64,000 nt of DNA, taken from assembly GCF_030295765.1 (NCBI RefSeq), contig NZ_AP027293.1, forward strand, positions 108,194 through 172,193. Reading direction: 5' to 3'. Positions 1-64,000 of this stretch are shown here, one piece after another. Position 1 is the stretch's first letter; every line of letters starts with the position of its first letter. Origin of the DNA: Neptuniibacter halophilus. GTDB lineage: Bacteria > Pseudomonadota > Gammaproteobacteria > Pseudomonadales > Balneatricaceae. The notes beneath the pieces were generated by a model. It ran no database searches and had not been told where the DNA came from. It worked only from the letters and a program-made list of their open reading frames with translations. Both the position numbers and the translations under genes were made by a program.

Positions 1-56
1 TCCGGAATAGCATGCAATTGCACGATTCACTACTATCTACTCATAGGAGGCCTATC

Positions 57-215
57 ATGGCTAACAACAAGAAAACTGTTTCTCAGGTTCAGAAAGACCA
101 TCATAGCCAGCAGCTGAACAAGCACATTGGCAGCTCAGGTTCCAATAAGGTGAACTCCCAGGTTCATGGTAACCGCTCTAAGCAGCTCACCCAGAACCAG
201 CAAAAGGATCAGTAA
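57..215 (+). CDS. small polar hypothetical protein (52 aa)
   Basis: A 52-residue, highly polar protein rich in Gln, Asn, Ser, Lys and His, with no hydrophobic core, Cys or signal peptide. The ATG at 57 is chosen because a strong AGGAGG lies 6 bases upstream; an upstream in-frame start at 12 lacks one. The composition resembles small basic, disordered stress or DNA-binding proteins, but I do not recognise a family. It is followed within 15 bases by a perfect 9-bp GC hairpin, so it is probably a short independent transcript. Confidence 0.6.
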   Translation: MANNKKTVSQVQKDHHSQQLNKHIGSSGSNKVNSQVHGNRSKQLTQNQQKDQ

Positions 216-228
216 GTAAGGATGCCCG

Positions 229-249
229 CCCCCGGCCACCGGCCGGGGG
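229..249 (+). terminator. GC-rich hairpin after the first gene
   Basis: CCCCCGGCC (229-237) pairs perfectly with GGCCGGGGG (241-249) around a 3-base loop. The following tract ATATTT is only weakly U-rich, so it is an imperfect intrinsic terminator or a transcript-stabilising hairpin. Confidence 0.6.
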
Positions 250-267
250 ATATTTCACGGAGAGCAC

Positions 268-1845
268 ATGGATAAGAATTTAGCATTTGCCAATCACGGC
301 GAAGTCATCAAGATGCTTTACAAAGCCTTTGGCGTACTCCCTAGAAAAAATGCCCTTGGTGATGACGGACTGGATGACACCGCCAAAAAGAGGGTCCAAC
401 AGGTACTGAATCGATTGGCGAAAGAGGAAGGTAAACTTCAGGGTAACCTGGCCGGGGCCCATAAAAGACTCGCCTATATCCTCGCCGGCTATTTCCCCCT
501 TCCGATTATGGAACCTATCATTGAGGTGCTGAACGACCTGCTCGATGGGTATGCTCATTTTGTCAGTAATGAAGGCACCTTTCTGAACAGAGAGCAGTCG
601 TTACGCTATGCTATCTCAATAAAAGCAGTGCCAATAGCTGTGGATTCGCTTTATTTTCATCTCCACTGGTTTAGCCTTGTCGCAGTGGATCTGGACATGC
701 CTGACGATCCCTACTGGTTTCTGCCGTCATTCGAAGAGGGCAAGGATGGCCGAACAACCATCACCTACCCATTAGGGAAAGCTCTGGAATGGGCTTACCA
801 ACTGTGTGAGACATCGCAAACCCAGTTCCATTACCCCGGTAAATCAGCTCAAACAGACTCCCCCGAGCTGGTACAGAACCTTGAAAATGCGATTAACTGG
901 AAAAAAGGTCGTGCCCTTCCCGCGTTACCAGCGTTAAGAAAAAATCTATTACTTTCTTTTACAAAAATGGACGAAGCCGGCAGGCCGGTCCCCCCCCAAA
1001 AAATAACGGCGATCTTCACTGTCGTTGTGATTGCTCGCGTTACGACCTATCTGGCAACGGAAATTAACAAGCACTTCGGCACAGCGTACCTGCAGGAACT
1101 CTGCCAGCAGTTCCGAACCTATGCTGACTGGCGAAGAATAGAGACCGACGAATTTTTACGCCAAGTGCTCCCGGTGGTGACCGCCGTACCTGGAGAGGAA
1201 CAGGCACGCTGGCAACATGCCTGCATGCACCATCACCGGTTTCTAAAAAAGAAACAAATGGATGCCGCCAAAGAGTACATCGCGCACTGCAACTCCACCG
1301 GGCAACTGCCACCAGAGGACGCAGTGACGAAGCTCGCTAACCGTCTGGGCGATTATGCGGTGCGTGTTCTCCACGATCTAAACCAGCGCCAACAGGGCTA
1401 TCACCCGCCAGCTGAATTTATAGAAATGCTCGGCCTTGGTATGGAACTCAAGAAGGCCGCCAAGACCGAATGGAAGCAAATAGATGACTATGCCGCCACA
1501 CTGGCAGAGCATGGCCAAGAAAACGTGCTCAACTGGCTGGAGCAATGGATCAGGGGAGCCTATCACCACCACCGGGAACAATGGGACAATGCCCTGCCCT
1601 ACTACCGCAAGGCATTTAAGTTAGCTAAATACCGCGCCGGGGGAGAGCAACATAATCTGGTTCGGCAATACCTTACCGCAGCGGCCAAGACTCAGAAAAA
1701 AGTAGATTTTAAACAAGGCGTTGAATGGGCACGCATTATGGGAATAAAGGTTTTTTGGCTTCCAGCTGACGAAGAGCTTACTGACGAGAACATTGCCATG
1801 GCTATGGCCGTTTTTGAGGAAGTCACTTTCGCCAAGCCGTTGTGA
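268..1845 (+). CDS. hypothetical protein, 525 aa, helical, TPR-like C-terminus
   Basis: A soluble 525-residue protein with no signal peptide or membrane segment. The last 150 residues have the spacing of tetratricopeptide helices (a stretch with HREQWDNALPYYRKAFKLAK near residues 433-452), which suggests a protein-interaction surface. The rest is unrecognised. The start follows GGAGAG 9 bases upstream. The gene stands alone, with a hairpin on its 5' side and a strong terminator 160 bases downstream. No catalytic motif is visible. Confidence 0.7.
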   Translation: MDKNLAFANHGEVIKMLYKAFGVLPRKNALGDDGLDDTAKKRVQQVLNRLAKEEGKLQGNLAGAHKRLAYILAGYFPLPIMEPIIEVLNDLLDGYAHFVSNEGTFLNREQSLRYAISIKAVPIAVDSLYFHLHWFSLVAVDLDMPDDPYWFLPSFEEGKDGRTTITYPLGKALEWAYQLCETSQTQFHYPGKSAQTDSPELVQNLENAINWKKGRALPALPALRKNLLLSFTKMDEAGRPVPPQKITAIFTVVVIARVTTYLATEINKHFGTAYLQELCQQFRTYADWRRIETDEFLRQVLPVVTAVPGEEQARWQHACMHHHRFLKKKQMDAAKEYIAHCNSTGQLPPEDAVTKLANRLGDYAVRVLHDLNQRQQGYHPPAEFIEMLGLGMELKKAAKTEWKQIDDYAATLAEHGQENVLNWLEQWIRGAYHHHREQWDNALPYYRKAFKLAKYRAGGEQHNLVRQYLTAAAKTQKKVDFKQGVEWARIMGIKVFWLPADEELTDENIAMAMAVFEEVTFAKPL

Positions 1846-2005
1846 TCCCAACCCCCAGCTATTGTCGGGTGCCCAGCGATGGGCACAACGGTATAAATTA
1901 TTTACCAGACGGTTCTTTTTTATGCCACCGTTTTACAATACTATTTTAGACTCATTGGGTATTGTCCTTGTTGGGCTCAATGTTCTAAGAGCGAATAGGA
2001 AGTTC

Positions 2006-2032
2006 GGCCTCTCACTGAGAGGCCTTTTTTTT
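2006..2032 (+). terminator. rho-independent terminator
   Basis: GGCCTCT (2006-2012) pairs with AGAGGCC (2018-2024), followed directly by eight T residues. It ends transcription of the 268-1845 gene. It lies only 12 bases upstream of the EAL-HDOD start codon, so any transcript of that gene from upstream would have to read through it. Confidence 0.85.
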
Positions 2033-2044
2033 GGGGGTTCCATC

Positions 2045-3319
2045 ATGCACGTTGCAGATCTTTGTTTGGATGAGCTTCAGCATTCTTTGCCGACCGACCG
2101 ATTTCAAATAGGACGGCAGGCCATCATAGACCGCAATATGGAAACTTACGGCTTTGAATTGCTGTTCAGACCTATTGATCGCCTCTCCCGTGACATATCA
2201 GGTGAAGCAGCCACTTCCCAGGTCATCGCCAGCAGCATGACAGACGCGGATTTACCCACCCTACGCAACCTAAATAAACCCCTCTTCATCAATATGACCA
2301 AAGAGCATTTGATGAACCTCCATCTAATCGGCCTACCACCTGAAATGGTGATCTACGAGATATTGGAAGACATCATCGTAGACGATCGGCTGGTGGACCG
2401 TATCAAGATGCAACGCGGCATGGGTTACCGGTTCGCTTTGGATGATTTCTCAATGAATAAGCACAACCGGCGACTGATACCGCTGGTGTCCTACGTAAAA
2501 CTGGATGTGCTGGCCTTATCTCCCTTAGAGCTGGAGCAGCATGTCCGGACCATCAAGCAGTACGGTCCCTCCTATGTGAAGCTGGTGGCAGAAAAGGTCG
2601 AAACCTACGAACAGTTCCTGAAATGCCAGGAGATGGGATTTGATTACTTTCAGGGGTTCCTGTTCTCTAAGCCTGATCTGATTACTGGATTTGCGTTGTC
2701 GCCAGTGCAGAACAGTGTCTACCGGGTACAACATTGCCTGAACAATCCGGAGTGCAGCTATCAGGAGATCGCAGCCCTGTTATCTGAAGATCCCGCCTTG
2801 GTCTATAAACTTCTGCGGTTTATCGGTAACACGCACAAGGTTATGCCTGCTGACCAGCTCACTTCACTACTGGAAGGCATTGGCAAAAATAAGCTTCGAG
2901 TAATGATGTCCTTGTTTGCCCACGGCCAATTACGCACTGGCCCAGCCGAGATCGCCCGACAAGCTCTACTGAAAGCACACCAATCTCGCCAGGTAGCGAT
3001 CGATCATAAGCTGGCAAAGCCTGAACAGTATTTCTTTGCCGGTCTCATCTCTCATTTGGATGACTTTACCCAGCGCCCGATCCGCAGCCTGCTCTCCCAA
3101 TTACCCATCTCCCGGCAAATAAAAGAAGCCGTCACAAACGGCACGGGAATTATCGGGGAGGTATTGGATGCTGTTAGCTCCTCAACCCACTTTGATCCTA
3201 TTGGGATGAGCCTTCCTGTAAATGACTATACAGAAACGGTAACCCTCTCCCAGGTGCAATGCGAAACTGCGGTAGACCTGATCATAGAGGGCTTAGGGGA
3301 ACGATTAGACAAGCGTTAG
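2045..3319 (+). CDS. EAL-HDOD domain signalling protein
   Basis: A 424-residue protein with an N-terminal EAL-like domain (about residues 10-230; landmarks FELLFRP, ALDDF, YVKLD, AEKVET, FQGFLF) and a C-terminal HDOD domain (about 235-410). This is the YuxH/EAL-HDOD architecture found in gammaproteobacteria. The EAL triplet reads ELL, and the stretch after DDF lacks the usual GTGYSSL, so c-di-GMP phosphodiesterase activity is doubtful and a binding or regulatory role is more likely. The ATG at 2045 is chosen because it begins the domain and lies just after a terminator; the open frame continues upstream to 1793 through the terminator hairpin. Its stop overlaps the end of the opposing frameshifted reading frame from the Wadjet operon. 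Confidence 0.85.
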   Translation: MHVADLCLDELQHSLPTDRFQIGRQAIIDRNMETYGFELLFRPIDRLSRDISGEAATSQVIASSMTDADLPTLRNLNKPLFINMTKEHLMNLHLIGLPPEMVIYEILEDIIVDDRLVDRIKMQRGMGYRFALDDFSMNKHNRRLIPLVSYVKLDVLALSPLELEQHVRTIKQYGPSYVKLVAEKVETYEQFLKCQEMGFDYFQGFLFSKPDLITGFALSPVQNSVYRVQHCLNNPECSYQEIAALLSEDPALVYKLLRFIGNTHKVMPADQLTSLLEGIGKNKLRVMMSLFAHGQLRTGPAEIARQALLKAHQSRQVAIDHKLAKPEQYFFAGLISHLDDFTQRPIRSLLSQLPISRQIKEAVTNGTGIIGEVLDAVSSSTHFDPIGMSLPVNDYTETVTLSQVQCETAVDLIIEGLGERLDKR

Positions 3320-3884
3320 CTGGTTATAAATGCCAATCCCCTCTTACCTTGCAATTTATCAATGCCGTTAGCTTTCGCTGCTTCGTTTGTAAAAAACTTT
3401 TCTAGCTGGGCAGTTATCGGGCTCTTATTGCTTGCATCCATATACCCTTGGGTAATTTATTAGGGCTTTTCTTGTTATAGTCCCAAGCGAAGATGTTCGA
3501 GTAAATCATGCCTTCAGGCGGTAAATTTAAGCCTTCAGCGACCTCTAGATAATATCTCTTTAGATGGCTGCTAATTTTGCGTTTCATCTCACCGTCAGGG
3601 CCTGTTTTCAAGTGCCAACTGTAGCGATGAATTGCCTCTTCAATAATTTGATCAAGGTTGCCTTCTTTATTGGCCTTTACGATTCGCTCAAGCGTATTAC
3701 GGTGGTTATTGGTATTCCAACCAGCCGTTTCCCTGCCTACGAAGAGAACCTTAGGAGATGCTTCAGCATAAGCCTCAAAAGGGACAGGTAGAAATACACC
3801 TGAAAAAAGATCCTTTACTGTCCATTCAAGATCATCTGTGATCTCTGAGAGAATACCTTTGTATCGTTGTGTCAGATCATTCAA
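3316..3884 (-). pseudogene. fifth gene of the Wadjet operon, probably frameshifted (DNA-glycosylase-like look)
   Basis: The intact frame (3414-3884) encodes 156 residues with two conserved-looking blocks, VLFVGRETAGW and MIYSNIFAWD, loosely reminiscent of uracil-DNA-glycosylase-fold proteins. It ends abruptly in MQAIRAR. Shifting frame around 3448 (at CCCAAGGG) opens 43 more codons without a stop, ending at 3316. That could be the original C-terminus, making this a frameshift mutant, but the tail is not matched to any known protein. The start overlaps the JetD stop by 4 bases (ATGA), so it is translationally coupled to jetD. Function unknown; the glycosylase resemblance is weak. Confidence 0.5.
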
Positions 3885-4771
3885 TTTAGCAATTCAACTC
3901 CTTCTTGCTCCAATGCTTTACCTAGCTCTTGCATAAGGTGTGTCAAAGGGCGTAAGCCTATTAAGCTATCGTTCTCTTCAATAGTTTTTGCGGCTTTAAT
4001 AAAAGCCTCATGATTTTTGTCTTTCAAAAAGATACTGGATGTACCCCATTTAGTAATCAGATCTTTGAATTCATCCAATAATAGGAATTCTACACCCTTA
4101 CCATTCAAGGCGTTCCGTAGCCGAAGGTGCTCCCTCAAACCGATCCCATCATAATCAGGGAAATGAATGATCTTCTTAAATCGTTGTTGAGATAACCAAG
4201 ACTTAAAAGGCCCAGAGAGTACACCTGGATACTGAAGAATTACATCAGTTTCAGTAACCTTTTCTATCCAATCTAAATCGATAAACAGCTGCCTATTTTC
4301 GACCAATAGCAATACCGGTGCTTCACCTTGACGAATAAATCTCCAATCATCATCAGGCGTTACTTCTATTCCAGCCACACCACATAAAGCGGTTAAGTTC
4401 GACAGATTTATTTGTTTTCTTCGATGAATGGCAAAGATATCAGGCTTAAGGGTTTTAAGATGGAGATACATTACTTGCTGGGCAGTTCTACGATTCTTAG
4501 TCTCTTTGCCATCAGCCAGATTCTGGGCCTTCTCAGACAAATCTTCATATTCCAAATCAAACTGATCGTTCATACCCTGAAGGAAAGTTTGTAGGCCTTC
4601 CCCCTTCTTATAATGGGCTCCCGCACCCGCTTTAACCTTTTCCAGCAAAGCTGTTGATAGACAAAGCGTATCTAACCATTCTCTATGACGTTTTTTGCAT
4701 TTGCTAATAGCAACGGGGCCTTGAGAAATCTGTTTAAGAATGTGGTACTGATCGCGATCGATGTCCATCAA
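3881..4771 (-). CDS. jetD: Wadjet nuclease subunit JetD (Toprim)
   Basis: 296 residues. The C-terminal half carries a Toprim-like core: the glutamate in LLLVEN (about residue 157) and the DxD in HFPDYDGIG (about 208-212). In Wadjet systems JetD is the Toprim nuclease that cuts closed circular plasmid DNA after the SMC motor JetABC has extruded it. The start overlaps the JetC stop (ATGA). At 296 residues it is shorter than type I JetD proteins, so this may be a type II or III system; the subtype was not determined. Confidence 0.85.
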   Translation of the reverse strand: MMDIDRDQYHILKQISQGPVAISKCKKRHREWLDTLCLSTALLEKVKAGAGAHYKKGEGLQTFLQGMNDQFDLEYEDLSEKAQNLADGKETKNRRTAQQVMYLHLKTLKPDIFAIHRRKQINLSNLTALCGVAGIEVTPDDDWRFIRQGEAPVLLLVENRQLFIDLDWIEKVTETDVILQYPGVLSGPFKSWLSQQRFKKIIHFPDYDGIGLREHLRLRNALNGKGVEFLLLDEFKDLITKWGTSSIFLKDKNHEAFIKAAKTIEENDSLIGLRPLTHLMQELGKALEQEGVELLN

Positions 4772-7557
4772 GCAGCAGTCCCTTCAATAATTTCCGTCTT
4801 TCTAGGTTTAATCACATCCCAAGAATCTGGAGTAATGATGCAACGATCATTGGGAGTCAACCTGATCTGGATCGAGTAATGACAGGTTGTTTGTGCTTCC
4901 ACAGAAGCCATAGCCAAACTAAATCCATAGCTTTCTGCAATGTTTACCAATGATTTCTGGTTTTGGTCATCTAATCTAGCCGCTTCATCCAGAACTAATA
5001 TAGAGCGGTAAGTAGTCTTAGAATCACCATACATCTGATACAGCAGGTTCATGCCTAGAATCAACTGAATAGTGGCCTTTGTGCCAGTAGATCCTGCTTT
5101 ATTGATATCAGTCACGCGATGTTCTTGTTCGCCTGTTTTTTTCACTACGTAACAAAGAGAAAACAAATCAGCTAAACGAATGCCACCGGCCTGAGTGTAG
5201 TGCTGAAAAAGTGTGTCTTTGGCTTTTTCTAGCATTTTGTGGTTTTCACTTCGATCAGCAAGAAGATCTAAGGTTTCACCGGCTTCCACTTGATTAACTT
5301 GTTCTAGTACGGCTCTTATTTGAGGGACGATTGCTGTATTTTCGACAACCTCTACTTTGAACTTTTCGAGATCGCTTATTTTTCGTTTATTGATACGTCT
5401 GTTAAAGGCATTTAACTCACGAGTAAAGGCTTCTAAATCATCTGACAACGTTTTAAGGCCACTACCCACGGTAGCTAAAGCTGCTTCGACGGATTTATTC
5501 AATATACGCTCTTCGTTGTCGAGATTGTTTGTTAGCTCTATCAGTTTTTCTAAGCGTTCCTCTAAAGGATTTACATGATCAAATCGATGTAAGCCTTGTT
5601 CCTGAAGCTTACTCAAATTAGAGCCAATTTGAATGAAACCTGACTTGATAGCTTGGCAATCAGAGTTATATTGATCGAGTATCTCAACCAAATTTTCAGG
5701 AGTAACAATGATAGGCTCAACATCATCGGCATAATCAGGGTTAAGATGCTGCAGAGTTAGGTCAATTCTTTTACCAATTAGCTTATCTAATTGCCTTTTT
5801 TTCTGATCAAGTCCTGATAACTGTTGCCCAATGTTAATAATTTGTTCATTAAAATTTGCAATTAATGTGGATAGATTTGTTTTGTCACTTTCCAGCTCAA
5901 TGATGCTCGATTCGATTGAACTGAATTTCTCTTTGTCTTCAGCCTCACTCGCTAAAAGTATTTGATAGTCTTTATATCTACTCAATGCTAACTTAGACTG
6001 ATTCAATGCTTCTTCTGCATTTCGCTGTTTCTGTTCTATGTCAGCATTAGATTCAGCAGCGGTTAGCTCGCCTTGCAAGTCAATCGCTTTCCTTTCGTAT
6101 TCTTCTATGGCTTTCTGCAGCTCTAAAGGGTCATCTGATGGTTTGTGAATAGGTAAGGATGAAAGGCTAATCTTCACACCTGGGAGATTAAGCTCATTAC
6201 GGTCAAAGATACCTGTATCAGCAATCTCACCGCTCAAAAAGTTTGAGAACAGGCTAGGATCAGTAATCTTCACATCATGTTTAGTCGAAAGCGCTAACAT
6301 CTCTGTGCTCGCAATCTTGCTAAGCTGCTCTGCTTCATCTTTTGGTAATTCTTCATACAAAGCATCTAACAAGCTATGCCCAATGCTCTCTATTCGTCTT
6401 GTTATCTTCCCAATTTCTTTACGCGTTTGGTTCAAGTCAGACCTAATAACGCTGATTGGTCGAACATCCCTTTTCTCCAGCTGAAGCATCGCTTTGTAGA
6501 GTGCTCGCTTTTGATCTACGTCAGCCGTCATCTGAGATTCAGATGTGATTAACTGAAATTCAGTTTTCAAGTTGGCAAGCTTTTCCTTTTTTTTATCTAA
6601 CTCGTCACGCTCAGATTCCAATCCCGATATACGTTTGCCTATATCAGTGATCTTGGCCAATGACTCCTTGGATTCGCCCCTGTAGTGCTGCTCCTCTTTC
6701 TGCAAGCGATCTTTTTCACCTTGATGCCATGATGAAAAGTTTCTCAAGGCATCATCAATACCCTGACCCACCATCGATACCTTGCCTCTTAGCTGCCTAA
6801 GCTTTTGGTATTCTATGCGAGCCTTTTCAGTAGCTTCCTGATTAGCCTTTACGGCCTTTAATTCCCTGATTTGGATGTCTACGTCCTTGAAAGCCTCTGT
6901 CCATAGCCTTTGCATATCTAGCTTATCATCGACTGTTTGACGGTGAATGATCGCCATTAAATACTGCTTTATCTCATGACTGCTGATATCACTCAGTTGC
7001 AGAAGCTTACGTTGTACCGTTTGGAAGTTATGCTTCTGGCTTTGTTGGTTTAACGGAAAGATCGTAATCGGGTATTGGGCTGAGAATTTGTTTGTTCCAC
7101 CAGCTAGTAGAGAGGTTAGTTCTTTAGGCTTCAAAGATGCGGCAATCATACCCTTGCTAGCTAAGTGCGCAGCGATATTTTGAACGGTGACAGGTTTACC
7201 ATCATCCATGAAGTCGTGAACGTCTAATTTCCCCTTATATACAAAGTATTTAAGGGTGTCGTTCAATGTATCTTTACATACAAAAATGACAAACAGCCCA
7301 GCTGGCACTTGTATTTCCATCGCAATGTACGAGTGTGAAGATCGGAAATAGAATTTGCGAGACTCTTCCGTGCTATATCCATCGAAGGAGAGCAATGACT
7401 GATCTGCGATCAAGATATAGGAGATCGCATTAAGCAAGGTAGTTTTTCCTTTATTGTTTCTAATATGCAGCGACAAGCTTCTATCTAAAGGAATTTCCGC
7501 ATAATCATAGGTACCCACATTTAAGAGCATTAATTTACGCATACCATTCTCAAACAT
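4768..7557 (-). CDS. jetC: Wadjet SMC-like ATPase JetC
   Basis: A 929-residue SMC/MukB-like protein. An N-terminal nucleotide-binding motif (about residues 30-42, NNKGKTTLLNAI) is followed by about 500 residues of coiled coil and a C-terminal Walker B (SILVLDEAARLD, about 848-859). It is the DNA-extruding motor of Wadjet and works with the kleisin-like JetA and the KITE-like JetB. The Walker A is atypical: the first glycine of GxxxxGKT is replaced in HIRNNKGKT, though GKTT is intact. The start overlaps the jetB end by 8 bases, consistent with a coupled operon. The Walker residues and the operon order support the call. Confidence 0.9.
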   Translation of the reverse strand: MFENGMRKLMLLNVGTYDYAEIPLDRSLSLHIRNNKGKTTLLNAISYILIADQSLLSFDGYSTEESRKFYFRSSHSYIAMEIQVPAGLFVIFVCKDTLNDTLKYFVYKGKLDVHDFMDDGKPVTVQNIAAHLASKGMIAASLKPKELTSLLAGGTNKFSAQYPITIFPLNQQSQKHNFQTVQRKLLQLSDISSHEIKQYLMAIIHRQTVDDKLDMQRLWTEAFKDVDIQIRELKAVKANQEATEKARIEYQKLRQLRGKVSMVGQGIDDALRNFSSWHQGEKDRLQKEEQHYRGESKESLAKITDIGKRISGLESERDELDKKKEKLANLKTEFQLITSESQMTADVDQKRALYKAMLQLEKRDVRPISVIRSDLNQTRKEIGKITRRIESIGHSLLDALYEELPKDEAEQLSKIASTEMLALSTKHDVKITDPSLFSNFLSGEIADTGIFDRNELNLPGVKISLSSLPIHKPSDDPLELQKAIEEYERKAIDLQGELTAAESNADIEQKQRNAEEALNQSKLALSRYKDYQILLASEAEDKEKFSSIESSIIELESDKTNLSTLIANFNEQIINIGQQLSGLDQKKRQLDKLIGKRIDLTLQHLNPDYADDVEPIIVTPENLVEILDQYNSDCQAIKSGFIQIGSNLSKLQEQGLHRFDHVNPLEERLEKLIELTNNLDNEERILNKSVEAALATVGSGLKTLSDDLEAFTRELNAFNRRINKRKISDLEKFKVEVVENTAIVPQIRAVLEQVNQVEAGETLDLLADRSENHKMLEKAKDTLFQHYTQAGGIRLADLFSLCYVVKKTGEQEHRVTDINKAGSTGTKATIQLILGMNLLYQMYGDSKTTYRSILVLDEAARLDDQNQKSLVNIAESYGFSLAMASVEAQTTCHYSIQIRLTPNDRCIITPDSWDVIKPRKTEIIEGTAA

Positions 7558-8137
7558 GATCTACCTCCATATCCTTATCAGACTTTTTTTCTTGTTCGTT
7601 TTGTAGGTTTACTGCAGCTTGCAGAAACCGTTGCACTGGCGCTCTAAAATAGAATTGAACCCCATCAGTGTCGCAAAACCCAGATCGCTTAAGTCTGTGG
7701 TACTTATCCATCAAGGTTTCTTCGTTACCGATGCCCCCTTGTTCTAAAAGCATCTTATTTGAATCGAACTGTTCTCTGATGAGTTCGCGAGTTATAGGTG
7801 ATTGCGTGATATAACTTATCGCTTCATAGCCCTTGTTGGTAAGCAGCTCTACCAATGTCCACACAGTCAAAGCCATTTCTCTTGTGCTTTTGTTGAGATT
7901 TCCTGACTCTTTTCCGCTGAGATAAATGAAGCCGTGTGGATCATGATTCAACTCATATCCTAAGAGCGCAAATATAGCTTTATACTGGTCTTGGAATTGA
8001 TCGAGTTCAGTGAACAAAACATTATCTGATCGACTTATGTGGTATCCGTTGCGTGTCATGCGATCGATGATATCTGATGCATTCGGAAGCGCTTTTAAAT
8101 CTATATTCACTCCGGATTTCTCCCTGTAACTTTGCAA
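7550..8137 (-). CDS. jetB: Wadjet KITE/MukE-like subunit JetB
   Basis: A 195-residue winged-helix type protein in the second position of the operon, where Wadjet places the MukE/KITE-like JetB that bridges kleisin and SMC. It overlaps jetA by 31 bases upstream and jetC by 8 bases downstream. There is no signal peptide or membrane segment, and the C-terminal 25 residues are charged. The call rests on position, size and the company of unmistakable JetC and JetD. Confidence 0.85.
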   Translation of the reverse strand: MQSYREKSGVNIDLKALPNASDIIDRMTRNGYHISRSDNVLFTELDQFQDQYKAIFALLGYELNHDPHGFIYLSGKESGNLNKSTREMALTVWTLVELLTNKGYEAISYITQSPITRELIREQFDSNKMLLEQGGIGNEETLMDKYHRLKRSGFCDTDGVQFYFRAPVQRFLQAAVNLQNEQEKKSDKDMEVDHV

Positions 8138-9345
8138 CTGTATGTTTCGAAGATCACTTCTTGAAGATCGTAACCTGCTCTTTGCGTGGTACGCTCTAAT
8201 TCGAATGCTTGAATTTCTTTAAGTTTGTAGTAGGCACGAATCAACTGGCGATCTGCACAATGACCGTAATGATCATTTAGCCACGCCATCAGGTCGGATA
8301 CTGGAAGTGCGGTTTTCAATTCTTCTAACAAAGAATCGAAATCTAAGAGTACGTTGCCTTCTTCTAGAACCGGCGATAAATCTATAGTGGGTTCATCATC
8401 GGATTCAAATTCTGAAGCACGTTCGTAAAACTGTTCTATTGCAGTAGTGGAAGAGACAAGCGCCGTATTGGTAGAACCAGCAAGAAATCCAGAAAGAGCC
8501 TTATCTAGGTTTAATTGACCTTTCTCGAATCTACGCAAATTGTTAGCAATAGCTTTGGTGTATGCGCTGTTTTGCCTTATTTCATCTTTGAGAGGTTTTA
8601 CCCTTTCAACCGAGCGCTGCAATGTATCCCTGCTTAGCTTGATTAGGTCATTTGTTCGCGCAATAACGTGCGATAAGCCATGTGAGTGGCTAATTAAATT
8701 ACCTGTGATAGTGGAATCTTGTTGTAATGCGATGATCGTTTTCTTTGCCATATCAATAGTCGAAGAGAATTCGCCTTCCGGCTTAACCATCGATATCAAT
8801 GGATCTAAATATAGATCCCATGCCTCTAAAACCTGTTCATATCGTTTTTGAGCACCGACTTCTATATCTCTACTTTTAGCATCTGTTACTAAATCAGCAA
8901 TGGCCTGCTCATTCTTTTCCATGTATCGAGTTATGTGGCGCAACCGGCCATCTAACAGTCTTGCTGACTTCTCAAAAAGCTCACTATCATAGTTCCTGTA
9001 ACCCTCTTCTAACTGTTCCACGCGCCGACGAACATCTTTGATATATCCATGAAGTTCTTCAATGAGGCCGAGTTGATATTCACACATCAAGGCTTCAATA
9101 AAGATCCGGACATCATCATTGATTTGCAGCTGATCAGATCGAGCGAAGTTAATCAGCAACTCATTACTACGTAATTTCTCAACCTGCTCTATGTGATCAG
9201 TTTTGGATGAGTCAGGGTTTACACGTGCCATTGTGTAAACAGCTTCATCAAATGAAAAAGCCCCTTGCTGGTGTCGGTCTAACATTTCACGAATAAACAC
9301 GAAGTTTTGAGAGAGAGCACGAACAAGTCTAAGAGGTTCAAACAT
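8107..9345 (-). CDS. jetA: Wadjet kleisin/MukF-like subunit JetA
   Basis: A 412-residue, largely helical protein with coiled-coil stretches (about residues 95-170 and 215-290), the first gene of the jetABCD operon. JetA is the MukF-like kleisin that closes the SMC ring and recruits JetB. The N-terminal 90 residues look like a winged-helix dimerisation domain. The operon promoter must lie in the 119-base divergent gap shared with the WYL regulator. Confidence 0.85.
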   Translation of the reverse strand: MFEPLRLVRALSQNFVFIREMLDRHQQGAFSFDEAVYTMARVNPDSSKTDHIEQVEKLRSNELLINFARSDQLQINDDVRIFIEALMCEYQLGLIEELHGYIKDVRRRVEQLEEGYRNYDSELFEKSARLLDGRLRHITRYMEKNEQAIADLVTDAKSRDIEVGAQKRYEQVLEAWDLYLDPLISMVKPEGEFSSTIDMAKKTIIALQQDSTITGNLISHSHGLSHVIARTNDLIKLSRDTLQRSVERVKPLKDEIRQNSAYTKAIANNLRRFEKGQLNLDKALSGFLAGSTNTALVSSTTAIEQFYERASEFESDDEPTIDLSPVLEEGNVLLDFDSLLEELKTALPVSDLMAWLNDHYGHCADRQLIRAYYKLKEIQAFELERTTQRAGYDLQEVIFETYSCKVTGRNPE

Positions 9346-9464
9346 CGACCTTTCCCTTGGACAGATAACGAGTTTGTATTGTATTAGGGTATCAAATGAT
9401 ATGGTAGATGATATATATACAGTTTATAATGATACTAGGCATCATAATGATAGGCGATAGATAA
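9346..9464. promoter_or_regulatory. divergent promoter region of the Wadjet operon and its WYL regulator
   Basis: This AT-rich gap holds several TATCA...TGATA type arms, for example GTATCAAATGATAT (9389-9402) and AATGATACTAGGCATCATAATGATAGG read in pieces from 9428 to 9453. Such repeated half-sites are what a dimeric regulator of both promoters would need. The most likely binder is the WYL protein encoded immediately to the right. Individual -10/-35 boxes are not assigned. Confidence 0.5.
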
Positions 9465-10307
9465 ATGTTTCTGGATCCACGTATACAATTGATTGATCAA
9501 TACCTCTACTTTTGGGGAGCTGTAGGGCGTTCTGAGTTGATTGAGCACTTTGATGTGAGTACAGCGACTTCAAGCAGAATTTTGAAGCAGTACAGAGAAG
9601 CCTATCCAGAAAACATGTTTTACAAGGTGGATAAGCGAGCGTATATCGCTACGGATAGTTTTAAGCCACTGGTAGATCATTCACCTGAAGTTGCACTTGA
9701 GCTTTTAGCTTATGGGCATGTGCAACAGAAAATAAACAGACAAACCTACGGCCCTGAAGGGGTTCCTGCTTTCATTGCAAAACTTGATGCTGAAAGTGTT
9801 GCAGCCATCACGAGAGCGATTACTAATAGGTATGAAGTTCAGATTGAATACGCTTCAGGCACATCGGGTATTTCAAAACGATGGGTAACTCCGCATTCCG
9901 TTTTCCGTAACGGTTCTAAATGGTACTTCAGAGCTTTTTGCTACAAGAACAATGGCTTTAGGAACTTCATTTTTGGGCGAGTTATTAACCCACTAAGCGA
10001 ACGTTCGCTGCAGGTTAAAGCCTCTAAAGAACAGGACATAGAGTGGTTAACGCAAGTAAATTTAACGATCGCTCCTCATAGCAAAAGCTCCTATCCAGAA
10101 ACCTTACGTGTCGATTTGGGCTTATCAGATGAGCCCGTACGCAACATACAAACCAATTCAGCTCTGGCCGGATTTATTTTGAATGATCTTCGAGTTGATT
10201 GTTCATTGGGGGGTACATTAGATCCAATGGAATTTAATTTACAGTTGATGAATAGAGCTGAAGTTATGGAATGCCCTTCAATGCAATTGGCCCCTGGCTT
10301 CAATTAG
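9465..10307 (+). CDS. WYL-domain transcriptional regulator of the Wadjet operon
   Basis: 280 residues. An N-terminal winged helix (about 15-55; VSTATSSRILKQYR as recognition region) is followed by a WYL domain (about 120-190) with the diagnostic GSKWYFRAFCY (the WYL motif reads WYF). WYL proteins are ligand- or nucleic-acid-sensing regulators that often sit beside defence operons. It is divergent from jetABCD, so it probably controls that operon and itself. The WCX-type C-terminal extension is present. Confidence 0.85.
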   Translation: MFLDPRIQLIDQYLYFWGAVGRSELIEHFDVSTATSSRILKQYREAYPENMFYKVDKRAYIATDSFKPLVDHSPEVALELLAYGHVQQKINRQTYGPEGVPAFIAKLDAESVAAITRAITNRYEVQIEYASGTSGISKRWVTPHSVFRNGSKWYFRAFCYKNNGFRNFIFGRVINPLSERSLQVKASKEQDIEWLTQVNLTIAPHSKSSYPETLRVDLGLSDEPVRNIQTNSALAGFILNDLRVDCSLGGTLDPMEFNLQLMNRAEVMECPSMQLAPGFN

Positions 10308-10894
10308 GCTAAAGAAGACCGCACCAAATATTTATCTAATACTTTTTGGGTGGTGAGGGCTTTATATGAATCCAAAGATAACGAAAATAACTGTTGCACA
10401 ATCTCAGGATACACAGAGAAGGCTAAAGGTCTTCTTTTGACACTTTTACGACATGCTGATCCAGACCATGGATCGGATTTACGCAGCCGAGTGTGGATTG
10501 CATGCACGCGGTTCGCCAGAGGTTTAATGATGATTTGGCCCTGCCGCATCTCCGCATGGAACCTTTCGGTATATTGCGGTATGCAGTCATTCAGAAGTTT
10601 CTGCCCACCGAACTCCACCAGCGCTTCGAGTGGCTTATTGGTTCTCTGCCGGTTATAGGTCCGTGAGTACACCTGCTGGGCACCCGCTTGGTCTGGAACG
10701 ATTGTAAATCCATCCAAAAGCCTGTCATGGGCAATGGTTGTTAGTCGCTGGCCTGGCTCAAACCCCATCAGGCGCAGAAAGTTAGAACTGATCCGGACTT
10801 TTCGATTTCCGTTGGCATGATTCAAAGCCAGATTTTTTGTCACGATTTCTGGTTTATGAGCAGAGAGGCCGGTTTGTGGCATTACATATGACAT
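10304..10894 (-). CDS. hypothetical protein with AbrB/SymE-like N-terminal segment
   Basis: 196 residues from the ATG at 10894. This start is chosen because the shared leader CCTACGAGG provides its GAGG ribosome site 9 bases upstream; a longer in-frame start at 10951 would run through that leader. Residues about 30-65 (KVRISSNFLRLMGFEPGQRL) resemble the swapped-hairpin SymE/AbrB fold, a DNA- or RNA-binding element. The rest is basic and unrecognised. The 3' end overlaps the end of the WYL gene by 4 bases (convergent). Expression is probably governed by the palindromic operator at 10941-10965. Confidence 0.65.
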   Translation of the reverse strand: MSYVMPQTGLSAHKPEIVTKNLALNHANGNRKVRISSNFLRLMGFEPGQRLTTIAHDRLLDGFTIVPDQAGAQQVYSRTYNRQRTNKPLEALVEFGGQKLLNDCIPQYTERFHAEMRQGQIIIKPLANRVHAIHTRLRKSDPWSGSACRKSVKRRPLAFSVYPEIVQQLFSLSLDSYKALTTQKVLDKYLVRSSLA

Positions 10895-10902
10895 AGCTTG
10901 TT

Positions 10903-10969
10903 CCTCGTAGGCACCCGGTAGGACAGGTTTGATATACCAACATCGTACCATTTAACAGTACGATGTAAA
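10903..10969 (-). promoter_or_regulatory. shared leader/operator cassette, copy 1
   Basis: Read on the minus strand: a possible -35 TTTACA (10964-10969), the palindrome CATCGTAC...GTACGATG (10941-10965), a diverged first leader box GTCCTACC, then the second box CCTACGAGG (10903-10911) serving as ribosome site. The same arrangement recurs at seven other genes. Confidence 0.65.
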
Positions 10970-11026
10970 GTTAAAATCTTCAGCATCACTATTGAATTGC
11001 ACTAATAAACAGTACACAATCAGACC

Positions 11027-11098
11027 AATCCTACATCCCTACGAGGTTTTGATATGCATACTTCTGAACTGCTTGGCCCCGGTAAAGCTGCTCTTTGA
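11027..11098 (+). pseudogene. truncated duplicate of a leader plus gene start (MHTSELLGPGKAAL)
   Basis: A copy of the shared leader (AATCCTACATCCCTACGAGG, 11027-11046) is followed by ATG at 11054 and a 14-codon frame, MHTSELLGPGKAAL, ending in TGA at 11096-11098. This closely matches the first residues of the intact gene at 12324 (MHTFELSGLGKAPF), which also has the leader. It therefore appears to be the decayed 5' end of a duplicated gene. A functional leader peptide cannot be excluded. Confidence 0.6.
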
Positions 11099-11175
11099 GG
11101 TTCTAGCCCTTTTAAGCACCGTGCTGTAAGATTTTTTGGCACAACGATCATTGCATCAAGAACGGAGGGTCAGTC

Positions 11176-11508
11176 ATGGAGAAGCGCGTAGACCAGCACG
11201 CTGGATTACAAATACAAAAAACGATCCTCGAAACTGAGATTAAAACGTCCCCTGCATTGTTTCGCGTGAAAGTAGGCTGTGCGATACTTTTTTTTCTCGG
11301 GACACTATCTTATTTCACGATCCACTTTCTGATACTTGCTGCCAACACAGGTTCTTTTGAGGGTCGCAGTTTTACTACACCGGCTGTCATGATTAGTCTC
11401 AGCTTACTAGGGGCGACACTCATTTATACGCTCTACCATTTTTCCAAAATGATCCCTTTTTGGAGGCAACGTAATCAGCGTATCAGAGAAATTATGGCAT
11501 CTCTTTAA
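11176..11508 (+). CDS. small inner-membrane protein
   Basis: 110 residues with two predicted membrane segments (about residues 35-57 and 70-92) and charged termini. The start follows GGAGG 8 bases upstream. No known family is recognised. It stands between the truncated duplicate and a separate exported-protein gene. Confidence 0.65.
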   Translation: MEKRVDQHAGLQIQKTILETEIKTSPALFRVKVGCAILFFLGTLSYFTIHFLILAANTGSFEGRSFTTPAVMISLSLLGATLIYTLYHFSKMIPFWRQRNQRIREIMASL

Positions 11509-11513
11509 GCACA

Positions 11514-11537
11514 GGATCGCGCCAGTGGGCGTGATCC
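11514..11537 (+). terminator. candidate terminator hairpin
   Basis: GGATCGCGCC (11514-11523) and GGGCGTGATCC (11527-11537) form a near-perfect stem just after the membrane-protein gene. The T-run that follows is weak (CTCCTCTGTTT). Confidence 0.5.
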
Positions 11538-11654
11538 CTCCTCTGTTTCCCAGCCCAGCACAAAATCACTCAATAACGATCCAAGCGCCATCATCTCCCT
11601 GCACGAAGACTGTTCTATACTGATCAGGAATACAATTAGTCAGGGAAGATTGTC

Positions 11655-12191
11655 ATGTCTGTTATATTTTCCTTTCTAGCTAAACATCGCCGCTCCTTCT
11701 GCGCTGTTTCCGCTTCAATCCTTTTGATTATTTCTGGTCAAAGCTACTCTGCTCAAGTCGAAAATGGGCAGGTTGTACTGGATGAAAACAACCAGATCCG
11801 ATTTGTTCCGGTATCACCCGGCACTCAGGATTCGACTAACGAGATTTACATGCTTACAAGTGGCTCTGGGGTTGTTAAAGGGATGTACCCAGACAAAAAA
11901 ACAGCCTTGTCTCAACCACTGAAGCTAGGTGATTCAGTGCAGGTAGTTGCAGTGAGCAATGACTTCCTCAGGGGTATCTTTTCACCAGCTGAAAATATGG
12001 AAAAACAATTGGAAGAATTGGCGCGTGAAGTATCGAAAAACTTGCTCGACGCTGCCAAAGCATCTGCGTGTGGTTTCGATCCACTTCCTGTAACAATCAG
12101 CCCTACAGTAGAAGTGTCGTTTACCATGCTGGCTGGAGGGAGCTTTTCACTACAGGCAACCTGGAATACTGCAGATCTTTGCTCGCCTTAA
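11655..12191 (+). CDS. exported hypothetical protein
   Basis: 178 residues with an N-terminal Sec-type signal: basic HRR at residues 11-13, a hydrophobic stretch to about 33, and a likely cleavage after QSYSA. The mature part is acidic with two cysteines near the C-terminus (KASACGFDP and DLCSP), perhaps a disulfide. Ribosome site GGGAAG precedes the start. Family not recognised. Confidence 0.65.
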   Translation: MSVIFSFLAKHRRSFCAVSASILLIISGQSYSAQVENGQVVLDENNQIRFVPVSPGTQDSTNEIYMLTSGSGVVKGMYPDKKTALSQPLKLGDSVQVVAVSNDFLRGIFSPAENMEKQLEELAREVSKNLLDAAKASACGFDPLPVTISPTVEVSFTMLAGGSFSLQATWNTADLCSP

Positions 12192-12259
12192 CCTTTTAGA
12201 GACTCCACTGCCTGCTCCCGCATGTTCATCTAGCTATTTATATTCTCGTTGAAATTGGG

Positions 12260-12323
12260 TTGACCTGTACCGTTCTTTGGTACAAAATACCCACTAATCC
12301 TACATCACCTACGAGAATTTATT
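12260..12323 (+). promoter_or_regulatory. shared leader/operator cassette, copy 3
   Basis: TTGACC (-35, 12260-12265), 17 bases, then CAAAAT (12283-12288) as -10. The palindromic operator GTACCGTTCTTTGGTAC (12267-12283) fills the spacer, so a bound repressor would occlude RNA polymerase. The leader AATCCTACATCACCTACGAG (12296-12315) follows just before the ATG at 12324. Confidence 0.75.
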
Positions 12324-12995
12324 ATGCACACTTTTGAACTGTCTGGACTCGGGAAAGCACCATTCCATCTAATCACACCAAAGCAAAGCGCCCTGGATAA
12401 AGGCGAGATCTTTTGGTGTGAACACTGCGGCACGACGATTAAACACCGGAACTTTATAAAGAGTGCTGATGGGAAGGTCTCTATTGTGGGCATTGATTGC
12501 CTGAAAAAAACAGGGGATCAAGGCCTGATCGATGGTCAGCGTCGATTGGTGAGAGAAGCAAGGCACGCAGAACAAGAAGTGCAACGTGCCAAAGATCAGA
12601 TGGACCGTGAAGCTATTGAACGTGAGCGCAACGGAGGGTTATCCAATAATGAGCTAATCCAGCAGCTCCAAACCGAGGTAGAGCAACGCTGCAGCAACTT
12701 AGCAGAAGAGATGGATATAGAAGAGACAGTGCTACCGTTTCTCACTAAGCATGGATTTGAAACCAGCATGCAGCTTATGGCATATACCGGTAAACCTTAT
12801 TCCGAAGGGATGCTCAAGGTGATTGCAGAGATCCTTGCAAAGAAAAAATCGGGGGCTCGGAAAAACTCAGCTAAGTACAATGCTCAGCTTCCGGAAGCAC
12901 AAGAAGCAGTAGCGGCGCTACAAAAACGCTTAGTAAGCCACCAGCAGAATGTAGCAGCAATCAAAAGTAAAATTCTATCAATCCGGTGCGGTTAA
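12324..12995 (+). CDS. zinc-ribbon hypothetical protein
   Basis: 223 residues. A CxxC pair (FWCEHC, about residues 32-35) and a later cysteine (GIDCLKK, about 58) suggest a metal-binding N-terminal domain; the middle (70-115) is a charged helix, probably coiled coil. It begins with a shared-leader cassette and seems to be the first gene of a short run (zinc protein, HTH protein, lipoprotein, DUF2971). Function unknown; the N-terminal 14 residues are duplicated as a remnant at 11054. Confidence 0.65.
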   Translation: MHTFELSGLGKAPFHLITPKQSALDKGEIFWCEHCGTTIKHRNFIKSADGKVSIVGIDCLKKTGDQGLIDGQRRLVREARHAEQEVQRAKDQMDREAIERERNGGLSNNELIQQLQTEVEQRCSNLAEEMDIEETVLPFLTKHGFETSMQLMAYTGKPYSEGMLKVIAEILAKKKSGARKNSAKYNAQLPEAQEAVAALQKRLVSHQQNVAAIKSKILSIRCG

Positions 12996-13025
12996 CCCCG
13001 CACCTTACAAAACAGGAGGATCAGT

Positions 13026-13298
13026 ATGTCATTTCCTAAAGGTGATTTGCGTAGAACCTGGATGGTGCTGGGTGCAATCGATAAACTTGAGCACCCATCA
13101 GCTCGCAAAATCAGCCAAGAGTTAGGGTTACCGGTTTCTACCGTTCAAGCACAACTCAGCAAGCTGTCTGGCGATGAGATCCCAGGATTACGCATCAGCC
13201 TTGCCAACGGGACTTACACGATCGAAGACTGGGGCTCCATCATTAAGGCTGCCGGCATCAGAGCATTTTACAAACAGAACCTGACCGGTTCCGTCTAA
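13026..13298 (+). CDS. small winged-helix protein
   Basis: 90 residues. Residues about 5-60 form a helix-turn-helix: SARKISQELGLPVSTVQAQL is a typical MarR/ArsR-like helix pair. There is no effector domain. A strong AGGAGG sits 7 bases before the ATG. It is probably a DNA-binding regulator of its own operon; its target is not evident. Confidence 0.65.
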   Translation: MSFPKGDLRRTWMVLGAIDKLEHPSARKISQELGLPVSTVQAQLSKLSGDEIPGLRISLANGTYTIEDWGSIIKAAGIRAFYKQNLTGSV

Positions 13299-13339
13299 CA
13301 CCTGCAGGAGCCTATTTCACGTAAGGGAGGACAGGAATC

Positions 13340-13816
13340 ATGAGAAAGCTTTTCTTCATTGGGGTTGCTACTACGATGTTATCTGGGTGCATGGCACTGG
13401 TTACCAAAGATAACGCATCAACCTTTGAGACTTGGGAGCTATGCACTCTACTCTATAACCCCACTTCGCTATACAGTGACTGGATCAATATCGAAGAGGA
13501 GAACATCGATATCGCAGCAGAGCTTTCTCGACGCGGCGTGCATACCGAAACTCAGTGCTCTGTGCCGGCGATCGCTGAATCTAAATGCCTTGCATATGGT
13601 TTTCAGGCTGATACAAACGATTTTGCCCGATGCCGGATAGATGTAGAGCAACATATTCAGCAGATGAAACAGATGAAGAAGGCAGCGCATGACGCACAGC
13701 TGGCTTCAGAGGCGCTACAGGCCCAGCAGATTCAAAACTCCATTCAACTGCAGCAGATTAAATATGAGCAACAGCGGCAAAACTGGCGCTTACAGCAACA
13801 ACCCATTCAGTACTAA
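13340..13816 (+). CDS. putative lipoprotein with Gln-rich tail
   Basis: 158 residues with a lipoprotein signal peptide (MRKLFFIGVATTMLSGC; lipobox LSGC, Cys17). The C-terminal 55 residues are a Gln-rich amphipathic helix, likely coiled coil. Further cysteines in the middle could form disulfides in the periplasm. GGGAGG precedes the start. Family not recognised. Confidence 0.65.
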   Translation: MRKLFFIGVATTMLSGCMALVTKDNASTFETWELCTLLYNPTSLYSDWINIEEENIDIAAELSRRGVHTETQCSVPAIAESKCLAYGFQADTNDFARCRIDVEQHIQQMKQMKKAAHDAQLASEALQAQQIQNSIQLQQIKYEQQRQNWRLQQQPIQY

Positions 13817-13844
13817 ACACCACTGGCTACAGGGAACGAGCTAA

Positions 13845-14666
13845 ATGAATTACTTACACTACACAGATGTAAATGCTCTACATTCCATCATTAGCAAACA
13901 GAAGATCTGGCTTACCGATATCCGTTTTTTGAATGATTCACAGGAACTAATTAAAGGATTTGAAATCTTCGAAGAGATACTGAAGGCACCAATTACCACG
14001 CCATTGCTTGCTCATCAGGATCATATCGATATCTCCAAAGACTACATTTTGACCCTGATTCAAGAACACCAATTATTCGGCTCTTCAGAAGACCCTATTT
14101 TTGTGTTCTCTCTTAGCCAAGAGCATGACCTGCTTAGTCAATGGAGAGCATACGGAGATTATGCGATTGAGTTCGATGAGGAGATGCTTTCTGAGGAGTT
14201 CAAGACCTTATCCACCTGCATTTATGAACCACTGGCACAAAAGCAGGCTGCAGTAACTGCTATCACCGAAGCCATAGAGACAGTAAGTAATGACTTTGAA
14301 ATCAGTCGCGGCTATACCCAAGAGCAAACCGATTCGTTTTTGTGCTCACTGCTCGCCCGTGCAGCGCTATTTAAACACGATGGATTTCAGGAGGAAAAAG
14401 AAGCTCGGATCATCATTGATTCTTTTTCCGAGGCCAAGAAGATCCATTATCGGGCAAGGGGCAACATGCTCATTCCATACATTGAACTTGATATCTCGCT
14501 TGAATCAATCAAAAGAATTCACATCGGCCCCATAGCCAACCAGGACCTTGCTGCCAGATCTATCTCTGAATTTGTTCAACGCACCATAGACCAACACAAT
14601 AGCGACTATGGCTTTACTGAAACAGATATTGCGGTGGTGAAGTCACCCATCCCTTTTCGGAGCTGA
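13845..14666 (+). CDS. DUF2971 family protein
   Basis: 273 residues matching the DUF2971 pattern: an N-terminal LHYTDVNALHSII, the WLTDIRFLND block (about 26-35), a central SLSQEHDLLSQWRAYGD (about 88-104) and a late EEKEARIII (about 185). The family's biochemical role is not settled; members are common in accessory and defence-rich regions. It ends before a large bidirectional hairpin that separates it from the opposing operon. Confidence 0.8.
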   Translation: MNYLHYTDVNALHSIISKQKIWLTDIRFLNDSQELIKGFEIFEEILKAPITTPLLAHQDHIDISKDYILTLIQEHQLFGSSEDPIFVFSLSQEHDLLSQWRAYGDYAIEFDEEMLSEEFKTLSTCIYEPLAQKQAAVTAITEAIETVSNDFEISRGYTQEQTDSFLCSLLARAALFKHDGFQEEKEARIIIDSFSEAKKIHYRARGNMLIPYIELDISLESIKRIHIGPIANQDLAARSISEFVQRTIDQHNSDYGFTETDIAVVKSPIPFRS

Positions 14667-14674
14667 TCAGACAT

Positions 14675-14724
14675 CCACTATATGTTGTGCTAAACATCAG
14701 CTGGTGAAGCGCAACATATAGTGG
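14675..14724. terminator. bidirectional hairpin between convergent genes
   Basis: CCACTATATGTTG (14675-14687) and CAACATATAGTGG (14712-14724) are perfect inverted repeats, extendable by three pairs. They sit in the middle of the gap between convergent genes, with no T-run on either side. A bidirectional transcription barrier is most likely; a protein-binding palindrome is possible. Confidence 0.6.
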
Positions 14725-14759
14725 TCCTACAGATCCCGGCCGGTTAAGATGAAAACCAT

Positions 14760-15314
14760 CTACTTAGCCAAGCTCCCCATGATTTCCAAGGCCTTTGCAT
14801 CGATGTCATTGAGCTGCTTAAGAGCCAATTCAGACAGCCCAGATTCCTTTAACCTTGCCAGTTCAGTTAGCCCGGTCAGTTCGGAGAATTGACTGAGCAG
14901 ATCGGGAGTATCGCTGTGCGCTGTAACGGCAGCTTCTAACTCAGCCAGGCGCTGTTTTGCTACTCGAACAATTACGTGCTCCAGAACAGGAGCAGGCGCA
15001 GCGCCTTCAGATGGGTCATCGTAGTCGGTTCGCACGATCTTATCTGCCAATCGCTCAGCGGCCTGTTTCACCTTGAGCATATACAGATTACCTGGCCCAT
15101 GTTCTCGGGTACGCCATGACTGGATTGCTTGCTCCAGGCGATAGATATATACCTGCGTGTCTTCAGGCCATTCTTCTATAACAAGTGACCCTCCGCAGTG
15201 AGGACAGAAATTCACATCTTCCTTGAAGGTCTCCACAACAACATGCACAGGGAGATCGCACGCCGGACATGTCCGTTTGATTGAACTGCCAATGTCTCTT
15301 CCGACAATACCCAT
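14760..15314 (-). CDS. zinc-ribbon hypothetical protein
   Basis: 184 residues beginning with a clear four-cysteine zinc ribbon (CPACDL at about 14-19 and FCPHCGG at about 35-41), followed by a helical region and a Leu/Ala-rich C-terminus. Two-CxxC ribbons of this sort bind nucleic acid or protein. It is the last gene of a short run behind the UmuD-like gene. Family not recognised. Confidence 0.65.
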   Translation of the reverse strand: MGIVGRDIGSSIKRTCPACDLPVHVVVETFKEDVNFCPHCGGSLVIEEWPEDTQVYIYRLEQAIQSWRTREHGPGNLYMLKVKQAAERLADKIVRTDYDDPSEGAAPAPVLEHVIVRVAKQRLAELEAAVTAHSDTPDLLSQFSELTGLTELARLKESGLSELALKQLNDIDAKALEIMGSLAK

Positions 15315-15336
15315 AAATCATACCATCCAGTTTATT

Positions 15337-15570
15337 TCAGACTTCCGTGCTACCAACCCATTGATCATCCAGGTAGGCATCCACCCCCTCAGAAATAATC
15401 TGCTCGTTGAAACGCAGGTCAGTTAACGTGTCGTGGGTCCATCCACCAGCAGGCGCATGAACTGTCATTAAATGCATTCCTTCCAGAGTGCGTAAGTGAA
15501 GTGGTTTCTGAACCAGCTGGGATAGAATATCTGGTTCTCTATTCTGCTGATCGGTGATAAAGCTAATCAT
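15337..15570 (-). CDS. hypothetical protein, 77 aa
   Basis: A 77-residue soluble protein without recognisable motifs. A strong AAGGAG lies 8 bases before the ATG, supporting that it is a real gene. It lies between the UmuD-like protease and the zinc-ribbon gene, so it could be under the same LexA control. Confidence 0.55.
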   Translation of the reverse strand: MISFITDQQNREPDILSQLVQKPLHLRTLEGMHLMTVHAPAGGWTHDTLTDLRFNEQIISEGVDAYLDDQWVGSTEV

Positions 15571-15610
15571 CCTTGTCTCCTTTTAGATGACGGAAAATAG
15601 CACAACGCTA

Positions 15611-16018
15611 TCAGTTCAGCGATCTGATTAAAGGTCGGTGTAAACGTATTGAGCGGGTTACCACGCCTTCTACGATAAAATCATCCCCTTCCTTCAGCTG
15701 ATAGGGTTCATCGGTCTCAGAAGAGGATAGGAGCCGTCTGTTTGCTATATCAGCGATCTTACAGACAAAGTTTCCATTCAGGGTGGCAACAATAACATCC
15801 CCACTCTTCACTGTTTCAGCGCGGGAGACTACCAATAGATCTCCGGGGAAAATACCAACCCCCGTCATAGATTGACCCTCAACGATGCCCAGATAACTAG
15901 CAGAAGGGTGATCAATCAATATCTGATCGAGGGTAAGGCTCAGCTCTGAGTACTCGGCGGCAGGGCTTTCAAAGCCAGTGATACCGGCTTGGGCTCGAAT
16001 TGGAATAAATTTTAACAT
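15611..16018 (-). CDS. UmuD-like S24 peptidase (SOS protein)
   Basis: 135 residues of the UmuD/RumA family. Serine 50 in VEGQSMTG and lysine 87 in NGNFVCK form the catalytic dyad, and an Ala-Gly bond at 11-12 (RAQAG) is positioned as the self-cleavage site. The segment FESPAAEYSE matches the start of UmuD' proteins. UmuD' normally assembles with UmuC into DNA polymerase V; no umuC lies next to it, so it either works with a host UmuC or has another role. The perfect LexA box 13 bases upstream shows SOS control. Confidence 0.85.
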   Translation of the reverse strand: MLKFIPIRAQAGITGFESPAAEYSELSLTLDQILIDHPSASYLGIVEGQSMTGVGIFPGDLLVVSRAETVKSGDVIVATLNGNFVCKIADIANRRLLSSSETDEPYQLKEGDDFIVEGVVTRSIRLHRPLIRSLN

Positions 16019-16030
16019 CGGCTAGCACTA

Positions 16031-16046
16031 CTGTATTTATATACAG
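16031..16046 (-). promoter_or_regulatory. LexA (SOS) box
   Basis: CTGTATTTATATACAG is a perfect gammaproteobacterial LexA site (CTGT-N8-ACAG) immediately before the UmuD-like gene. It predicts induction after DNA damage, including the single-stranded DNA that enters during conjugation. Confidence 0.9.
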
Positions 16047-16083
16047 GCAATGGTAGCCGATGCATGAATACAGTGCTAGGGCA

Positions 16084-16548
16084 TTAACAATACGTGTCCA
16101 CCAGCCTTTGCGTAATCAACGAAGTCGTTCCCCGGTAAGGCATATCATCAATCAATGTGAGCGCATGATCTTCAGCGTCATTCTGGAGCCAGACAAAACC
16201 ACGCGCCATTTTCAGGTCATAGCCGACGTCCTTCCACTCTGAATAGGACGAAAACATGTCCTCATGCTCTGAGTTGATCTTCGATAATGTGGTTATTTCT
16301 TCAGGCTTCATTGCTGGCACATCACGGGCCTTAGGTAGGTCACCAGTGACCCTTAGAATGTTATGCTGTTCATGTTCATCAAAGCAGACAAATGGACCTT
16401 CATAGCCCGACTCAACAGCTTCTTGCTCAGCCAAGTCATAGTGGTTCCCCAGATCCACATCAGACTCAGTAACGTCCAGAGTGCAAACGAACATGTCTGC
16501 TTCACCATTAGCATTTTTACACGCAACGAAAATAGTATGTGATGGCAT
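16084..16548 (-). CDS. hypothetical protein, paralogue of the 59.8-60.3 kb gene
   Basis: 154 residues, acidic, without membrane segments. It contains GYEGPFVCFDEHEQHNIL (about residues 44-61), matching SYEGPFVCFSPADYDAIL in the protein at 59750-60268; both also have an N-terminal VAC-N-G region. The paralogues share the same leader upstream, so gene and control region were probably duplicated together. Function unknown. The ATG follows CCTACGAGGAACCTTACT. Confidence 0.65.
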   Translation of the reverse strand: MPSHTIFVACKNANGEADMFVCTLDVTESDVDLGNHYDLAEQEAVESGYEGPFVCFDEHEQHNILRVTGDLPKARDVPAMKPEEITTLSKINSEHEDMFSSYSEWKDVGYDLKMARGFVWLQNDAEDHALTLIDDMPYRGTTSLITQRLVDTYC

Positions 16549-16557
16549 AGTAAGGTT

Positions 16558-16615
16558 CCTCGTAGGAGTGTGTAGGATTAGCCTCCATTTTGTACCATTT
16601 AACGGTACTCGTCAA
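16558..16615 (-). promoter_or_regulatory. shared leader/operator cassette, copy 4
   Basis: On the minus strand: TTGACG (-35), then the operator GTACCGTTAAATGGTAC (16592-16608) filling a 17-base spacer, CAAAAT as -10, the first leader box AATCCTACA and the second CCTACGAGG (16558-16566). This is the cleanest copy of the cassette. Confidence 0.8.
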
Positions 16616-16726
16616 GCATTTATCTACTTCCTGACTACGGCTCACCACCCGCTCCGACCCGGAGTATAGTGGTCTGACTCAATTCCAAATATAATTCCGA
16701 TATCGAAACTAATTATTCGCCAGACC

Positions 16727-17518
16727 ATGATTAACGCACCGTATGACCTCTCAAAGAGAGACCTCCCACCCGAGGTAAATGATCTAAAGGTGTGGGAATT
16801 TAACACCCTACTTAAATTGGCTAATGCAAAAGTCGGCCAATGGGTAGCCCTGCGCGAAATTCGTGATGACCATTACTCAGGGAGCCGCTTAAGCCGGTCC
16901 TTGAAAAAGCTCACCGATCAAAATTGGATAACATCCAAGCTGGACCCTGACGATAAACGAGATAAACAGATCCGACTTACAGTCAAAGGCCGGAAGAGAT
17001 TAAAACCCTTCGTCACAACTGAATTCAGCCCTAATGAGATGGCAGCCTGCGACTTATCTCAGTCATCATTCGAGCATTATCTAACTGGATTGGCCGCTTT
17101 GAATATCCCATCAGCAGACGCAGAAGGTACTGGCGATTGGCACGCCATAGAAACTTTCGAGGGTGGCTTTGGAAGATCTCCGGGGCCATTCTTTTTTTCT
17201 GGTGTTAATTATGCTGACACAAAGCACATACTCGGGACCAACGGCATTCATGAATTATCAGGTGTGCTAAAGAAAGCGGGGTTTAATTGCCCAGACCAGC
17301 TATGGGCTGCTGATCACTACAGAGCAATGGCAGACATGATTTACCAGAGATTTTGCGAGAAAGGGACAATAGACAGTTACCAAGTGGATGATTGGTTCCC
17401 CGAGAAAAATCATAAAGAAAAATTATGTGCATACCTGGTAAAGCTTAAAAACAGCCTGAACAGTAAGCAGAATGCCTCTTTGAACCACTGGATGGAGAAA
17501 AATGGCCTTGAATGCTGA
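16727..17518 (+). CDS. winged-helix hypothetical protein
   Basis: 263 residues. The first 100 form a MarR-like winged helix (LSRSLKKLTDQNWITSKL with the wing DPDDKRDKQIRLTVKG). Residues 125-190 hold a Gly/Phe-rich block (ETFEGGFGRSPGPFFFSG) followed by YADTKHILGTNGIHEL, which I do not recognise. The two-part structure suggests a regulator with a ligand or partner domain. No strong ribosome site is visible before the ATG at 16727. The gene converges on the methyltransferase at 17635. Confidence 0.6.
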   Translation: MINAPYDLSKRDLPPEVNDLKVWEFNTLLKLANAKVGQWVALREIRDDHYSGSRLSRSLKKLTDQNWITSKLDPDDKRDKQIRLTVKGRKRLKPFVTTEFSPNEMAACDLSQSSFEHYLTGLAALNIPSADAEGTGDWHAIETFEGGFGRSPGPFFFSGVNYADTKHILGTNGIHELSGVLKKAGFNCPDQLWAADHYRAMADMIYQRFCEKGTIDSYQVDDWFPEKNHKEKLCAYLVKLKNSLNSKQNASLNHWMEKNGLEC

Positions 17519-17596
17519 TGAAAGTAATTATTAACCCTCAACAAGGCTTCTGAAGAATTATCCGAAGACCATAGCCATACCCTTAACCCGAAGTAA

Positions 17597-17624
17597 TATG
17601 TGACCGGCCTACACCGGTCACATA
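17597..17624. terminator. bidirectional terminator hairpin
   Basis: TATGTGACCGG (17597-17607) pairs perfectly with CCGGTCACATA (17614-17624) around a 6-base loop, between the convergent winged-helix and methyltransferase genes. Confidence 0.75.
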
Positions 17625-17634
17625 CATCACCTGA

Positions 17635-19167
17635 TCAACTCCCGGCAGCCACCAGTTCAGCCCAGCTGGGGAAGCGCAGCGCTTCAAAATCTGCTTTATT
17701 AATTTGCGTTGTCCCGGATATCACCCGCAAGGCCATTTCAACGGTGTCCGATTGCAGATAACGCATCATCCCCCGTGCCAGTCGCTGGCAGGTAATCCCC
17801 TTCCCGTCCATATGCAGGTACTGGACATGATTCTCCAGCGCAAAGCCTTCGTGATCTGCAAATTGCGCATGAGTAACTATTGCCGGGTGGCAACGCCCTG
17901 TTCTGTCATCATTCGCGCTTATCCGCTTCAGTAGCAAATACGTGCCAGGCTCCAAAATGCGGTTGATGGTGGATTCATTCTGGCTCAGCAGTTCAGGCTT
18001 TCGGGGGTGGTGGATCGGCCACTTAACGGCTTCATCCCCACGGTCCCAGTTATGAGCATACAGGAGAGGAACACTCTTACCGGCTTCTTCTCCCCGGTGC
18101 ATGTGCTCCCGGTATCGGTGTTCTTCAATTTTACCAGTAGAGAATCCCAGCCCGAGGGATTCCAGAGATTCAGGCTGGTTCAGCATTGCTTGCACGGCCT
18201 CTACTTCCTGCTGCGATCCGGGCATCATGAATATGCTCTCTAAATCAGCGCCAAACATTAGCTTAGAATCAAACAGGTGCTCATATAAGGGCTTTGTCTC
18301 AGCGGTTTCGCATAAGGTGACACGTACCTTTTCGGCCTGAGGAGCGCCCTTACGGAGCTTGATGATCACATTTTCTTGCAAGACGTTATCGGCCTTAAAC
18401 AAGTTGCTTCGAGATTGAAAACGGACCACCCATTCGATACTGCTGTTCTCTCGTAACCAACGGCGGAAAGAACGGAAATACAACCCGTTTGAGAAGGATC
18501 GCGGGACCAACGCCACCAGCTCACCACCCGGCTTGAGCATTTCCAGTGCAAGGACCATGAATACGGCATAGAGATTAGGGGCCGATAAGCCACGGGACTT
18601 CAGGTATTTGGCAACCGGGCTTTGCGCCGGGAGCTTCTGGTAAGGTGGGTTCAATATGGCCGCATCCAGCGTATGAGAGGCAGTATCGAATAACCCTCCC
18701 AGCTCTTCGGCTACCGCATTGAAATCAGTTTCCAGTTCCACTTGCGGCGGCTGGTGGCCCTGAGCTACGGCAAACCCGGAAACGCGAGATAGGTTAGCCA
18801 AAAACGGAGCATGTAGGGTTTCATCGATCTCAAATGCTTTCAGAGAATAGGGCTGACTATTGGCTGAAGCAGGTTTGCAGTAATTTAACGCCAAAGCGGA
18901 ATGCCCGAGTATACCGGTGCCTGCCCCAGCATCCCCCAGCACTCCCCCATTTGGAATGTCGAGCATCGCGGCCATCTGCCGGGCAATCGCTAAAGGTGTG
19001 AAGTACTGGCTAAACTGCGCTTTACGCCCCGCAGGGATCGCTTGGGATACCTGACGGGTATTAGCCCCTATGGTCTCTAACACTTGATCCAGTTCCGGTG
19101 GCAAACCATGAACAGCGGCTGCCACGGGAATGAATCCTTCACGCATGTGGTATGGGCTCTGAATCAT
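17635..19167 (-). CDS. Eco57I-like N6-adenine DNA methyltransferase
   Basis: 510 residues. Motif I is DAGAGTGILG (about 78-87) and the catalytic motif IV is NPPY in AAILNPPYQKLP (about 169-180), as in N6-adenine methyltransferases. The C-terminal 200 residues look like a target-recognition domain of the Eco57I/TaqI type. No endonuclease domain is seen, so it is either a solitary methyltransferase (epigenetic or anti-restriction) or has a separate partner. Its start overlaps the preceding small gene by 4 bases, showing coupling. Confidence 0.85.
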   Translation of the reverse strand: MIQSPYHMREGFIPVAAAVHGLPPELDQVLETIGANTRQVSQAIPAGRKAQFSQYFTPLAIARQMAAMLDIPNGGVLGDAGAGTGILGHSALALNYCKPASANSQPYSLKAFEIDETLHAPFLANLSRVSGFAVAQGHQPPQVELETDFNAVAEELGGLFDTASHTLDAAILNPPYQKLPAQSPVAKYLKSRGLSAPNLYAVFMVLALEMLKPGGELVALVPRSFSNGLYFRSFRRWLRENSSIEWVVRFQSRSNLFKADNVLQENVIIKLRKGAPQAEKVRVTLCETAETKPLYEHLFDSKLMFGADLESIFMMPGSQQEVEAVQAMLNQPESLESLGLGFSTGKIEEHRYREHMHRGEEAGKSVPLLYAHNWDRGDEAVKWPIHHPRKPELLSQNESTINRILEPGTYLLLKRISANDDRTGRCHPAIVTHAQFADHEGFALENHVQYLHMDGKGITCQRLARGMMRYLQSDTVEMALRVISGTTQINKADFEALRFPSWAELVAAGS

Positions 19168-19583
19168 TGCTCTGCTCCAGAGTCGCTAATTTCTTTTACT
19201 GGGTTACCAGCCCAACGCTGAAGATCAGCGACCACTCGATTCAGAGTTTCTTGCGCATCCTCAACCCGCTTTTCTTCGCTGGCGATGTCTTCAGGGGTTC
19301 CGATCCCCAGAGGCTCCAAGAACACATCAGCCCCTATTACCTCATTAACCAACTGGTTCGATACCCGGCTCAGCTCTTGGCATCCAATGAAAACAATTTC
19401 ACCGGTATTAAGATCCTTAATCAGCTCATCAATCATTTCCTCATCCAGACTTGTTTCGTGACCGCCGTCAGTCGCTATGTCATGGATAGCGTCAGAGCGA
19501 TTCATCGGCTCCCCCATTCCTTCCTCGCAGTAGAAATTCAGGGCAGCCAGGATCGTATTCAAAATCTGTGTATCAGTACTCAT
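19164..19583 (-). CDS. hypothetical acidic protein upstream of the methyltransferase
   Basis: 139 residues, strongly acidic, helical, without recognised motifs. The ATG at 19583 is chosen because the shared leader lies just upstream; a longer frame to 19628 would run through the leader and operator. It overlaps the methyltransferase start by 4 bases, so both genes are under the same cassette. Confidence 0.6.
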   Translation of the reverse strand: MSTDTQILNTILAALNFYCEEGMGEPMNRSDAIHDIATDGGHETSLDEEMIDELIKDLNTGEIVFIGCQELSRVSNQLVNEVIGADVFLEPLGIGTPEDIASEEKRVEDAQETLNRVVADLQRWAGNPVKEISDSGAEQ

Positions 19584-19592
19584 AGTCTTAAT

Positions 19593-19645
19593 CTCGTAGG
19601 TTTGTAGGATGTCCTTACAATGTACCAATTAACGGTACAAATCAA
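19593..19645 (-). promoter_or_regulatory. shared leader/operator cassette, copy 5
   Basis: Minus strand: TTGATT (-35), the operator GTACCGTTAATTGGTAC (19622-19638), then ATCCTACA and CCTACGAG leader boxes (the latter at 19593-19600). It drives the methyltransferase operon. Confidence 0.75.
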
Positions 19646-19736
19646 CCCTTTTCAACCTCCTCAATTAATTTCATTCAATCGGTATATAGGCTATAGTTTC
19701 TCGGTTATTCGCCGCAGTGGTTCACAAGGAAAGGCA

Positions 19737-20216
19737 ATGGACTTAACGCAAAAAAGAGAGTTTCAGGAATTAAAGTTCCTATGCAAAGGTCAGGTTAATT
19801 CTGACACCCTCGCCGGCTGGAGAGCCGCAAAGGACGGCAAGAAAACCCCTCCTGATTCGTATGCCGAAGAGCGCAAGCAAGAGTGGCTAAAAGGCCATGA
19901 TGCTTACCACAACTATTGCGCGATCCAGATCAAACAAGCTGCTAAGAAATCAGTCTTCGATGAAGGCTACAACAGCTATTCCAAGATCCGAGGAAAGCTT
20001 CTCAACCCCTATCCTGGCTCAAGCTCCGAAAGCTATGAATTCGAAAGTGGCTGGAGGCAGGCTTTCAGGGAGCGCTCCGATAAACCCTACATTCCCCCCA
20101 AAGACCCGGATAAGCCTCAGTCATTTAAAGAAAGGTATTCAGGCTCCTACGGGCAATCTGTCACTGAGCCCTCGGCATTTAAGAAAGACTACAAAACGGG
20201 AAAATATGGGGAATAA
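19737..20216 (+). CDS. hypothetical protein, 159 aa
   Basis: A hydrophilic, aromatic-rich protein of 159 residues; the last 60 are Pro/Lys/Tyr-rich and probably disordered. The ATG at 19737 follows AAGGAAAGG. It ends 5 bases before the PD-(D/E)xK-like gene and is probably cotranscribed with it. Family not recognised. Confidence 0.55.
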   Translation: MDLTQKREFQELKFLCKGQVNSDTLAGWRAAKDGKKTPPDSYAEERKQEWLKGHDAYHNYCAIQIKQAAKKSVFDEGYNSYSKIRGKLLNPYPGSSSESYEFESGWRQAFRERSDKPYIPPKDPDKPQSFKERYSGSYGQSVTEPSAFKKDYKTGKYGE

Positions 20217-20221
20217 ACCAC

Positions 20222-21202
20222 ATGGGATTCCACAACAATAAAACCGGCCGATACCAGCTCTACTCTGATAGTGAACGTAAAGCTTATGCACAGCAGCAAC
20301 GGGAAGCTAACCGGCAGAGCATCATGTCAAAGTGGATTACAGTCTGGCGCTTGAAAGACGAAAGGAAATGGACTGATGCCGCCATTAAAAAGTACCTCGG
20401 CACTCCGGTAGAACAAAACGGATACAAAGTCTTCCCGGTCTCCCAGATAAAACAAGTTGAACAGAGCGATGCGTTTCAGCAATGGATGCTCCCCCGGCTT
20501 GAAAAGCTCTATAAACGGGATTGCCAAGAATACGGGGAAGATATCGCCAGTGACATTAAAAACGCCTCTCTGGCGTTGCTAAGGAGCCATAGTGAGAGTT
20601 CCGCCCCCCGAGTAGAGCAGATTTTGATTGATGCCCTTAAAGAGGTCATCGGCGCATTCCAACCAGATGAGCTTGCCTATCTGGCGCTGACTTCAAAAAT
20701 CGAGCTACCCATACGTGATCGGTGGGCCTATACGGTCCACCAGCTGCTCCCCAATCAGTACGTGGTTTCTCGGGAATGGAAACGTGTCGATCTGGCAGTG
20801 GTCCAAGATCGAAAGCCTGTCGCGCTGGTGGAACTGAAAGCAATGTATTCGTATGACGCTGCTATGGACCCTATCAGCATCAGTGGGTTCTGCGATTCTT
20901 TAGAAAGAGATGAGCGCAAGGCACTTAAACTGGCTGGAGATGATGCCTCTGTTTTCACCGTACTACTGGCGACTCACCCCCGTACCTCAGTTCCCATTGA
21001 GTATGAGCAGGTAATCAAATACAGAAACCTTATCAACCGCAGCTTCCGAACTTTCGGGGATGCCCACGCCATCGAAAAAGCCGCCAACGAAGCAGTTTCA
21101 GCACGCTTCAATGGAAAGAATGTGATCGCCGCCGGGAAGCTACCTGGTGGAATAGCCTTTGATATCGAAGTAGACGTTCTTTACTGGGTTATGAAAGCCT
21201 GA
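20222..21202 (+). CDS. hypothetical protein with possible PD-(D/E)xK nuclease core
   Basis: 326 residues. RVDLAVVQDRKPVALVELKA (about 183-202) has the D...ExK pattern of restriction-endonuclease-fold proteins: an Asp followed, after about 14 residues, by E-L-K on a beta strand. A helical N-terminal half precedes it. Nearby are a DNA methyltransferase (opposite strand) and a HipBA pair. A DNA-processing or defence role is plausible, but the motif is short and the metal-binding residues are unproven. Confidence 0.5.
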   Translation: MGFHNNKTGRYQLYSDSERKAYAQQQREANRQSIMSKWITVWRLKDERKWTDAAIKKYLGTPVEQNGYKVFPVSQIKQVEQSDAFQQWMLPRLEKLYKRDCQEYGEDIASDIKNASLALLRSHSESSAPRVEQILIDALKEVIGAFQPDELAYLALTSKIELPIRDRWAYTVHQLLPNQYVVSREWKRVDLAVVQDRKPVALVELKAMYSYDAAMDPISISGFCDSLERDERKALKLAGDDASVFTVLLATHPRTSVPIEYEQVIKYRNLINRSFRTFGDAHAIEKAANEAVSARFNGKNVIAAGKLPGGIAFDIEVDVLYWVMKA

Positions 21203-21233
21203 TTTTGATTCTGAGAGGGAGCAGAGGAAACAT

Positions 21234-21692
21234 ATGAGTTGGTTAAAACGCCTATTCAATCGGCTAGTTAATACGAATTCTACTGAAGAGATCAGTAATA
21301 GTTTTAATGAAACCATGCAAGATATACGCGATGCTGGCTCAACGGCTGGCAAGCATTACACCGACCATATTGAAACGATTAAACAACTAAAGCGTGAAGG
21401 AAAGAATCAGGAAGCAATCGTGCTACTACTTGATTGTGTTGAAGCAACGGAGTCACAGTCGGAGCACGCTGGAGAAGGCTGGGGAGTGGCCCCTTGGTAC
21501 TATGAGCAGTTAGCAATCCTGTACCGTAAGGAGAGGCAGTTCGATAAAGAAGTTAAGATTTTGGAACGGTATGACAGCCAACCTAAGGCACCGGGCGCTG
21601 GTCCGAAGAAACTGGCAGAGCGCCTGGTTAAAGCCAGGACTCTATTGAACAAACACACTCCGCCAGAGAAAATGCCGTTGAATACAAAATAG
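21234..21692 (+). CDS. hypothetical helical-repeat protein
   Basis: 152 residues. The pattern KQLKREGKNQEAIVLLLDCVEA followed by EQLAILYRKERQFDKEVKIL (read with a break after residue 70) is typical of two TPR-like helical hairpins. AGAGGAAACAT precedes the ATG. There is no catalytic motif. It follows the preceding gene by 31 bases. Confidence 0.6.
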   Translation: MSWLKRLFNRLVNTNSTEEISNSFNETMQDIRDAGSTAGKHYTDHIETIKQLKREGKNQEAIVLLLDCVEATESQSEHAGEGWGVAPWYYEQLAILYRKERQFDKEVKILERYDSQPKAPGAGPKKLAERLVKARTLLNKHTPPEKMPLNTK

Positions 21693-21801
21693 GCCACAAT
21701 GGAGATCGGCCAATGAAAGGAATCATGGAGTACTGTGTTATTTGCCCCGCTATTAGATTTATCACATTGGTATTTAGTCGTTGTCCAAAAAACGCAGAGA
21801 A

Positions 21802-23100
21802 CTATTTTCTGCCGTGTGGGCTAATACCGTTACCAACGACTGGTTGGCGATTTTCTAACTGCTCTGCCAATGATTCGAAATCCACTTTTGCCCCGGTCCC
21901 CATAATGGCACCACTCAATACACGGCGATCCGCGCCCGAGAGGCCCACCTTTTCAGCATAGGATTCCCAATTGCTCAACACGGTCATGGACTGATCGATG
22001 ATCTGCTTAGCTTCGGTTTCTTTCAGACTGAAGTACTTGGCAGCGGATAGGCAATTATCCAAAGAACGATATCGCCCTCCGGGGCCAATACTGATCGCTT
22101 GCATAGCAGTTGATCCCGGCTGCGGAACAACATCATAAGCCGGAGATAACTGGTATTGGTTATCATCAGTGTTCTTCAGTAACCCGTGGTTACGAAGATG
22201 ATCATCGGTATTGCCCACCAGCACGTTAAAAACTAACCGGCGATAGAGCTCTATCTGATCGGTTGAACCGGCTCCGATCCTTAACAGCAGATCTGACAGT
22301 GCCGGATAAGCGAATACAGAGTCCAGATCCCCTTCCCTTACACGCGGCCTATACATTAACGCATGAGCGCTTATAAAGTGCCTGCGGCTCGTTTCAGCTG
22401 GCTCAACATCAAACCGTTTCACCAGAATCACAGAGCGACCAGCAACCGAGATCAACTCGGAATCAGCTGTCCGGATACCGCAATCGCGCATCATCAGAAA
22501 ACACATTTGTTCTGCTTTACTCTGGTCGAATAGATCATCTGGCCGTGTAAATTTGGCAATGTGCAAGGAGCCGTCTGAGTCCCTGACAACACTTTTGGGC
22601 CTAGCTCCCCCCATTGAGGAACCAGGCTCCAGCTGCTTTAACAGATCCGGGGTTATTTTCCCTTCGGCAATCAGCGTATGGATATTCTCATCGATAGCCT
22701 GGAGGCTTTCTCGGCTAGGGTAATCAGGTTCCGATTTGGGAGCTGAACGTGATAATGAGACACGAATAGCACCGACACCGGCCCCTTTGGTTGCCAACAA
22801 CTCTTCAAGCTTGTTTTGTGGGTGCCGGGAGTGCAGGGCCAGCATCAGTTTTCGCCCCCAGTTATCCGGCCCCCCGTCGAGTAATACTGCGGGCACCCCG
22901 TCATTTCCAAGAATCTGTTGAGTGCTTGATACCAGAGGTAGATTCACCGGGTCCAAAGCAAACGCATCTGGTCTGGCTAAATAGCTTTTGCCATACACAA
23001 ACTGGCCCTGACCTGCCCCAATGACCAAACGCCCCGCAAGGACAGGAGCACTCTCTATTGGCATATCTACAAACACCCAGGCTTCTTTAATCGGTTCCAT
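21802..23100 (-). CDS. hipA: HipA-family serine/threonine kinase toxin
   Basis: 432 residues of the HipA fold. The Gly-rich loop SSMGGARPK lies near residue 162, the catalytic NTDDHLRNHG near 298 and the metal-binding YDVVP shortly after. In E. coli HipA inhibits growth by phosphorylating glutamyl-tRNA synthetase; the substrate here is unknown. It follows hipB by 23 bases in one operon. Its C-terminal 30 residues carry KVDFESLAEQLENRQP followed by GI, a tail also seen on Fic and the polyvalent protein of this plasmid (see findings). Confidence 0.9.
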   Translation of the reverse strand: MEPIKEAWVFVDMPIESAPVLAGRLVIGAGQGQFVYGKSYLARPDAFALDPVNLPLVSSTQQILGNDGVPAVLLDGGPDNWGRKLMLALHSRHPQNKLEELLATKGAGVGAIRVSLSRSAPKSEPDYPSRESLQAIDENIHTLIAEGKITPDLLKQLEPGSSMGGARPKSVVRDSDGSLHIAKFTRPDDLFDQSKAEQMCFLMMRDCGIRTADSELISVAGRSVILVKRFDVEPAETSRRHFISAHALMYRPRVREGDLDSVFAYPALSDLLLRIGAGSTDQIELYRRLVFNVLVGNTDDHLRNHGLLKNTDDNQYQLSPAYDVVPQPGSTAMQAISIGPGGRYRSLDNCLSAAKYFSLKETEAKQIIDQSMTVLSNWESYAEKVGLSGADRRVLSGAIMGTGAKVDFESLAEQLENRQPVVGNGISPHGRK

Positions 23101-23123
23101 ATTGCTCTCCGCAGTGGATGTTC

Positions 23124-23441
23124 TTAGAAATCGTTATCCAATGATTTTGGTGGACGGACCCGTTGCTTAGTGGTCGAGTGATCCAGATAGCCAAGGTCAT
23201 CATCAACAAGACATACCTGATTCATACTGCTGGTGGCCCCGTAAAGCGCCAAGAGCTGCATGTAGGCCCCGATCCCGGTCCCAGGATCACCGGCTTCGAC
23301 CTTTTGGACAGTCGTTCTAGATAGTCCAACCTTCGCGGCAACATCTGCCTGCCGCCAGCCCCGGCGTTTCCGAGCCTCGGTGATACGCTGCCCGAGAGCA
23401 GAGAGTGCGGTTTCTGATTCGTAAGGAATTGATTTGCTCAT
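23124..23441 (-). CDS. hipB: HipB-like Xre-family antitoxin
   Basis: 105 residues with a canonical HTH_3 domain (about 12-65; QADVAAKVGLSRTTVQKVE). It is the likely antitoxin and autorepressor for the adjacent HipA kinase. The C-terminal 40 residues are probably disordered, as in HipB. An inverted repeat lies just upstream of the start. Confidence 0.85.
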   Translation of the reverse strand: MSKSIPYESETALSALGQRITEARKRRGWRQADVAAKVGLSRTTVQKVEAGDPGTGIGAYMQLLALYGATSSMNQVCLVDDDLGYLDHSTTKQRVRPPKSLDNDF

Positions 23442-23454
23442 GACTGCAATTCTA

Positions 23455-23475
23455 GTCCTAATTCATCATAAGGAC
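23455..23475 (-). promoter_or_regulatory. candidate HipB operator
   Basis: GTCCT (23455-23459) and AGGAC (23471-23475) are inverted arms separated by 11 bases, 14 bases before the hipB start. This resembles the spaced TATCC...GGATA operators of HipB in E. coli. Confidence 0.6.
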
Positions 23476-23600
23476 CATAATAGTGAGCATTTATTAAGTA
23501 GGCTGACCGCTCAACTTTTATCGGTTATCTATCTGCCTGTCCAAATCGCTTTTATCTGGATTCGTCCCAAGATTTTGTGCGGGTAAAAGTTTGGGGCAGA

Positions 23601-23717
23601 TCAGAGCTTCCAGGCGTCTGGAGCTATCCAATAAATGAGTATTGACGCAAGACCCAATCCGACTATTGTCATGATCCCGCCGTATCCATGCTCTTCAAAA
23701 TACTTTTTCAGCATCAT
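23601..23717 (-). CDS. tiny membrane protein (38 aa)
   Basis: A 38-codon gene: MMLKKYFEEHGYGG followed by a 20-residue hydrophobic segment (IMTIVGLGLASILIYWI) and the tail APDAWKL. It is preceded by the same TTAAC...GGAAAGG intergenic sequence as its upstream neighbours, which supports it as the last gene of the operon running from 25995. It is probably an inner-membrane peptide of unknown function. Confidence 0.5.
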   Translation of the reverse strand: MMLKKYFEEHGYGGIMTIVGLGLASILIYWIAPDAWKL

Positions 23718-23746
23718 CAAACTTTTCTATTTCCTTTCCGTGAAAG

Positions 23747-23977
23747 TTAAAGTTCTTGATCTATATGCTGCTTCAAGCCGTTCAGCGTGTTTTGAATAAA
23801 CCGATAATCCCCCGGTTTACCACCGTTCCATACCCGTTCGGCCTCTGCCTGCTTATCAACGGCAATCCAATCTAACCGGCTGTCGCCGCCCAGCTTTTCG
23901 GTAGCAACCAGGAACAGGTTACGATAGCTGTACAGGCCGCGTTTGATCTTGGTCTTCCTCAGTGCTGATTTAGCCAT
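23747..23977 (-). CDS. hypothetical protein, 76 aa
   Basis: A basic 76-residue protein; residues 35-55 (DWIAVDKQAEAERVWNGGKP) could be a small alpha/beta module. It overlaps the preceding gene by 8 bases, so it is translationally coupled within the small-gene operon. Confidence 0.55.
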   Translation of the reverse strand: MAKSALRKTKIKRGLYSYRNLFLVATEKLGGDSRLDWIAVDKQAEAERVWNGGKPGDYRFIQNTLNGLKQHIDQEL

Positions 23978-24164
23978 CGCTGCTCCCTCGCCTTTCCGTT
24001 AATCCTGAATTTTTTCTATTAACCAGCGCCCTCTCTGGGCACCACATTTGTTTCCCAGCAGAGCGGCCTTTTGTGCGCTCTACAATCCAGCCATCACCAG
24101 AACGCTCAATCAGACGCACCTCGTTGCCGCTCTTGGTGAAGATTTTCTTGTCGCCTGCTTTCAT
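23970..24164 (-). CDS. hypothetical protein, 64 aa, KOW/SH3-like
   Basis: 64 residues, basic. The beta-rich segment GNEVRLIERSGDGWIVER (about 13-30) looks like a small SH3/KOW barrel used for nucleic-acid binding. GGGGAGGACGC precedes the ATG. Member of the small-gene operon; function unknown. Confidence 0.55.
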   Translation of the reverse strand: MKAGDKKIFTKSGNEVRLIERSGDGWIVERTKGRSAGKQMWCPERALVNRKNSGLTERRGSSDG

Positions 24165-24191
24165 GCGTCCTCCCCGTGACTTTCCGTTAAC

Positions 24192-24482
24192 TTATCGTTT
24201 CAACAAAAGTACCAACCGGTATTCAGCACGATGAGATAATGATTCCCCTTCTGGGACGGTCATTCTCACAGAATACTCTGTAAAAACCCTGCCAATAGGA
24301 GGGTAGATACAGGCGATAATTCCTGCCCCAATGAAAAGAACCTGCTCGAAATTCATAACACTATACTGATCGCCAGTTATCTCACTTAGCGCCACCCAAA
24401 AGAAAACAAGTAACTGACCAGAAACTGAAATTAATGCAACGGTATAAAGCCAGTTAAAAACTATATTTTTGAGTTTATCCAT
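24192..24482 (-). CDS. small membrane protein, 96 aa
   Basis: 96 residues with two membrane segments (about 8-32 and 44-64). The C-terminal 30 residues are polar. It is preceded by stop-TAA-CGGAAAGG, the recurring linker in this operon. Family not recognised. Confidence 0.6.
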   Translation of the reverse strand: MDKLKNIVFNWLYTVALISVSGQLLVFFWVALSEITGDQYSVMNFEQVLFIGAGIIACIYPPIGRVFTEYSVRMTVPEGESLSHRAEYRLVLLLKR

Positions 24483-24499
24483 GTCTTCATTCCTTTCCG

Positions 24500-24799
24500 T
24501 TAATCTTTTTCATCACTCAGCCACTGAGCTATTTTTATAGCCTCGCCAGTAAGTCCAATACCCACCGTTACGGGCTTGGTCGCACCAACCAGATATAGCG
24601 GCTCCAGCAGCACTTTTTGGTAATATTTCTTTTTGTTTTCCCAGCTGCGTTCAATGAATCTTTTGGTAAGTCTTGTTTCCATTTCCGCTTGGGATACGTA
24701 GGTTTTGCTTCCATCGCACTCAGCCAAATAGCGAATTAGCATCAGGTCCCTGATCGTTAATCCCTCATCAATTAACTCGCCAAGCTGATCGCAGTTCAT
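24500..24799 (-). CDS. hypothetical protein, 99 aa, possible winged helix
   Basis: 99 residues. The N-terminal half (LGELIDEGLTIRDLMLIRYL then SQAEMETRLTKRFIERSW) has helix spacing compatible with a DNA-binding fold. It sits in the middle of the small-gene operon behind the TTAACGGAAAGG linker. Function unknown. Confidence 0.55.
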   Translation of the reverse strand: MNCDQLGELIDEGLTIRDLMLIRYLAECDGSKTYVSQAEMETRLTKRFIERSWENKKKYYQKVLLEPLYLVGATKPVTVGIGLTGEAIKIAQWLSDEKD

Positions 24800-24817
24800 A
24801 GAGCCTTTCCGTTAAAG

Positions 24818-24982
24818 TTAATCTGCAGATTCTTCAGAGCCATCATCTTCGCATTCAAGGCCATCTGACTGTTCACAATCAGGGCAGTGAAGGAACAAAT
24901 CAGGCTCCTCATCTGTAGAGACAAGTTCATTTCGATGGCCTATCCATCCACACTCGCACATCAAATTGTCTTCGCTCATCAT
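24818..24982 (-). CDS. small acidic zinc-ribbon protein (about 53 aa)
   Basis: A short gene encoding a CxC (MCECGW) and a CxxC (HCPDCE) pair, a minimal zinc ribbon, then an Asp/Glu-rich tail. AAGGA lies 5 bases before the first of two consecutive ATG codons (24982 or 24979). It fits exactly between its neighbours and carries the TTAACGGAAAGG linker after its stop, so it is very likely real. Confidence 0.6.
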   Translation of the reverse strand: MMSEDNLMCECGWIGHRNELVSTDEEPDLFLHCPDCEQSDGLECEDDGSEESAD

Positions 24983-24996
24983 CCCGATCCTTTTCG

Positions 24997-25245
24997 TTAT
25001 TTAATAGATTCTGAAGATGGATCGTAGAAGGACTCAATATCATCTTCCTCCCCGTCATCTACCCATGATGGACAGATGCGGCGATAACGATCAAGATCAA
25101 CCTGGCCTTGTGCCACTTCCGCAAACTCACCCCAGCTGTTCCACGCAAATTCGCCATCAATGCTAATAAAGCGATCACTACTGGTACTCCAGAATGTGAA
25201 GCGAGCACCAGTACCCTGATTTCGTATATCAATGAACCTAATCAT
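24997..25245 (-). CDS. hypothetical protein, 82 aa
   Basis: An acidic 82-residue protein (MIRFIDIRNQ start). The ATG at 25245 is preferred because GAAGGA lies 5 bases upstream; a longer frame to 25296 lacks a ribosome site. Residues 10-35 form likely beta strands (FTFWSTSSDRFISIDGEFAW). Small-gene operon member, function unknown. Confidence 0.55.
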   Translation of the reverse strand: MIRFIDIRNQGTGARFTFWSTSSDRFISIDGEFAWNSWGEFAEVAQGQVDLDRYRRICPSWVDDGEEDDIESFYDPSSESIK

Positions 25246-25302
25246 GTATCCTTCCCGAGGTTTGATATTCGTGCGGCCCGAAGTCAATCGGGCCATATTC
25301 GG

Positions 25303-25746
25303 TTAGCAAAAGTTGTGCGTTTTCATTACTTCACCGCCAAACGCTTGCAGCAGTATATCTCCACGCCATTCGCTCACGCCCCATGCATGGGCCATATCCG
25401 CTAGGTAAAGCTCATGCTCATCAGGCTCACCGTGAGGACGCCTCTCAGGAGTGAAGTTGAGGCCTGTCAGGTTGTTAAAGATCACCTTAATACTGGTTTC
25501 ATCACCCTGAAGCAGACGTTTGCCATTCAATATGAGTTCGTGGGTCATAACCTCGGCATCACTCAACGCATTGGCTACTTCATCCGGCCAGCAAACAACG
25601 TCAGCAACGTCTTCTGGGACAGAGTTCAGCAGCGCATTTAGCGGCGGGTAAAACTCTGCTCCAGGGATGGTGCGCAGCTTTTCAACCAGTGCTTGGCCTT
25701 TGCGTTGTTTTTCCTGATCGCTTGCTTCAGCCAGTCCCTTCTTCAT
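25303..25746 (-). CDS. hypothetical protein, 147 aa
   Basis: A soluble 147-residue helical protein without recognised motifs. It follows the KorA-like gene by 12 bases. The perfect palindrome ATAACGATCAATCGTTAT overlaps the junction between the two genes, which hints at internal control of the operon. Confidence 0.55.
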   Translation of the reverse strand: MKKGLAEASDQEKQRKGQALVEKLRTIPGAEFYPPLNALLNSVPEDVADVVCWPDEVANALSDAEVMTHELILNGKRLLQGDETSIKVIFNNLTGLNFTPERRPHGEPDEHELYLADMAHAWGVSEWRGDILLQAFGGEVMKTHNFC

Positions 25747-25751
25747 TTCAG

Positions 25752-25769
25752 ATAACGATCAATCGTTAT
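25752..25769. promoter_or_regulatory. perfect palindrome, candidate operator
   Basis: ATAACGAT-CA-ATCGTTAT spans the stop codon of the KorA-like gene. Its CGTTATAT edge matches the inverted repeat at 26029-26054, upstream of the same gene, suggesting the same protein binds both. Confidence 0.6.
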
Positions 25770-25995
25770 ATTTTGCCACATTTACTGCCCAGTCATTCAG
25801 TTCTCTCAGTCTCGATACAAGCCTAGAAATCGACGCTTGCTCTACTTCGTACTTAGCGGCGATCTCAGGCTGACTACCTCCGTTCACCATGTACTCAGTA
25901 GCTGCATCCCGAACAGCTTGTGAACCAGCACGAATAGGCACCTGCTCAAGCAACAGGGCTACGTGTTCAGGTGAAGTCTTTCCTTTCTTAAACAT
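25759..25995 (-). CDS. KorA/TrfB-like transcriptional repressor
   Basis: 78 residues. The helix-turn-helix GGSQPEIAAKYEVEQASISR (about 38-57) is arranged as in KorA/TrfB of IncP plasmids, where KorA is a small global repressor of replication, maintenance and transfer genes. It is the first gene of the nine-gene small-protein operon and has a palindromic element upstream. Probably autoregulatory; whether it controls other plasmid promoters is unknown. Confidence 0.7.
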   Translation of the reverse strand: MFKKGKTSPEHVALLLEQVPIRAGSQAVRDAATEYMVNGGSQPEIAAKYEVEQASISRLVSRLRELNDWAVNVAKYND

Positions 25996-26028
25996 TCAAA
26001 AAGCCTTCTAGCAATAATTAACTCGGAG

Positions 26029-26054
26029 AAATATAACCCATAACCGTTATATTT
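26029..26054 (-). promoter_or_regulatory. inverted-repeat operator upstream of the KorA-like gene
   Basis: AAATATAAC (26029-26037) and GTTATATTT (26046-26054) are perfect inverted arms around CCATAACC, about 35 bases before the start codon. Likely operator for autoregulation. Confidence 0.65.
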
Positions 26055-26092
26055 GTAAGTCCAAAGCACTGGCATACATCTCCCTGACCCGC

Positions 26093-26299
26093 TCAGGTCG
26101 GATCTCGATATATGGCAGCGTGTGACGGATCACTGTGGCCTAGTAGCGTCGAAACTATGTCCAAATCAACGCCCTGGATCATGATTAGGTTCGTGGCGTA
26201 GCTACGCCGCCCTGAGTGCGAATCTCGCCAGATTCGAGCTGGCGGCGCTTTGGCTTCAAATTGCTTTCCGATTAACCGCCATTCAGCACTTTCCGACAT
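26093..26299 (-). CDS. tyrosine-recombinase C-terminal fragment (68 aa)
   Basis: 68 residues containing only the C-terminal active-site region of a tyrosine recombinase: HSGRRSYATNL (HxxR, about 28-38), LLGHSDPSH with the second catalytic His, and the nucleophile Tyr in AAIYRD. The first catalytic Arg and the core-binding domain are missing. A good ribosome site (GGGAG) precedes its ATG, so it is either a remnant with a fortuitous start or a standalone mini-protein. Confidence 0.6.
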   Translation of the reverse strand: MSESAEWRLIGKQFEAKAPPARIWRDSHSGRRSYATNLIMIQGVDLDIVSTLLGHSDPSHAAIYRDPT

Positions 26300-26380
26300 C
26301 TTGTACTCTCCCTGCTCTTAACGGAATAAAAGAAGCCGTTAATGGACCTTTTCAATTACATAGGGCCAGAAACAACAAAA

Positions 26381-26402
26381 CCCCACGGTTGCAGCCGTGG
26401 GG
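26381..26402. terminator. intrinsic terminator, possibly bidirectional
   Basis: CCCCACGG (26381-26388) pairs with CCGTGGGG (26395-26402). An A-rich run lies on the left and TTTGTCT on the right, so it can work in both directions. It separates the recombinase fragment from the structured-RNA region. Confidence 0.75.
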
Positions 26403-26448
26403 TTTGTCTCACCTTCTAAAAAGGGCACCGCCTTCTTATCGGGAATCA

Positions 26449-26476
26449 CCATGAGGTGAAGATATCTTTGGTTAGT
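26449..26476 (+). repeat. 28-bp direct repeat, left copy
   Basis: CCATGAGGTGAAGATATC plus TTTGGTTAGT; 27 of 28 bases are identical to the copy at 26771-26798. The two copies bracket the structured region. Confidence 0.85.
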
Positions 26477-26539
26477 CACAGTATAAAAAACACTCTTTAA
26501 TTATACAAGCATCTCTCACTCTATGACTTTGTAGTTGCC

Positions 26540-26871
26540 TACAAGGTAGAGAGTGGTATATTCACCGCCACATCAAAGTATTTTACCTAACTGTCAACGG
26601 TTTATAGTCTGCCCTCCTAGCTATCTGCTTGCGGGTGGCTAACTGGGCAGACTGCGGAATGTAGTTTGCCATGGAAGGGAACACCGCCTGAAACTAAGGG
26701 TTGCAGCCTAAAGCAGAAGGAAGTCGCACACAGGGAAACCTGGCCGGTTGTTCTTGTTATTAACCGGAAACCGTGAGGTGAAGATATCTTTGGTTAGTTA
26801 TCAATCCATGCGCCTAAGAAGATGCGACAACAGGGTGTTAAAGCGGTTTTCTCAGATTTTGAGGAATGCCG
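26540..26871 (+). ncRNA. candidate structured RNA or long structured leader
   Basis: A promoter-like pair, TTGCCT (about 26537) and TATATT (about 26559) with a 16-base spacer, precedes about 300 bases without a long gene but with nested inverted repeats. GTCTGCCC and GGGCAGAC (about 26608-26652) form an 8-bp outer stem with an inner TAGC/GCTA pair; CAGG-GAAA-CCTG is a GNRA-capped hairpin (about 26735-26746); CCGGTT and AACCGG (about 26742-26767) form another. It ends at a 54-codon gene. No known RNA family was recognised by eye. Confidence 0.4.
26771..26798 (+). repeat. 28-bp direct repeat, right copy
   Basis: CCGTGAGGTGAAGATATC plus TTTGGTTAGT, 322 bases after the left copy with a single A/G difference. 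It falls inside the proposed leader, 73 bases before the small gene. Confidence 0.85.
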
Positions 26872-27036
26872 ATGAAAGGATGGTTAATGAAAACCATTCT
26901 GTTCGTAGGACTGATGCTGATACCTGGCAACTTCGATTTCTCGCTGTTGGATATGACCCTGATTGATTTAAATATTGATCAGGTGAACATCAGTGTGAAT
27001 ATTGAGGTAGTTAAGGACAGCACCGAAGAACAGTAA
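26872..27036 (+). CDS. 54-aa hydrophobic-start peptide behind the structured leader
   Basis: ATG at 26872, with GAGGA 8 bases upstream, opens a 54-codon frame. MKGWLMKTILFVGLMLIPG resembles a short signal or membrane segment and is followed by an acidic tail ending in DSTEEQ. An internal ATG (MKTILF) with its own AAAGGA is an alternative start. Long structured leader plus tiny hydrophobic peptide is the layout of type I toxins and regulated leader peptides; neither is proven. Confidence 0.5.
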   Translation: MKGWLMKTILFVGLMLIPGNFDFSLLDMTLIDLNIDQVNISVNIEVVKDSTEEQ

Positions 27037-27400
27037 TGGATCGGGCGGGGAAGAGAGCTTGCTTCCCTTAGCCCACCCAATCATGAGCACCTTCCCATAG
27101 CACTTTCCGACATTTTCTGGCCTGCCTGTTCTTTTACGGAGTCTTGAAATACCGCTAGGGCCAAAAGCTCTAGGGTGATGCTAAAAGATTTACATCGTCA
27201 CGGCCTCCCGCAAAGAGCACGTTAGCAACGCTATACTTTACGCACTGCGGATCTCCCGGTATTCTTTCCCCAGGCTCAAGCCGGGGATTACACACCCGCA
27301 TTAGTTCGCACATTGGCAAACGTGTCATTAATTCGTATTTGATTTTTTCTTAACCTCCAGCAGGAACGCGAACAACTGTATCAACGGTTAAGGTCTAGTT
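27037..27400. other. gene-free stretch with hairpins
   Basis: No convincing gene. A hairpin GGGAAG...CTTCCC (about 27048-27067) directly after the 54-aa gene may end its transcript. A second hairpin, CCCCAGGCT...AGCCGGGG (27268-27286), precedes an AT-rich run (27329-27352) that probably contains the promoter of the gene at 27401. Confidence 0.4.
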
Positions 27401-28159
27401 ATGGCTTCAGATAAGCTAATCCAGCAAATAAAGCAGCAAGCGCAGTTCCTCAAATCCATTCTCGAAAAATTTGATATACCGATTAAGCACACCAAGTCCT
27501 TAGAGCTGGTGGCCCGGATAATGTATGGATATCCAAGTTGGAATGTAGCCAAGGGCAATAGCCCAGATCGCCGTACAGCTGAGACTTATAATGACTTTGT
27601 AAAGCAAATCGCCACATTGGCCGATGCTGTAGATGGCCTGCGAGTTACTGAAAGTGATTTGGAGTTTGTAGACGGTGAACCGGCAATTTCACAACTGCCC
27701 TACTTTCAACTCCCAGCTGCAATCCTCGCATCGATTTACCTTGATCGGCCATTCGCACATACGAACTTCTATGATCTCGTAGCAGAGCGATTCATACCTG
27801 AGGACATGTTTGCACACTACCCAGAAGCGTTGCTCCCCCAAAGCAATTACATGGCGTTCCAGATGGCCCGCTTGAACCTGGAGTTTGCTGGTGATCGTCC
27901 AACAGACCTTGCCGATTACCCCTGGCAAAAATGGGCAGACAGGATGACGCGGAAAGGCGAGCTTAATGCTGACACCATTACGGCCGGAAGATCCGTCTAT
28001 CGAGAGTGCCTACAGCATCAATGGGATCTTGATTACGTGTTACTTTGTGGTGGTTTCGATGATGGCCGGGTATTAGAGAAAATGCTGTTGCAGTGGCCTG
28101 AGAAAACGCTGAAGGTCATTGATTACTTGATGGATACCGATGGTGGGAAAATGCAGTAA
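27401..28159 (+). CDS. hypothetical protein, 252 aa
   Basis: A soluble, acidic 252-residue protein. The N-terminal block HTKSLELVARIMYGYPSWNV (about 30-49) resembles the short helical module with a YxSW motif that starts many plasmid-borne hypotheticals. The remainder is helical and unrecognised. It is a single gene ending in a bidirectional hairpin. Confidence 0.6.
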   Translation: MASDKLIQQIKQQAQFLKSILEKFDIPIKHTKSLELVARIMYGYPSWNVAKGNSPDRRTAETYNDFVKQIATLADAVDGLRVTESDLEFVDGEPAISQLPYFQLPAAILASIYLDRPFAHTNFYDLVAERFIPEDMFAHYPEALLPQSNYMAFQMARLNLEFAGDRPTDLADYPWQKWADRMTRKGELNADTITAGRSVYRECLQHQWDLDYVLLCGGFDDGRVLEKMLLQWPEKTLKVIDYLMDTDGGKMQ

Positions 28160-28170
28160 TCAGGGTTAGA

Positions 28171-28200
28171 AGGTGTAGCAGGAAGCCTCCCGCTACACCT
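28171..28200. terminator. bidirectional hairpin between convergent genes
   Basis: AGGTGTAGC (28171-28179) and GCTACACCT (28192-28200) are perfect inverted repeats between the hypothetical gene and the acyltransferase. Confidence 0.65.
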
Positions 28201-30047
28201 ATCCCTCATTACTCATCTCAACGGATTGTTGAACTCAGCCAGATAATCCTTTGCCAGCTTTTGCGCGGTGTAGTCATAAATATGGTGGGTGTCTTGATAC
28301 CACGGTATGCCATCTTCATGTGTCTTACACACCCCCGCTGAACATTGAACTGTCTGAGGGTCAATGAAGATAACAGATGGGTACTGCTCAGCGACTAAAT
28401 CCATCATTTCATAGATCCCTTTCAGTAACCGGTTGGATTCCTGATGATCAATGTCACAGACATCCAATGCAGCGATATTATTGTAGAAACAGAGCGTGAA
28501 ATTGGTTCCGTTTCCTTCCGCCACAGGCTTGATGATAACCGGTTGTGACCCAGCATTAATCACACGCTCAATCGACTCAGTAAGCGCTTCCTGATAGGCT
28601 TCTACCGCACTCTCCCCTTCATCTCTTGGCAACGAGTACCCACGCCAGCGTTCAGATAAAACAACGTAGTCAAACTGCCCACCATCGATAAGGTGGTAAA
28701 GTTCTGCTGTTCTTTTTGAGCAACGAGCTGCACGGCCTGGCATCTTACTTTGATAGTCCCCAACCAGCATCAAGCACTCAGACTCTGTTTGGGTATATGC
28801 CTTCAAAGATGCATCTTTTGCCAGGACTTCTACGAATCGCTTTATATGGAGGCCGTGGGAATCCCCCAATAGGAGCAATGATCCCTTAGGATTTTTAGTC
28901 TCACCGAATGCACACTGCTCCAGATTAGTGCCAGTAAAAACATGGCAGACTTTCCGCATGGGATCTTCATACTTAGCTATCTGCTGATATGCCCTTCCCT
29001 CTACTTCACCCAGGCGTTGAGGCCAGCCATCGTTTTTCCTTGCAAAGTAATACGCTGCTACACCACCAAAAACTGGTAGCACTACCAGTATCAGAAGGCT
29101 GGTACCCAGCTTCATTTTTGATCTTCGAATTGGGTTTTCTACAAACCGATAGCTGAGAAAACTGAGAGCGAAGGTGAGGACAAAAAGCATTGGAATCATG
29201 AAAGGATTATGCGTTTCTCCCTGATGGTAGAAGAACACAACAAGGGGCCAATGCCACAGATAAGCTGAATATGAATGCTTTCCAATCCACCCCATAACTG
29301 AAGAGGTCAGGAATTTATTGGACTGCCCTGAATACAAAATCGCTGCCGTAAACAACGAGACCAACACTGCGGGAACGCCAGGATATTGCCATGTGCCATC
29401 TATTTGGGTGGCAATCACAATTAAGCCCGCAATGGAGAATGGAACGACAAAGCTGGGCAATCGCACTGTTCGCTTTTGGGCCAGCAAGAAGACACCTGTC
29501 CCCACCAAAAATTCGAATGCTCTGGCTGATGTGTGGTAGTAAACCTCTCCCTGCCAGTAGCTGGCATACAGGGAATAGCCCATAGCCAGTGATAGGGCTC
29601 CGAATATAGCGAGGAAACTGCCTGATAGAAACCGTACTACGCAATAAAACAGAGCCGGGAAGATAAAGTAAAACTGCCACTCAACGGCTAAAGACCATGT
29701 GTGTAGAAGTGGGATCGCGTCAGCTTCAGCTGAGAAGTAGTCTGATGTTTCTTTTGCAAAATGGACGTTTGACTTAAAAAGGAATACATCGCGAGCACTG
29801 CGAATGTACCTAGTAAAGTCCTCTGGCAGGAGTATTAAGCCGAATGCAATGGTGGTTGCAATTACCGCCAGGATGGTGGCAGGTGCCAGTCGCTTGATCC
29901 GACGATTATAAAAATCAGCGAACGAGAAACGGCTGTTTTGCATATCCTGATGGATCAGTGCGGAAATCAGAAAGCCGGATATGACGAAAAAAACATCAAC
30001 ACCGATAAAGCCGCCATTGAAATACGGTACGTTGAAGTGGACCAGCA

Positions 30048-30055
30048 TTACCAAT
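30048..30055 (-). repeat. 8-bp target-site duplication (left)
   Basis: TTACCAAT directly adjoins the left end of the insertion; an identical copy adjoins the right end (31363-31370). Confidence 0.9.
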
Positions 30056-31362
30056 GAGACTGTAAATTCTTCTGTGTAAGTGACGGTTTATCACAGTGAT
30101 ATTCTGTCACTGAACAGGATCATAAATTGGCTCATCGCCTGTTTCCAATCCCGTATTGGCATAGTCCACTTCTTAGCGATTTGGTGCAAGGCCAGATACA
30201 GAATTTTCATCACTGACTTATCATTCGGGAATGATCGCCGAGTTTTGGTTACCTTTCTCAGAGACGCATTCACTGACTCGATAGCATTGGTTGTGTAGAT
30301 GACCTTGCGGATCTGCGGTGGGTAGTCAAAGAACACGCTCAGGCGTTCCCAGTTTGCTCGCCAAGATCGGCTGATGGTTGGGTGTTCATCGTCCCACTTC
30401 ACCGCAAACTCATCCAAGGCCCGCTCAGCTGCATCAAGCGTAGATGCGGCATAAATATTACGCAGATCAGCTGCAACCTCCTTCCGCTGTTTCCAGCTCA
30501 CATAGCGCAGCGAGTGGCGTACCTGATGAACGATGCAAAGCTGGATCCGAGTCTGAGGATAGACAGCTTCTATTGCTTCAGGAAAGCCTTTCAGACCATC
30601 AACGCAGGCGATCAGGATGTCCTGTAAGCCTCGATTCTTCAGTTCGGTCACTACAGATAGCCAGAATTTAGCACCCTCAGTCTGCGCCATCCATAAACCC
30701 AGCAGCTCCTTTTCGCCATCAAGGTTGATACCCAGCGCCAGATAAACGTGTTTGTTTTGTACTGCGCCGCTATCGCGGCTGCGCACTACCAGGGCATCCA
30801 GATAGACAATCGGATAAATACTATCCAGCGCGCGGCTTTGCCAGGCAGTAACCTCATCCATCACGGCATTGGTAACCTGAGAGATAAAGGTTGGAGAAAC
30901 CTCAACACCATAGGTGTCCTGGAAATGTGCTTGAATATCTCGAGTCGTCATGCCGCGAGCGTAGAGGGAGATAATACGATCATCGAAGCAGCTGAGTTGT
31001 TTCTCACCTTTACGAACCAACATCGGCTCGAATGTACCGTTACGATCACGAGGCACTTCCAGCTCTATATCACCGTGGATGCTGCGAACCGACTTACGGC
31101 TTTTACCGTTGCGTGAATTACCCGAGTTTTTGCCTGAAGGCTCGTTTTTGGCATAACCGAGATGCTCATTCATCTCGACGTCCAGGGCACGTTCCGCAAC
31201 CTTTTTGGTCAGTTGTTTAAGAAGACCATCCTCGCCGAGGATGTCATCAGGGCTTGAGCAGCCCTCAAGAAGTTGAGCAATAAGCTCGTCTGATATTGGC
31301 ATTCTGCTGTCCTTTCAACAGGGTGGTAAGAATGCCACTTACACAGATTTTTTTACACTCTC
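30056..31362 (-). mobile_element. IS256-family insertion sequence (1307 bp)
   Basis: The element starts GAGACTGTAAATTCTTCTGT and, on the other strand, its other end reads GAGAGTGTAAAAAAATCTGT, both continuing GTAAGTG; these are imperfect terminal inverted repeats of about 28 bp. It is flanked by the 8-bp duplication TTACCAAT and holds one transposase gene. Intact ends and an intact gene suggest a recent, active insertion. Confidence 0.93.
30091..31302 (-). CDS. IS256-family transposase (mutator type)
   Basis: 403 residues, full length for the family. DDE catalytic landmarks: the first Asp in YLDALVVRSRD (about 168-178), the second in ACVDGLKGFPEAI (about 233-245) and the Glu in YTTNAIESVNASLRK (about 335-349). 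The CxxH-like block LCIVHQVRHSLRYV is also present. Ribosome site AAAGGA precedes the ATG. Confidence 0.95.
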   Translation of the reverse strand: MPISDELIAQLLEGCSSPDDILGEDGLLKQLTKKVAERALDVEMNEHLGYAKNEPSGKNSGNSRNGKSRKSVRSIHGDIELEVPRDRNGTFEPMLVRKGEKQLSCFDDRIISLYARGMTTRDIQAHFQDTYGVEVSPTFISQVTNAVMDEVTAWQSRALDSIYPIVYLDALVVRSRDSGAVQNKHVYLALGINLDGEKELLGLWMAQTEGAKFWLSVVTELKNRGLQDILIACVDGLKGFPEAIEAVYPQTRIQLCIVHQVRHSLRYVSWKQRKEVAADLRNIYAASTLDAAERALDEFAVKWDDEHPTISRSWRANWERLSVFFDYPPQIRKVIYTTNAIESVNASLRKVTKTRRSFPNDKSVMKILYLALHQIAKKWTMPIRDWKQAMSQFMILFSDRISL

Positions 31363-31370
31363 TTACCAAT
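31363..31370 (-). repeat. 8-bp target-site duplication (right)
   Basis: TTACCAAT, identical to the left copy at 30048-30055. Confidence 0.9.
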
Positions 31371-31534
31371 AGCAAAGCTACTGCTCTTAGCCCTTCAATG
31401 TCATCTCTATACAAATGGGTTCCGAGCGGTAAATCTTTGAGCTTCATGGATGGCAGTTCCTTAGGAAACAAAAGCGGCCGTTTTACAGGAAGCGAAATTG
31501 TTTGGCAACTTCAGCTTCCCTAAACTGGATATGT

Positions 31535-32728
31535 TCACTTTGGATTGGCAAATGAAATCCAATATCCATATTTCGACTGACTACCATGACCGGAGTTATA
31601 GGTCGATCCGCATACATATTTAGAGTTGCCTGAGGTAATACTACCGGTCCCATGGAATTGGTGAGTCTTTTCCCAGGTCCATCTAGCAACATGTGACCAG
31701 AAGTAATAAATGTCATGGGTGCTTGCGTCAGTGCCTGCAGGGGCCAGGACATTCGTACAGGCCGCATTTGTACCACTCCATGTACCCGTGCGAATTAAGG
31801 TTGCTGAGCCGCCACTACCCGGCTGTGTCCACACACCACCAACACAGGACACTAAATCCCCTGCGGCAGTAGTCCCGATTTGTTTATTCGTGCAGGCGCT
31901 ACCAACAGTCTGATTCCCATTTAAGAGCGCGATTTGGCCTATTAAGCTTTGTGTGGTTGTTATATTGCCATCTGCAGCAATACTTCCAGTCACATCGATA
32001 TCAACACCCTCGTATCGATCTGAAGTTACGTTAGTGGCATCAACATTGGTCGCGTCAATGTTAGTGAAATCACCCGTAGCCCCGGTTAGTACACCGACAT
32101 TGCTAATGTTATTCGTCTGCATGTCCAGAGCACCGGTCATGGTGTCGCCAGATCGTTTTACGTAGATCCCAGTACCATTATTTACATCAACCGTAGCCGT
32201 CATCACTCCTGAGTTATTTTCGGTGTAGGTAACAACACCCTTTAAGCTGTCTTTAGTGTCGGCCTCTGCTTGGCGCACAGCATGCCCAACTCCCAATGCT
32301 TTTGGTTGTCCTGCTACCAGAACAGCCGGCCAAGTCGTCAATGCTGTTGTGACACCAGCAACATTAGTAATTGTTGTTGTTGGGTCTGCCCCATATTTGT
32401 AGTTGGTAAACTCGAATGAACAAGGAAGGTAAGCAACAGTACCCCCCGTTGTAATGCCGCAATCTGCATTACTTTTTAGCCAGTCAGTTCCGACCCTAGC
32501 GCCTGGTACAGCACTTCCACCTTGATCGACAATCCACTCAGCGACTGCTCGGGAATGTTCGGCAATTTTATTGCCCAAGGTTTCAAAGTCGCGGCGTTCC
32601 ATCTTCTGGTTTAGCTTTTTTGCTCCAGCAGCAGACAGAATTACCGCTATAGCTAGGTAGAAACCTAACTCTAATAGAGTAAAGCCTTGTTGGTTCTTTG
32701 GGGGACGAACATTCATGTCAGGTTTCAT
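31535..32728 (-). CDS. pilV: PilV-like minor pilin/tip adhesin
   Basis: 397 residues with a type IV prepilin leader: MKPDMNVRPPKNQQG cleaved before FTLLELGFYL, with Glu at +5 and a long hydrophobic helix. The large C-terminal domain carries the conserved GWTQPG-like WTQPGSGGS and Cys pairs expected of PilV adhesins that select recipients in mating. IncI PilV ends are swapped by a shufflon; no inverted segments or recombinase are seen here, so this one is fixed. Last pil gene, 3 bases after the ATPase gene. Confidence 0.85.
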   Translation of the reverse strand: MKPDMNVRPPKNQQGFTLLELGFYLAIAVILSAAGAKKLNQKMERRDFETLGNKIAEHSRAVAEWIVDQGGSAVPGARVGTDWLKSNADCGITTGGTVAYLPCSFEFTNYKYGADPTTTITNVAGVTTALTTWPAVLVAGQPKALGVGHAVRQAEADTKDSLKGVVTYTENNSGVMTATVDVNNGTGIYVKRSGDTMTGALDMQTNNISNVGVLTGATGDFTNIDATNVDATNVTSDRYEGVDIDVTGSIAADGNITTTQSLIGQIALLNGNQTVGSACTNKQIGTTAAGDLVSCVGGVWTQPGSGGSATLIRTGTWSGTNAACTNVLAPAGTDASTHDIYYFWSHVARWTWEKTHQFHGTGSITSGNSKYVCGSTYNSGHGSQSKYGYWISFANPK

Positions 32729-32731
32729 TGA

Positions 32732-33697
32732 TTAATCCCTATTCATCGGTGCCATCGCTACTTGGCTTTGGCGAATATTGGCCTGTTGCCGTGCGATATC
32801 ATCTAACTGGACAAACTGACCATCCCTGAGTGCTTGTGCTACTCGCTGCCCCCCAGCCAAAAAGCTAAACCCTAATCGAGTTTTGCCAAGTTGAGTCTTC
32901 TTGCTTATGTTGATCGCCAGCCTCAGAGATTCACCTAAAATCAGGCGAGCATACTCTTGCCCATCACATAGTGTTAAAAACCTTGTTAGGGAGTCCACTG
33001 TCCCACTGGCATGAAAGGTGAATATGACCCGAGTGCCGTTTAACAATGCTTGAAGAACTTGGATTGCCGTATCACGATCTCGCACCTCTCCCACAAACAG
33101 GGTCGATTGGACCTTTGCTGGGAAGCACCGCATCATTGACCGGATCGCTGTTGAGAAATCGCCATCCATAACATGGCGCTGGTAACAAACTCCATTCTCA
33201 CCATAATCACCCTCCATATCGTATTCCGGAGGATCTTCCAACGCCCAGGCCACACCACCTTTTGTTGAAAGGAGGTAATTCAGGACTGCAGCTGAAGCGG
33301 TTGTTTTACCGACTCCCAATGGGCCTGAAATGAGGATCAACCCCCCATCTCTTTGTGTGTTCTCATTTACTAATTGGGATATGATCTCTGGAAACACAAT
33401 ACCTTCTGGGTTTTCCCCCACCAGGTTGGGTTTAAACCCCGGCATTCTCCGCAGACAATACACCTCCCCGCCCTTGCTTAACTCTAGATGCACGCGGTAA
33501 AGCTGAGAATTGAACGCCAGATATTGATCTTGACCAATGCCTAGCTTCAATTCATCACAGGCAGTTTTAAAGTCCCCCAATAAACTCAGCCACTTAGGAT
33601 CACCTCCCAGGTTCTGTTTCTGTCCGTTTATATAGCCACGGCTGCTGCTAAGTTGCTCTTTATTGATTGCGAGGTCGGTGTACTGCTGCAGATCCAT
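32732..33697 (-). CDS. PilT-like pilus ATPase
   Basis: 321 residues. Walker A ISGPLGVGKTTAS (about 122-134), Asp box EDPPEYD, Walker B-like LFVGEVRDRD and His box TFHASG are those of PilT/GspE secretion ATPases, in the short PilT-like form. It lies between pilS and pilV, where R64-type operons instead carry the pilT lytic transglycosylase and the pilU prepilin peptidase. A second, retraction-type motor in a thin-pilus operon is unusual. Confidence 0.85.
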   Translation of the reverse strand: MDLQQYTDLAINKEQLSSSRGYINGQKQNLGGDPKWLSLLGDFKTACDELKLGIGQDQYLAFNSQLYRVHLELSKGGEVYCLRRMPGFKPNLVGENPEGIVFPEIISQLVNENTQRDGGLILISGPLGVGKTTASAAVLNYLLSTKGGVAWALEDPPEYDMEGDYGENGVCYQRHVMDGDFSTAIRSMMRCFPAKVQSTLFVGEVRDRDTAIQVLQALLNGTRVIFTFHASGTVDSLTRFLTLCDGQEYARLILGESLRLAINISKKTQLGKTRLGFSFLAGGQRVAQALRDGQFVQLDDIARQQANIRQSQVAMAPMNRD

Positions 33698-33699
33698 AA

Positions 33700-34269
33700 T
33701 TAAGACTTTCTCATAATCACGTTTACAGATGCTGTTGAAACATCACATGCAGATGCAGCCGCAGCTGGGTCTAATGCCGCTCCCGGTGCCTTAACGGTGG
33801 TGCTTCCCACAATCACTTCATCTAAGAAGTTGGAAACGTATGTCACATAACGAAGGCAGGCAAATGGATCAACAGGATCCGTGATCTGTTTCGCTCCATT
33901 GGTAGCACCACCAGTCAAAGTACCTGAAGCAAAAACAGTCGAGTTACCCCAATAGTTGAAGATCGTAGATCCGCTCACAGAGCTTTCATGAGGGATTTTT
34001 GCATCGATCGCAAAATCATTGTCCAGAGCAGTGAATGGTGGGCGCGTTAACTTACCCGCCAAGTCGGTAAAGTAAGATTCAGTGGTTTTTGCAGCTGAAT
34101 CGCCTTCCGTATTTTTCAGGTATTTATACCCAATTGGACCGACAAAGGCCGCTACCAGCGCAAGGATTACCAAGCCAAACCCAAGTTCGACCAGAGTCAT
34201 ACCTGCTTCTTTGTTTTTGAACCCGCCAACAGGCCCGGTGGTACTATTTTTCATAGGTGCATTCTCCAT
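33700..34269 (-). CDS. pilS: PilS-like major pilin
   Basis: 189 residues. Type IV prepilin signal with cleavage in NKEAG/MTLVELGFGL (Glu at +5), then a 25-residue hydrophobic helix. A Cys pair in the C-terminal part (FACLRY and SACDVS) forms the D-region disulfide. Main structural subunit of the thin pilus. It directly follows pilR by 2 bases. Confidence 0.9.
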   Translation of the reverse strand: MENAPMKNSTTGPVGGFKNKEAGMTLVELGFGLVILALVAAFVGPIGYKYLKNTEGDSAAKTTESYFTDLAGKLTRPPFTALDNDFAIDAKIPHESSVSGSTIFNYWGNSTVFASGTLTGGATNGAKQITDPVDPFACLRYVTYVSNFLDEVIVGSTTVKAPGAALDPAAAASACDVSTASVNVIMRKS

Positions 34270-34271
34270 TT

Positions 34272-35324
34272 TTAAACCTGAGAGATTGAAGTAGACAAAG
34301 AAAAGTAGCTGAGAACGACCATGCCCATGAATAGGTAAAGGATCGTCGTAGCTACAGCATCAAGAACCTTATTGATCGCCTTAAAGCTTGCATCCACACG
34401 TTCTTCAAGACGCTCGACTGAGATGGCATAGAAATCTTTCTTTCCTCCGCCATCTCCCATAGAAATGATTACCTCGTTGAGGTCTTCCGGCATCATCGGA
34501 TTATTTGCTAAAGGGTTACCATGCCCACGCTCTATAGCACCGTGCATCATATTGAGACAGGAGATCACCCAAGAACTGGTGGAAGAGCGCTTCAGGAATT
34601 GAATAGCTTCCTTTTCTGCATACGCTTCAGAAAGAGGGCCGATAGAATCCAGGAAAGACATCGCCACCACATCCCGGTGTAAAGCCCACGGCTGTAAATG
34701 GTCCATAGCGAACCGGCGATATTTGCCATTCTTCCACTCAACAAACGACCAAAAGAGAGCAAATACCAAACCGGCCAAAACAATGAAGGTAATTGGCACC
34801 CAGATAAACAGATTATCCGCCACCTGATAGGTGAACTGTGCCAGGGGCTCCCATTTTGCGACTGGCTTTATCTTGGTGAAAATGTCGAAAAGAAACTCTT
34901 TTACAAACAGTAACAAACCGACCAACATCAGGAATCGAACCAAGAAAGATCTGGCTACGCCTTCAATAGCCAGTCGATGCTTCCCTTTCAAAGTCAGACG
35001 ATCATTCGCTTTCGCCAACCCCTCGGCTAACTGACCAGTTTGCTCCGCTGCTGCAATGACCAAGTATTCATCTTCAGGAATGAAGGGCTTAATTGCCTGA
35101 TGGAAGTCATTCCCTGCCCCGGAACCTGTTTCCTGCAGCTGTTCCAGAATCAATGCCTTTTTTTTGCCGGCATTACCTTTCTTTTTCTGGGCTGTGATCA
35201 TGTCACCGTATGCAGAGGACAAAGAACCTAAACGCGCCCTAAAACCAAGGAGATCATAGAGCCACTTCCGATCCTTAACGCTCAGAACACGGCTACGCTT
35301 CGCGAATATCGATTTGAGATTCAT
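34272..35324 (-). CDS. pilR: PilR-like inner-membrane platform protein
   Basis: 350 residues of the GspF/PilC/TcpE family: two cytoplasmic helical domains and three membrane segments (about 130-150, 180-205 and 325-348). It anchors the assembly ATPase at the inner membrane. Its start overlaps the pilQ stop by 4 bases. Confidence 0.9.
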   Translation of the reverse strand: MNLKSIFAKRSRVLSVKDRKWLYDLLGFRARLGSLSSAYGDMITAQKKKGNAGKKKALILEQLQETGSGAGNDFHQAIKPFIPEDEYLVIAAAEQTGQLAEGLAKANDRLTLKGKHRLAIEGVARSFLVRFLMLVGLLLFVKEFLFDIFTKIKPVAKWEPLAQFTYQVADNLFIWVPITFIVLAGLVFALFWSFVEWKNGKYRRFAMDHLQPWALHRDVVAMSFLDSIGPLSEAYAEKEAIQFLKRSSTSSWVISCLNMMHGAIERGHGNPLANNPMMPEDLNEVIISMGDGGGKKDFYAISVERLEERVDASFKAINKVLDAVATTILYLFMGMVVLSYFSLSTSISQV

Positions 35325-37090
35325 ACATCACCTACTAACACCGTGGCTGATTCATACTCGGCACCAAGTAGTGGTGCGACTTCAGAACCAGTTAAAGCAC
35401 CATCGGAGAGCAAGGAATCTTCACTTACCAAGCCCATACGGTCCTCTACATCAATCGGGCTTATTTGTCCGTAGAGCATCTTTTTAATGGCATGATGGTA
35501 AGCGGTAAAACCGACAGCGTGCTGCCCATAGAAGCTTTCTAAGGAGTCGTCATCAGAGAGAACACGCGATGACTCTCTCGAATTTAACCAAGCTTTTTGT
35601 GCTTCAGAAACTTTCCCTTTGCTGACCTGCTCTCTTATTGAGTCATCAGGCATCATGGTTTCGACGCATGCCACACGACCGACAAGGCCGTTTTGGCAAT
35701 CTGGGCAGCCTTCATAATTTCTGAAGCGAACATTTTTCAGATGTTTAAAACCATGGCCTTGTACGAGTCGGGACAAAAGGCTTTTTGGAATAACCCCCTG
35801 TTCTATAAGACCATCTGTTTCGAGCTGAATACTCTGTCCATCCCCCCCATCAACCATGTAGTCGCCCAAGCGATATGAACACTGCTGGCACAGGCGCGGG
35901 AGCAATCTCTGAAAAACGATTCCTTTAATAAATCCCGCAGAAGACAATAGCGACCATGGCAGGTCCATCTCATTCAAACGTATATACGCATCAAATGCGG
36001 AATTACCGTGCAGAGTACATAAAGTGGTATGCCCGGTCAGAGCCGCGTGAGCTGCACTTTTAGCCGATGCGGCATTTCGCATTTCCCCCTGAAGAATAAA
36101 ATCCGGGTCACGGCGCAGTAGAGCCTTCAAATGACGATCCCACGCTTTATCTTCGGTCTCAGTGTTTTCATTGGATTTCACCGCAGTCACCTGAGTATGG
36201 ATAACCCCTGGTATCTTGAATTCGACCGGATCCTCCACCGTCACGATCATCTTTCTTCCAGCGTACTCTTTTACCAAATGCCCCAATACAGTCGCTGCCG
36301 TAGTGGTTTTACCGTCCCCGGTAGCACCAACGAAAATTACTAAACCGCCCGCTCCCTTGAGCATCTTCGATAGCAACATATTTTGTTGATCGGATTCATA
36401 TCCAAGAGTGAGCAAATTTCCATTACTAAAGTCTTTGTCCAAATCCAAAAGACGGAGCGTGACATGTACGGTATCTCTCTCTCCATTGATCTCGGCATCC
36501 TGATAACGGAGTCGATATCTGTGATCATCTGGCCCGGTACGATCTGTGACTGTTGCGGCCTGTGTAAGCTCTGGTTGATATGAATTCTTTGTTGTACCGG
36601 AGTTTCCAGTTTCACTGCTGTAAATAAACCGGCAGAGTTGCAAAAGCTTGTTGTTGGTGAATACGGTATTTTTGGGTCTATATCTCTGTAGCTCTCCATG
36701 CACCCGCATTTCAATCCGAGGATCATTCTTTTCCGCAAAAATATGGATATCACTGGCCGCGACCGTTACCGCATAATCGAAGACCTCACTAAAGAGTTTC
36801 TTGGATTCAGAAGGTGAGATTTCCTCATCATCTGACTGAAACTCATGCAAAGAGGCGATTTCGTCTGGGCTTACTCGAAAGTAAGTAACTCCTCTTTCTT
36901 TCCCTATGTACCCTTGCAGTTTTGCTCTCTCTTGCAGGCTCAGCTCGTTAACGTGAAATACGTCAACATTAGCTCCTGAAGCAGTCGGCACCGCGAACAT
37001 AAGGGTTAAATTCTTTAACTGAACTGGTAACGTCTGACCATCAATCGTACTGGCAACTGTCTTACCTTTGACTTGGTTATGTAGGTTCAT
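35321..37090 (-). CDS. pilQ: PilQ-like pilus assembly ATPase
   Basis: 589 residues of the GspE/PilB family. Walker A VGATGDGKTTTAAT (about 256-269), EDPVEFK Asp box, QGEMRNAASA Walker B region and a His box in LCTLHGNSAF. A Cys-rich zinc region (CQQC and CPDC, about 400-465) is present. Provides energy for pilin polymerisation. The N-terminal 120 residues are the usual partner-binding part. Overlaps pilP and pilR by 4 bases each. Confidence 0.92.
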   Translation of the reverse strand: MNLHNQVKGKTVASTIDGQTLPVQLKNLTLMFAVPTASGANVDVFHVNELSLQERAKLQGYIGKERGVTYFRVSPDEIASLHEFQSDDEEISPSESKKLFSEVFDYAVTVAASDIHIFAEKNDPRIEMRVHGELQRYRPKNTVFTNNKLLQLCRFIYSSETGNSGTTKNSYQPELTQAATVTDRTGPDDHRYRLRYQDAEINGERDTVHVTLRLLDLDKDFSNGNLLTLGYESDQQNMLLSKMLKGAGGLVIFVGATGDGKTTTAATVLGHLVKEYAGRKMIVTVEDPVEFKIPGVIHTQVTAVKSNENTETEDKAWDRHLKALLRRDPDFILQGEMRNAASAKSAAHAALTGHTTLCTLHGNSAFDAYIRLNEMDLPWSLLSSAGFIKGIVFQRLLPRLCQQCSYRLGDYMVDGGDGQSIQLETDGLIEQGVIPKSLLSRLVQGHGFKHLKNVRFRNYEGCPDCQNGLVGRVACVETMMPDDSIREQVSKGKVSEAQKAWLNSRESSRVLSDDDSLESFYGQHAVGFTAYHHAIKKMLYGQISPIDVEDRMGLVSEDSLLSDGALTGSEVAPLLGAEYESATVLVGDV

Positions 37091-37668
37091 GATTCCTCTC
37101 CAGCCTCAGAATAAAAAACCTTACTGACGGTTTTTCCTTTCTGCAGTTCGAGATATTCCGCACTAACGGACAACACTACCCAACCGTTCAAGTTGGAGCC
37201 CTTTTTGATTGATTGCTGACGTTTGTTAATGACCACATCGGCTGTCGGATCTTTGGGGTTACCCCAAATTGAAAGGAGTGCAACCGGCGTACTAAAACCG
37301 CTGCTAGAGCGGTCTTCACCAGACCGCTGGACAACTGAACCTGCATCGATCGCCTGATCTAAAGAGGATGTTAATAATTTCTCCATTGCACCGAATGGCG
37401 AAAGAATTTCCTGTTGTACCGATGGTTGATTACCTTCAGTCTCTTTGATGGCGTTTAATGAAGCAGTAATGCTCGCAATTTTTTTATACTTTGCATCAAG
37501 ATGGTCAAGCTTCTCTATTTCTAGAGTTCGATCTACCTTACCTGCTGGAACTGAGTCCATAAGGGCTTCAATCTCTTCGTCAGCCATCACTGGTTGGAAT
37601 GTCAATACGGCAGGCACCAACAGCAATGCCTGAAAATTTGGCTTAATTGATAACATAGGCACCTTCAA
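37087..37668 (-). CDS. pilP: PilP-like pilus protein
   Basis: 193 residues with an N-terminal signal (LLVPAVLTFQPVMA) and a C-terminal beta domain (about 125-190) with GWVVLSVSAEYLELQKG, matching PilP proteins that bridge the inner-membrane complex to the secretin. It overlaps the pilO end by 26 bases. Confidence 0.85.
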   Translation of the reverse strand: MKVPMLSIKPNFQALLLVPAVLTFQPVMADEEIEALMDSVPAGKVDRTLEIEKLDHLDAKYKKIASITASLNAIKETEGNQPSVQQEILSPFGAMEKLLTSSLDQAIDAGSVVQRSGEDRSSSGFSTPVALLSIWGNPKDPTADVVINKRQQSIKKGSNLNGWVVLSVSAEYLELQKGKTVSKVFYSEAGEES

Positions 37669-38956
37669 CTTTTATATTTAACTCTGATCCGCTCTGTTCA
37701 ACCCGGATAGATTTGGCCTTAGCCCACCCCAAATCTCCGAGACCACCTGCAACGCTGACTGCATCGGTATACCGCCCCTGCATCTCCCAAGCACCTTCCC
37801 TTTTAATGAGATTCGATGGTGCCAAGGATCCCCCACTGATATTCGATTTCGCAGGGTTAGCAATTTTGGTTTCCAGCCCGTTGTTAGCAAACGTCATTAG
37901 TTGTTCAGTGAACTCCAATATGTTTTCCCCAGCTTGTACGTTTTGGTTTTGGGGAAATTGGATATAGAACGAGCAATTAGCTGTATGCCCTTGAGGGCTG
38001 ACATCCACATGATCGCATCGAGGAGTGAGGTAATTGAGCGCATACGATGTGGAGAAATTTTCCGGGTTTATAAAACTGACCAGGCAATTTCCGGACGTAT
38101 CGCAGCTTGCTGACCGGAAAGGCCAAGGACTGTCAAATAGCTGCTTACCTTCTAAAGATTGTGCAACCACATTTAAGCTTTCTTTAAAGCTCGGCTGGGA
38201 CAGTAGTTTTTTGTAATAATCCGCAACTGCAGCTTTTGACGCTTCAACCTGTTTACGTCTGATATCTTCATCTGATTCCCCAAAGGAGATCACCCCGAAT
38301 TGGATACCCAGTACAACGACCCCGGCCACAATGCCTGTGAGCATGAGCGCATTCTTAACCGTGTCTCCGGAGGCGCTTTTTAAAACAACGCTGTTCCAAT
38401 CCTCATCTGCAAAAGCTTTGAATATTGAACCGAGTGTAATTTCTGACTCTTCGGTATCGACATCTTTTACACCTGACCCGACCAAGGCACGTTTGTGATT
38501 AGCGCTTTCAGCCAGAGTCAGGTGTTCTTGGGCAATCTCCGTAACTTGTTCGAGGCTGAGGTTCGCATCACTTTCGACAATCACCGTTCCATTGACGATG
38601 AGGCTTGTCCAATACCCCGAGTCTGTTCTTTCAATGACTATCCAGGCAGGAGAGTCTTTTGCCTCTGAGTTTTCGTGCAGATTGGAATAGGTATGCTGGT
38701 AGTGGGCATACAATGCTGCTAACGGGTAACCTGTCTTGATACCCAGCGTTCCTAAATCAGCCAAACCAACCTGGACAACTTCAGAATAAAGCCGAAGCTT
38801 CACAACGCCAGGCTTGGCAATTCCCATTTCCTTAATGGCTGCTTTGGCTAACGCTTTGGGATTGTAATCGTCGTCACCATCCTTTTTGTCGTTTAGCCAT
38901 TCAACCCCTGTCACGATAGTCCGATCTAGGTATTCGAATGTAGAGGACTCATGCAT
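37643..38956 (-). CDS. pilO: PilO-like pilus protein
   Basis: 437 residues: a cytoplasmic N-terminal half, one membrane segment (about 205-228, MLTGIVAGVVVLGIQFGVI), then a periplasmic coiled coil and a Cys-bearing beta region. This is the bitopic layout of R64 PilO/TcpD. It lies between the secretin and pilP genes. Confidence 0.85.
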   Translation of the reverse strand: MHESSTFEYLDRTIVTGVEWLNDKKDGDDDYNPKALAKAAIKEMGIAKPGVVKLRLYSEVVQVGLADLGTLGIKTGYPLAALYAHYQHTYSNLHENSEAKDSPAWIVIERTDSGYWTSLIVNGTVIVESDANLSLEQVTEIAQEHLTLAESANHKRALVGSGVKDVDTEESEITLGSIFKAFADEDWNSVVLKSASGDTVKNALMLTGIVAGVVVLGIQFGVISFGESDEDIRRKQVEASKAAVADYYKKLLSQPSFKESLNVVAQSLEGKQLFDSPWPFRSASCDTSGNCLVSFINPENFSTSYALNYLTPRCDHVDVSPQGHTANCSFYIQFPQNQNVQAGENILEFTEQLMTFANNGLETKIANPAKSNISGGSLAPSNLIKREGAWEMQGRYTDAVSVAGGLGDLGWAKAKSIRVEQSGSELNIKVEGAYVIN

Positions 38957-38962
38957 ACCTGA

Positions 38963-40531
38963 TTAGCCTCGGCTGATATACGGAGTTACAAAAATAACCA
39001 GCAGGTCTTTACCTTTACCCGATGCTTGTCCACCACCCAAGGCCCAGAAGTCATCTCTGCCGGTTCCCTCTGATGTGGAAGAAAGGTTCTTATTGATGTA
39101 GCCCGTCAGCATGGCTGTTTCACCTTCCTTTATAACTTGGCTAGTTTTGAATTCTTTCTGAGTAAGTTGTGCAAAGCGCTGCGTGAAATCTCCAGAAGAG
39201 ATATCTTCAAACGGCAGATCTCGGGACATAGTGGTGACGAGCTGAAGGATGACACGATTATCTTCAAGGATTCTCGGTGTCAGGCTCATATCAAAGCCAG
39301 GCCGGATCGTTGCCTTCGTCGTTGAGAATGTAGTAACACCCTCATTAACGGTTTGTGTAGTTTCGGACGGATATTCTTTGATGCTGATGTCACGCAGCAC
39401 TGCTGGAATGTTATTCAGTACAGTACGTGTCTCTCGGGTCATTACTTGAACCCGTGCTTTGGAAGATAGGGCCTGCAAAATAACTTTTGAGCCAGTGAGC
39501 CGGCCGCTGTTTACATTCGTTGAGATTTCATTAACAGGGCTATTAGATAGCGTTGGGCGGCGTGACACCCCAGAGATCGCTAATTCACCAAGGTCGGCCA
39601 ACAGAGAATCCCATACAACCCCAATATCTTCATTGTCGGTACTGGTTACCCGGACAACTTCGATATCAAGTGCCACCTGACTTGTAAGGTGGCGATTTTC
39701 GACCTTAAGAAAACGATCAACGGCATCAAGCTTTTCCGGCGTATCTGTCACAATTACAGCCCCTGAATTACCCAATACATGGGCAGATCCGTAAGGAGAC
39801 AGCATGCTTGCGATTGTTTCCTGATAAGACTCAAAGGAGGCGGTTTGAACTTCAGAAGTGAGAGAAGTACTCATACCACCTTCAGTATCCGTAGTCGTTG
39901 CACCCTCGAACTTAGCGTTCATTATTTCTTTAGTTTGCAGGTCCAGGCGGAAAGTTCGTGTGTCCAGTTTATAGAGCGTCACATCACTATCGGTATACTT
40001 CCAATGAATGTTGAATGCGCTCGCAATAGTATTCAGTGCCTGTTCTGCGGAACCCTGCAATTTCAGCACTTCCTGCATCGCTAAAGGTGACTGTTTCTTC
40101 TGATTATCAGTAATCAGGCTATCGATGATTGAGGAACCATCCACTGAACTGGTATCAATATTACTGCTGCTGTCCTGCAGCTGTTCAGTTACGATCGTAT
40201 CTACGGTATAGATATCCTGACCAACCCGAACAGGCTTACCAATCTGCATAGAGAGATTGCTGACGTAGTATTTCAAGCTCAATGGACGAGTAGCATTCAG
40301 GTAAACCTGCTTGCGCAAAAAGCCCGGCAGAGGTTCAGGTTCTTCGTAGGTTTCCCCGGATATAAACGGAGTCGTATGCCTCTTGAAACCGGCATTCTCT
40401 AGACGCACCATATCCAGTCGTTCTTCCTGGAATGCAGATGCATTCTCAACCTGCGGTGCAATCGTCTTATCAACACACCCAGCAAGGGATATGGCCGCAG
40501 CCGCAAGTAAAGCAGATTTAATCGGGCTCAT
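38963..40531 (-). CDS. pilN: PilN-like lipoprotein secretin
   Basis: 522 residues with a lipoprotein signal (lipobox LAGC, Cys19), N-domains, and the conserved secretin domain at the C-terminus (from about 345; TRETRTVLNNIPAVLRD then the late TAMLTGYIN). It forms the outer-membrane gate through which the pilus passes. Overlaps the preceding gene by 4 bases. Confidence 0.92.
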   Translation of the reverse strand: MSPIKSALLAAAAISLAGCVDKTIAPQVENASAFQEERLDMVRLENAGFKRHTTPFISGETYEEPEPLPGFLRKQVYLNATRPLSLKYYVSNLSMQIGKPVRVGQDIYTVDTIVTEQLQDSSSNIDTSSVDGSSIIDSLITDNQKKQSPLAMQEVLKLQGSAEQALNTIASAFNIHWKYTDSDVTLYKLDTRTFRLDLQTKEIMNAKFEGATTTDTEGGMSTSLTSEVQTASFESYQETIASMLSPYGSAHVLGNSGAVIVTDTPEKLDAVDRFLKVENRHLTSQVALDIEVVRVTSTDNEDIGVVWDSLLADLGELAISGVSRRPTLSNSPVNEISTNVNSGRLTGSKVILQALSSKARVQVMTRETRTVLNNIPAVLRDISIKEYPSETTQTVNEGVTTFSTTKATIRPGFDMSLTPRILEDNRVILQLVTTMSRDLPFEDISSGDFTQRFAQLTQKEFKTSQVIKEGETAMLTGYINKNLSSTSEGTGRDDFWALGGGQASGKGKDLLVIFVTPYISRG

Positions 40532-41106
40532 CGGATCACCACTGTCTTGTTGGAATAGTATTCGGGCTCAAGGTCACTTCCATCGTTCTGCAACGCAGAA
40601 AATAGGCCCTCAACAGCCATATCAAATGTGCCGAAGAAATAAGCGTTCGCTTGAATCGTTTGCCCCTTTCGGGTTTCCCAAACAACCGACCACTGACTCT
40701 GGTCATCCCATTTTTTAAGCTGGTTCTTAACGGTTAACCCAGTGCTCACTGACCACATCTGCTCAGTCACCAGTGTCTTCCCAGTCACAAATACGCGGAG
40801 AGGCAAGCCTGCTACGAGTTGCTGAGCCACTTCAGCAGCGCTTCCTCGTAAAGCTCCTGAGCGTTTATGAAAAAGAGGTTCCGCAGAATAGCGAAGCGTC
40901 AACCCGGCCTGCTCGGCTACAGATGTCAAAGCTTGTTCCAGTGACCCCGGTGTAACAGGCACAAGAAGGTCTGAAACAGATTCTACGTTGCTGTAAGCCG
41001 GCTTATCTTGGGCGACTGGTTCAGAAGGAGGAGATATTTGTGTGAGTGCCTGACACCCAGGTAATAAAGCCACGGCAATTGCGGCAAAAATGACTTTGCG
41101 ATTCAT
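40528..41106 (-). CDS. pilL: PilL-like lipoprotein (TcpQ C-terminal domain)
   Basis: 192 residues, lipoprotein signal MNRKVIFAAIAVALLPGC (Cys18). A secretin N0-like domain (about 45-115) is followed by the PilL_C/TcpQ module: QLKKWDDQSQWSVVWETRKG (about 138-157) and a closing EYYSNKTVVIR. This domain helps secretin assembly. R64 PilL is longer; here its functions seem split over two genes. Confidence 0.8.
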   Translation of the reverse strand: MNRKVIFAAIAVALLPGCQALTQISPPSEPVAQDKPAYSNVESVSDLLVPVTPGSLEQALTSVAEQAGLTLRYSAEPLFHKRSGALRGSAAEVAQQLVAGLPLRVFVTGKTLVTEQMWSVSTGLTVKNQLKKWDDQSQWSVVWETRKGQTIQANAYFFGTFDMAVEGLFSALQNDGSDLEPEYYSNKTVVIR

Positions 41107-41597
41107 TATTCGGCTTCTCTGATTGGTTCGAATGCAAGCATCTGATTGCGATAGATTCTTGCCGTGGCGGTTAAGCTAAAGTGATCGATGATGGCTTGAA
41201 GAACTCCTTCGCGGTGGTTTGAACCGAATGTAAGGCCTCGATCGGTACTCACATCGTCAACCAACCACACAGAGACCGGGTATCCAAGACATTTACCTAC
41301 TCGGTCAATATTGTCTTGGACCCGGCCAGCAGGGAGGGTGCATTGATACTTGAATGAGTCGTGCTTTTCTTCAGAAGCTGGTTTGTGAACATACCCTTCC
41401 TGGATCTGCTCAACGGGATCTCCTCCAGCTATCCGTTCCCACTCTGTATCGGTCAATCCATGAAGGGCCTTTTCATCAACGGGGATGTATGCCCGGTGAT
41501 TCCCAATGGCGTTACCGGCAACCCCAGATATCGGCATTGCTATCGCAGCACTTAACAAAACAGCCTTTTTAAAATCTTTCATCGTTTGTTTTAGCAT
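41106..41597 (-). CDS. TcpQ-like pilus accessory protein, first gene of the pil operon
   Basis: 163 residues; signal peptide (MKDFKKAVLLSAAIAMPISGV) and a C-terminal domain of TcpQ type (CTLPAGRVQDNIDRVGKCLG, about 85-104, then a closing ARIYRNQMLAFEP). Cysteines at both ends of that segment could form a disulfide. The stop shares a base with the next ATG. Likely partner of the secretin. Confidence 0.75.
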   Translation of the reverse strand: MLKQTMKDFKKAVLLSAAIAMPISGVAGNAIGNHRAYIPVDEKALHGLTDTEWERIAGGDPVEQIQEGYVHKPASEEKHDSFKYQCTLPAGRVQDNIDRVGKCLGYPVSVWLVDDVSTDRGLTFGSNHREGVLQAIIDHFSLTATARIYRNQMLAFEPIREAE

Positions 41598-41688
41598 AAT
41601 ATTTTAACGTCCTGCGAAACATACAATTTTATCTATTTCTTTTCAACAGAAATGTACTAATAGTCAAAATCCACTGACCTAACGCAGA

Positions 41689-42615
41689 TCACTCGCCAAC
41701 AGGTATTTCTTTCACTTTGTCACACAGGTCAGACAGCGCAGCGAACCAGATCAGCAACTCAGCATCTTTCAATGCTGCAACGTCTGTATGGTTATCCTTC
41801 TCTGCTTTGCACTGACTATCACAGATCCCTTTAAGATCTATCTGGGACAAAATACGGGTGTTCGAGATGACAAAGGAAACCTCTTGATCCTGATCGTCAC
41901 GGGTTCTCAGATGTAACTTTTGAACCTGTTTCCGGGCATGCAGCAGCTCTCTTATTTCCGCCGAATCCGCCTCTTGCTTCTTCAATGTGGCGGTAGAGCT
42001 GTCTTCACCCTTCAGCATCATGTCCTCCCCTACTATGTAACCGTTTTCCTCAGACGCACCGGGTTTGTATAACCAGTTTGTCAGAGTCTCTGTTAACTCA
42101 GGCTGCAGGGTATCGGCTTTAAAGGAGAGCGATTGGTTCTGTTCTGATAGGGCCTGGCTAAACTTTTCAGCAAAGAATTCAGCTGATGCCGGCGCACTCA
42201 CCAAGATATAAAGACGGTTCTTGATTGAATCGTGTACCGCTTTGATATACGACTCATCAGGTTCTTTTTGCTCAAAGAGCTTGGCTTTTACTTCCTCACG
42301 GACCTGTTCACGCTTGGGTTTATCGAACACCATGCCAGCGGCATCTTCCTGCTTCTTTAATTCTTTTCGCCAGGCGCGAGACAGCTTCGTCTTATTCAGT
42401 TTTTTATGATCATGGCGAAGGTTGATTACGGTGAATCGATCTACGGTATGCAGAAGCTCCTCGCTGTCACCCAGCTCATCAAATGCGAAAAATCCCCAGC
42501 TTTCCTCCTGGCTTTTCTTGCACTCCCTGAAGCAAAGCTTCTGGAGAGAAGGCTTCAGCTGGTTCAGGTCTATCGTGGGACAGTCTATGACTATACAGCG
42601 CTTTGGGATGATCAT
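41689..42615 (-). CDS. rdgC: RdgC-like recombination-associated protein
   Basis: 308 residues, full length for RdgC. Matching landmarks: a basic KKLNKTKLSRAWRKELKK region (about 70-88) in the place of the usual KxxKLxxE, an LTNWLYKPGASEENGYIVGE block (about 183-202) and the late ILSQIDLKGICD. RdgC forms a DNA-encircling dimer that restrains RecA. On plasmids it may protect replicating or incoming DNA from recombination. Divergent from the primase gene. Confidence 0.75.
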   Translation of the reverse strand: MIIPKRCIVIDCPTIDLNQLKPSLQKLCFRECKKSQEESWGFFAFDELGDSEELLHTVDRFTVINLRHDHKKLNKTKLSRAWRKELKKQEDAAGMVFDKPKREQVREEVKAKLFEQKEPDESYIKAVHDSIKNRLYILVSAPASAEFFAEKFSQALSEQNQSLSFKADTLQPELTETLTNWLYKPGASEENGYIVGEDMMLKGEDSSTATLKKQEADSAEIRELLHARKQVQKLHLRTRDDQDQEVSFVISNTRILSQIDLKGICDSQCKAEKDNHTDVAALKDAELLIWFAALSDLCDKVKEIPVGE

Positions 42616-42696
42616 AAGAAATACACGTTCGCCGGTTATTTAATATACTGTATAATCATAATATTTTATAAACCCGCAATCTATAGAGTTCAGCAT

Positions 42697-44697
42697 ATGG
42701 CCATTCCTGACAGCTTTATTGACGACCTAAAATCCCGAGTAGATATCGCGGAATTTATTGCAGCTTCTGGCGTTGAGTTGAAACGAGCTGGTAAATCATC
42801 AAAAGCACTCTGTCCTATGCCAGGGCACGATGAGAAAACACCTTCATTCAACGTCATACATGACAAACAGTTCTGTTATTGCCATGGCTGCGGTGGCGGC
42901 GGTGATGTCTTCCAGTTTGCAATGGCGACTCAGGGCATCACTTTCCCAGAAGCGATCGAGGTAGTTGCTGCCCATGCAGGGATTGAAGTACCGAGTAGTA
43001 GCAGTGCCGAGAAAAATGACTGGGGTGATGTCTTAAGAAAAGCCCTCGATAATGCTCAATCCATCTACCGATCGAACCTTTCTCAAGGTGAGAATCCGGA
43101 AATGATTCAGCAACTGAAAAAACGCCAGCTCACACCTGAAACTGCTGCAATGTTCGGACTCGGCATTGCGAAGGATGATTGGGCACAGATAAAAAACATG
43201 CTCGGGGGACACAAGCGGCTGCAGATACTCACCCAGTCCGGCCTCTGTTTTTTTCAGGAAGCATCTGGTGAGAACCGGGAAAAGTTCTATGACCGATTTC
43301 GGGATGGCATAACCATTCCAATTAAAGATAAGTCGGGCAACTTGGTGAGTTTCGCTATTCGCCACGCGGAAGGAAAATCACCGAAATATATCAATGGCAT
43401 TGAGACTCAGATTTTTAAGAAGAATCAGATACTGTTTGGTTTAGATCAGGTATTGGCTGAAAGCTCCAGGCCGAAATCTATAGTCGTTGTTGAAGGCTAT
43501 TTCGATGTAATGAAGATGCACCAACACAACTTGCGGAACGCCACTGCACCGATGGGCACCGCTATCACTGATCGTCAAATAGAACAGCTACTTCGTGTTA
43601 CGAATGAAGTCACTTTCTGCTTCGATGGAGATGCTGCTGGGCTTAAGGCCGCGAAGAGCGCAATGTTCACCTTGCTGCCTTATATCGATGACCATCACAC
43701 TTTCAAATTTTGTTTCCTACCTGAAGGGCATGACCCAGACAGCTTGCTTAACAAAGAGGGGCCGGAGTCTCTTCAACGGTATCTGGATAATGCGACACCC
43801 TTTAGTCAGTTTATCTTCCAAACGATGCTTGAAGGGCGCGATCTCTCCATCCAGGAGCAGGTCGCAGGTATGGCAAATGAGTTTGCCGGTTTACTCAATC
43901 AGATGCCAGAATCTCACCTTAAAGCAGGGATTGCCAATCGATTTGAAAAGCATACTGGAATGTCGCTGGTTCAGTCTTTGAATATTAAGATATCAACCAA
44001 AGACATGTCGCCTTCCCAGATCGTCAATCTGAGCAATGATGTTAGGGCAACAGTTGCCAAATCCAGTGGCCTTGCAAAAAATGCGATCCAAGTTCAGATT
44101 TCAGCTGATCATTATCGCGTCGAAAATTCATTGGCACGATTCATCAACCAAAGCAGTATCATCAAGCAATCTCTACCTGTAGACGCATCAAGAGAAGACA
44201 AAGTTAACCTCCTCAATCAAGCAATGGAACAGGTCATCATCAACTCAAATCTGAGCTTTAAGGATGAATCGGGGATCCCTGTCGTACAGATATTAATGGA
44301 TGCTTTTAAGGACACATCCCAGGCTAGCGATGCAGAAAAACGATTGAAGCAAATGTGTGTCACACAGCTCCGGCAGATCCTCGCCGGGCATGATATGAGT
44401 AATTTGGTACGGTTAATATCGACAGAGGTCACTCGTATTCGAAGCCTCGGGAAGCATATACGCCATCATCACCCGGAGCTGGCATCCTCTATCGGAGATA
44501 GCTTGAATCGATTTCAGAGGGCCGTGAGCGATAACCTTAAGTTTATGGATGCTCTGGGCAGGTTTGCCCCTAATGAGGTCTATGGCAATGCTTACTTCAA
44601 TGCCATGCAAGATATGAAAAAAGAGGTCAGGGAATTACAGGCTGCATTCCCCGCAGGTCAGGTTGCCCCAAAAGCGGTTTCTGGGCTCTCTATGTGA
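42697..44697 (+). CDS. DnaG-like plasmid primase
   Basis: 666 residues. CHC2 zinc finger (CPMPGHDEKTPSF then CYCHGCGGGG, about 44-70), primase core (about 120-250), and Toprim motifs VVVEGYFDVM (about 265-274) and CFDGDAAG (about 307-314). The C-terminal 250 residues differ from DnaG and lack an obvious helicase domain. The ATG at 42697 is chosen as the DnaG start (MAIPDSFIDDLKSRVDI); the open frame continues upstream to 42406 over the rdgC start. Likely primes plasmid replication or transferred strands. It is followed by an intrinsic terminator. Confidence 0.93.
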   Translation: MAIPDSFIDDLKSRVDIAEFIAASGVELKRAGKSSKALCPMPGHDEKTPSFNVIHDKQFCYCHGCGGGGDVFQFAMATQGITFPEAIEVVAAHAGIEVPSSSSAEKNDWGDVLRKALDNAQSIYRSNLSQGENPEMIQQLKKRQLTPETAAMFGLGIAKDDWAQIKNMLGGHKRLQILTQSGLCFFQEASGENREKFYDRFRDGITIPIKDKSGNLVSFAIRHAEGKSPKYINGIETQIFKKNQILFGLDQVLAESSRPKSIVVVEGYFDVMKMHQHNLRNATAPMGTAITDRQIEQLLRVTNEVTFCFDGDAAGLKAAKSAMFTLLPYIDDHHTFKFCFLPEGHDPDSLLNKEGPESLQRYLDNATPFSQFIFQTMLEGRDLSIQEQVAGMANEFAGLLNQMPESHLKAGIANRFEKHTGMSLVQSLNIKISTKDMSPSQIVNLSNDVRATVAKSSGLAKNAIQVQISADHYRVENSLARFINQSSIIKQSLPVDASREDKVNLLNQAMEQVIINSNLSFKDESGIPVVQILMDAFKDTSQASDAEKRLKQMCVTQLRQILAGHDMSNLVRLISTEVTRIRSLGKHIRHHHPELASSIGDSLNRFQRAVSDNLKFMDALGRFAPNEVYGNAYFNAMQDMKKEVRELQAAFPAGQVAPKAVSGLSM

Positions 44698-44720
44698 TCG
44701 AACATTTCCTTCGTACTTAG

Positions 44721-44743
44721 GGGCGCTATGCGTCCTTTTTTTT
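44721..44743 (+). terminator. rho-independent terminator after the primase
   Basis: GGGCGC (44721-44726) pairs with GCGTCC (44730-44735, one G-T pair), then eight T residues. The rest of the gap to 44960 holds no gene. Confidence 0.8.
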
Positions 44744-44960
44744 GGGTATTCGAAATTATCTGGAGGGAATTGTTCTTATAGAACATGTAAGCTGTTGCGC
44801 TCTACATTGGTCTGGCCCTAGAGTAGGGCAAAAGAAATGTGAGCATCTGACGTCGACCAAAACAACAGATGCCCACAGTTATCAACCTATGAGGAAAATA
44901 ACCTATGGAGATACTATCAGTAAAATTTTTGTTTTACAGCAGAGTTCAACGAGTTTTTTC

Positions 44961-46760
44961 TTAGGAATTAGCCTCTGGGAACATTTCATACGGTTCCAGA
45001 TCCCAACTACCATCATTATTAGGCTTCATAATTTTGGCTTTAGCGATACTTGGATCATCAGGGTCTTTGTTCAGCTCTTCCCGTAGTTTAGCAAGCTGAG
45101 CTGGGCCAGCCATGTATTCACCTTCGACCGGTGAGCTATCAGGTTCTGTTTGCTTCTGAGAATCAACGATCTCCTGTGCATTGGCTAATGCTTTCAGTTG
45201 GTTGTGTCTAGAACGGTCCCCGATGAACTTGTCTTTGGTGTCTCGGGAGAACGTCAGATAGAAACCTTTTCGACCCCGTTGCTCAATTTGCGAAGTGCCC
45301 TCTATGAAATAGCCGTACAAATTAACTTTGAAGTGAGCGGTATCGTTGGTTATTTGGGGCTTATCAGGATCCTGAACTGAATTGAGAACCTTGATCAATG
45401 ATCTGAGGAAGTTCTGGTATCGGCTGGTACGCAGCATATAGAAATGTAGATCCGAGACACTGCACGCTTTTTTGTCGTGACCAGAAACACCTACCCAGGC
45501 ACTAATGTGGGAATAGAGCTGATAGGTCAGCGGTGTAGGGTTTTTTACCACTTCCGGATTCTGGATGAAGTTGACGATCGGCGGTAAAGCAGCGGCTTTT
45601 TCACTTTGCTGGGCATGGTATCGGGCAACAGCCTGGCTCCACATCGAATCAAATGATGCCGTCCACAAAGAAATGCGTATCCACCGCGGATTTTTTATCT
45701 CACCTTCAAGAAGGTTTTCCTCAGGCTCATTTGTGAAAAGATCATCTTCCTCTGTGAGATCAAACATCAGGGCCCTGAAATCTGTCAGGAAACGGTAGTT
45801 AGCCTCGTTGTACCCTTCGAGGAACTGCCGAGCGAATTCACTTTCTTGCGGTGTCCGAATTTCAAAGTTGGTCTGATACAGACGCTTAATTGCTCTGTAA
45901 GCGGTAAGTCGGTTACCCGCTGTCCGTTTATTCCCGATGTGAGTGCAGACTTCGCTTAAGTCGATCACAAATACATTGTCAGGCTTCTTTTCCGGATCCC
46001 CGTATTTGTTGATGTATTCAAGCATAACCTCCAGTGTGAAGGTGGTGATCACCATGGTGTACCGAATATCAGAACTCATCGCTATGCTGCCATCGATCTG
46101 GGTGGTGGTCGTTACATCTATGGCTTCATCTTTGTAGCTGAAGTGAGTTTCCAGCTTCTGGCGTTGGTCGTGCGAATCAAGACGAATGCACTTGGCAAGC
46201 ATGGAAGACATAATCATGTCTCGGTATGACCGGTTGGAAGGCTTGCTTAGCATCTGGTCATCAAATTGATTCCGCAGCAACTCCAGCTTCCGTTCCGCTT
46301 CTGCAGATTTGTTATTGTCACCTACAGGTTTGGCTTCTTCAGCCAGATACTTGGCATCCACACCGGGCTTTAATATTGGTTTACCCAGGGTATAGATCTT
46401 AATGTTGCGTAACTTCAAATCCTGGCGGTAATAGCGGTCTTCCTGAAGCAGGCCTGTCTCAGTCAGGTTTTTTACCCGGCTGTAGATCAGAGTCTTACCA
46501 GATGGCTTATTTTTATCAGAAAGATGAGTAGTGATTTGTTCGAATGAGCAGTACTCTACTCCGTTACCAACGATTTCCAGAATGTCACTAAGGAACTCTT
46601 TTAAATTTTCACGGAGGTCGAGGTCAGAATAGAGGTCGTGGTAACGATGGTTGTCTTGAGGGAAATGAAAGATAAACCCCTTACTCCTTCTTAGGTCTTC
46701 AGGGATCTCATGTGGTGCTTTTTGAGAATTATCTTGTTTATCAATCATGGCTCGAACCAT
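44961..46760 (-). CDS. replication initiator, RctB-like
   Basis: 599 residues. The order of conserved-looking segments follows RctB, the initiator of Vibrio chromosome 2: an N-terminal winged helix, then SYRDMIMSSM, a TFTLEVMLEYINKYG region, RFLTDFRALMF, IRISLWTASFDSMW, PLTYQLYSHISAWVG and HFKVNLYGYFIEG. RctB binds iterons and opens the origin. The gene points away from a 1.4-kb iteron field at its 5' end, the layout expected of rep next to ori. The start is uncertain (46760 or the ATG at 46748). Similarity was judged by eye. Confidence 0.75.
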   Translation of the reverse strand: MVRAMIDKQDNSQKAPHEIPEDLRRSKGFIFHFPQDNHRYHDLYSDLDLRENLKEFLSDILEIVGNGVEYCSFEQITTHLSDKNKPSGKTLIYSRVKNLTETGLLQEDRYYRQDLKLRNIKIYTLGKPILKPGVDAKYLAEEAKPVGDNNKSAEAERKLELLRNQFDDQMLSKPSNRSYRDMIMSSMLAKCIRLDSHDQRQKLETHFSYKDEAIDVTTTTQIDGSIAMSSDIRYTMVITTFTLEVMLEYINKYGDPEKKPDNVFVIDLSEVCTHIGNKRTAGNRLTAYRAIKRLYQTNFEIRTPQESEFARQFLEGYNEANYRFLTDFRALMFDLTEEDDLFTNEPEENLLEGEIKNPRWIRISLWTASFDSMWSQAVARYHAQQSEKAAALPPIVNFIQNPEVVKNPTPLTYQLYSHISAWVGVSGHDKKACSVSDLHFYMLRTSRYQNFLRSLIKVLNSVQDPDKPQITNDTAHFKVNLYGYFIEGTSQIEQRGRKGFYLTFSRDTKDKFIGDRSRHNQLKALANAQEIVDSQKQTEPDSSPVEGEYMAGPAQLAKLREELNKDPDDPSIAKAKIMKPNNDGSWDLEPYEMFPEANS

Positions 46761-46932
46761 ATCAGTTCTTGAATAGTGATCAAGAATATTTTTGTTAAAG
46801 GGTCTTCCGCTCTCTTAATGATAAAAAGATCTTTGAATAATCCTTTTCTTTTTATTCTTTCCCGTAATTATGCTTCTTAATTATGGGGGTGTTGATAAGC
46901 AGATTTTGTTTATAACTTTCAAAGGGTTATTT

Positions 46933-46941
46933 TTATGCACA
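46933..46941 (+). promoter_or_regulatory. DnaA box
   Basis: TTATGCACA matches the consensus TTATNCACA and adjoins both the AT-rich tract and the first iteron. Confidence 0.7.
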
Positions 46942-46944
46942 TGG

Positions 46945-47442
46945 TTTTCCGCGTCGAGTACCCCCTAATTCCATGATGAGCCAACCCCCCTCTTCCGCGT
47001 CGAGCTACCCCCCTTTTCCGCGTCGAGGACTACTCCACTTTGTTAACAGGATGCTAACGGTTTAAGCAGAAGCTATCAACAGTTCAGTAATGCTTTTAGA
47101 AATAATCAAGAGGCTGCTTATGAGAAAGTATTCTAAGAGTGCATCTGACTGGGGCTTTGTTCAGGACTGGCGTACCAATTTCCCCGGTTATTTATGTTTA
47201 AGTCTCTGAAAGAAAATCAAAATGTATTGATACCCCCTTTTCCGCGTCGAGTGGTAGGTTTGTTGCACCTAGCCACCAGCCCCCTTTTCCGCGATGGGTT
47301 TAGTGTCCGTTAAATAGTTCTCCTTTTGGTTCAACCCCCTTTTCCGCGATGGGGTGTTCCGGATAGTTCACTGCCCTTAACCCCCCTTTTCCGCGTCGAA
47401 TCCCCCCTTGTTCGCGTCGAGCCCCCTCTTTTCCGCGTCGAG
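46945..47442 (+). repeat. iteron family A, left cluster (9 copies)
   Basis: Copies of CCCCTTTTCCGCGTCGAG at 46945 (5' part missing), 46985, 47008, 47233, 47281, 47335, 47381, 47402 and 47422. The 3' part varies between GCGTCGAG and GCGATGGG. All are in the same orientation and irregularly spaced, as expected of initiator or inhibitor binding sites. Confidence 0.85.
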
Positions 47443-47590
47443 GTTGAGTTACCAAATATCAATGAGTTAGCTATCAATTATCTACTATCCGCTTCCTTGC
47501 CTTAATCAATGCGTTCAGTAGCGGATAAAACTGATATGGATGATGGTCATGCGTATCACCAGCCTCAGATCTCCGGAATCCTGTTATTAC

Positions 47591-47944
47591 TGAGTAGCTT
47601 CAGAGCGGAAAAGGTCCATGTTGCTGGCGCTCAGTACATTCCTGAGTAATGTTGTCGCGGAAATGATCAGGCCCTGATCAATAAAGCTGAGTAGTGTTAT
47701 CGCGGAAATGATCAGACCCTGATCAATAAAGCTGAGTAGTCTTTATGCGGAAATGATCAGAGCCTGATCAATATATTGGAGTAACTTACGTGCGGAATAG
47801 ATACGTTCTTGGCTTAAGCGCTCATAGGTGATGTCAGAAGGGCTTGCGCGTGTTCAGATAAACAAAGCTGAGTAATATTAGTACGGAAAACCTAGCCGAA
47901 GGGGATACTGCGGATCGATATACCTGAGTAGGAGATTTGCGGAA
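47591..47944 (+). repeat. iteron family B (7 units, four in a 45-bp tandem array)
   Basis: Units of TGAGTA, about 9 bases, then GCGGAA start at 47591, 47643, 47688, 47733, 47778, 47869 and 47925. Those at 47643-47778 repeat exactly every 45 bp, and the first three also carry ATGATCAG and CTGATCA, giving paired Dam GATC sites. The CGCGGAAA core is the reverse complement of TTTCCGCG in family A, so one protein may read both. Confidence 0.85.
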
Positions 47945-47986
47945 TATTAGATTAATTAATGACTTAGCCTTTGCCGGTGAGATTTA

Positions 47987-48186
47987 CCCCTTTTCCGCGT
48001 TGGGAGGCTACTGGAGGACGGAATTTACCCCGGTCGCTCCTCGGGAAGCGCCTTTGAAAGTCTAATCTATACGGTAAACAGAGGGGAGGCCCAATTCTGG
48101 TGGGGGTTGTAGCCTTCTTAGCTACACTGCCCCCCTTTTCCGCGTCGAGCCCTTTTCCGCACTGCCCCCCCTTTTCCGCGATGGGG
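47987..48186 (+). repeat. iteron family A, right cluster (4 copies)
   Basis: Copies at 47987, 48130, 48150 (short, CCCTTTTCCGC) and 48165, on the far side of the family B array and next to the nuclease gene. Confidence 0.8.
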
Positions 48187-48211
48187 GATATCAGGGCTAG
48201 TAAGAGAGGCG

Positions 48212-48946
48212 TTACTTTAGGTCGCAGCCTCGGGTGTTGTACCAGCTGTCTGGGCGATAGTTTCTGTAGGGATCCAGTTCCTCAGGAACCTCGAAGCCAA
48301 TAGCTGCTTCAATCTCTTCGACGGTACTCTCCCACTGAGGCAGTGTATCGGTGACTGCAGCTCTGGAGTTTGGCATGATCCAGGCGATTTGATTCTCCCC
48401 CTGCTTGATCACTTTCCAGAAAGCACTTGGTACGGATACCCCATGAGATGCAACCGTGAAACTGGAGCTGTGCGGTCCGTTCCAGATCGGTCCTCCGAGG
48501 ACGGTAAGGGGCCGGCCCCGATCGCGCAGGCATTCAATGATTTTGTCAGAGTAGTGCCAGGCACCCACATTCAGCTCACGGGTCATTGGTAGCACGTTGG
48601 TCATATAGAAAGTTTCCAAGTAGGCGCTCTTTGTGTTTTCTGCACTGTTAGCGCCCAGGAGATGACCTCTGTGATAGCCATGGCCGTAATAGCCTACCTG
48701 AGTTTGTTGGCAATCCGTTGGTATACTGGGATCTTTCTCAAAAGAGGCGATATCACGATTTTGGTTGCCCGTGTCCTTTCCGATGGTTGCCTTGAATAGT
48801 GCTGCCCCTCGCTTCTCGCAATCCACCACCAACTCGAAAGCTTCATACTTGCGATGGATATAGTTGTCGGTAGCTGCCACAGCTTGAGTGGATGGCAGAA
48901 CGCATGCGGGAATGAGCAATGCGAGAAGATATCCCTGCTTAATCAT
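48212..48946 (-). CDS. secreted DNA/RNA non-specific endonuclease
   Basis: 244 residues with a signal peptide (MIKQGYLLALLIPACVLPST, cleavage near QAVAA). HRGHLLG (about residue 91) corresponds to the DRGH catalytic motif of the beta-beta-alpha-metal NUC family, with the Asp replaced by His and the catalytic His retained; a downstream FYMTNVLPMTRELN matches the Asn-bearing helix. Acts in the periplasm or outside. It could degrade extracellular DNA or limit uptake of rival plasmids. It overlaps the next upstream gene by 8 bases. Confidence 0.85.
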   Translation of the reverse strand: MIKQGYLLALLIPACVLPSTQAVAATDNYIHRKYEAFELVVDCEKRGAALFKATIGKDTGNQNRDIASFEKDPSIPTDCQQTQVGYYGHGYHRGHLLGANSAENTKSAYLETFYMTNVLPMTRELNVGAWHYSDKIIECLRDRGRPLTVLGGPIWNGPHSSSFTVASHGVSVPSAFWKVIKQGENQIAWIMPNSRAAVTDTLPQWESTVEEIEAAIGFEVPEELDPYRNYRPDSWYNTRGCDLK

Positions 48947-49421
48947 TTTGAATGCCTCTTTGTTTCAATGCTTCTTGCACACGGTATTTGATATACAGCA
49001 TCCCTTGTTGAGAGATGGACTGAAATCTCGGGTCTTCTGGCTGTCGGAGCATGTTTTGAATGCTCGCTTTAGAGATATTGGTGATCTCTGACAGTTGCGA
49101 ATAACCGAAGTCTCCCAGAGGTAACTTCAACTGATGAAGTATCCTTTGAATCTCCATACGTGAATCACTGAAATAGTGTGAATCCCGAGAAGCCTTCTTC
49201 CATTCAACGGACCCTGATGGATGCTGGTCCAAATAAAATAATGAGTAGGTTGCTGTACTATCTGACGCTTGTAGTTTCTCCATGAGCGTTAAGCACTTTG
49301 AAAAGCTCCCACCGATCTCCGGGCCTACTTGCTGCCATTGATCACCGAGTCGTACCCGTATCTGGTAAACGCCTAAGTTGTATCTAAAACGTGTGTCTGT
49401 TTTCTTAGTCTGAGTTTGCAT
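48939..49421 (-). CDS. hypothetical protein with HTH-like C-terminus
   Basis: 160 residues. Residues about 105-135 (YSQLSEITNISKASIQNML) have a helix-turn-helix pattern, so it may bind DNA. It lies between an unknown gene (17-base overlap) and the nuclease (8-base overlap), forming a coupled three-gene operon divergent from parA. Confidence 0.6.
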   Translation of the reverse strand: MQTQTKKTDTRFRYNLGVYQIRVRLGDQWQQVGPEIGGSFSKCLTLMEKLQASDSTATYSLFYLDQHPSGSVEWKKASRDSHYFSDSRMEIQRILHQLKLPLGDFGYSQLSEITNISKASIQNMLRQPEDPRFQSISQQGMLYIKYRVQEALKQRGIQND

Positions 49422-49806
49422 TATGTTCGTGGTCTGCTTTCAAAAAGTCTGGCGCTCGACCTGGGTTAATACACCGCCGTTCAACGACCAGACCCTTCTC
49501 CGATTTATACTCAATGGTGAACGAGTAATCCTCGATGAGGTTGTAAGTCATAAACGGCTGAATACCGCTTTTGATCTGGGCTTTGGACTTATTCCAAAAC
49601 ACTTGAAGAATGCAGTGTTCCTGAGTATCCATCAGCCTGATCGCATCCATTAAGTGCTGGCGAACCGGATTAGGAAGTTCGCGGATGCTCACCCGTTTCT
49701 GGTGTTGCTTATCGAAGTAGTGCGAAACGAATAAGCTGCAGCGCTTTGGTGGAGGTTCTGATAGATCCGACACCAGGTTCCAAACGTCATCATTGTGATT
49801 GTTCAT
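49405..49806 (-). CDS. hypothetical protein, 133 aa
   Basis: A soluble 133-residue protein without recognised motifs, first gene of the operon that runs towards the nuclease. Its promoter shares the 169-base divergent gap with parA. Confidence 0.55.
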   Translation of the reverse strand: MNNHNDDVWNLVSDLSEPPPKRCSLFVSHYFDKQHQKRVSIRELPNPVRQHLMDAIRLMDTQEHCILQVFWNKSKAQIKSGIQPFMTYNLIEDYSFTIEYKSEKGLVVERRCINPGRAPDFLKADHEHNANSD

Positions 49807-49975
49807 CTCTTTGTTCCTTGTAAGTCTACTAAAAATATTATTGTAAAACGAACCGATATTTTACTATTAGTGTAAATTAAATATCATACAATGCAAAATC
49901 ATATAAAGGGTTTTCATTCAAGTTTTCTTGGTTTATATTTTGATCAGTCACTTACAAGGACGCACTGGAGGCGTT
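49807..49975. promoter_or_regulatory. divergent promoter region of the par operon, possible centromere
   Basis: An AT-rich gap with repeated TATTNTTGTAAAA/TATTTTACTATTA-type tracts (49836-49895). Partition operons often place their promoter and centromere here. No classical parS sequence is recognised. Confidence 0.4.
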
Positions 49976-50845
49976 ATGACGAAGGTTCTCACGATCGCAA
50001 ATAACAAAGGTGGGGTTGGCAAAACCACTACGGTTCAGGTCACTGCAGCTCACTTCTCCCGGGCCGGCAAGCGAGTGCTTGTTGTCGATATGGACCCACA
50101 GTGTAACTTCACTTCGGCCATGCTCGATGTGAACTATGGTGAGGAAGGTGTGGAGTACCTGCCATACCATCCTGATCATGAAGGCCATCGTTTTGATATC
50201 GCCAATATATTTTTGGAAGAGGATTTGGATCCGTATCCAACCACCCTTCCAAACGTCGATATCATCCCTTGTAAGCCGGTAAATATTGAACTTGATAAGC
50301 AGGGAGATGAGTTGATCGATGTCTTTGTTGATTTCCTTCATCAAGAGGCCGTCGAGGAATCCTATGACTTAGTGATCATCGATACGCCACCAGCGAAAGG
50401 CATGCTCACTTCTGCCGCGATCCGTGCTGCTACGCACGTACTTATTCCGATCGTTCTTGAGAGAAAGTCGGTTGAAGGTCTGTTGGGCATGGTTCAGAAG
50501 GTTCACCGTGAAAACGAATACAAAACACCTGACCGGTATAGCCATATCATTGGGGTACTGCCAAACAAGGTTGACGCTCGTTATCGCATACACAAAGACT
50601 ATCTGAATCAATTAAATGATCCGGATGAAATCAGCACGATCGCTTCCTTGATGATCCCCCGCTCGATTCTGAATCAAGGCTCCAGCCTGGCTTCGTTTGT
50701 CATTAAAGAGCGGCCTGCGTTGAAAGAAATGGACTTACGGAATGCGACACCCAATACCCCCTTTGCGATGTCCAAAAGCACGGATATCTTCAAAGAATGG
50801 AATGCGCTTGGTAAGTTTCTGGAGAAGGAGATGGGAATATGCTGA
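49976..50845 (+). CDS. parA: ParA partition ATPase
   Basis: 289 residues from the ATG at 49976, which has GGAGG 5 bases upstream (the frame extends to a TTG at 49928). Deviant Walker A NNKGGVGKTTT (about 8-18), Walker A' DMDPQCNFT (about 39-47), Walker B LVIIDTPP. There is no N-terminal helix-turn-helix, so it resembles Soj/type Ib rather than P1/F ParA. Moves plasmid copies apart with ParB. Confidence 0.93.
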   Translation: MTKVLTIANNKGGVGKTTTVQVTAAHFSRAGKRVLVVDMDPQCNFTSAMLDVNYGEEGVEYLPYHPDHEGHRFDIANIFLEEDLDPYPTTLPNVDIIPCKPVNIELDKQGDELIDVFVDFLHQEAVEESYDLVIIDTPPAKGMLTSAAIRAATHVLIPIVLERKSVEGLLGMVQKVHRENEYKTPDRYSHIIGVLPNKVDARYRIHKDYLNQLNDPDEISTIASLMIPRSILNQGSSLASFVIKERPALKEMDLRNATPNTPFAMSKSTDIFKEWNALGKFLEKEMGIC

Positions 50846-51927
50846 AAGCGAAGACACCAGGAGCTTCTAAGGCCCAGCGCGGTGAGCGAATCGATCCGGG
50901 TTTGAAAGCAGCTTTGAACACACGGGTTTCTCAGGCGGGTAAGCCTCACCAATTGGCCTTATCTGAGTTGGTGCCTAACCCCAATAACAAGCGCGAGTTA
51001 GTGATTCCTCTGCAGGAGTTGATGTCAGCACTGAAAGTAGGCACTGAGGAAAGCCTTGTTTATCTGGATGATGGTTTGCTGGTCTTCCCAGAACGTGAGG
51101 AGTTAGCTGATCTGGGGGCTGAGCTTGATATCCGGACCCGTAAGGAAGAGAAGTTCTACGACAAAATCCGCGAGCTGGCGCAGTCAATTCAACAGCACCA
51201 GCTGATTTACCCAATTGAGTGCTCCCCACTGGTAGACCAGAAAGGCTATTTAATCGAAACCGGTCATCGCCGCTGGTTTGCCGCGCACTTTGTACCTGGT
51301 AAAGAAAAGCTGGAATCCGTCATCAAGGAAAAAGGTGAGCATACGGATCTTGAAAAGGCCTTACGCCGCCGCGACGAGAACGCCAAACGTCATGATTTAT
51401 CTTTGCTTGAGCAGATTGATGAAGTCGCGGATATTATTGATCTTGCCAAGCGTGAGGCCCAGGGAAAAGTGAGTCAGGTAAAGCTGGCTGCCGTTCTGGG
51501 TATGCCGAAGTATGAGATGTCCTACTTTGTGAAGATCATCAAAAGCGGTCTGGAAGAGGTTGAACGAGCCATTCTGCGTGATAATGATCTGAGTGATCTA
51601 AGGACGGTTGCAGATATTTGCCGCTTGGATGATCGGGAATTGCGTCTTAAGGCTTTTGAGCTCTATCAGGACAAGGGCAATACTCATGCCCGAAACTACG
51701 TTCAGCAGCGTCTGGAGGCCGCGAAGGGACCAGTAAATGAGCAAGCAGGTGTTACCGCGACGGTCGTTAAACCTAAAAAGGTATCGACCACACCGGTAGC
51801 AGCAGAGCTTTTTGTATCTACCCTGCGTTCCAAACTTCCAGAGCTGTTAGATGGCATCGATCATGATGATCCAATCACTGTCCTGCAGTCGGTCCTCAAG
51901 CGATTTGAAGAAGAAGCGGCCAGCTGA
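50839..51927 (+). CDS. parB: ParB-family partition protein
   Basis: 362 residues. ParB/Srx-like domain with the CTP-binding box variant ETGHRRWFAAHF (about 138-149), then a helix-turn-helix (KVSQVKLAAVLGMPKYEM, about 212-229) and a C-terminal dimerisation end. It binds a centromere and stimulates ParA. It overlaps parA by 7 bases and the next gene by 1. Confidence 0.9.
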   Translation: MLKAKTPGASKAQRGERIDPGLKAALNTRVSQAGKPHQLALSELVPNPNNKRELVIPLQELMSALKVGTEESLVYLDDGLLVFPEREELADLGAELDIRTRKEEKFYDKIRELAQSIQQHQLIYPIECSPLVDQKGYLIETGHRRWFAAHFVPGKEKLESVIKEKGEHTDLEKALRRRDENAKRHDLSLLEQIDEVADIIDLAKREAQGKVSQVKLAAVLGMPKYEMSYFVKIIKSGLEEVERAILRDNDLSDLRTVADICRLDDRELRLKAFELYQDKGNTHARNYVQQRLEAAKGPVNEQAGVTATVVKPKKVSTTPVAAELFVSTLRSKLPELLDGIDHDDPITVLQSVLKRFEEEAAS

Positions 51928-52367
51928 TGCTGTTGAGAGCGCCGAAGCGGCATAAACAGGATGCACCGAAGGAGCCCCGGAAAAGGGTTCCTATCCGTCT
52001 TAACCAAAGCCTGGTAGATGAAATGGCTCAGTTCCACCAAGCCAAGGAAAAGAGCCAGTGGGTTTCGGATGCTGTGCTGGATCTGTTGAGCCGTGAAATA
52101 TACGAAGATGCTGATTGGCAAGATGCCGACCACGAAGATACGGTGGCGTTCCTTTCGTTGTTGAACTTTGATGAGAAGCTGATTGATCCAGTTGCCGATA
52201 CAATTCTCATGCCTCAGTCCGTAGTGGATTCAATGTCTGAGGCTGTTAAGAAAATATGCTGGGTACTACCGGAAGCTTCCCGTTCTGTGAGGCCGGCCAT
52301 CATACGTGCAGCGATCCGTCAGCGCGTTCTGCTCAATGGCAAATTGCTAAGCGAAGTCCTACTTTAA
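51927..52367 (+). CDS. ribbon-helix-helix protein of the par operon
   Basis: 146 residues; residues 19-55 (VPIRLNQSLVDEMAQF then SQWVSDAVLDLL) form a CopG/Arc-like ribbon-helix-helix, so it is probably a DNA-binding regulator of the operon or an extra partition factor. The C-terminal 60 residues hold another helical region. ATG overlaps the parB TGA. Confidence 0.7.
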   Translation: MLLRAPKRHKQDAPKEPRKRVPIRLNQSLVDEMAQFHQAKEKSQWVSDAVLDLLSREIYEDADWQDADHEDTVAFLSLLNFDEKLIDPVADTILMPQSVVDSMSEAVKKICWVLPEASRSVRPAIIRAAIRQRVLLNGKLLSEVLL

Positions 52368-52401
52368 TCTGTCCCCTACCCTATCTGGGTAGGTGGGCTT
52401 G

Positions 52402-52698
52402 CTACGACTCTTCTGCTGGCTGTGCTTCGTCCCCCTCCCCTTCTTCTCTACCAAGACCAAAAAACTCCTTCAGCGTTAGCTGGTGAAGTTCTGGTATGTG
52501 TTCAACGCATAGCCCCAGCATGTCAGCGCCGGGATTTGATCTAGCAGGGTTCAACCGATTTGAGAAACGCTGGAGATCTTGCCGCGTTGGTTCTTGGCCG
52601 TGAATGGCAATATAGAGCTGGCGTAAAGGGATCGCGTTTTTAATCGCTTCCGTAGCGGCCTTTTTGTACTGGTCGCCTTCTTCTGTTTTTTTAGGCAT
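52402..52698 (-). CDS. hypothetical protein, 98 aa
   Basis: 98 residues (MPKKTEEGDQ start). The ATG at 52698 follows AGGAGG; a GTG 6 bases earlier is less likely. Residues 20-75 (LRQLYIAIHGQEPTRQDLQR then RLNPARSNPGADML) have the layout of a small HTH protein. Divergent from the PAPS-reductase-like gene, with two direct repeats in between, so it may be the regulator that binds them. Confidence 0.55.
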   Translation of the reverse strand: MPKKTEEGDQYKKAATEAIKNAIPLRQLYIAIHGQEPTRQDLQRFSNRLNPARSNPGADMLGLCVEHIPELHQLTLKEFFGLGREEGEGDEAQPAEES

Positions 52699-52743
52699 GT
52701 CCACCTCCTGATTAGATATTTGAGAGGATACATATTTTTTATT

Positions 52744-52809
52744 TGTATATCAAAAATGATTTGCATGTTGCTCCCTGGGTGCTAATATGTATATCAAAGA
52801 TGATATGCA
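52744..52809. promoter_or_regulatory. direct repeats in the divergent promoter
   Basis: TGTATATCAAA-R-ATGAT-W-TGCA occurs twice, at 52744-52765 and 52788-52809, with two differences. They lie between divergent genes at the positions of the promoters, as expected of an operator. Confidence 0.65.
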
Positions 52810-52824
52810 GAAAAGGACAAGCAC

Positions 52825-53922
52825 ATGCACTTATTTGACGACACAGTAGTTATCCCAAACCTGAAATCTCAGCTGGGTTTCATGTTCGGAGATGAAGGCA
52901 TCCTGGTAGCAGAAGAAGATACTTTCTTCTCCGCTCCGGACATCGATATCAGCGCCTATGACCGCATTGTTGTTTGCATGTCTGGTGGCAAGGACTCAGT
53001 GGCCTGCCTACTTCATCTGATCGATCTGGGCGTAGATATGAGCAAGGTTGAGCTATGGCACCATGATGTTGACGGCCGGGAAGGTTCCAGTCTGATGGAT
53101 TGGCCTTTCATGGCCGACTACAACCGTCAGTTGGCTGCAGCTTTCGAATTGCCGATCTACTTCTCTTGGTTGGAGGGTGGTTTTGAAGGTGAGATGCTGA
53201 AGGAAAACTCCTACAGTCGGCCACACCACGTAGAGACTCCAGAAGGCATCATCGTGCTGGAGCGCGATACTCGCCGTGCACGGCCTGGCACACGTATGAA
53301 GTTTCCCCAAGTAGGTGCCAACCTGCAGACTCGCTGGTGCAGCTCCGCTCTTAAAATCGATGTGGCACGCCGTGCACTTAACAATCAGGCCCGTTTTGAT
53401 GGTCAGAAGGTTCTCTTTATCACTGGCGAGCGTCGAGAGGAAAGCAGTAACCGCGCTAAGTATAACCAACTGGAGCCCCATGCTTGCGACCGCCGCAGTG
53501 GCCGCAAAGCGCGACACGTTGATGCATGGCGGCCCGTTCTGCACTGGGACGAGGAGCAGGTATGGGATGCCCTGCGCCGTCACGGTGTAATTGCACCGGT
53601 TCCATATCGTCTGGGCTGGGGACGTTCATCTTGCATGAAGTGCATCTTCAATGATGCGACTATCTGGGCAACGCTACGAGAGCACTTTCCGGGTAGTCTG
53701 GATGCGATCGCCGCCTACGAAGAGCGCTTTGAAACAACCATCAGCCGTAACCGGATCAATATTCTGGATGTGTCCAAACAGGCACGACCACTGGATATTG
53801 AAGATGAGGAAGCGTTTGTTCAGGCGATGAAGCACGAATACTCACTGCCGATCATTCAATCATCGGGTGACTGGGTAATGCCTCGGGGAGCATTTGAGAA
53901 AACAGGTTGTGGCCCTTCCTAA
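52825..53922 (+). CDS. phosphoadenosine-phosphosulfate-reductase-family protein (PP-loop)
   Basis: 365 residues. PP-loop SGGKDSVACLLHLI (about 51-64) binds ATP; further conserved blocks are RWCSSALKID (about 170-179), ITGERREESSNRAKY (about 196-210) and a cysteine pair SCMKCIF (about 269-275). Cellular sulfate reduction is unlikely on a plasmid; phage and plasmid versions are instead related to DndC-like or tRNA/nucleic-acid sulfur and nucleotide enzymes. The substrate is unknown. It is the only gene in its transcript. Confidence 0.8.
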   Translation: MHLFDDTVVIPNLKSQLGFMFGDEGILVAEEDTFFSAPDIDISAYDRIVVCMSGGKDSVACLLHLIDLGVDMSKVELWHHDVDGREGSSLMDWPFMADYNRQLAAAFELPIYFSWLEGGFEGEMLKENSYSRPHHVETPEGIIVLERDTRRARPGTRMKFPQVGANLQTRWCSSALKIDVARRALNNQARFDGQKVLFITGERREESSNRAKYNQLEPHACDRRSGRKARHVDAWRPVLHWDEEQVWDALRRHGVIAPVPYRLGWGRSSCMKCIFNDATIWATLREHFPGSLDAIAAYEERFETTISRNRINILDVSKQARPLDIEDEEAFVQAMKHEYSLPIIQSSGDWVMPRGAFEKTGCGPS

Positions 53923-53923
53923 G

Positions 53924-53960
53924 GGTCACCGGGGATCCCCGCTTCCACCGGGGATCTTCT
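53924..53960. terminator. GC-rich hairpins between convergent genes
   Basis: Overlapping inverted repeats of CACCGGGGATCCCCG and a second ACCGGGGATC fill the 40 bases between the PP-loop and Fic genes. Probably a terminator for one or both. Confidence 0.5.
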
Positions 53961-53963
53961 CTT

Positions 53964-55187
53964 CTACTGGGGGTCTATGTTGATTCCTTTTGGCTCGGGG
54001 GTAATTGAGTCCTCAATCTCCCGTGCGAGCTGGTCCATATCTATTTTTTGCATATTCAGCCCGGCAGCTGGCAGCTTAATTTTATAACGTGTGCTGCGGC
54101 CCCCACCGGGCAATTTTTCAAGGCACCCCATCTCAACCAAAGCGGCCAGATCGCGGGTTGCTGTTGCTCGGCTGGTGGCGGCAATGCTCTTGTACTTACT
54201 GGCATTGATGCCCAGTGTGAATTCGTCAGGTTCGGCATCCAGTAACCGGTTGAGTACCTTCTTCTGTCGATCCGCCAGGTCTAAATCTTGGAAGTGTGCC
54301 CAAAACCGGGATTTATCCAGTACCCGCATAAAGCGGCTCACACCGCGCTCCATGGCCTGCTTGAGGGTTTCTAAAAACCAACTAAGCCATGAGGTGATAT
54401 CCATATCGCCCTTCTGAGCGGCTTCCAGTGCATCGTAGTATGCATTGCGGTGACGCATGAAGGCTGCGCTCATGCTGTAGAAACGGACACTGGTTTGCTC
54501 ATCTTGCGCTAAGGCCCGGTCAGCAACTGCTCGGGTCACTCGACCATTTCCATCAGAGAACGGGTGTAACGTCACCAGCCACAAATGAGCGATGCCGGCG
54601 CGGATAAGGCCGTCCAGATTGGCTGAGTCTTCATTGAACCATTTGAGGAACCCGGCCAGTTCAGTGGCCAGAGTCTCGCTGGGGGGCGCAATGAAGTGAA
54701 TGATTTCCTTACGACCTTGCCTGGATACAACGGCCATTGGTTGTCCTGGTTGATCCTGTCGTAGATCTCCGATGATCGCATGAGGATCCATAAACACGGG
54801 GCGCTCGACAAACAAGCTTTGCTGCCACCGGCATAGGCAGTCTTTGTTCAATGGCGTATCGGTTGTTGTTACGGCTTCACATAGCATTTGCACCAGCTGT
54901 TCTGTTTCCGGTGTACCACGTTCCACGCCCCAGTTATCTAATCCTAAGCGCCGGGCAGCAGAGGATCGGACGGACGCTGCATTGAGCATTTCCCCTTCAA
55001 TAGCACTGGTCTCGATGGCATTCTGGACCAGTACATCCATTTGAGATGCAAGATTTGTTTCGGGTGACAGGTGAGCGGCATGGCCTATCAGGCGACCCTG
55101 TAGAATTCGTATCTCATTTATCAGAGGCATCAAACTGGTTGTGTCCCATTGGAACGTGGGCCAGTCTTGCTGTTGCCAGATATACAT
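53964..55187 (-). CDS. Fic-family AMPylating enzyme
   Basis: 407 residues from the ATG at 55187 (GAGG upstream; the frame extends to 55220 without one). N-terminal DUF4172-type helices carry the auto-inhibitory motif TSAIEGE (about residue 61), the catalytic loop HPFSDGNGRVTR is near 207, and a winged-helix domain follows (about 290-370). Fic enzymes transfer AMP or other nucleotides to hydroxyls of target proteins; the intact inhibitory Glu suggests a regulated state. The last 28 residues carry KIDMDQLAREIEDSI then PEPKGI, a tail shared with HipA and the polyvalent protein. Confidence 0.9.
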   Translation of the reverse strand: MYIWQQQDWPTFQWDTTSLMPLINEIRILQGRLIGHAAHLSPETNLASQMDVLVQNAIETSAIEGEMLNAASVRSSAARRLGLDNWGVERGTPETEQLVQMLCEAVTTTDTPLNKDCLCRWQQSLFVERPVFMDPHAIIGDLRQDQPGQPMAVVSRQGRKEIIHFIAPPSETLATELAGFLKWFNEDSANLDGLIRAGIAHLWLVTLHPFSDGNGRVTRAVADRALAQDEQTSVRFYSMSAAFMRHRNAYYDALEAAQKGDMDITSWLSWFLETLKQAMERGVSRFMRVLDKSRFWAHFQDLDLADRQKKVLNRLLDAEPDEFTLGINASKYKSIAATSRATATRDLAALVEMGCLEKLPGGGRSTRYKIKLPAAGLNMQKIDMDQLAREIEDSITPEPKGINIDPQ

Positions 55188-55250
55188 GGTGAACCTCGAT
55201 AGAAATCTGCGATGAGGCAATTAAAAAGGTTTATTTGCCTCATTTGTTGG

Positions 55251-55730
55251 TTAATTATGCAGAATATTGAGGCGATTAAAAAGGTGGGTAGCTTTATTGC
55301 CATCTTCCCCCGCTATCGAAGGGGGGGCTAAGGACCATTCTTTATATCGGATTGGAGAGGCGCTGACCTCTTGCCGGCGCTCAGGGAAAATAGACATCTC
55401 TATTTCCTTAGCCAGCTGTTCCAGATCGATATCGTGGAGAATGGAGGCCTCAGATTCATGTAACAGTCGTATTCCCTTTCCTGGTTCCGGTGGATTCAGC
55501 AGCAGATCAATCTTGCCTTCCTGCAAGGTCGATACGCAGGCCAGTATCTCAGAGTTGTGGTCATGGAAGCCCAGGGCATCTCCCAGCGCTCCTATGTTCT
55601 TCAGATCCTCAGGGCTGACCTTAATGCGGCATGCACCGCAGAAGCCGTCACGACAATGGCTGGTGGGCGTGAGTCCACTCCCTTCCAGTGATTCTAGAAT
55701 GCTTTTACCTGTTTTCTGTTGATACTGCAT
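55251..55730 (-). CDS. 2Fe-2S ferredoxin-like protein with extended C-terminus
   Basis: 159 residues. The first 80 are a plant-type 2Fe-2S ferredoxin: Cys26, Cys31 and Cys34 (HCRDGFCGACRIK) plus Cys65 (ILACVS). A tail follows with DIDLEQLAKEIEMSIFPE (residues 100-117), matching the C-terminal motif of the Fic protein encoded next. A plasmid ferredoxin could feed electrons to an adjacent redox enzyme; the PP-loop proteins are candidates. The 37-bp upstream palindrome site suggests control with its neighbours. Confidence 0.8.
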   Translation of the reverse strand: MQYQQKTGKSILESLEGSGLTPTSHCRDGFCGACRIKVSPEDLKNIGALGDALGFHDHNSEILACVSTLQEGKIDLLLNPPEPGKGIRLLHESEASILHDIDLEQLAKEIEMSIFPERRQEVSASPIRYKEWSLAPPSIAGEDGNKATHLFNRLNILHN

Positions 55731-55766
55731 AGTGGTGCCCTCCCCTCTTCGATCTCCAGGAGAAAA

Positions 55767-55781
55767 GTTGTCAGTGACAAC
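55767..55781. promoter_or_regulatory. palindrome GTTGTCAGTGACAAC, copy 1
   Basis: Perfect 15-bp palindrome with a central A/T position, 36 bases upstream of the ferredoxin start. Confidence 0.8.
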
Positions 55782-55800
55782 TCCCTCCTGAATGTGGTCA

Positions 55801-58374
55801 TTAAGCGTTGAGGTTAATCCCTGATGTCGGGGGCTGGTGATTTAGGATTTCCGATAGTTCATCGAAATCGATCTTGGAATGGAGGCTCTGGGCATCAAAC
55901 ATGGTATCGAGCACACCTTTTATCTCCGGTGTAAGGTCGATGCCAATCTCTTCACTGACCTGATAAGTCTCCTTCATAAAGGATTTCATGCGCTCCATGG
56001 CTTTGGGCGCTGGGCTGGATGAAGTGTCCAGATCCATGAAGTACTGCTCACAGGCCTCTGCCCATCGTTCATTCTGTTCGGTGGTGAACGGTTGGCCTGG
56101 TTCTGCACCAACGAACTGACAAATCTTGCTGTAGTCTTCTTTCAGACAGCCGGGAGCGGTTTCCAGTGTGGCTTGCTTGATGAACTCATCTAAGAAGATG
56201 TGACAGGATTCATGGAGCAATGTAGATGGATTATGGTTTTCAGAAAGTAGCATCAGGAATCGACTGTCCATGGGATTGCGGATCACAGCCCCTAAAGGCC
56301 CTGAAGGGGTATAATCCATATAGCCGCCCGGTTCCTGCTGGTTACCGAAGACTATCTCCAGTGGAGTATTAACCTTCTCGTAGCTATCCAATGGAATCTT
56401 ATTTCGCCGTTCCGATGGGATGTTTTGACGGTTTACAGTTTGTCTTGCCTCATACTCCCCTGCCAGGTACAGATAGCGGGTCCGAGATGGGCGCATCTCA
56501 AATTCCAGTTTCTGAGCATAGTCCTGGAGCTGTTTTGGAGAAGTTTGTTGTGCCAGGTTGGCGATGGTTTCTGAAATACGAGTACCAAGCATCGTCGCTG
56601 CGTCAGAGATAGGTATCCCGCGCTGGTCGGCCAGATCAAATACAATACGGAGGTCATTCAAGTGCTTAAAGTAGTATCTCTTAGTCTCTTCTGACACCTG
56701 GTTGAAGTTTTTGGCCTGTCCACCCACCGCAAACTCTTCTATCCCTTGGATACCGTGTTGAAGCTCATGGAGAATGACTTGAAGTGCTTGAGCTCCATTC
56801 TGGGCTTTGATCTGTAGGTGAGCATTGGGAGGTGTGCCGTGCAACGTGCCCGATGCCTTTGGTAAATCAGGATGAATCTGAATTTCAGTCGGAATATCCA
56901 GCATCTGAGGGTAATGAGAAAAGACCAGATCATGGTTCAAAACCTGACTGAGCCGACCCGAGAATACGGAAGAAGGAACATAGTTTTCAGTGATTTCTTT
57001 CTGTTCTCTTGGGGGCAGTCCACTGAAGTTTCCTGCGATGCCGAAGTCTCGCATTGCCACCCGTTCATAGTAATCATTGGTGGGTGTAAATACATTAGGA
57101 TCGATCATGGCCTGTGAATCATCGATTTCAAAGCGCCACTTATCATCGATTCCTTGATGCCATCCTGTAAGCTTTCGAATCCGGTCCATCTCTATGCCCC
57201 GCTCCTGCATTTTGCGGGCTTGAGTGAGCGTGGTCCAGTTACGGTTTGCAGCCTTGATACCTGCAAACTGATAAAGCACCTTGTCATACTCAGGGGCCTG
57301 CTGATACAGAATATTGATAGAGGTGTCGTTGTAACTGCCGACATTGCCAACCGCGCTTTTGATTTGGCCTGGCTCAAAAACAATGAAATGTTCGGCGGTA
57401 TCCGGTGTATGCCATAGTGCTCCAGCGGATCGGTCTATAACTCCATCATATCCAGCCCGTTGAATGATTTGCAGCGGTAGGCCTTCATAGCCATGGGATT
57501 GCGCATAATCGGATACTATGTTGATGGCATCGACTGTAGAGGTTGATGCATTGAGCTGTCGTGCTAACCGTCTGGCCTCTACCATGCTGCCTTTATGGTC
57601 GATCACAATAGAAGAAGCAATTGCGCCTAATGGGAATGCTTTGTCGTGGGTGCCACGGCTGTAGGGGGTATCGGGTGAGATTGTAAATGGTCTGTTCATT
57701 CTGAGGTGGACAGGATAAACCGCCCCCCCGTCTTGGGCTAACCGTTCCTTAATACGATCATAGGAAACATCTTCAAACTTGAACTGAGACTTCCGCAGCG
57801 TATCAAAAATCGCCTGGGCTTTCGCTTGAAGCTCGGGTGAGTTTGGCGTGGCGTAGTTCTCAGAGGCATCGTTGGGATCGCTGCTAAAGTAAAAGGCTTT
57901 ACCGAGTCGGCTAGTACCATTCCGCGCCGCTTCATCGAAGTGAGAAAAATCAGCGAAAGAACCGTGATAAAACGTGCGTGGATGACCGTTCCCATCCACC
58001 AGCTTGCTTTCCTGCATCCACTCCATCAGATTGCTATTTACATGCAGAGGGGCTTTAGGGAGGTTCTGGGATAGATAATCTATGACCTCCTCGTTATCCA
58101 GGAGGCTAGCCAGCGTAGGATTCGATTTCAGGTGATCAGGCAGGTCCAGCTCCCGGCCTATTTCGGCAGCGATGGTGCTGACATGTTGAATATCAACTCC
58201 TGCTGATTGATACAGGGTTTCAGGCTTGATACCCATCCGCATCCCCATGGTGGTGTACCACCGATCCCACAGGCTGGCGATGGTTTGGGCAACTTCGGGG
58301 CGGCTGCCGGGCAACGCTTCTATTTTTGAGCTGATCTCTTGCAAAATCTGAGCAGACATAGTGTGTACCATCAA
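55801..58374 (-). CDS. large polyvalent protein with ART-like and two zincin-like regions
   Basis: 857 residues. An ADP-ribosyltransferase-like region of the polyvalent-protein type begins at RTFYHGSFADFSHFD (about 132-146) and continues AFYFSSDPNDASENY. A zincin-like HELQHGIQG lies near 535 and a second, HESCHIFLDEF, near 720; both fit HExxH metal sites. Such multi-domain proteins are carried by phages and conjugative elements and are thought to be injected with DNA to modify host proteins. The C-terminus carries KIDFDELSEILNHQPP followed by GIN. The start may be the ATG at 58359 instead; no clear ribosome site decides. Confidence 0.75.
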   Translation of the reverse strand: MMVHTMSAQILQEISSKIEALPGSRPEVAQTIASLWDRWYTTMGMRMGIKPETLYQSAGVDIQHVSTIAAEIGRELDLPDHLKSNPTLASLLDNEEVIDYLSQNLPKAPLHVNSNLMEWMQESKLVDGNGHPRTFYHGSFADFSHFDEAARNGTSRLGKAFYFSSDPNDASENYATPNSPELQAKAQAIFDTLRKSQFKFEDVSYDRIKERLAQDGGAVYPVHLRMNRPFTISPDTPYSRGTHDKAFPLGAIASSIVIDHKGSMVEARRLARQLNASTSTVDAINIVSDYAQSHGYEGLPLQIIQRAGYDGVIDRSAGALWHTPDTAEHFIVFEPGQIKSAVGNVGSYNDTSINILYQQAPEYDKVLYQFAGIKAANRNWTTLTQARKMQERGIEMDRIRKLTGWHQGIDDKWRFEIDDSQAMIDPNVFTPTNDYYERVAMRDFGIAGNFSGLPPREQKEITENYVPSSVFSGRLSQVLNHDLVFSHYPQMLDIPTEIQIHPDLPKASGTLHGTPPNAHLQIKAQNGAQALQVILHELQHGIQGIEEFAVGGQAKNFNQVSEETKRYYFKHLNDLRIVFDLADQRGIPISDAATMLGTRISETIANLAQQTSPKQLQDYAQKLEFEMRPSRTRYLYLAGEYEARQTVNRQNIPSERRNKIPLDSYEKVNTPLEIVFGNQQEPGGYMDYTPSGPLGAVIRNPMDSRFLMLLSENHNPSTLLHESCHIFLDEFIKQATLETAPGCLKEDYSKICQFVGAEPGQPFTTEQNERWAEACEQYFMDLDTSSSPAPKAMERMKSFMKETYQVSEEIGIDLTPEIKGVLDTMFDAQSLHSKIDFDELSEILNHQPPTSGINLNA

Positions 58375-58435
58375 ATTAATATACCGATATACAATAATAT
58401 ATTAAATTCTGGTGTTTTGTCTGCTACCCCCAAAA

Positions 58436-58450
58436 GTTGTCAGTGACAAC
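58436..58450. promoter_or_regulatory. palindrome GTTGTCAGTGACAAC, copy 2
   Basis: Perfect copy, 61 bases upstream of the polyvalent gene, between it and the small gene at 58483. Confidence 0.8.
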
Positions 58451-58482
58451 TCATGGGGGGCTGGTGGGCTAGGCTGACAGGG

Positions 58483-58803
58483 TTAATCCCTGAGGGGAAG
58501 GAAAGTAGGTCTCTCCAGCCATTTTTTGGCTTCATAAAGCTGCAGAGCAATGTTCATATCTTCATCTGGGCCGATCTCTGTGTGATCAATAACGTCCAGG
58601 TCATCTATCTTATGCAAGCGAGGATCAATCGGGGTGAAGCACAAAGTGGCCTCCTGACGATTACCCTGTTCCATGAGAAGGAAGTGAAGATTGCTGATCG
58701 GTGTGGTGCAGGCTTTCTTGCTGCAGCTGGCGAGGTGTAGCTTGATTTCGCTATGGGCCTGCATCAGCCGGTGGTAAATCGGGTGCTTATGTATGTTTTC
58801 CAT
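58483..58803 (-). CDS. hypothetical protein, 106 aa
   Basis: A soluble 106-residue protein with a Cys pair (SCSKKACTT) and no recognised motif. It lies between the methyltransferase and polyvalent genes, all in the same direction. Ribosome site AAGGAG precedes the ATG. Confidence 0.55.
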   Translation of the reverse strand: MENIHKHPIYHRLMQAHSEIKLHLASCSKKACTTPISNLHFLLMEQGNRQEATLCFTPIDPRLHKIDDLDVIDHTEIGPDEDMNIALQLYEAKKWLERPTFLPLRD

Positions 58804-58866
58804 TTCTGTGCTCCTTGCCCTCCCCTCCCCTCCCCTGCAAGTACAGGCGAGGGTAGAAGGCTTGTA

Positions 58867-59685
58867 TTAGGCGGCAATATCGACCCGAGGGGGAAGAGAA
58901 TAAATCCCGCGAGCAACCTTGTAGAAGCTCTCCTGCGCCACCTTTCTGATCTGTGCTTTCCAGTGCTGGGTTGTAGTTGGGCGTTTGCCTTCAATTTCTT
59001 GGTAGATATCGGCTAGACTCCCCTCCCCTCCCAAGCTGACAAGGGCCTGCTCAACGGCTTCGCCCCACAGATGGGTTGATGACTGGTTGCCAATAAACAG
59101 CATTCGATATTTCTTTTTCAGGCTGAGCAGGTCGCTGGTTTCTTCATACAGGAACATACCCAGCATCAGTGTCTGACGTTCTTTGACGAACCGTGCGAAC
59201 ATCAACGGCTTCTGCATGCCTTCGAACATATTGCGAGGCATCAAATCATGCATCAGGGTCCAGTGCTCTGCATATTTCATTACTGTGTCTGCGGTCTGGA
59301 AGACGTAAACCGGTAATACAAAGCCGACCTCTTGCCCGTAGTCCAAGTGTTCGTAAGCCTGATCGATGACGCTGTTCACGACCTTCATTTCAAAAGGAGG
59401 ATTGCCGATCACTAGGGTTGGTTTGACCGGAAACGGAGTTGAAGCGGCGTTACCCAAGATCACTTCCCGTCCGGTATTCTCTCGGGCGATCTGTGCGAGT
59501 TCTGGATCAATCTCAATGCCTACCGCATTCACATGCTGCGGTATCGCGTTGAGAAACCGTCCATCCCCGGTGCCGATATCCAGCACAGTGTCTTTCTCGG
59601 TCAGATGGCTGTAGTAGTGTTTGATGATCTGTTCTGCTGCCCAGACTGGCATGAAGTACTGATTGAGAGATGTGTCGCGTTTCAT
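58867..59685 (-). CDS. DNA methyltransferase with NPPF motif and C-terminal wHTH
   Basis: 272 residues from the ATG at 59685, which follows AAAGGGA; a longer frame to 59745 would run through two operator-like palindromes. Motif I DIGTGDGRFL (about 36-45), motif IV NPPF (about 97-100), typical of N6-adenine or N4-cytosine enzymes. The C-terminal 60 residues (SLADIYQEIEGKRP) look like a winged helix used for DNA binding. No endonuclease partner is adjacent. Confidence 0.8.
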   Translation of the reverse strand: MKRDTSLNQYFMPVWAAEQIIKHYYSHLTEKDTVLDIGTGDGRFLNAIPQHVNAVGIEIDPELAQIARENTGREVILGNAASTPFPVKPTLVIGNPPFEMKVVNSVIDQAYEHLDYGQEVGFVLPVYVFQTADTVMKYAEHWTLMHDLMPRNMFEGMQKPLMFARFVKERQTLMLGMFLYEETSDLLSLKKKYRMLFIGNQSSTHLWGEAVEQALVSLGGEGSLADIYQEIEGKRPTTTQHWKAQIRKVAQESFYKVARGIYSLPPRVDIAA

Positions 59686-59710
59686 GATGAGAGTCCCTTT
59701 CTGCTGAGAG

Positions 59711-59746
59711 TGATCAGTGACAACCGCAGAAGTTGTCAGTGACAAC
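59711..59746. promoter_or_regulatory. palindrome GTTGTCAGTGACAAC, copy 3, with an adjacent degenerate copy
   Basis: A perfect copy at 59732-59746 and an imperfect one (TGATCAGTGACAAC, 59711-59724) lie 21 bases apart upstream of the methyltransferase start. Paired sites suggest cooperative binding. Confidence 0.75.
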
Positions 59747-59749
59747 TTT

Positions 59750-60268
59750 TTATCTGTCGGTGTTTGGTAGCGAAACGATGGGTAGGTCAGACAGGCCAGA
59801 AACCGTCTTGCTAGCGTTTAGAATCGCGTCATAATCCGCAGGGCTGAAGCAGACAAAGGGGCCTTCGTAGCTCTCGGATTCCGCAGAATCAATGGCGAGG
59901 TTCCGCCAGATACCGTTTCTACGTTCCTCAGGAGTACAAAAGATGGTTATAAACAGGATGTCTGGAGAACCTTCTGGATTCGTGCAGGCAACAGCGACAT
60001 TCATTTGTTCAGCGGCATCACTGTTGAGCACAGATTGAATGCGCTCATCAAGATCAGAAGGTATTGCTCCTTCTTTGCCTTCAGTCATGAAGTAGGCGAT
60101 GAATTGCGCGGCTTCTTGAGAACCATGTGCCAGGCCCAGCTTGTTCGCCAGCTCCTGCACAGCCTCCCATTTTTGACAGCTTTCCAGAAAGCCAGGCTCA
60201 ACCAGAGCTGGATTGGCCTGAATGATAGCTTCGAGCTTAGACTGCTCGGCGTTATTGATGCCTTTCAT
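59750..60268 (-). CDS. hypothetical protein, paralogue of the 16.1-16.5 kb gene
   Basis: 172 residues. The C-terminal two thirds match the protein at 16084-16548, with SYEGPFVCFSPADYDAIL as the best block. A helical extension of about 75 residues precedes it. It is driven by a shared leader (CCTACGAGG before the ATG). Function unknown. Confidence 0.65.
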   Translation of the reverse strand: MKGINNAEQSKLEAIIQANPALVEPGFLESCQKWEAVQELANKLGLAHGSQEAAQFIAYFMTEGKEGAIPSDLDERIQSVLNSDAAEQMNVAVACTNPEGSPDILFITIFCTPEERRNGIWRNLAIDSAESESYEGPFVCFSPADYDAILNASKTVSGLSDLPIVSLPNTDR

Positions 60269-60277
60269 AATGATATT

Positions 60278-60302
60278 CCTCGTAGGTTGTCTGTAGGATT
60301 AG
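60278..60302 (-). promoter_or_regulatory. shared leader, copy 6
   Basis: Minus strand CTAATCCTACAGACAACC then TACGAGG, directly before the gene. The upstream promoter (TATACAAAAAATTCGTCGTATA region) differs from the GTACCGTT type, so leader and operator can be separated. Confidence 0.7.
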
Positions 60303-60376
60303 ACAGCACAAGTATACGACGAATTTTTTGTATATGAAAGACTCAGGCGGAAATATAGTGTAATTATTTATCTGAC

Positions 60377-60391
60377 GTTGTCAGTGACAAC
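60377..60391. promoter_or_regulatory. palindrome GTTGTCAGTGACAAC, copy 4
   Basis: Perfect copy in the gap downstream of the three-repeat HTH gene and upstream of the promoter of the 59.8-60.3 kb gene. Confidence 0.8.
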
Positions 60392-60401
60392 TTTTCAAGA
60401 C

Positions 60402-60974
60402 TTACTCATCATGCTGATATTCCGGTAAACCGTTGACGGCATCTGTTGCCATGGCGGGATTACGTCGGAAGAAACCGTATAGTGTAGTAACACTCTGGTA
60501 TCCCCAGCGGGTGGCTAGTTCATCTGCTTTCCAGCCTTTGGCCTCAAAGATAGCGCGTAATACTGACATTGTATTATTTTCGAATTCATCTCCAGCACTA
60601 GCACTGTCCTTCTCAGGTAGACCGTGAATTGCATCGCTTGCCAGGCTTGGGTTTCGACTAATAAACGCATACAGGCCCGATTTTCCGGCGAATCCCCAGC
60701 GTTCAGATATAGAATCAATATCCCAGCCTTTTTTTTCATAAACCGCACGAAGCTGTTTTGCGGTGAACCCAGAATATCGTGTGATCTCGGATTCGTCAGG
60801 GGAGCTGGATAGCTTGTGAAGACCCCTTACCGCATCCTTATAGTAAGGTTTGGCTTCGGAAAGCTCCGCTTTAATCATGCGGATACGGCGATCAGAAAGG
60901 CTCCAGCGTTGACCGAGTAGGAGAGGGGTCCAACCCTTGTCAGCAATGATCTTTTCAAATTCTTCACGGTTCAT
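60402..60974 (-). CDS. protein with three tandem HTH-like repeats
   Basis: 190 residues composed of three repeats of about 55-60 residues. Each has a G-W core: GWTPLLLGQRWSLSDRRIRM, GWDIDSISERWGFAGKSGLY and GWKADELATRWGYQSVTTLY, and repeats 2 and 3 continue with RNPxxAxDAxxGLP. Each repeat has the length and rhythm of a helix-turn-helix. Possibly a multi-site DNA-binding protein; a candidate binder for the palindromes around it. Family not recognised. Confidence 0.7.
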   Translation of the reverse strand: MNREEFEKIIADKGWTPLLLGQRWSLSDRRIRMIKAELSEAKPYYKDAVRGLHKLSSSPDESEITRYSGFTAKQLRAVYEKKGWDIDSISERWGFAGKSGLYAFISRNPSLASDAIHGLPEKDSASAGDEFENNTMSVLRAIFEAKGWKADELATRWGYQSVTTLYGFFRRNPAMATDAVNGLPEYQHDE

Positions 60975-61036
60975 CTAAATGTTCCCTATACGGTTTGGCT
61001 GTATTCTAAAGCAGAAAAGGGCAATTTCGTAACGCC

Positions 61037-61612
61037 TCAGGCTTCAAGCGTGCGCTCGGTCAAACTATCCTTAATTTTCAGTCGAACGATACCTAAAGAA
61101 AGCAGGGGGTCTTTGTCACGAATCAGGTGCTGGTGCTGAAGCATGATCTCAGTTCTCAAGTATTGCTCCACCTGTTCCCATTCCTCGCTGTTATGCAGGT
61201 CCACCACGATCTCTCCAGCAAACCACGAAACATATAATGGCTTAACGCCTGTGTGCTGGTGGATTTCCTGATATAGGGTCTGGCTTTTCTGTGACACCGT
61301 ATCCAACCAGGTGCGTTTGTTCCCCTTAATTCGCTGGATGTTTCCGTGCTCTACATATGTTCGGGTGTTGAAAAAACCCAACTCGACCAGCTGCTCCACT
61401 ATCCACTGTGTATCAGTTGGGAAGTGGGGGGTCAAAGTAATCTCAAGCCCTTTATACTCACATTCCACGGCACGTAACCTTTCAGCCCAGGCTTGACTCT
61501 GCTCTGCTCTTACATGCTCATCAAAGGCACACAACAGGTCAATTTCCTCCTGTGATAGGGCGGTTATATCGGCATGATACCGTTCTCTTAATTCATTTAA
61601 TAAGGCACTCAT
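61037..61612 (-). CDS. hypothetical protein, 191 aa
   Basis: An acidic, aromatic-containing soluble protein of 191 residues without recognised motifs. It is preceded at 16 bases by palindrome copy 5 and lies between the three-repeat HTH gene and the DndC-like gene. Confidence 0.55.
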   Translation of the reverse strand: MSALLNELRERYHADITALSQEEIDLLCAFDEHVRAEQSQAWAERLRAVECEYKGLEITLTPHFPTDTQWIVEQLVELGFFNTRTYVEHGNIQRIKGNKRTWLDTVSQKSQTLYQEIHQHTGVKPLYVSWFAGEIVVDLHNSEEWEQVEQYLRTEIMLQHQHLIRDKDPLLSLGIVRLKIKDSLTERTLEA

Positions 61613-61627
61613 AGCGGTTCCCCATTT

Positions 61628-61642
61628 GTTGTCAGTGACAAC
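61628..61642. promoter_or_regulatory. palindrome GTTGTCAGTGACAAC, copy 5
   Basis: Perfect copy, 16 bases before the start of the 61037-61612 gene, overlapping where its ribosome site or promoter would be. Confidence 0.8.
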
Positions 61643-61731
61643 TTTTCCTCGTAGTCAGGGCCATAGGTAGGATATGGCCCGGTTTGGTTTTCAGTCAGAC
61701 CAGCTTCATCATGAGGTGGTCAGGGTAAAAA

Positions 61732-61746
61732 GTTGTCAGTGACAAC
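61732..61746. promoter_or_regulatory. palindrome GTTGTCAGTGACAAC, copy 6
   Basis: Perfect copy immediately after the stop of the DndC-like gene, 90 bases from copy 5. The two copies flank the promoter region of the 61037-61612 gene. Confidence 0.8.
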
Positions 61747-61748
61747 TT

Positions 61749-63524
61749 TTAGAAAAGACGTTGAAGTTTGAATTCCTCATCTGCTCCCAGTTTCTCAACG
61801 ATCGCCTTTGGATCATTCAGAATGGGACGCAGACCATGCCGCCAGATTTGGCTGCTCATACGCAGCATCCGGTCATATTCTGAATGTGAGCCTTTGTTAA
61901 TGCTGACGATCCCCAGATTCATCAGGTAGTGGAGGGACGCTCCCGGTGCTGCATAGCCATCTGCAAACTTGTTTATGGCGTATTTCATATCTAAGGTCGC
62001 AAACAGGTAGAGTCCTTCAGGATCGAAACTGAACTCTTCACTGGTATTCGCGGCGGTGTAGATGCTGCCGTCAGCCTTTACCACGGTGTCTTCACAGCCT
62101 GTCATTGCAGCATTCATATCGCGTAGCCCGTTAAACACGCCGTAATAATCTTCATCAACGAACGGAACTGATGTCTGCGGCACATCATTTAGAAGAGGGA
62201 AGCGTGGCATATGAGATAAATCGCTTGGCGGTAAGAGCAGACCGCGGCCTTCTTCATAAATTTCGTTCCAGATACGTACCGCTTCCATAGGACGGTGATA
62301 CCCATATCGGGACCACTGACACTCGATAGCCATAACCTCTTCAAAAGTGATGACTTGGAAACGAGGGGAAATGCCCAGTGCGTGAGCTGCTTCCTCTTCC
62401 ATGACCTGAATTGAGATTGCCATTTTCAGCAATTCTTCCGTGAACTCGGGACTGTATGAATTCGGGCGGATATCCAGTGTGCCGTCAGCATTGACCTTAC
62501 GGGCCAGCCAAGTACGGCGTGAAGGATCGTTGTGACAGGCCTGTAGGTAGTTGCGGAACGCCCATAGATGGCGCATGAATTTGTATTCTTCCTGCTCCAT
62601 CATGGCATTCATGGATTTGTCATCTTCTGATGCAAGGCACACCCAGCATCCGTAGCGTGCACCACAAGACGTAGACCCGGCCTTGCCTTCTGCAGCATTG
62701 ACCATGCACTCGCCATTGTTGGCTGCGCGATACGTTTCAATTAAGGACTCAAAATTTGAGTAACAATCCATTTCGTTGTTCGTCACCAGACCAATAATCC
62801 AAAAAATATCGTCCAGACTCATACTGGCTATTGGAGAAAGCAGGTTTTGATTACCGCGTTTGATATGTCGATCCGGACGCTCACCCGCTGCAATCATATC
62901 GGCCTTACGGTATTCGCTTTCGTCATATCGCTTGCCCACCAGCGTTAGTACCTTGTCTTCGTATTTGCTGGATAGATCAGCCAGAATCTTTTTCTGCATG
63001 CGCTGAATTGGACCGACTTTCATGCTCACTGAGCATTTGCGGTTACTCGTTTGGGCGGTTGTAGCAATGGTGCGGCCACCGATGATATTGACTAGATAGT
63101 TTTCTGACAGCGAAGGCATGGCGACATGTACTGTCACTGGCAGACTATGTTCTAGCGCGTAAAGACGGATCCGGGCCAGCTCTGAGTGGGTATGCAAGGC
63201 AATAACCGGGTTTTCGAGGAGGGTGTCTGAGTGCATGATTGCCAGAGGAGGGCACTGCTCCGGCCCATGTTCTTCGACGTACTCACGCATAGCATTGAGC
63301 ACCAGACAGAGCTTTACGCTGGAGTCCTTGCCGCCGCTGAAGAGATCAAATAGAGCCCAACCATTTTCTAAGTATCTGCGGATGACACCTTTGATCGCAG
63401 AGATCTTTTCATCAAGGGGATCCCCTTGATGAAAACCCGCTGGCAGTTCTAGGGTTACATCCACCAGCGATAGTTTCTGTGTAGGTGTGTCAAATAACTC
63501 TGACTGTATTTGAATCATGGTCAC
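61749..63524 (-). CDS. DndC-like PP-loop sulfurtransferase
   Basis: 591 residues. PP-loop FSGGKDSSVKL (about 61-71), then a Cys cluster SCGARYGCWVC and a following DDKSM (about 285-302), as in DndC, which adds sulfur to the DNA backbone with ATP and an iron-sulfur cluster. DndA, DndB, DndD and DndE are not present nearby, so full phosphorothioation is unlikely from this window alone. The C-terminal 250 residues are unrecognised. Driven by a shared leader. Confidence 0.8.
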   Translation of the reverse strand: MTMIQIQSELFDTPTQKLSLVDVTLELPAGFHQGDPLDEKISAIKGVIRRYLENGWALFDLFSGGKDSSVKLCLVLNAMREYVEEHGPEQCPPLAIMHSDTLLENPVIALHTHSELARIRLYALEHSLPVTVHVAMPSLSENYLVNIIGGRTIATTAQTSNRKCSVSMKVGPIQRMQKKILADLSSKYEDKVLTLVGKRYDESEYRKADMIAAGERPDRHIKRGNQNLLSPIASMSLDDIFWIIGLVTNNEMDCYSNFESLIETYRAANNGECMVNAAEGKAGSTSCGARYGCWVCLASEDDKSMNAMMEQEEYKFMRHLWAFRNYLQACHNDPSRRTWLARKVNADGTLDIRPNSYSPEFTEELLKMAISIQVMEEEAAHALGISPRFQVITFEEVMAIECQWSRYGYHRPMEAVRIWNEIYEEGRGLLLPPSDLSHMPRFPLLNDVPQTSVPFVDEDYYGVFNGLRDMNAAMTGCEDTVVKADGSIYTAANTSEEFSFDPEGLYLFATLDMKYAINKFADGYAAPGASLHYLMNLGIVSINKGSHSEYDRMLRMSSQIWRHGLRPILNDPKAIVEKLGADEEFKLQRLF

Positions 63525-63528
63525 TCAT

Positions 63529-63561
63529 CCTCGTAGGGGTGCCAGGCAGAGGTAGGATTTG
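63529..63561 (-). promoter_or_regulatory. shared leader, copy 7
   Basis: Minus strand CAAATCCTACC...CCTACGAGG; the two boxes are 13 bases apart, a wider gap than in other copies. Upstream, GTATAC and an AT-rich block with ATATAGTGTAATTAT also occur at the copy 6 promoter. Confidence 0.65.
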
Positions 63562-63663
63562 CCTGACGATTTAGAAAGAGTATACCAATAATCTACATAA
63601 TTACACTATATTTCCTATTAAATCTTTTCTACACAAAAAAACTATCATATACTTGTTGTGTCG

Positions 63664-63686
63664 AATCCTACAGACAACCTACGAGG
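63664..63686 (+). promoter_or_regulatory. shared leader, copy 8
   Basis: AATCCTACAGACAA then CCTACGAGG, ending 9 bases before the start of the small gene at 63695. The -10-like TATACT (63650-63655) lies just upstream. Confidence 0.7.
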
Positions 63687-63694
63687 CTATATGT

Positions 63695-63952
63695 ATGAAA
63701 AAGCGCTATATGAAAGCTCAGATCCGAGAGCTGCAGACCTTGAAAACGACTCTCGTTAATCGCTTACCCAGAACCTCTGCGGAGCCATTTCGTGTGGGGC
63801 ATTTGAACGAGGAGGGGGCCATGATCACAATTCCTAGTGGCCTCGGCGGTCACTTCACCTTGAACTATCAGGGGAGCGATAAGGGGGTTATGGTGTTTCA
63901 GGTGGCTAACCCCGGCTATGATCACTGGTTTTATAAGATTCCTATGGTTTGA
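63695..63952 (+). CDS. hypothetical protein, 85 aa
   Basis: 85 residues (MKKRYMKAQI start), with a basic N-terminal helix and a beta-rich C-terminus (GGHFTLNYQGSDKG). The ATG at 63695 is preferred: the frame extends upstream to 63653 but there it runs through the leader. Function unknown. Confidence 0.55.
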   Translation: MKKRYMKAQIRELQTLKTTLVNRLPRTSAEPFRVGHLNEEGAMITIPSGLGGHFTLNYQGSDKGVMVFQVANPGYDHWFYKIPMV

Positions 63953-63968
63953 GATAAGGATAGAGATA

Positions 63969-64000
63969 TGAATGTTTCGGAACATACCCAACAAGGATTG
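63969..64000 (+). CDS. start of a further gene, cut by the window edge
   Basis: ATG at 63969 after AAGGATAGAGAT opens MNVSEHTQQGL and continues past the end of the window. Too short to identify; it lies 17 bases behind the previous gene and is probably in its operon. Confidence 0.4.

Follow-up and report, generated by a model that had tools for sequence, protein, structure and literature searches.

A short motif shared by HipA, Fic, a polyvalent protein and a ferredoxin on a type IVB conjugative plasmid: a candidate recruitment tag

Why would four proteins with unrelated domains, encoded on one plasmid, carry a common short motif? The window analysed here, a 64,000-nucleotide stretch, is part of a 172-kb plasmid, and a Pfam scan of the four carriers returns HipA_C for HipA, DUF4172+Fic for Fic, ART-PolyVal+LPD23 for the polyvalent protein and Fer2 for the ferredoxin; three of the four (all but the ferredoxin) are toxin-like. 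The relevant features are as follows.

21802..23100, minus strand: HipA-family toxin, 432 aa, carrier 1 (PF07804 E 1e-43, PF13657 E 1.6e-5)
21805..21891, minus strand: tag 1, the last 29 residues of HipA, mostly past the aligned end of relatives
23124..23441, minus strand: HipB-like gene before HipA, 105 aa, without tag (called from its position and from the HTH genes beside HipA homologues)
31535..41597, minus strand: type IV pilus cluster on this plasmid, with pilus genes of IncI type; T2SSE twice, PilS, Secretin and TcpQ are among its ten ORFs
53964..55187, minus strand: Fic protein (DUF4172-Fic, SoFic-like), 407 aa, carrier 2 (PF13776 E 2e-29, PF02661 E 3e-11; PADLOC SoFic E 3e-44)
53967..54050, minus strand: tag 2, the last 28 residues of Fic, past the aligned part of relatives
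55251..55730, minus strand: 2Fe-2S ferredoxin (YfaE-like), 159 aa, carrier 3 (PF00111 E 1.2e-5, residues 5-69)
55380..55436, minus strand: tag 3, an internal copy after the ferredoxin domain
55801..58374, minus strand: ART/LPD23/HExxH polyvalent protein, 857 aa, carrier 4 (PF18760 E 5e-21, PF18838 E 2e-20; HESCH in the translation)
55804..55878, minus strand: tag 4, the last 25 residues of the polyvalent protein

Of the three plasmid matches to the ferredoxin, two are named YfaE, and no zincin family is among the Pfam matches of the polyvalent protein, though HESCH is present.

We find the four peptides where the preliminary description had placed them, the 18 residues it quoted from the ferredoxin being residues 100-117 of 159. 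The tags read [FLM]xxL[AS]xx[IL], and their 11-residue cores, all on the minus strand, lie at 21856-21888 (HipA), 54015-54047 (Fic), 55843-55875 (polyvalent protein) and 55401-55433 (ferredoxin). From the 14-residue core to the stop there are 15 residues in HipA, 14 in Fic, 11 in the polyvalent protein and 47 in the ferredoxin. The tag need not sit at the end of its protein, therefore, and the internal ferredoxin copy also lacks the G-I part present in the other three, in agreement with that description. The four tails carry a net charge of 0 to -4, and the amphipathicity of the cores is not above that of shuffles (fractions 0.21-0.74).

The motif common to the four proteins is real and beyond chance. 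Leave-one-out HMMs were run against 476 ORFs with a minimum length of 120 aa, comprising 141 from the plasmid and 335 from a 400-kb chromosomal sample, and among the 473 non-training ORFs the held-out Fic (E 3e-5), ferredoxin (E 1e-3) and HipA (E 0.18) each rank first, while two chromosomal proteins score above the held-out polyvalent protein, which ranks third (E 2.4). When the whole 4.1-Mb genome is searched with a profile built from the four tags together, just the four carriers are returned up to E 3, and then a chromosomal match. The likeness had been ascribed to conservation at the protein level, with differing codons and no recent copying, and the DNA bears this out: the 42-nt cores are identical at 18-27 of 42 bases in pairwise comparison, and of the 3-8 identical residues in each pair, 1-3 share a codon.

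On Fic and HipA, as judged from alignments with relatives, the tags are additions beyond the aligned part. Fic relatives align just to residues 368-377 of 407 (40 of 787 records, among the matches listed), with three homologues stopping 3 residues past the aligned core, and HipA alignments stop at residues 395-420 of 432 (25 of 727 records, among the matches listed). The Fic and HipA relatives examined are without the tail, which argues against its being an ordinary part of either family.

We then consider the conjugation system of the plasmid, which is of type IVB (Dot/Icm, IncI-like; MPF_I). A DotA/TraY homologue (E 5e-79, 266.6 bits) scores above the 100-bit cut-off; homologues of DotL/TrbC (E ~2e-60; 2.3e-60), DotM (E 6e-34) and DotG/TraO (E ~2e-13; 1.8e-13) fall below their equivalog cut-offs, and a DotI homologue is found at E 1e-9. 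A tentative IcmW is weak (E 5e-5, 23 bits against a cut-off of 100; hhalign probability 20%, E 0.001); its counterparts score 108.5 bits on pMAQU01, above the cut-off, and 81.5 (S. frequens) and 92.7 (P. mendocina), below it. Two relatives of the coupling protein occur in the genome contigs searched; at E up to 1e-100, among 390 genomes drawn from the order, relatives are confined to this genome, and there are none in viral contigs. No plasmid nearly identical to window positions 40001-64000 was found.

Orf74, a protein encoded in the transfer region (C2:79457-81190, outside the window), has a similar tail and terminates in NLDFSELGNEIDQMFSTNPKAEVGM; a Marinobacterium stanieri homologue of 28% identity ends in GLDLELLGSEVDSMFAESTSGISR, and a metagenomic homologue, P0003, in SLDLGAISNEIDSMFPAQADNFGMNR. 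P0003 is the one match beyond orf74 itself among 8000 candidates scored in the homologue search, and with the first 345 residues of orf74 as the query, orf74 is the sole match. A matrix built from the three orf74-family tails ranks the polyvalent protein, Fic and HipA 1, 2 and 4 of 140 plasmid C-termini (9e-6), and one built from the two foreign tails alone ranks them 8, 2 and 5 of 140 (1.3e-4). The similarity between tags and orf74-family tails is thus beyond chance at 9e-6 to 4e-4, as a post hoc comparison in which orf74 was chosen by eye before its test. In the reverse direction, the four-tag profile does not detect the orf74 tails of this genome or of Marinobacterium.

The preliminary description had proposed an export tag for a conjugative secretion system, or else a docking site for a common partner. 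The export part gains from the type IVB system on the plasmid, from the tags on Fic and HipA as extensions, and from the similar tail on a transfer-region protein and its two homologues; the expected enrichment across other elements is not supported. Our leading explanation, which we regard as an even call, is that the tag may recruit its carriers for translocation by the type IVB conjugation system that the plasmid itself encodes. The signal would combine a short and probably helical acidic stretch, [IVL]-D-[FLM]-x-x-[LI]-x-x-[EQI]-[ILV], with a G-[IM] tip 7-12 residues on (the ferredoxin being without the tip), and would be recognised by the coupling complex, DotL/TrbC together with DotM/TrbA, perhaps via an IcmW-like adaptor. 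The recipient would then receive, along with the plasmid, Fic, the ART/HExxH polyvalent protein, the ferredoxin, and HipA without its HTH partner; the orf74 protein may bear an older form of the tail. We infer the helix, the binding partner, the export and the function in the recipient. Against the export reading speak the ferredoxin copy, internal and without a tip, the orf74 tails missed by the four-tag profile, the lack of a clear tag on further proteins of the closest relatives (below), the weak IcmW, and the amphipathicity of the cores. More tentatively, and with the balance leaning somewhat against it, the plasmid may have evolved a modular export tag of its own, either taken from a core transfer protein or common to both, and added it to the four carriers, so that mating would deliver toxins and a redox helper into a new host, each related plasmid family having its own version.

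The main rival, which we consider unlikely, is that the tag serves to dock its carriers on a shared partner that the plasmid also encodes, with no role in export; the tags would then mimic the end of orf74 and draw toxins and ferredoxin alike to an orf74-binding protein, e.g., a DNA-processing or inhibitor protein. Single-strand DNA-binding proteins (SSBs) have a conserved front, a Q/P-rich linker and an acidic end, with a tip that ends in a free Phe. Orf74 has the same layout (conserved front part, Q/P-rich linker, acidic end) and may be a DNA-binding protein. This layout, its tail and its position in the transfer region beside a 3929-aa SNF2/methylase protein are in keeping with docking; however, orf74 has no Pfam family up to E 5, and the tags and tails lack the terminal Phe of SSB. 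The internal ferredoxin tag fits docking as well as export, and if the docking site were the coupling complex, this rival would coincide with the recruitment explanation. We regard as improbable a regulatory degron or anti-toxicity element, through which a protease adaptor or chaperone would keep the toxins low in their own host: two carriers belong to toxin families and the HipB-like gene is without the tag, but the ferredoxin and the similar conserved orf74 tail are left unexplained. Least probable are ordinary family features, a chance resemblance or a DNA end copied recently: the weak held-out polyvalent match (E 2.4, rank 3) stands against leave-one-out ranks of 1, 1, 1 and 3 of 473, and we reject recent copying and ordinary family ends on the 18-27 of 42 shared bases and the untagged Fic and HipA relatives.

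Searches beyond this plasmid bear on the predicted enrichment of the tag across other mobile elements, which is not borne out. The four-tag profile gives no convincing match in 192 other relatives and the genomes of the two closest plasmids; weak matches (E 0.004-0.07) occur in 6 of the 192 relatives, and just one of these six loci is near the end of its frame, which is short, and the match there is poor. The Fic tail retrieves only Fic itself from 5.8 billion proteins, in a search that needs exact shared 5-residue words and similar protein length. Among the closest relatives, further proteins show no clear tag: C-terminal scores are at best 10-12, in 4 of 84 Marinobacterium ORFs that all lack a G-I tip (control, 2 of 335 chromosomal ORFs of this genome reach 10), and stay below 8 in all 23 Amphritea ORFs. 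Among the matches listed, no open-licence paper names such a motif in its title or the beginning of its abstract.

In favour of the recruitment explanation, HipA on two other type IVB plasmids runs 25 and 24 residues past the aligned core and ends in SGPRL; a second S. frequens HipA, which ends in DDRGGE without that tip, counts against it. We dropped the idea that only type IVB plasmids extend HipA: six other HipAs run 3-18 residues past the core, and the three whose plasmids are known to be of type IVB run 24-33. In the plasmids of S. frequens and P. mendocina, a short tip of P/G plus a hydrophobic residue recurs (e.g., SGPRL, PRLG, PRMG). An EM tip motif from S. frequens tails scores higher in held-out P. 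mendocina ORFs than in the chromosomal ORFs of this genome (p 8e-5), is weak on pMAQU01 (p 0.01) and is not enriched on the plasmid studied here (p 0.54), the last of which also speaks against the recruitment explanation. The tip is a lead only, because the chromosomal control comes from an unrelated genome, 100 of the 252 kb of the P. mendocina plasmid were used, and plain regular expressions give modest differences.

Among known systems, the coupling complexes of Legionella (type IVB) read C-terminal signals (PMC7251119, PMC5802825), and the resemblance lies in short, linear signals near the C-terminus, one helical and one acidic, and in the same DotL/DotM class of coupling complex. The FxxxLxxxK signal places F, L and K at i, i+4 and i+8 of a C-terminal helix read by LvgA (PMC7251119), whereas the spacing here is [FLM]xxLxxx[IL], which does not fit an LvgA-type signal; similarly, a Glu-rich E-block is read by DotM (PMC5802825), but no EExxE occurs in the four tags, which do not fit an E-block either. 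RalF uses a C-terminal hydrophobic residue as its signal (as cited in PMC7251119). Dot/Icm in Legionella is a host-cell system, while this is a conjugative plasmid. Polyvalent proteins that combine ART and HExxH domains, as carrier 4 does, are predicted to be delivered with DNA (PMC5512222), although the parts of that source drawn on here describe no shared terminal tag. A further parallel is offered by the Fic toxin VbhT, whose BID mediates its export by a conjugative system, and by the Bartonella Beps: here too a Fic toxin has an added C-terminal element, one that recurs in a core protein of the conjugation system concerned (PMC5675462). There, BID is a domain of a VirB-type system, the shared core protein is the relaxase, and export is shown; in the present plasmid, a candidate element of ~25 residues and of different sequence accompanies a type IVB system, the core protein is orf74, and no BID-type family is found in the four carriers (Pfam scan, E up to 0.001). 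If true, the recruitment explanation would provide a readable sequence code for the protein cargo of type IVB conjugation systems, and would widen VbhT-like toxin delivery in mating to include a further class of secretion system as well as HipA and ART/zincin proteins.

Four proteins of the plasmid (C2; 172,193 bp, accompanying a 3.94-Mb chromosome) share the short motif that we term the tag: a HipA, a DUF4172-Fic protein, an ART/LPD23 polyvalent protein that contains HESCH, and a 2Fe-2S ferredoxin, and all four peptides lie exactly where the preliminary description placed them. The window spans C2:108194-172193. The polyvalent, ferredoxin and Fic genes lie on the same strand with intergenic gaps of 70 and 63 bp, likely as an operon, and the HipA gene, at a distance of ~31 kb, follows a HipB-like gene by 23 bp. 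Pairwise, the 42-nt cores have just 18-27 identical bases in common, so that recent copying of the tag is excluded, as that description had also held.

By construction, a profile of the four tags recovers its own members (E 1e-12 to 3e-10); up to E 3 the 4.1-Mb genome gives no further match. The fair test is a leave-one-out search of ORFs of at least 120 aa, 141 from the plasmid and 335 from a chromosomal sample, and we find that Fic, ferredoxin and HipA each rank first among 473 non-training ORFs and the polyvalent protein third, with only Fic (E 3e-5) and ferredoxin (E 1e-3) individually significant.

In Fic and, for the most part, in HipA the tag sits past the region with which the listed relatives align, as an added element. 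Alignments to Fic homologues end at residue 368-377 of 407 (40 matches listed of 787 records), and three homologues inspected end three residues past the aligned part. For HipA, alignments end at residue 395-420 of 432 (25 matches listed of 727 records); our HipA continues 33 residues past the aligned core, those of the S. frequens and P. mendocina type IVB plasmids 25 and 24, and six others 3, 4, 8, 10, 17 and 18. All eight plasmid matches to the polyvalent protein end at residue 680 or earlier, and the three records matching the ferredoxin cover residues 8-77 only; its tag is internal, with 47 residues following the 14-residue core.

A fifth candidate carrier was first spotted by eye in a list of tails:

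C2:79457-81190, orf74, a 577-aa transfer-region protein with no family in a Pfam scan, adjoining a 3929-aa protein (C2:67656-79445) with N6-methylase, SNF2 and helicase domains

Its tail, which is similar to the tags, scores 10.6 with the four-tag matrix, which proves nothing by itself, as shuffled plasmid ORFs give 3.5 expected chance matches at 10 or above. Independent evidence comes from the same end layout in a Marinobacterium homologue (28% identity) and in the metagenomic homologue P0003, to which orf74 is identical at 115/334 aligned positions in the front part, 18/43 in a Q/P-rich linker, 25/73 in the next part, 2/11 directly ahead of the tail and 12/26 within it. Among 140 plasmid C-termini, a matrix of the three orf74-family tails ranks the polyvalent protein, Fic and HipA 1st, 2nd and 4th at end distances of 9-17 residues (chance 9e-6) and 2nd, 3rd and 6th at 0-30 (4e-5); the two foreign tails alone rank them 8, 2, 5 (1.3e-4) or 6, 3, 11 (4e-4). 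With 335 chromosomal C-termini added (475 in total, 9-17 window), the ranks are 3, 4, 6 and 18, 3, 8, respectively. Over 141 whole proteins, the orf74 matrix places the ferredoxin tag second, behind orf74 itself, and the other three tags are not among the first 12. The similarity suggests a link that is significant, moderate and post hoc.

The plasmid encodes a type IVB transfer system:

C2:44071-46440, DotA/TraY homologue
C2:58200-60656, DotL/TrbC homologue
C2:61096-62493, DotM homologue

DotG/TraO and DotI homologues and a TrbN-like protein are also encoded, and a pilus cluster lies inside the window. The closest coupling proteins found are from an Amphritea MAG (58%) and Marinobacterium stanieri (55%). 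A 157-aa protein adjoining DotA matches IcmW weakly (E 5e-5); near DotA on other type IVB plasmids, the protein of pMAQU01 (typed MPF_I; L022 36707-37231) exceeds the NCBIfam IcmW cut-off of 100, and those of S. frequens and P. mendocina score 81.5 and 92.7. When the profiles of the two groups are compared, they match weakly (20%, E 0.001).

Elsewhere on the plasmid, a 338-aa protein (C2:35974-36990; L002:15974-16990), 54% identical to Amphritea and Marinobacterium counterparts, matches Phage_integrase weakly (E 4e-4, below that family's cut-off) and could be an integrase or, alternatively, an atypical relaxase. A 591-aa PAPS-reductase/DndC-like protein is encoded at window 61749-63524 (-) (PADLOC DndC, E 3e-44), and the annotations of pMAQU01 and of the S. 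frequens plasmid likewise include PAPS-reductase-family proteins. Three 403-aa ORFs (window 30091-31302, a Mutator-family transposase; C2:6314-7525; C2:24508-25719) are identical in their first 25 residues and in their last 40.

The tags may recruit toxins to the plasmid's own mating machine; export, a binding partner and a helical tag are what we infer. Computed hydrophobic moments of the tags are not above those of shuffles, and the enrichment predicted for related elements did not emerge, the cargo proteins of the relatives examined carrying no clear tag. The chief competing reading is that the tags dock to a different partner. Similar short tips (SGPRL, PRLG, PRMG, LPGL) end several unrelated proteins of the S. 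frequens and P. mendocina plasmids, among them HipA, Fic, methylases, NADAR and LPD23:

L027 33673-34938; L052 1552-2757; and in L021, L028, L030 and L031, short-tip proteins

Of the S. frequens HipA proteins, one bears the tip and another does not.

Recruitment to the mating machine would resemble known systems. As described in PMC7251119 and PMC5802825, type IVB coupling complexes recognise short C-terminal signals, namely an LvgA-read helix, DotM-read acidic stretches or a terminal hydrophobic residue, and on an IncM plasmid TrbC and TrbA are the DotL and DotM homologues (PMC6112013). Other accounts describe toxin delivery into bacteria by a Pseudomonas putida genomic-island type IVB system (PMC9519443), an earlier prediction that polyvalent proteins are delivered along with DNA (PMC5512222) and, for pVbh, the export during mating of a Fic toxin that has the BID domain of the relaxase (PMC5675462).
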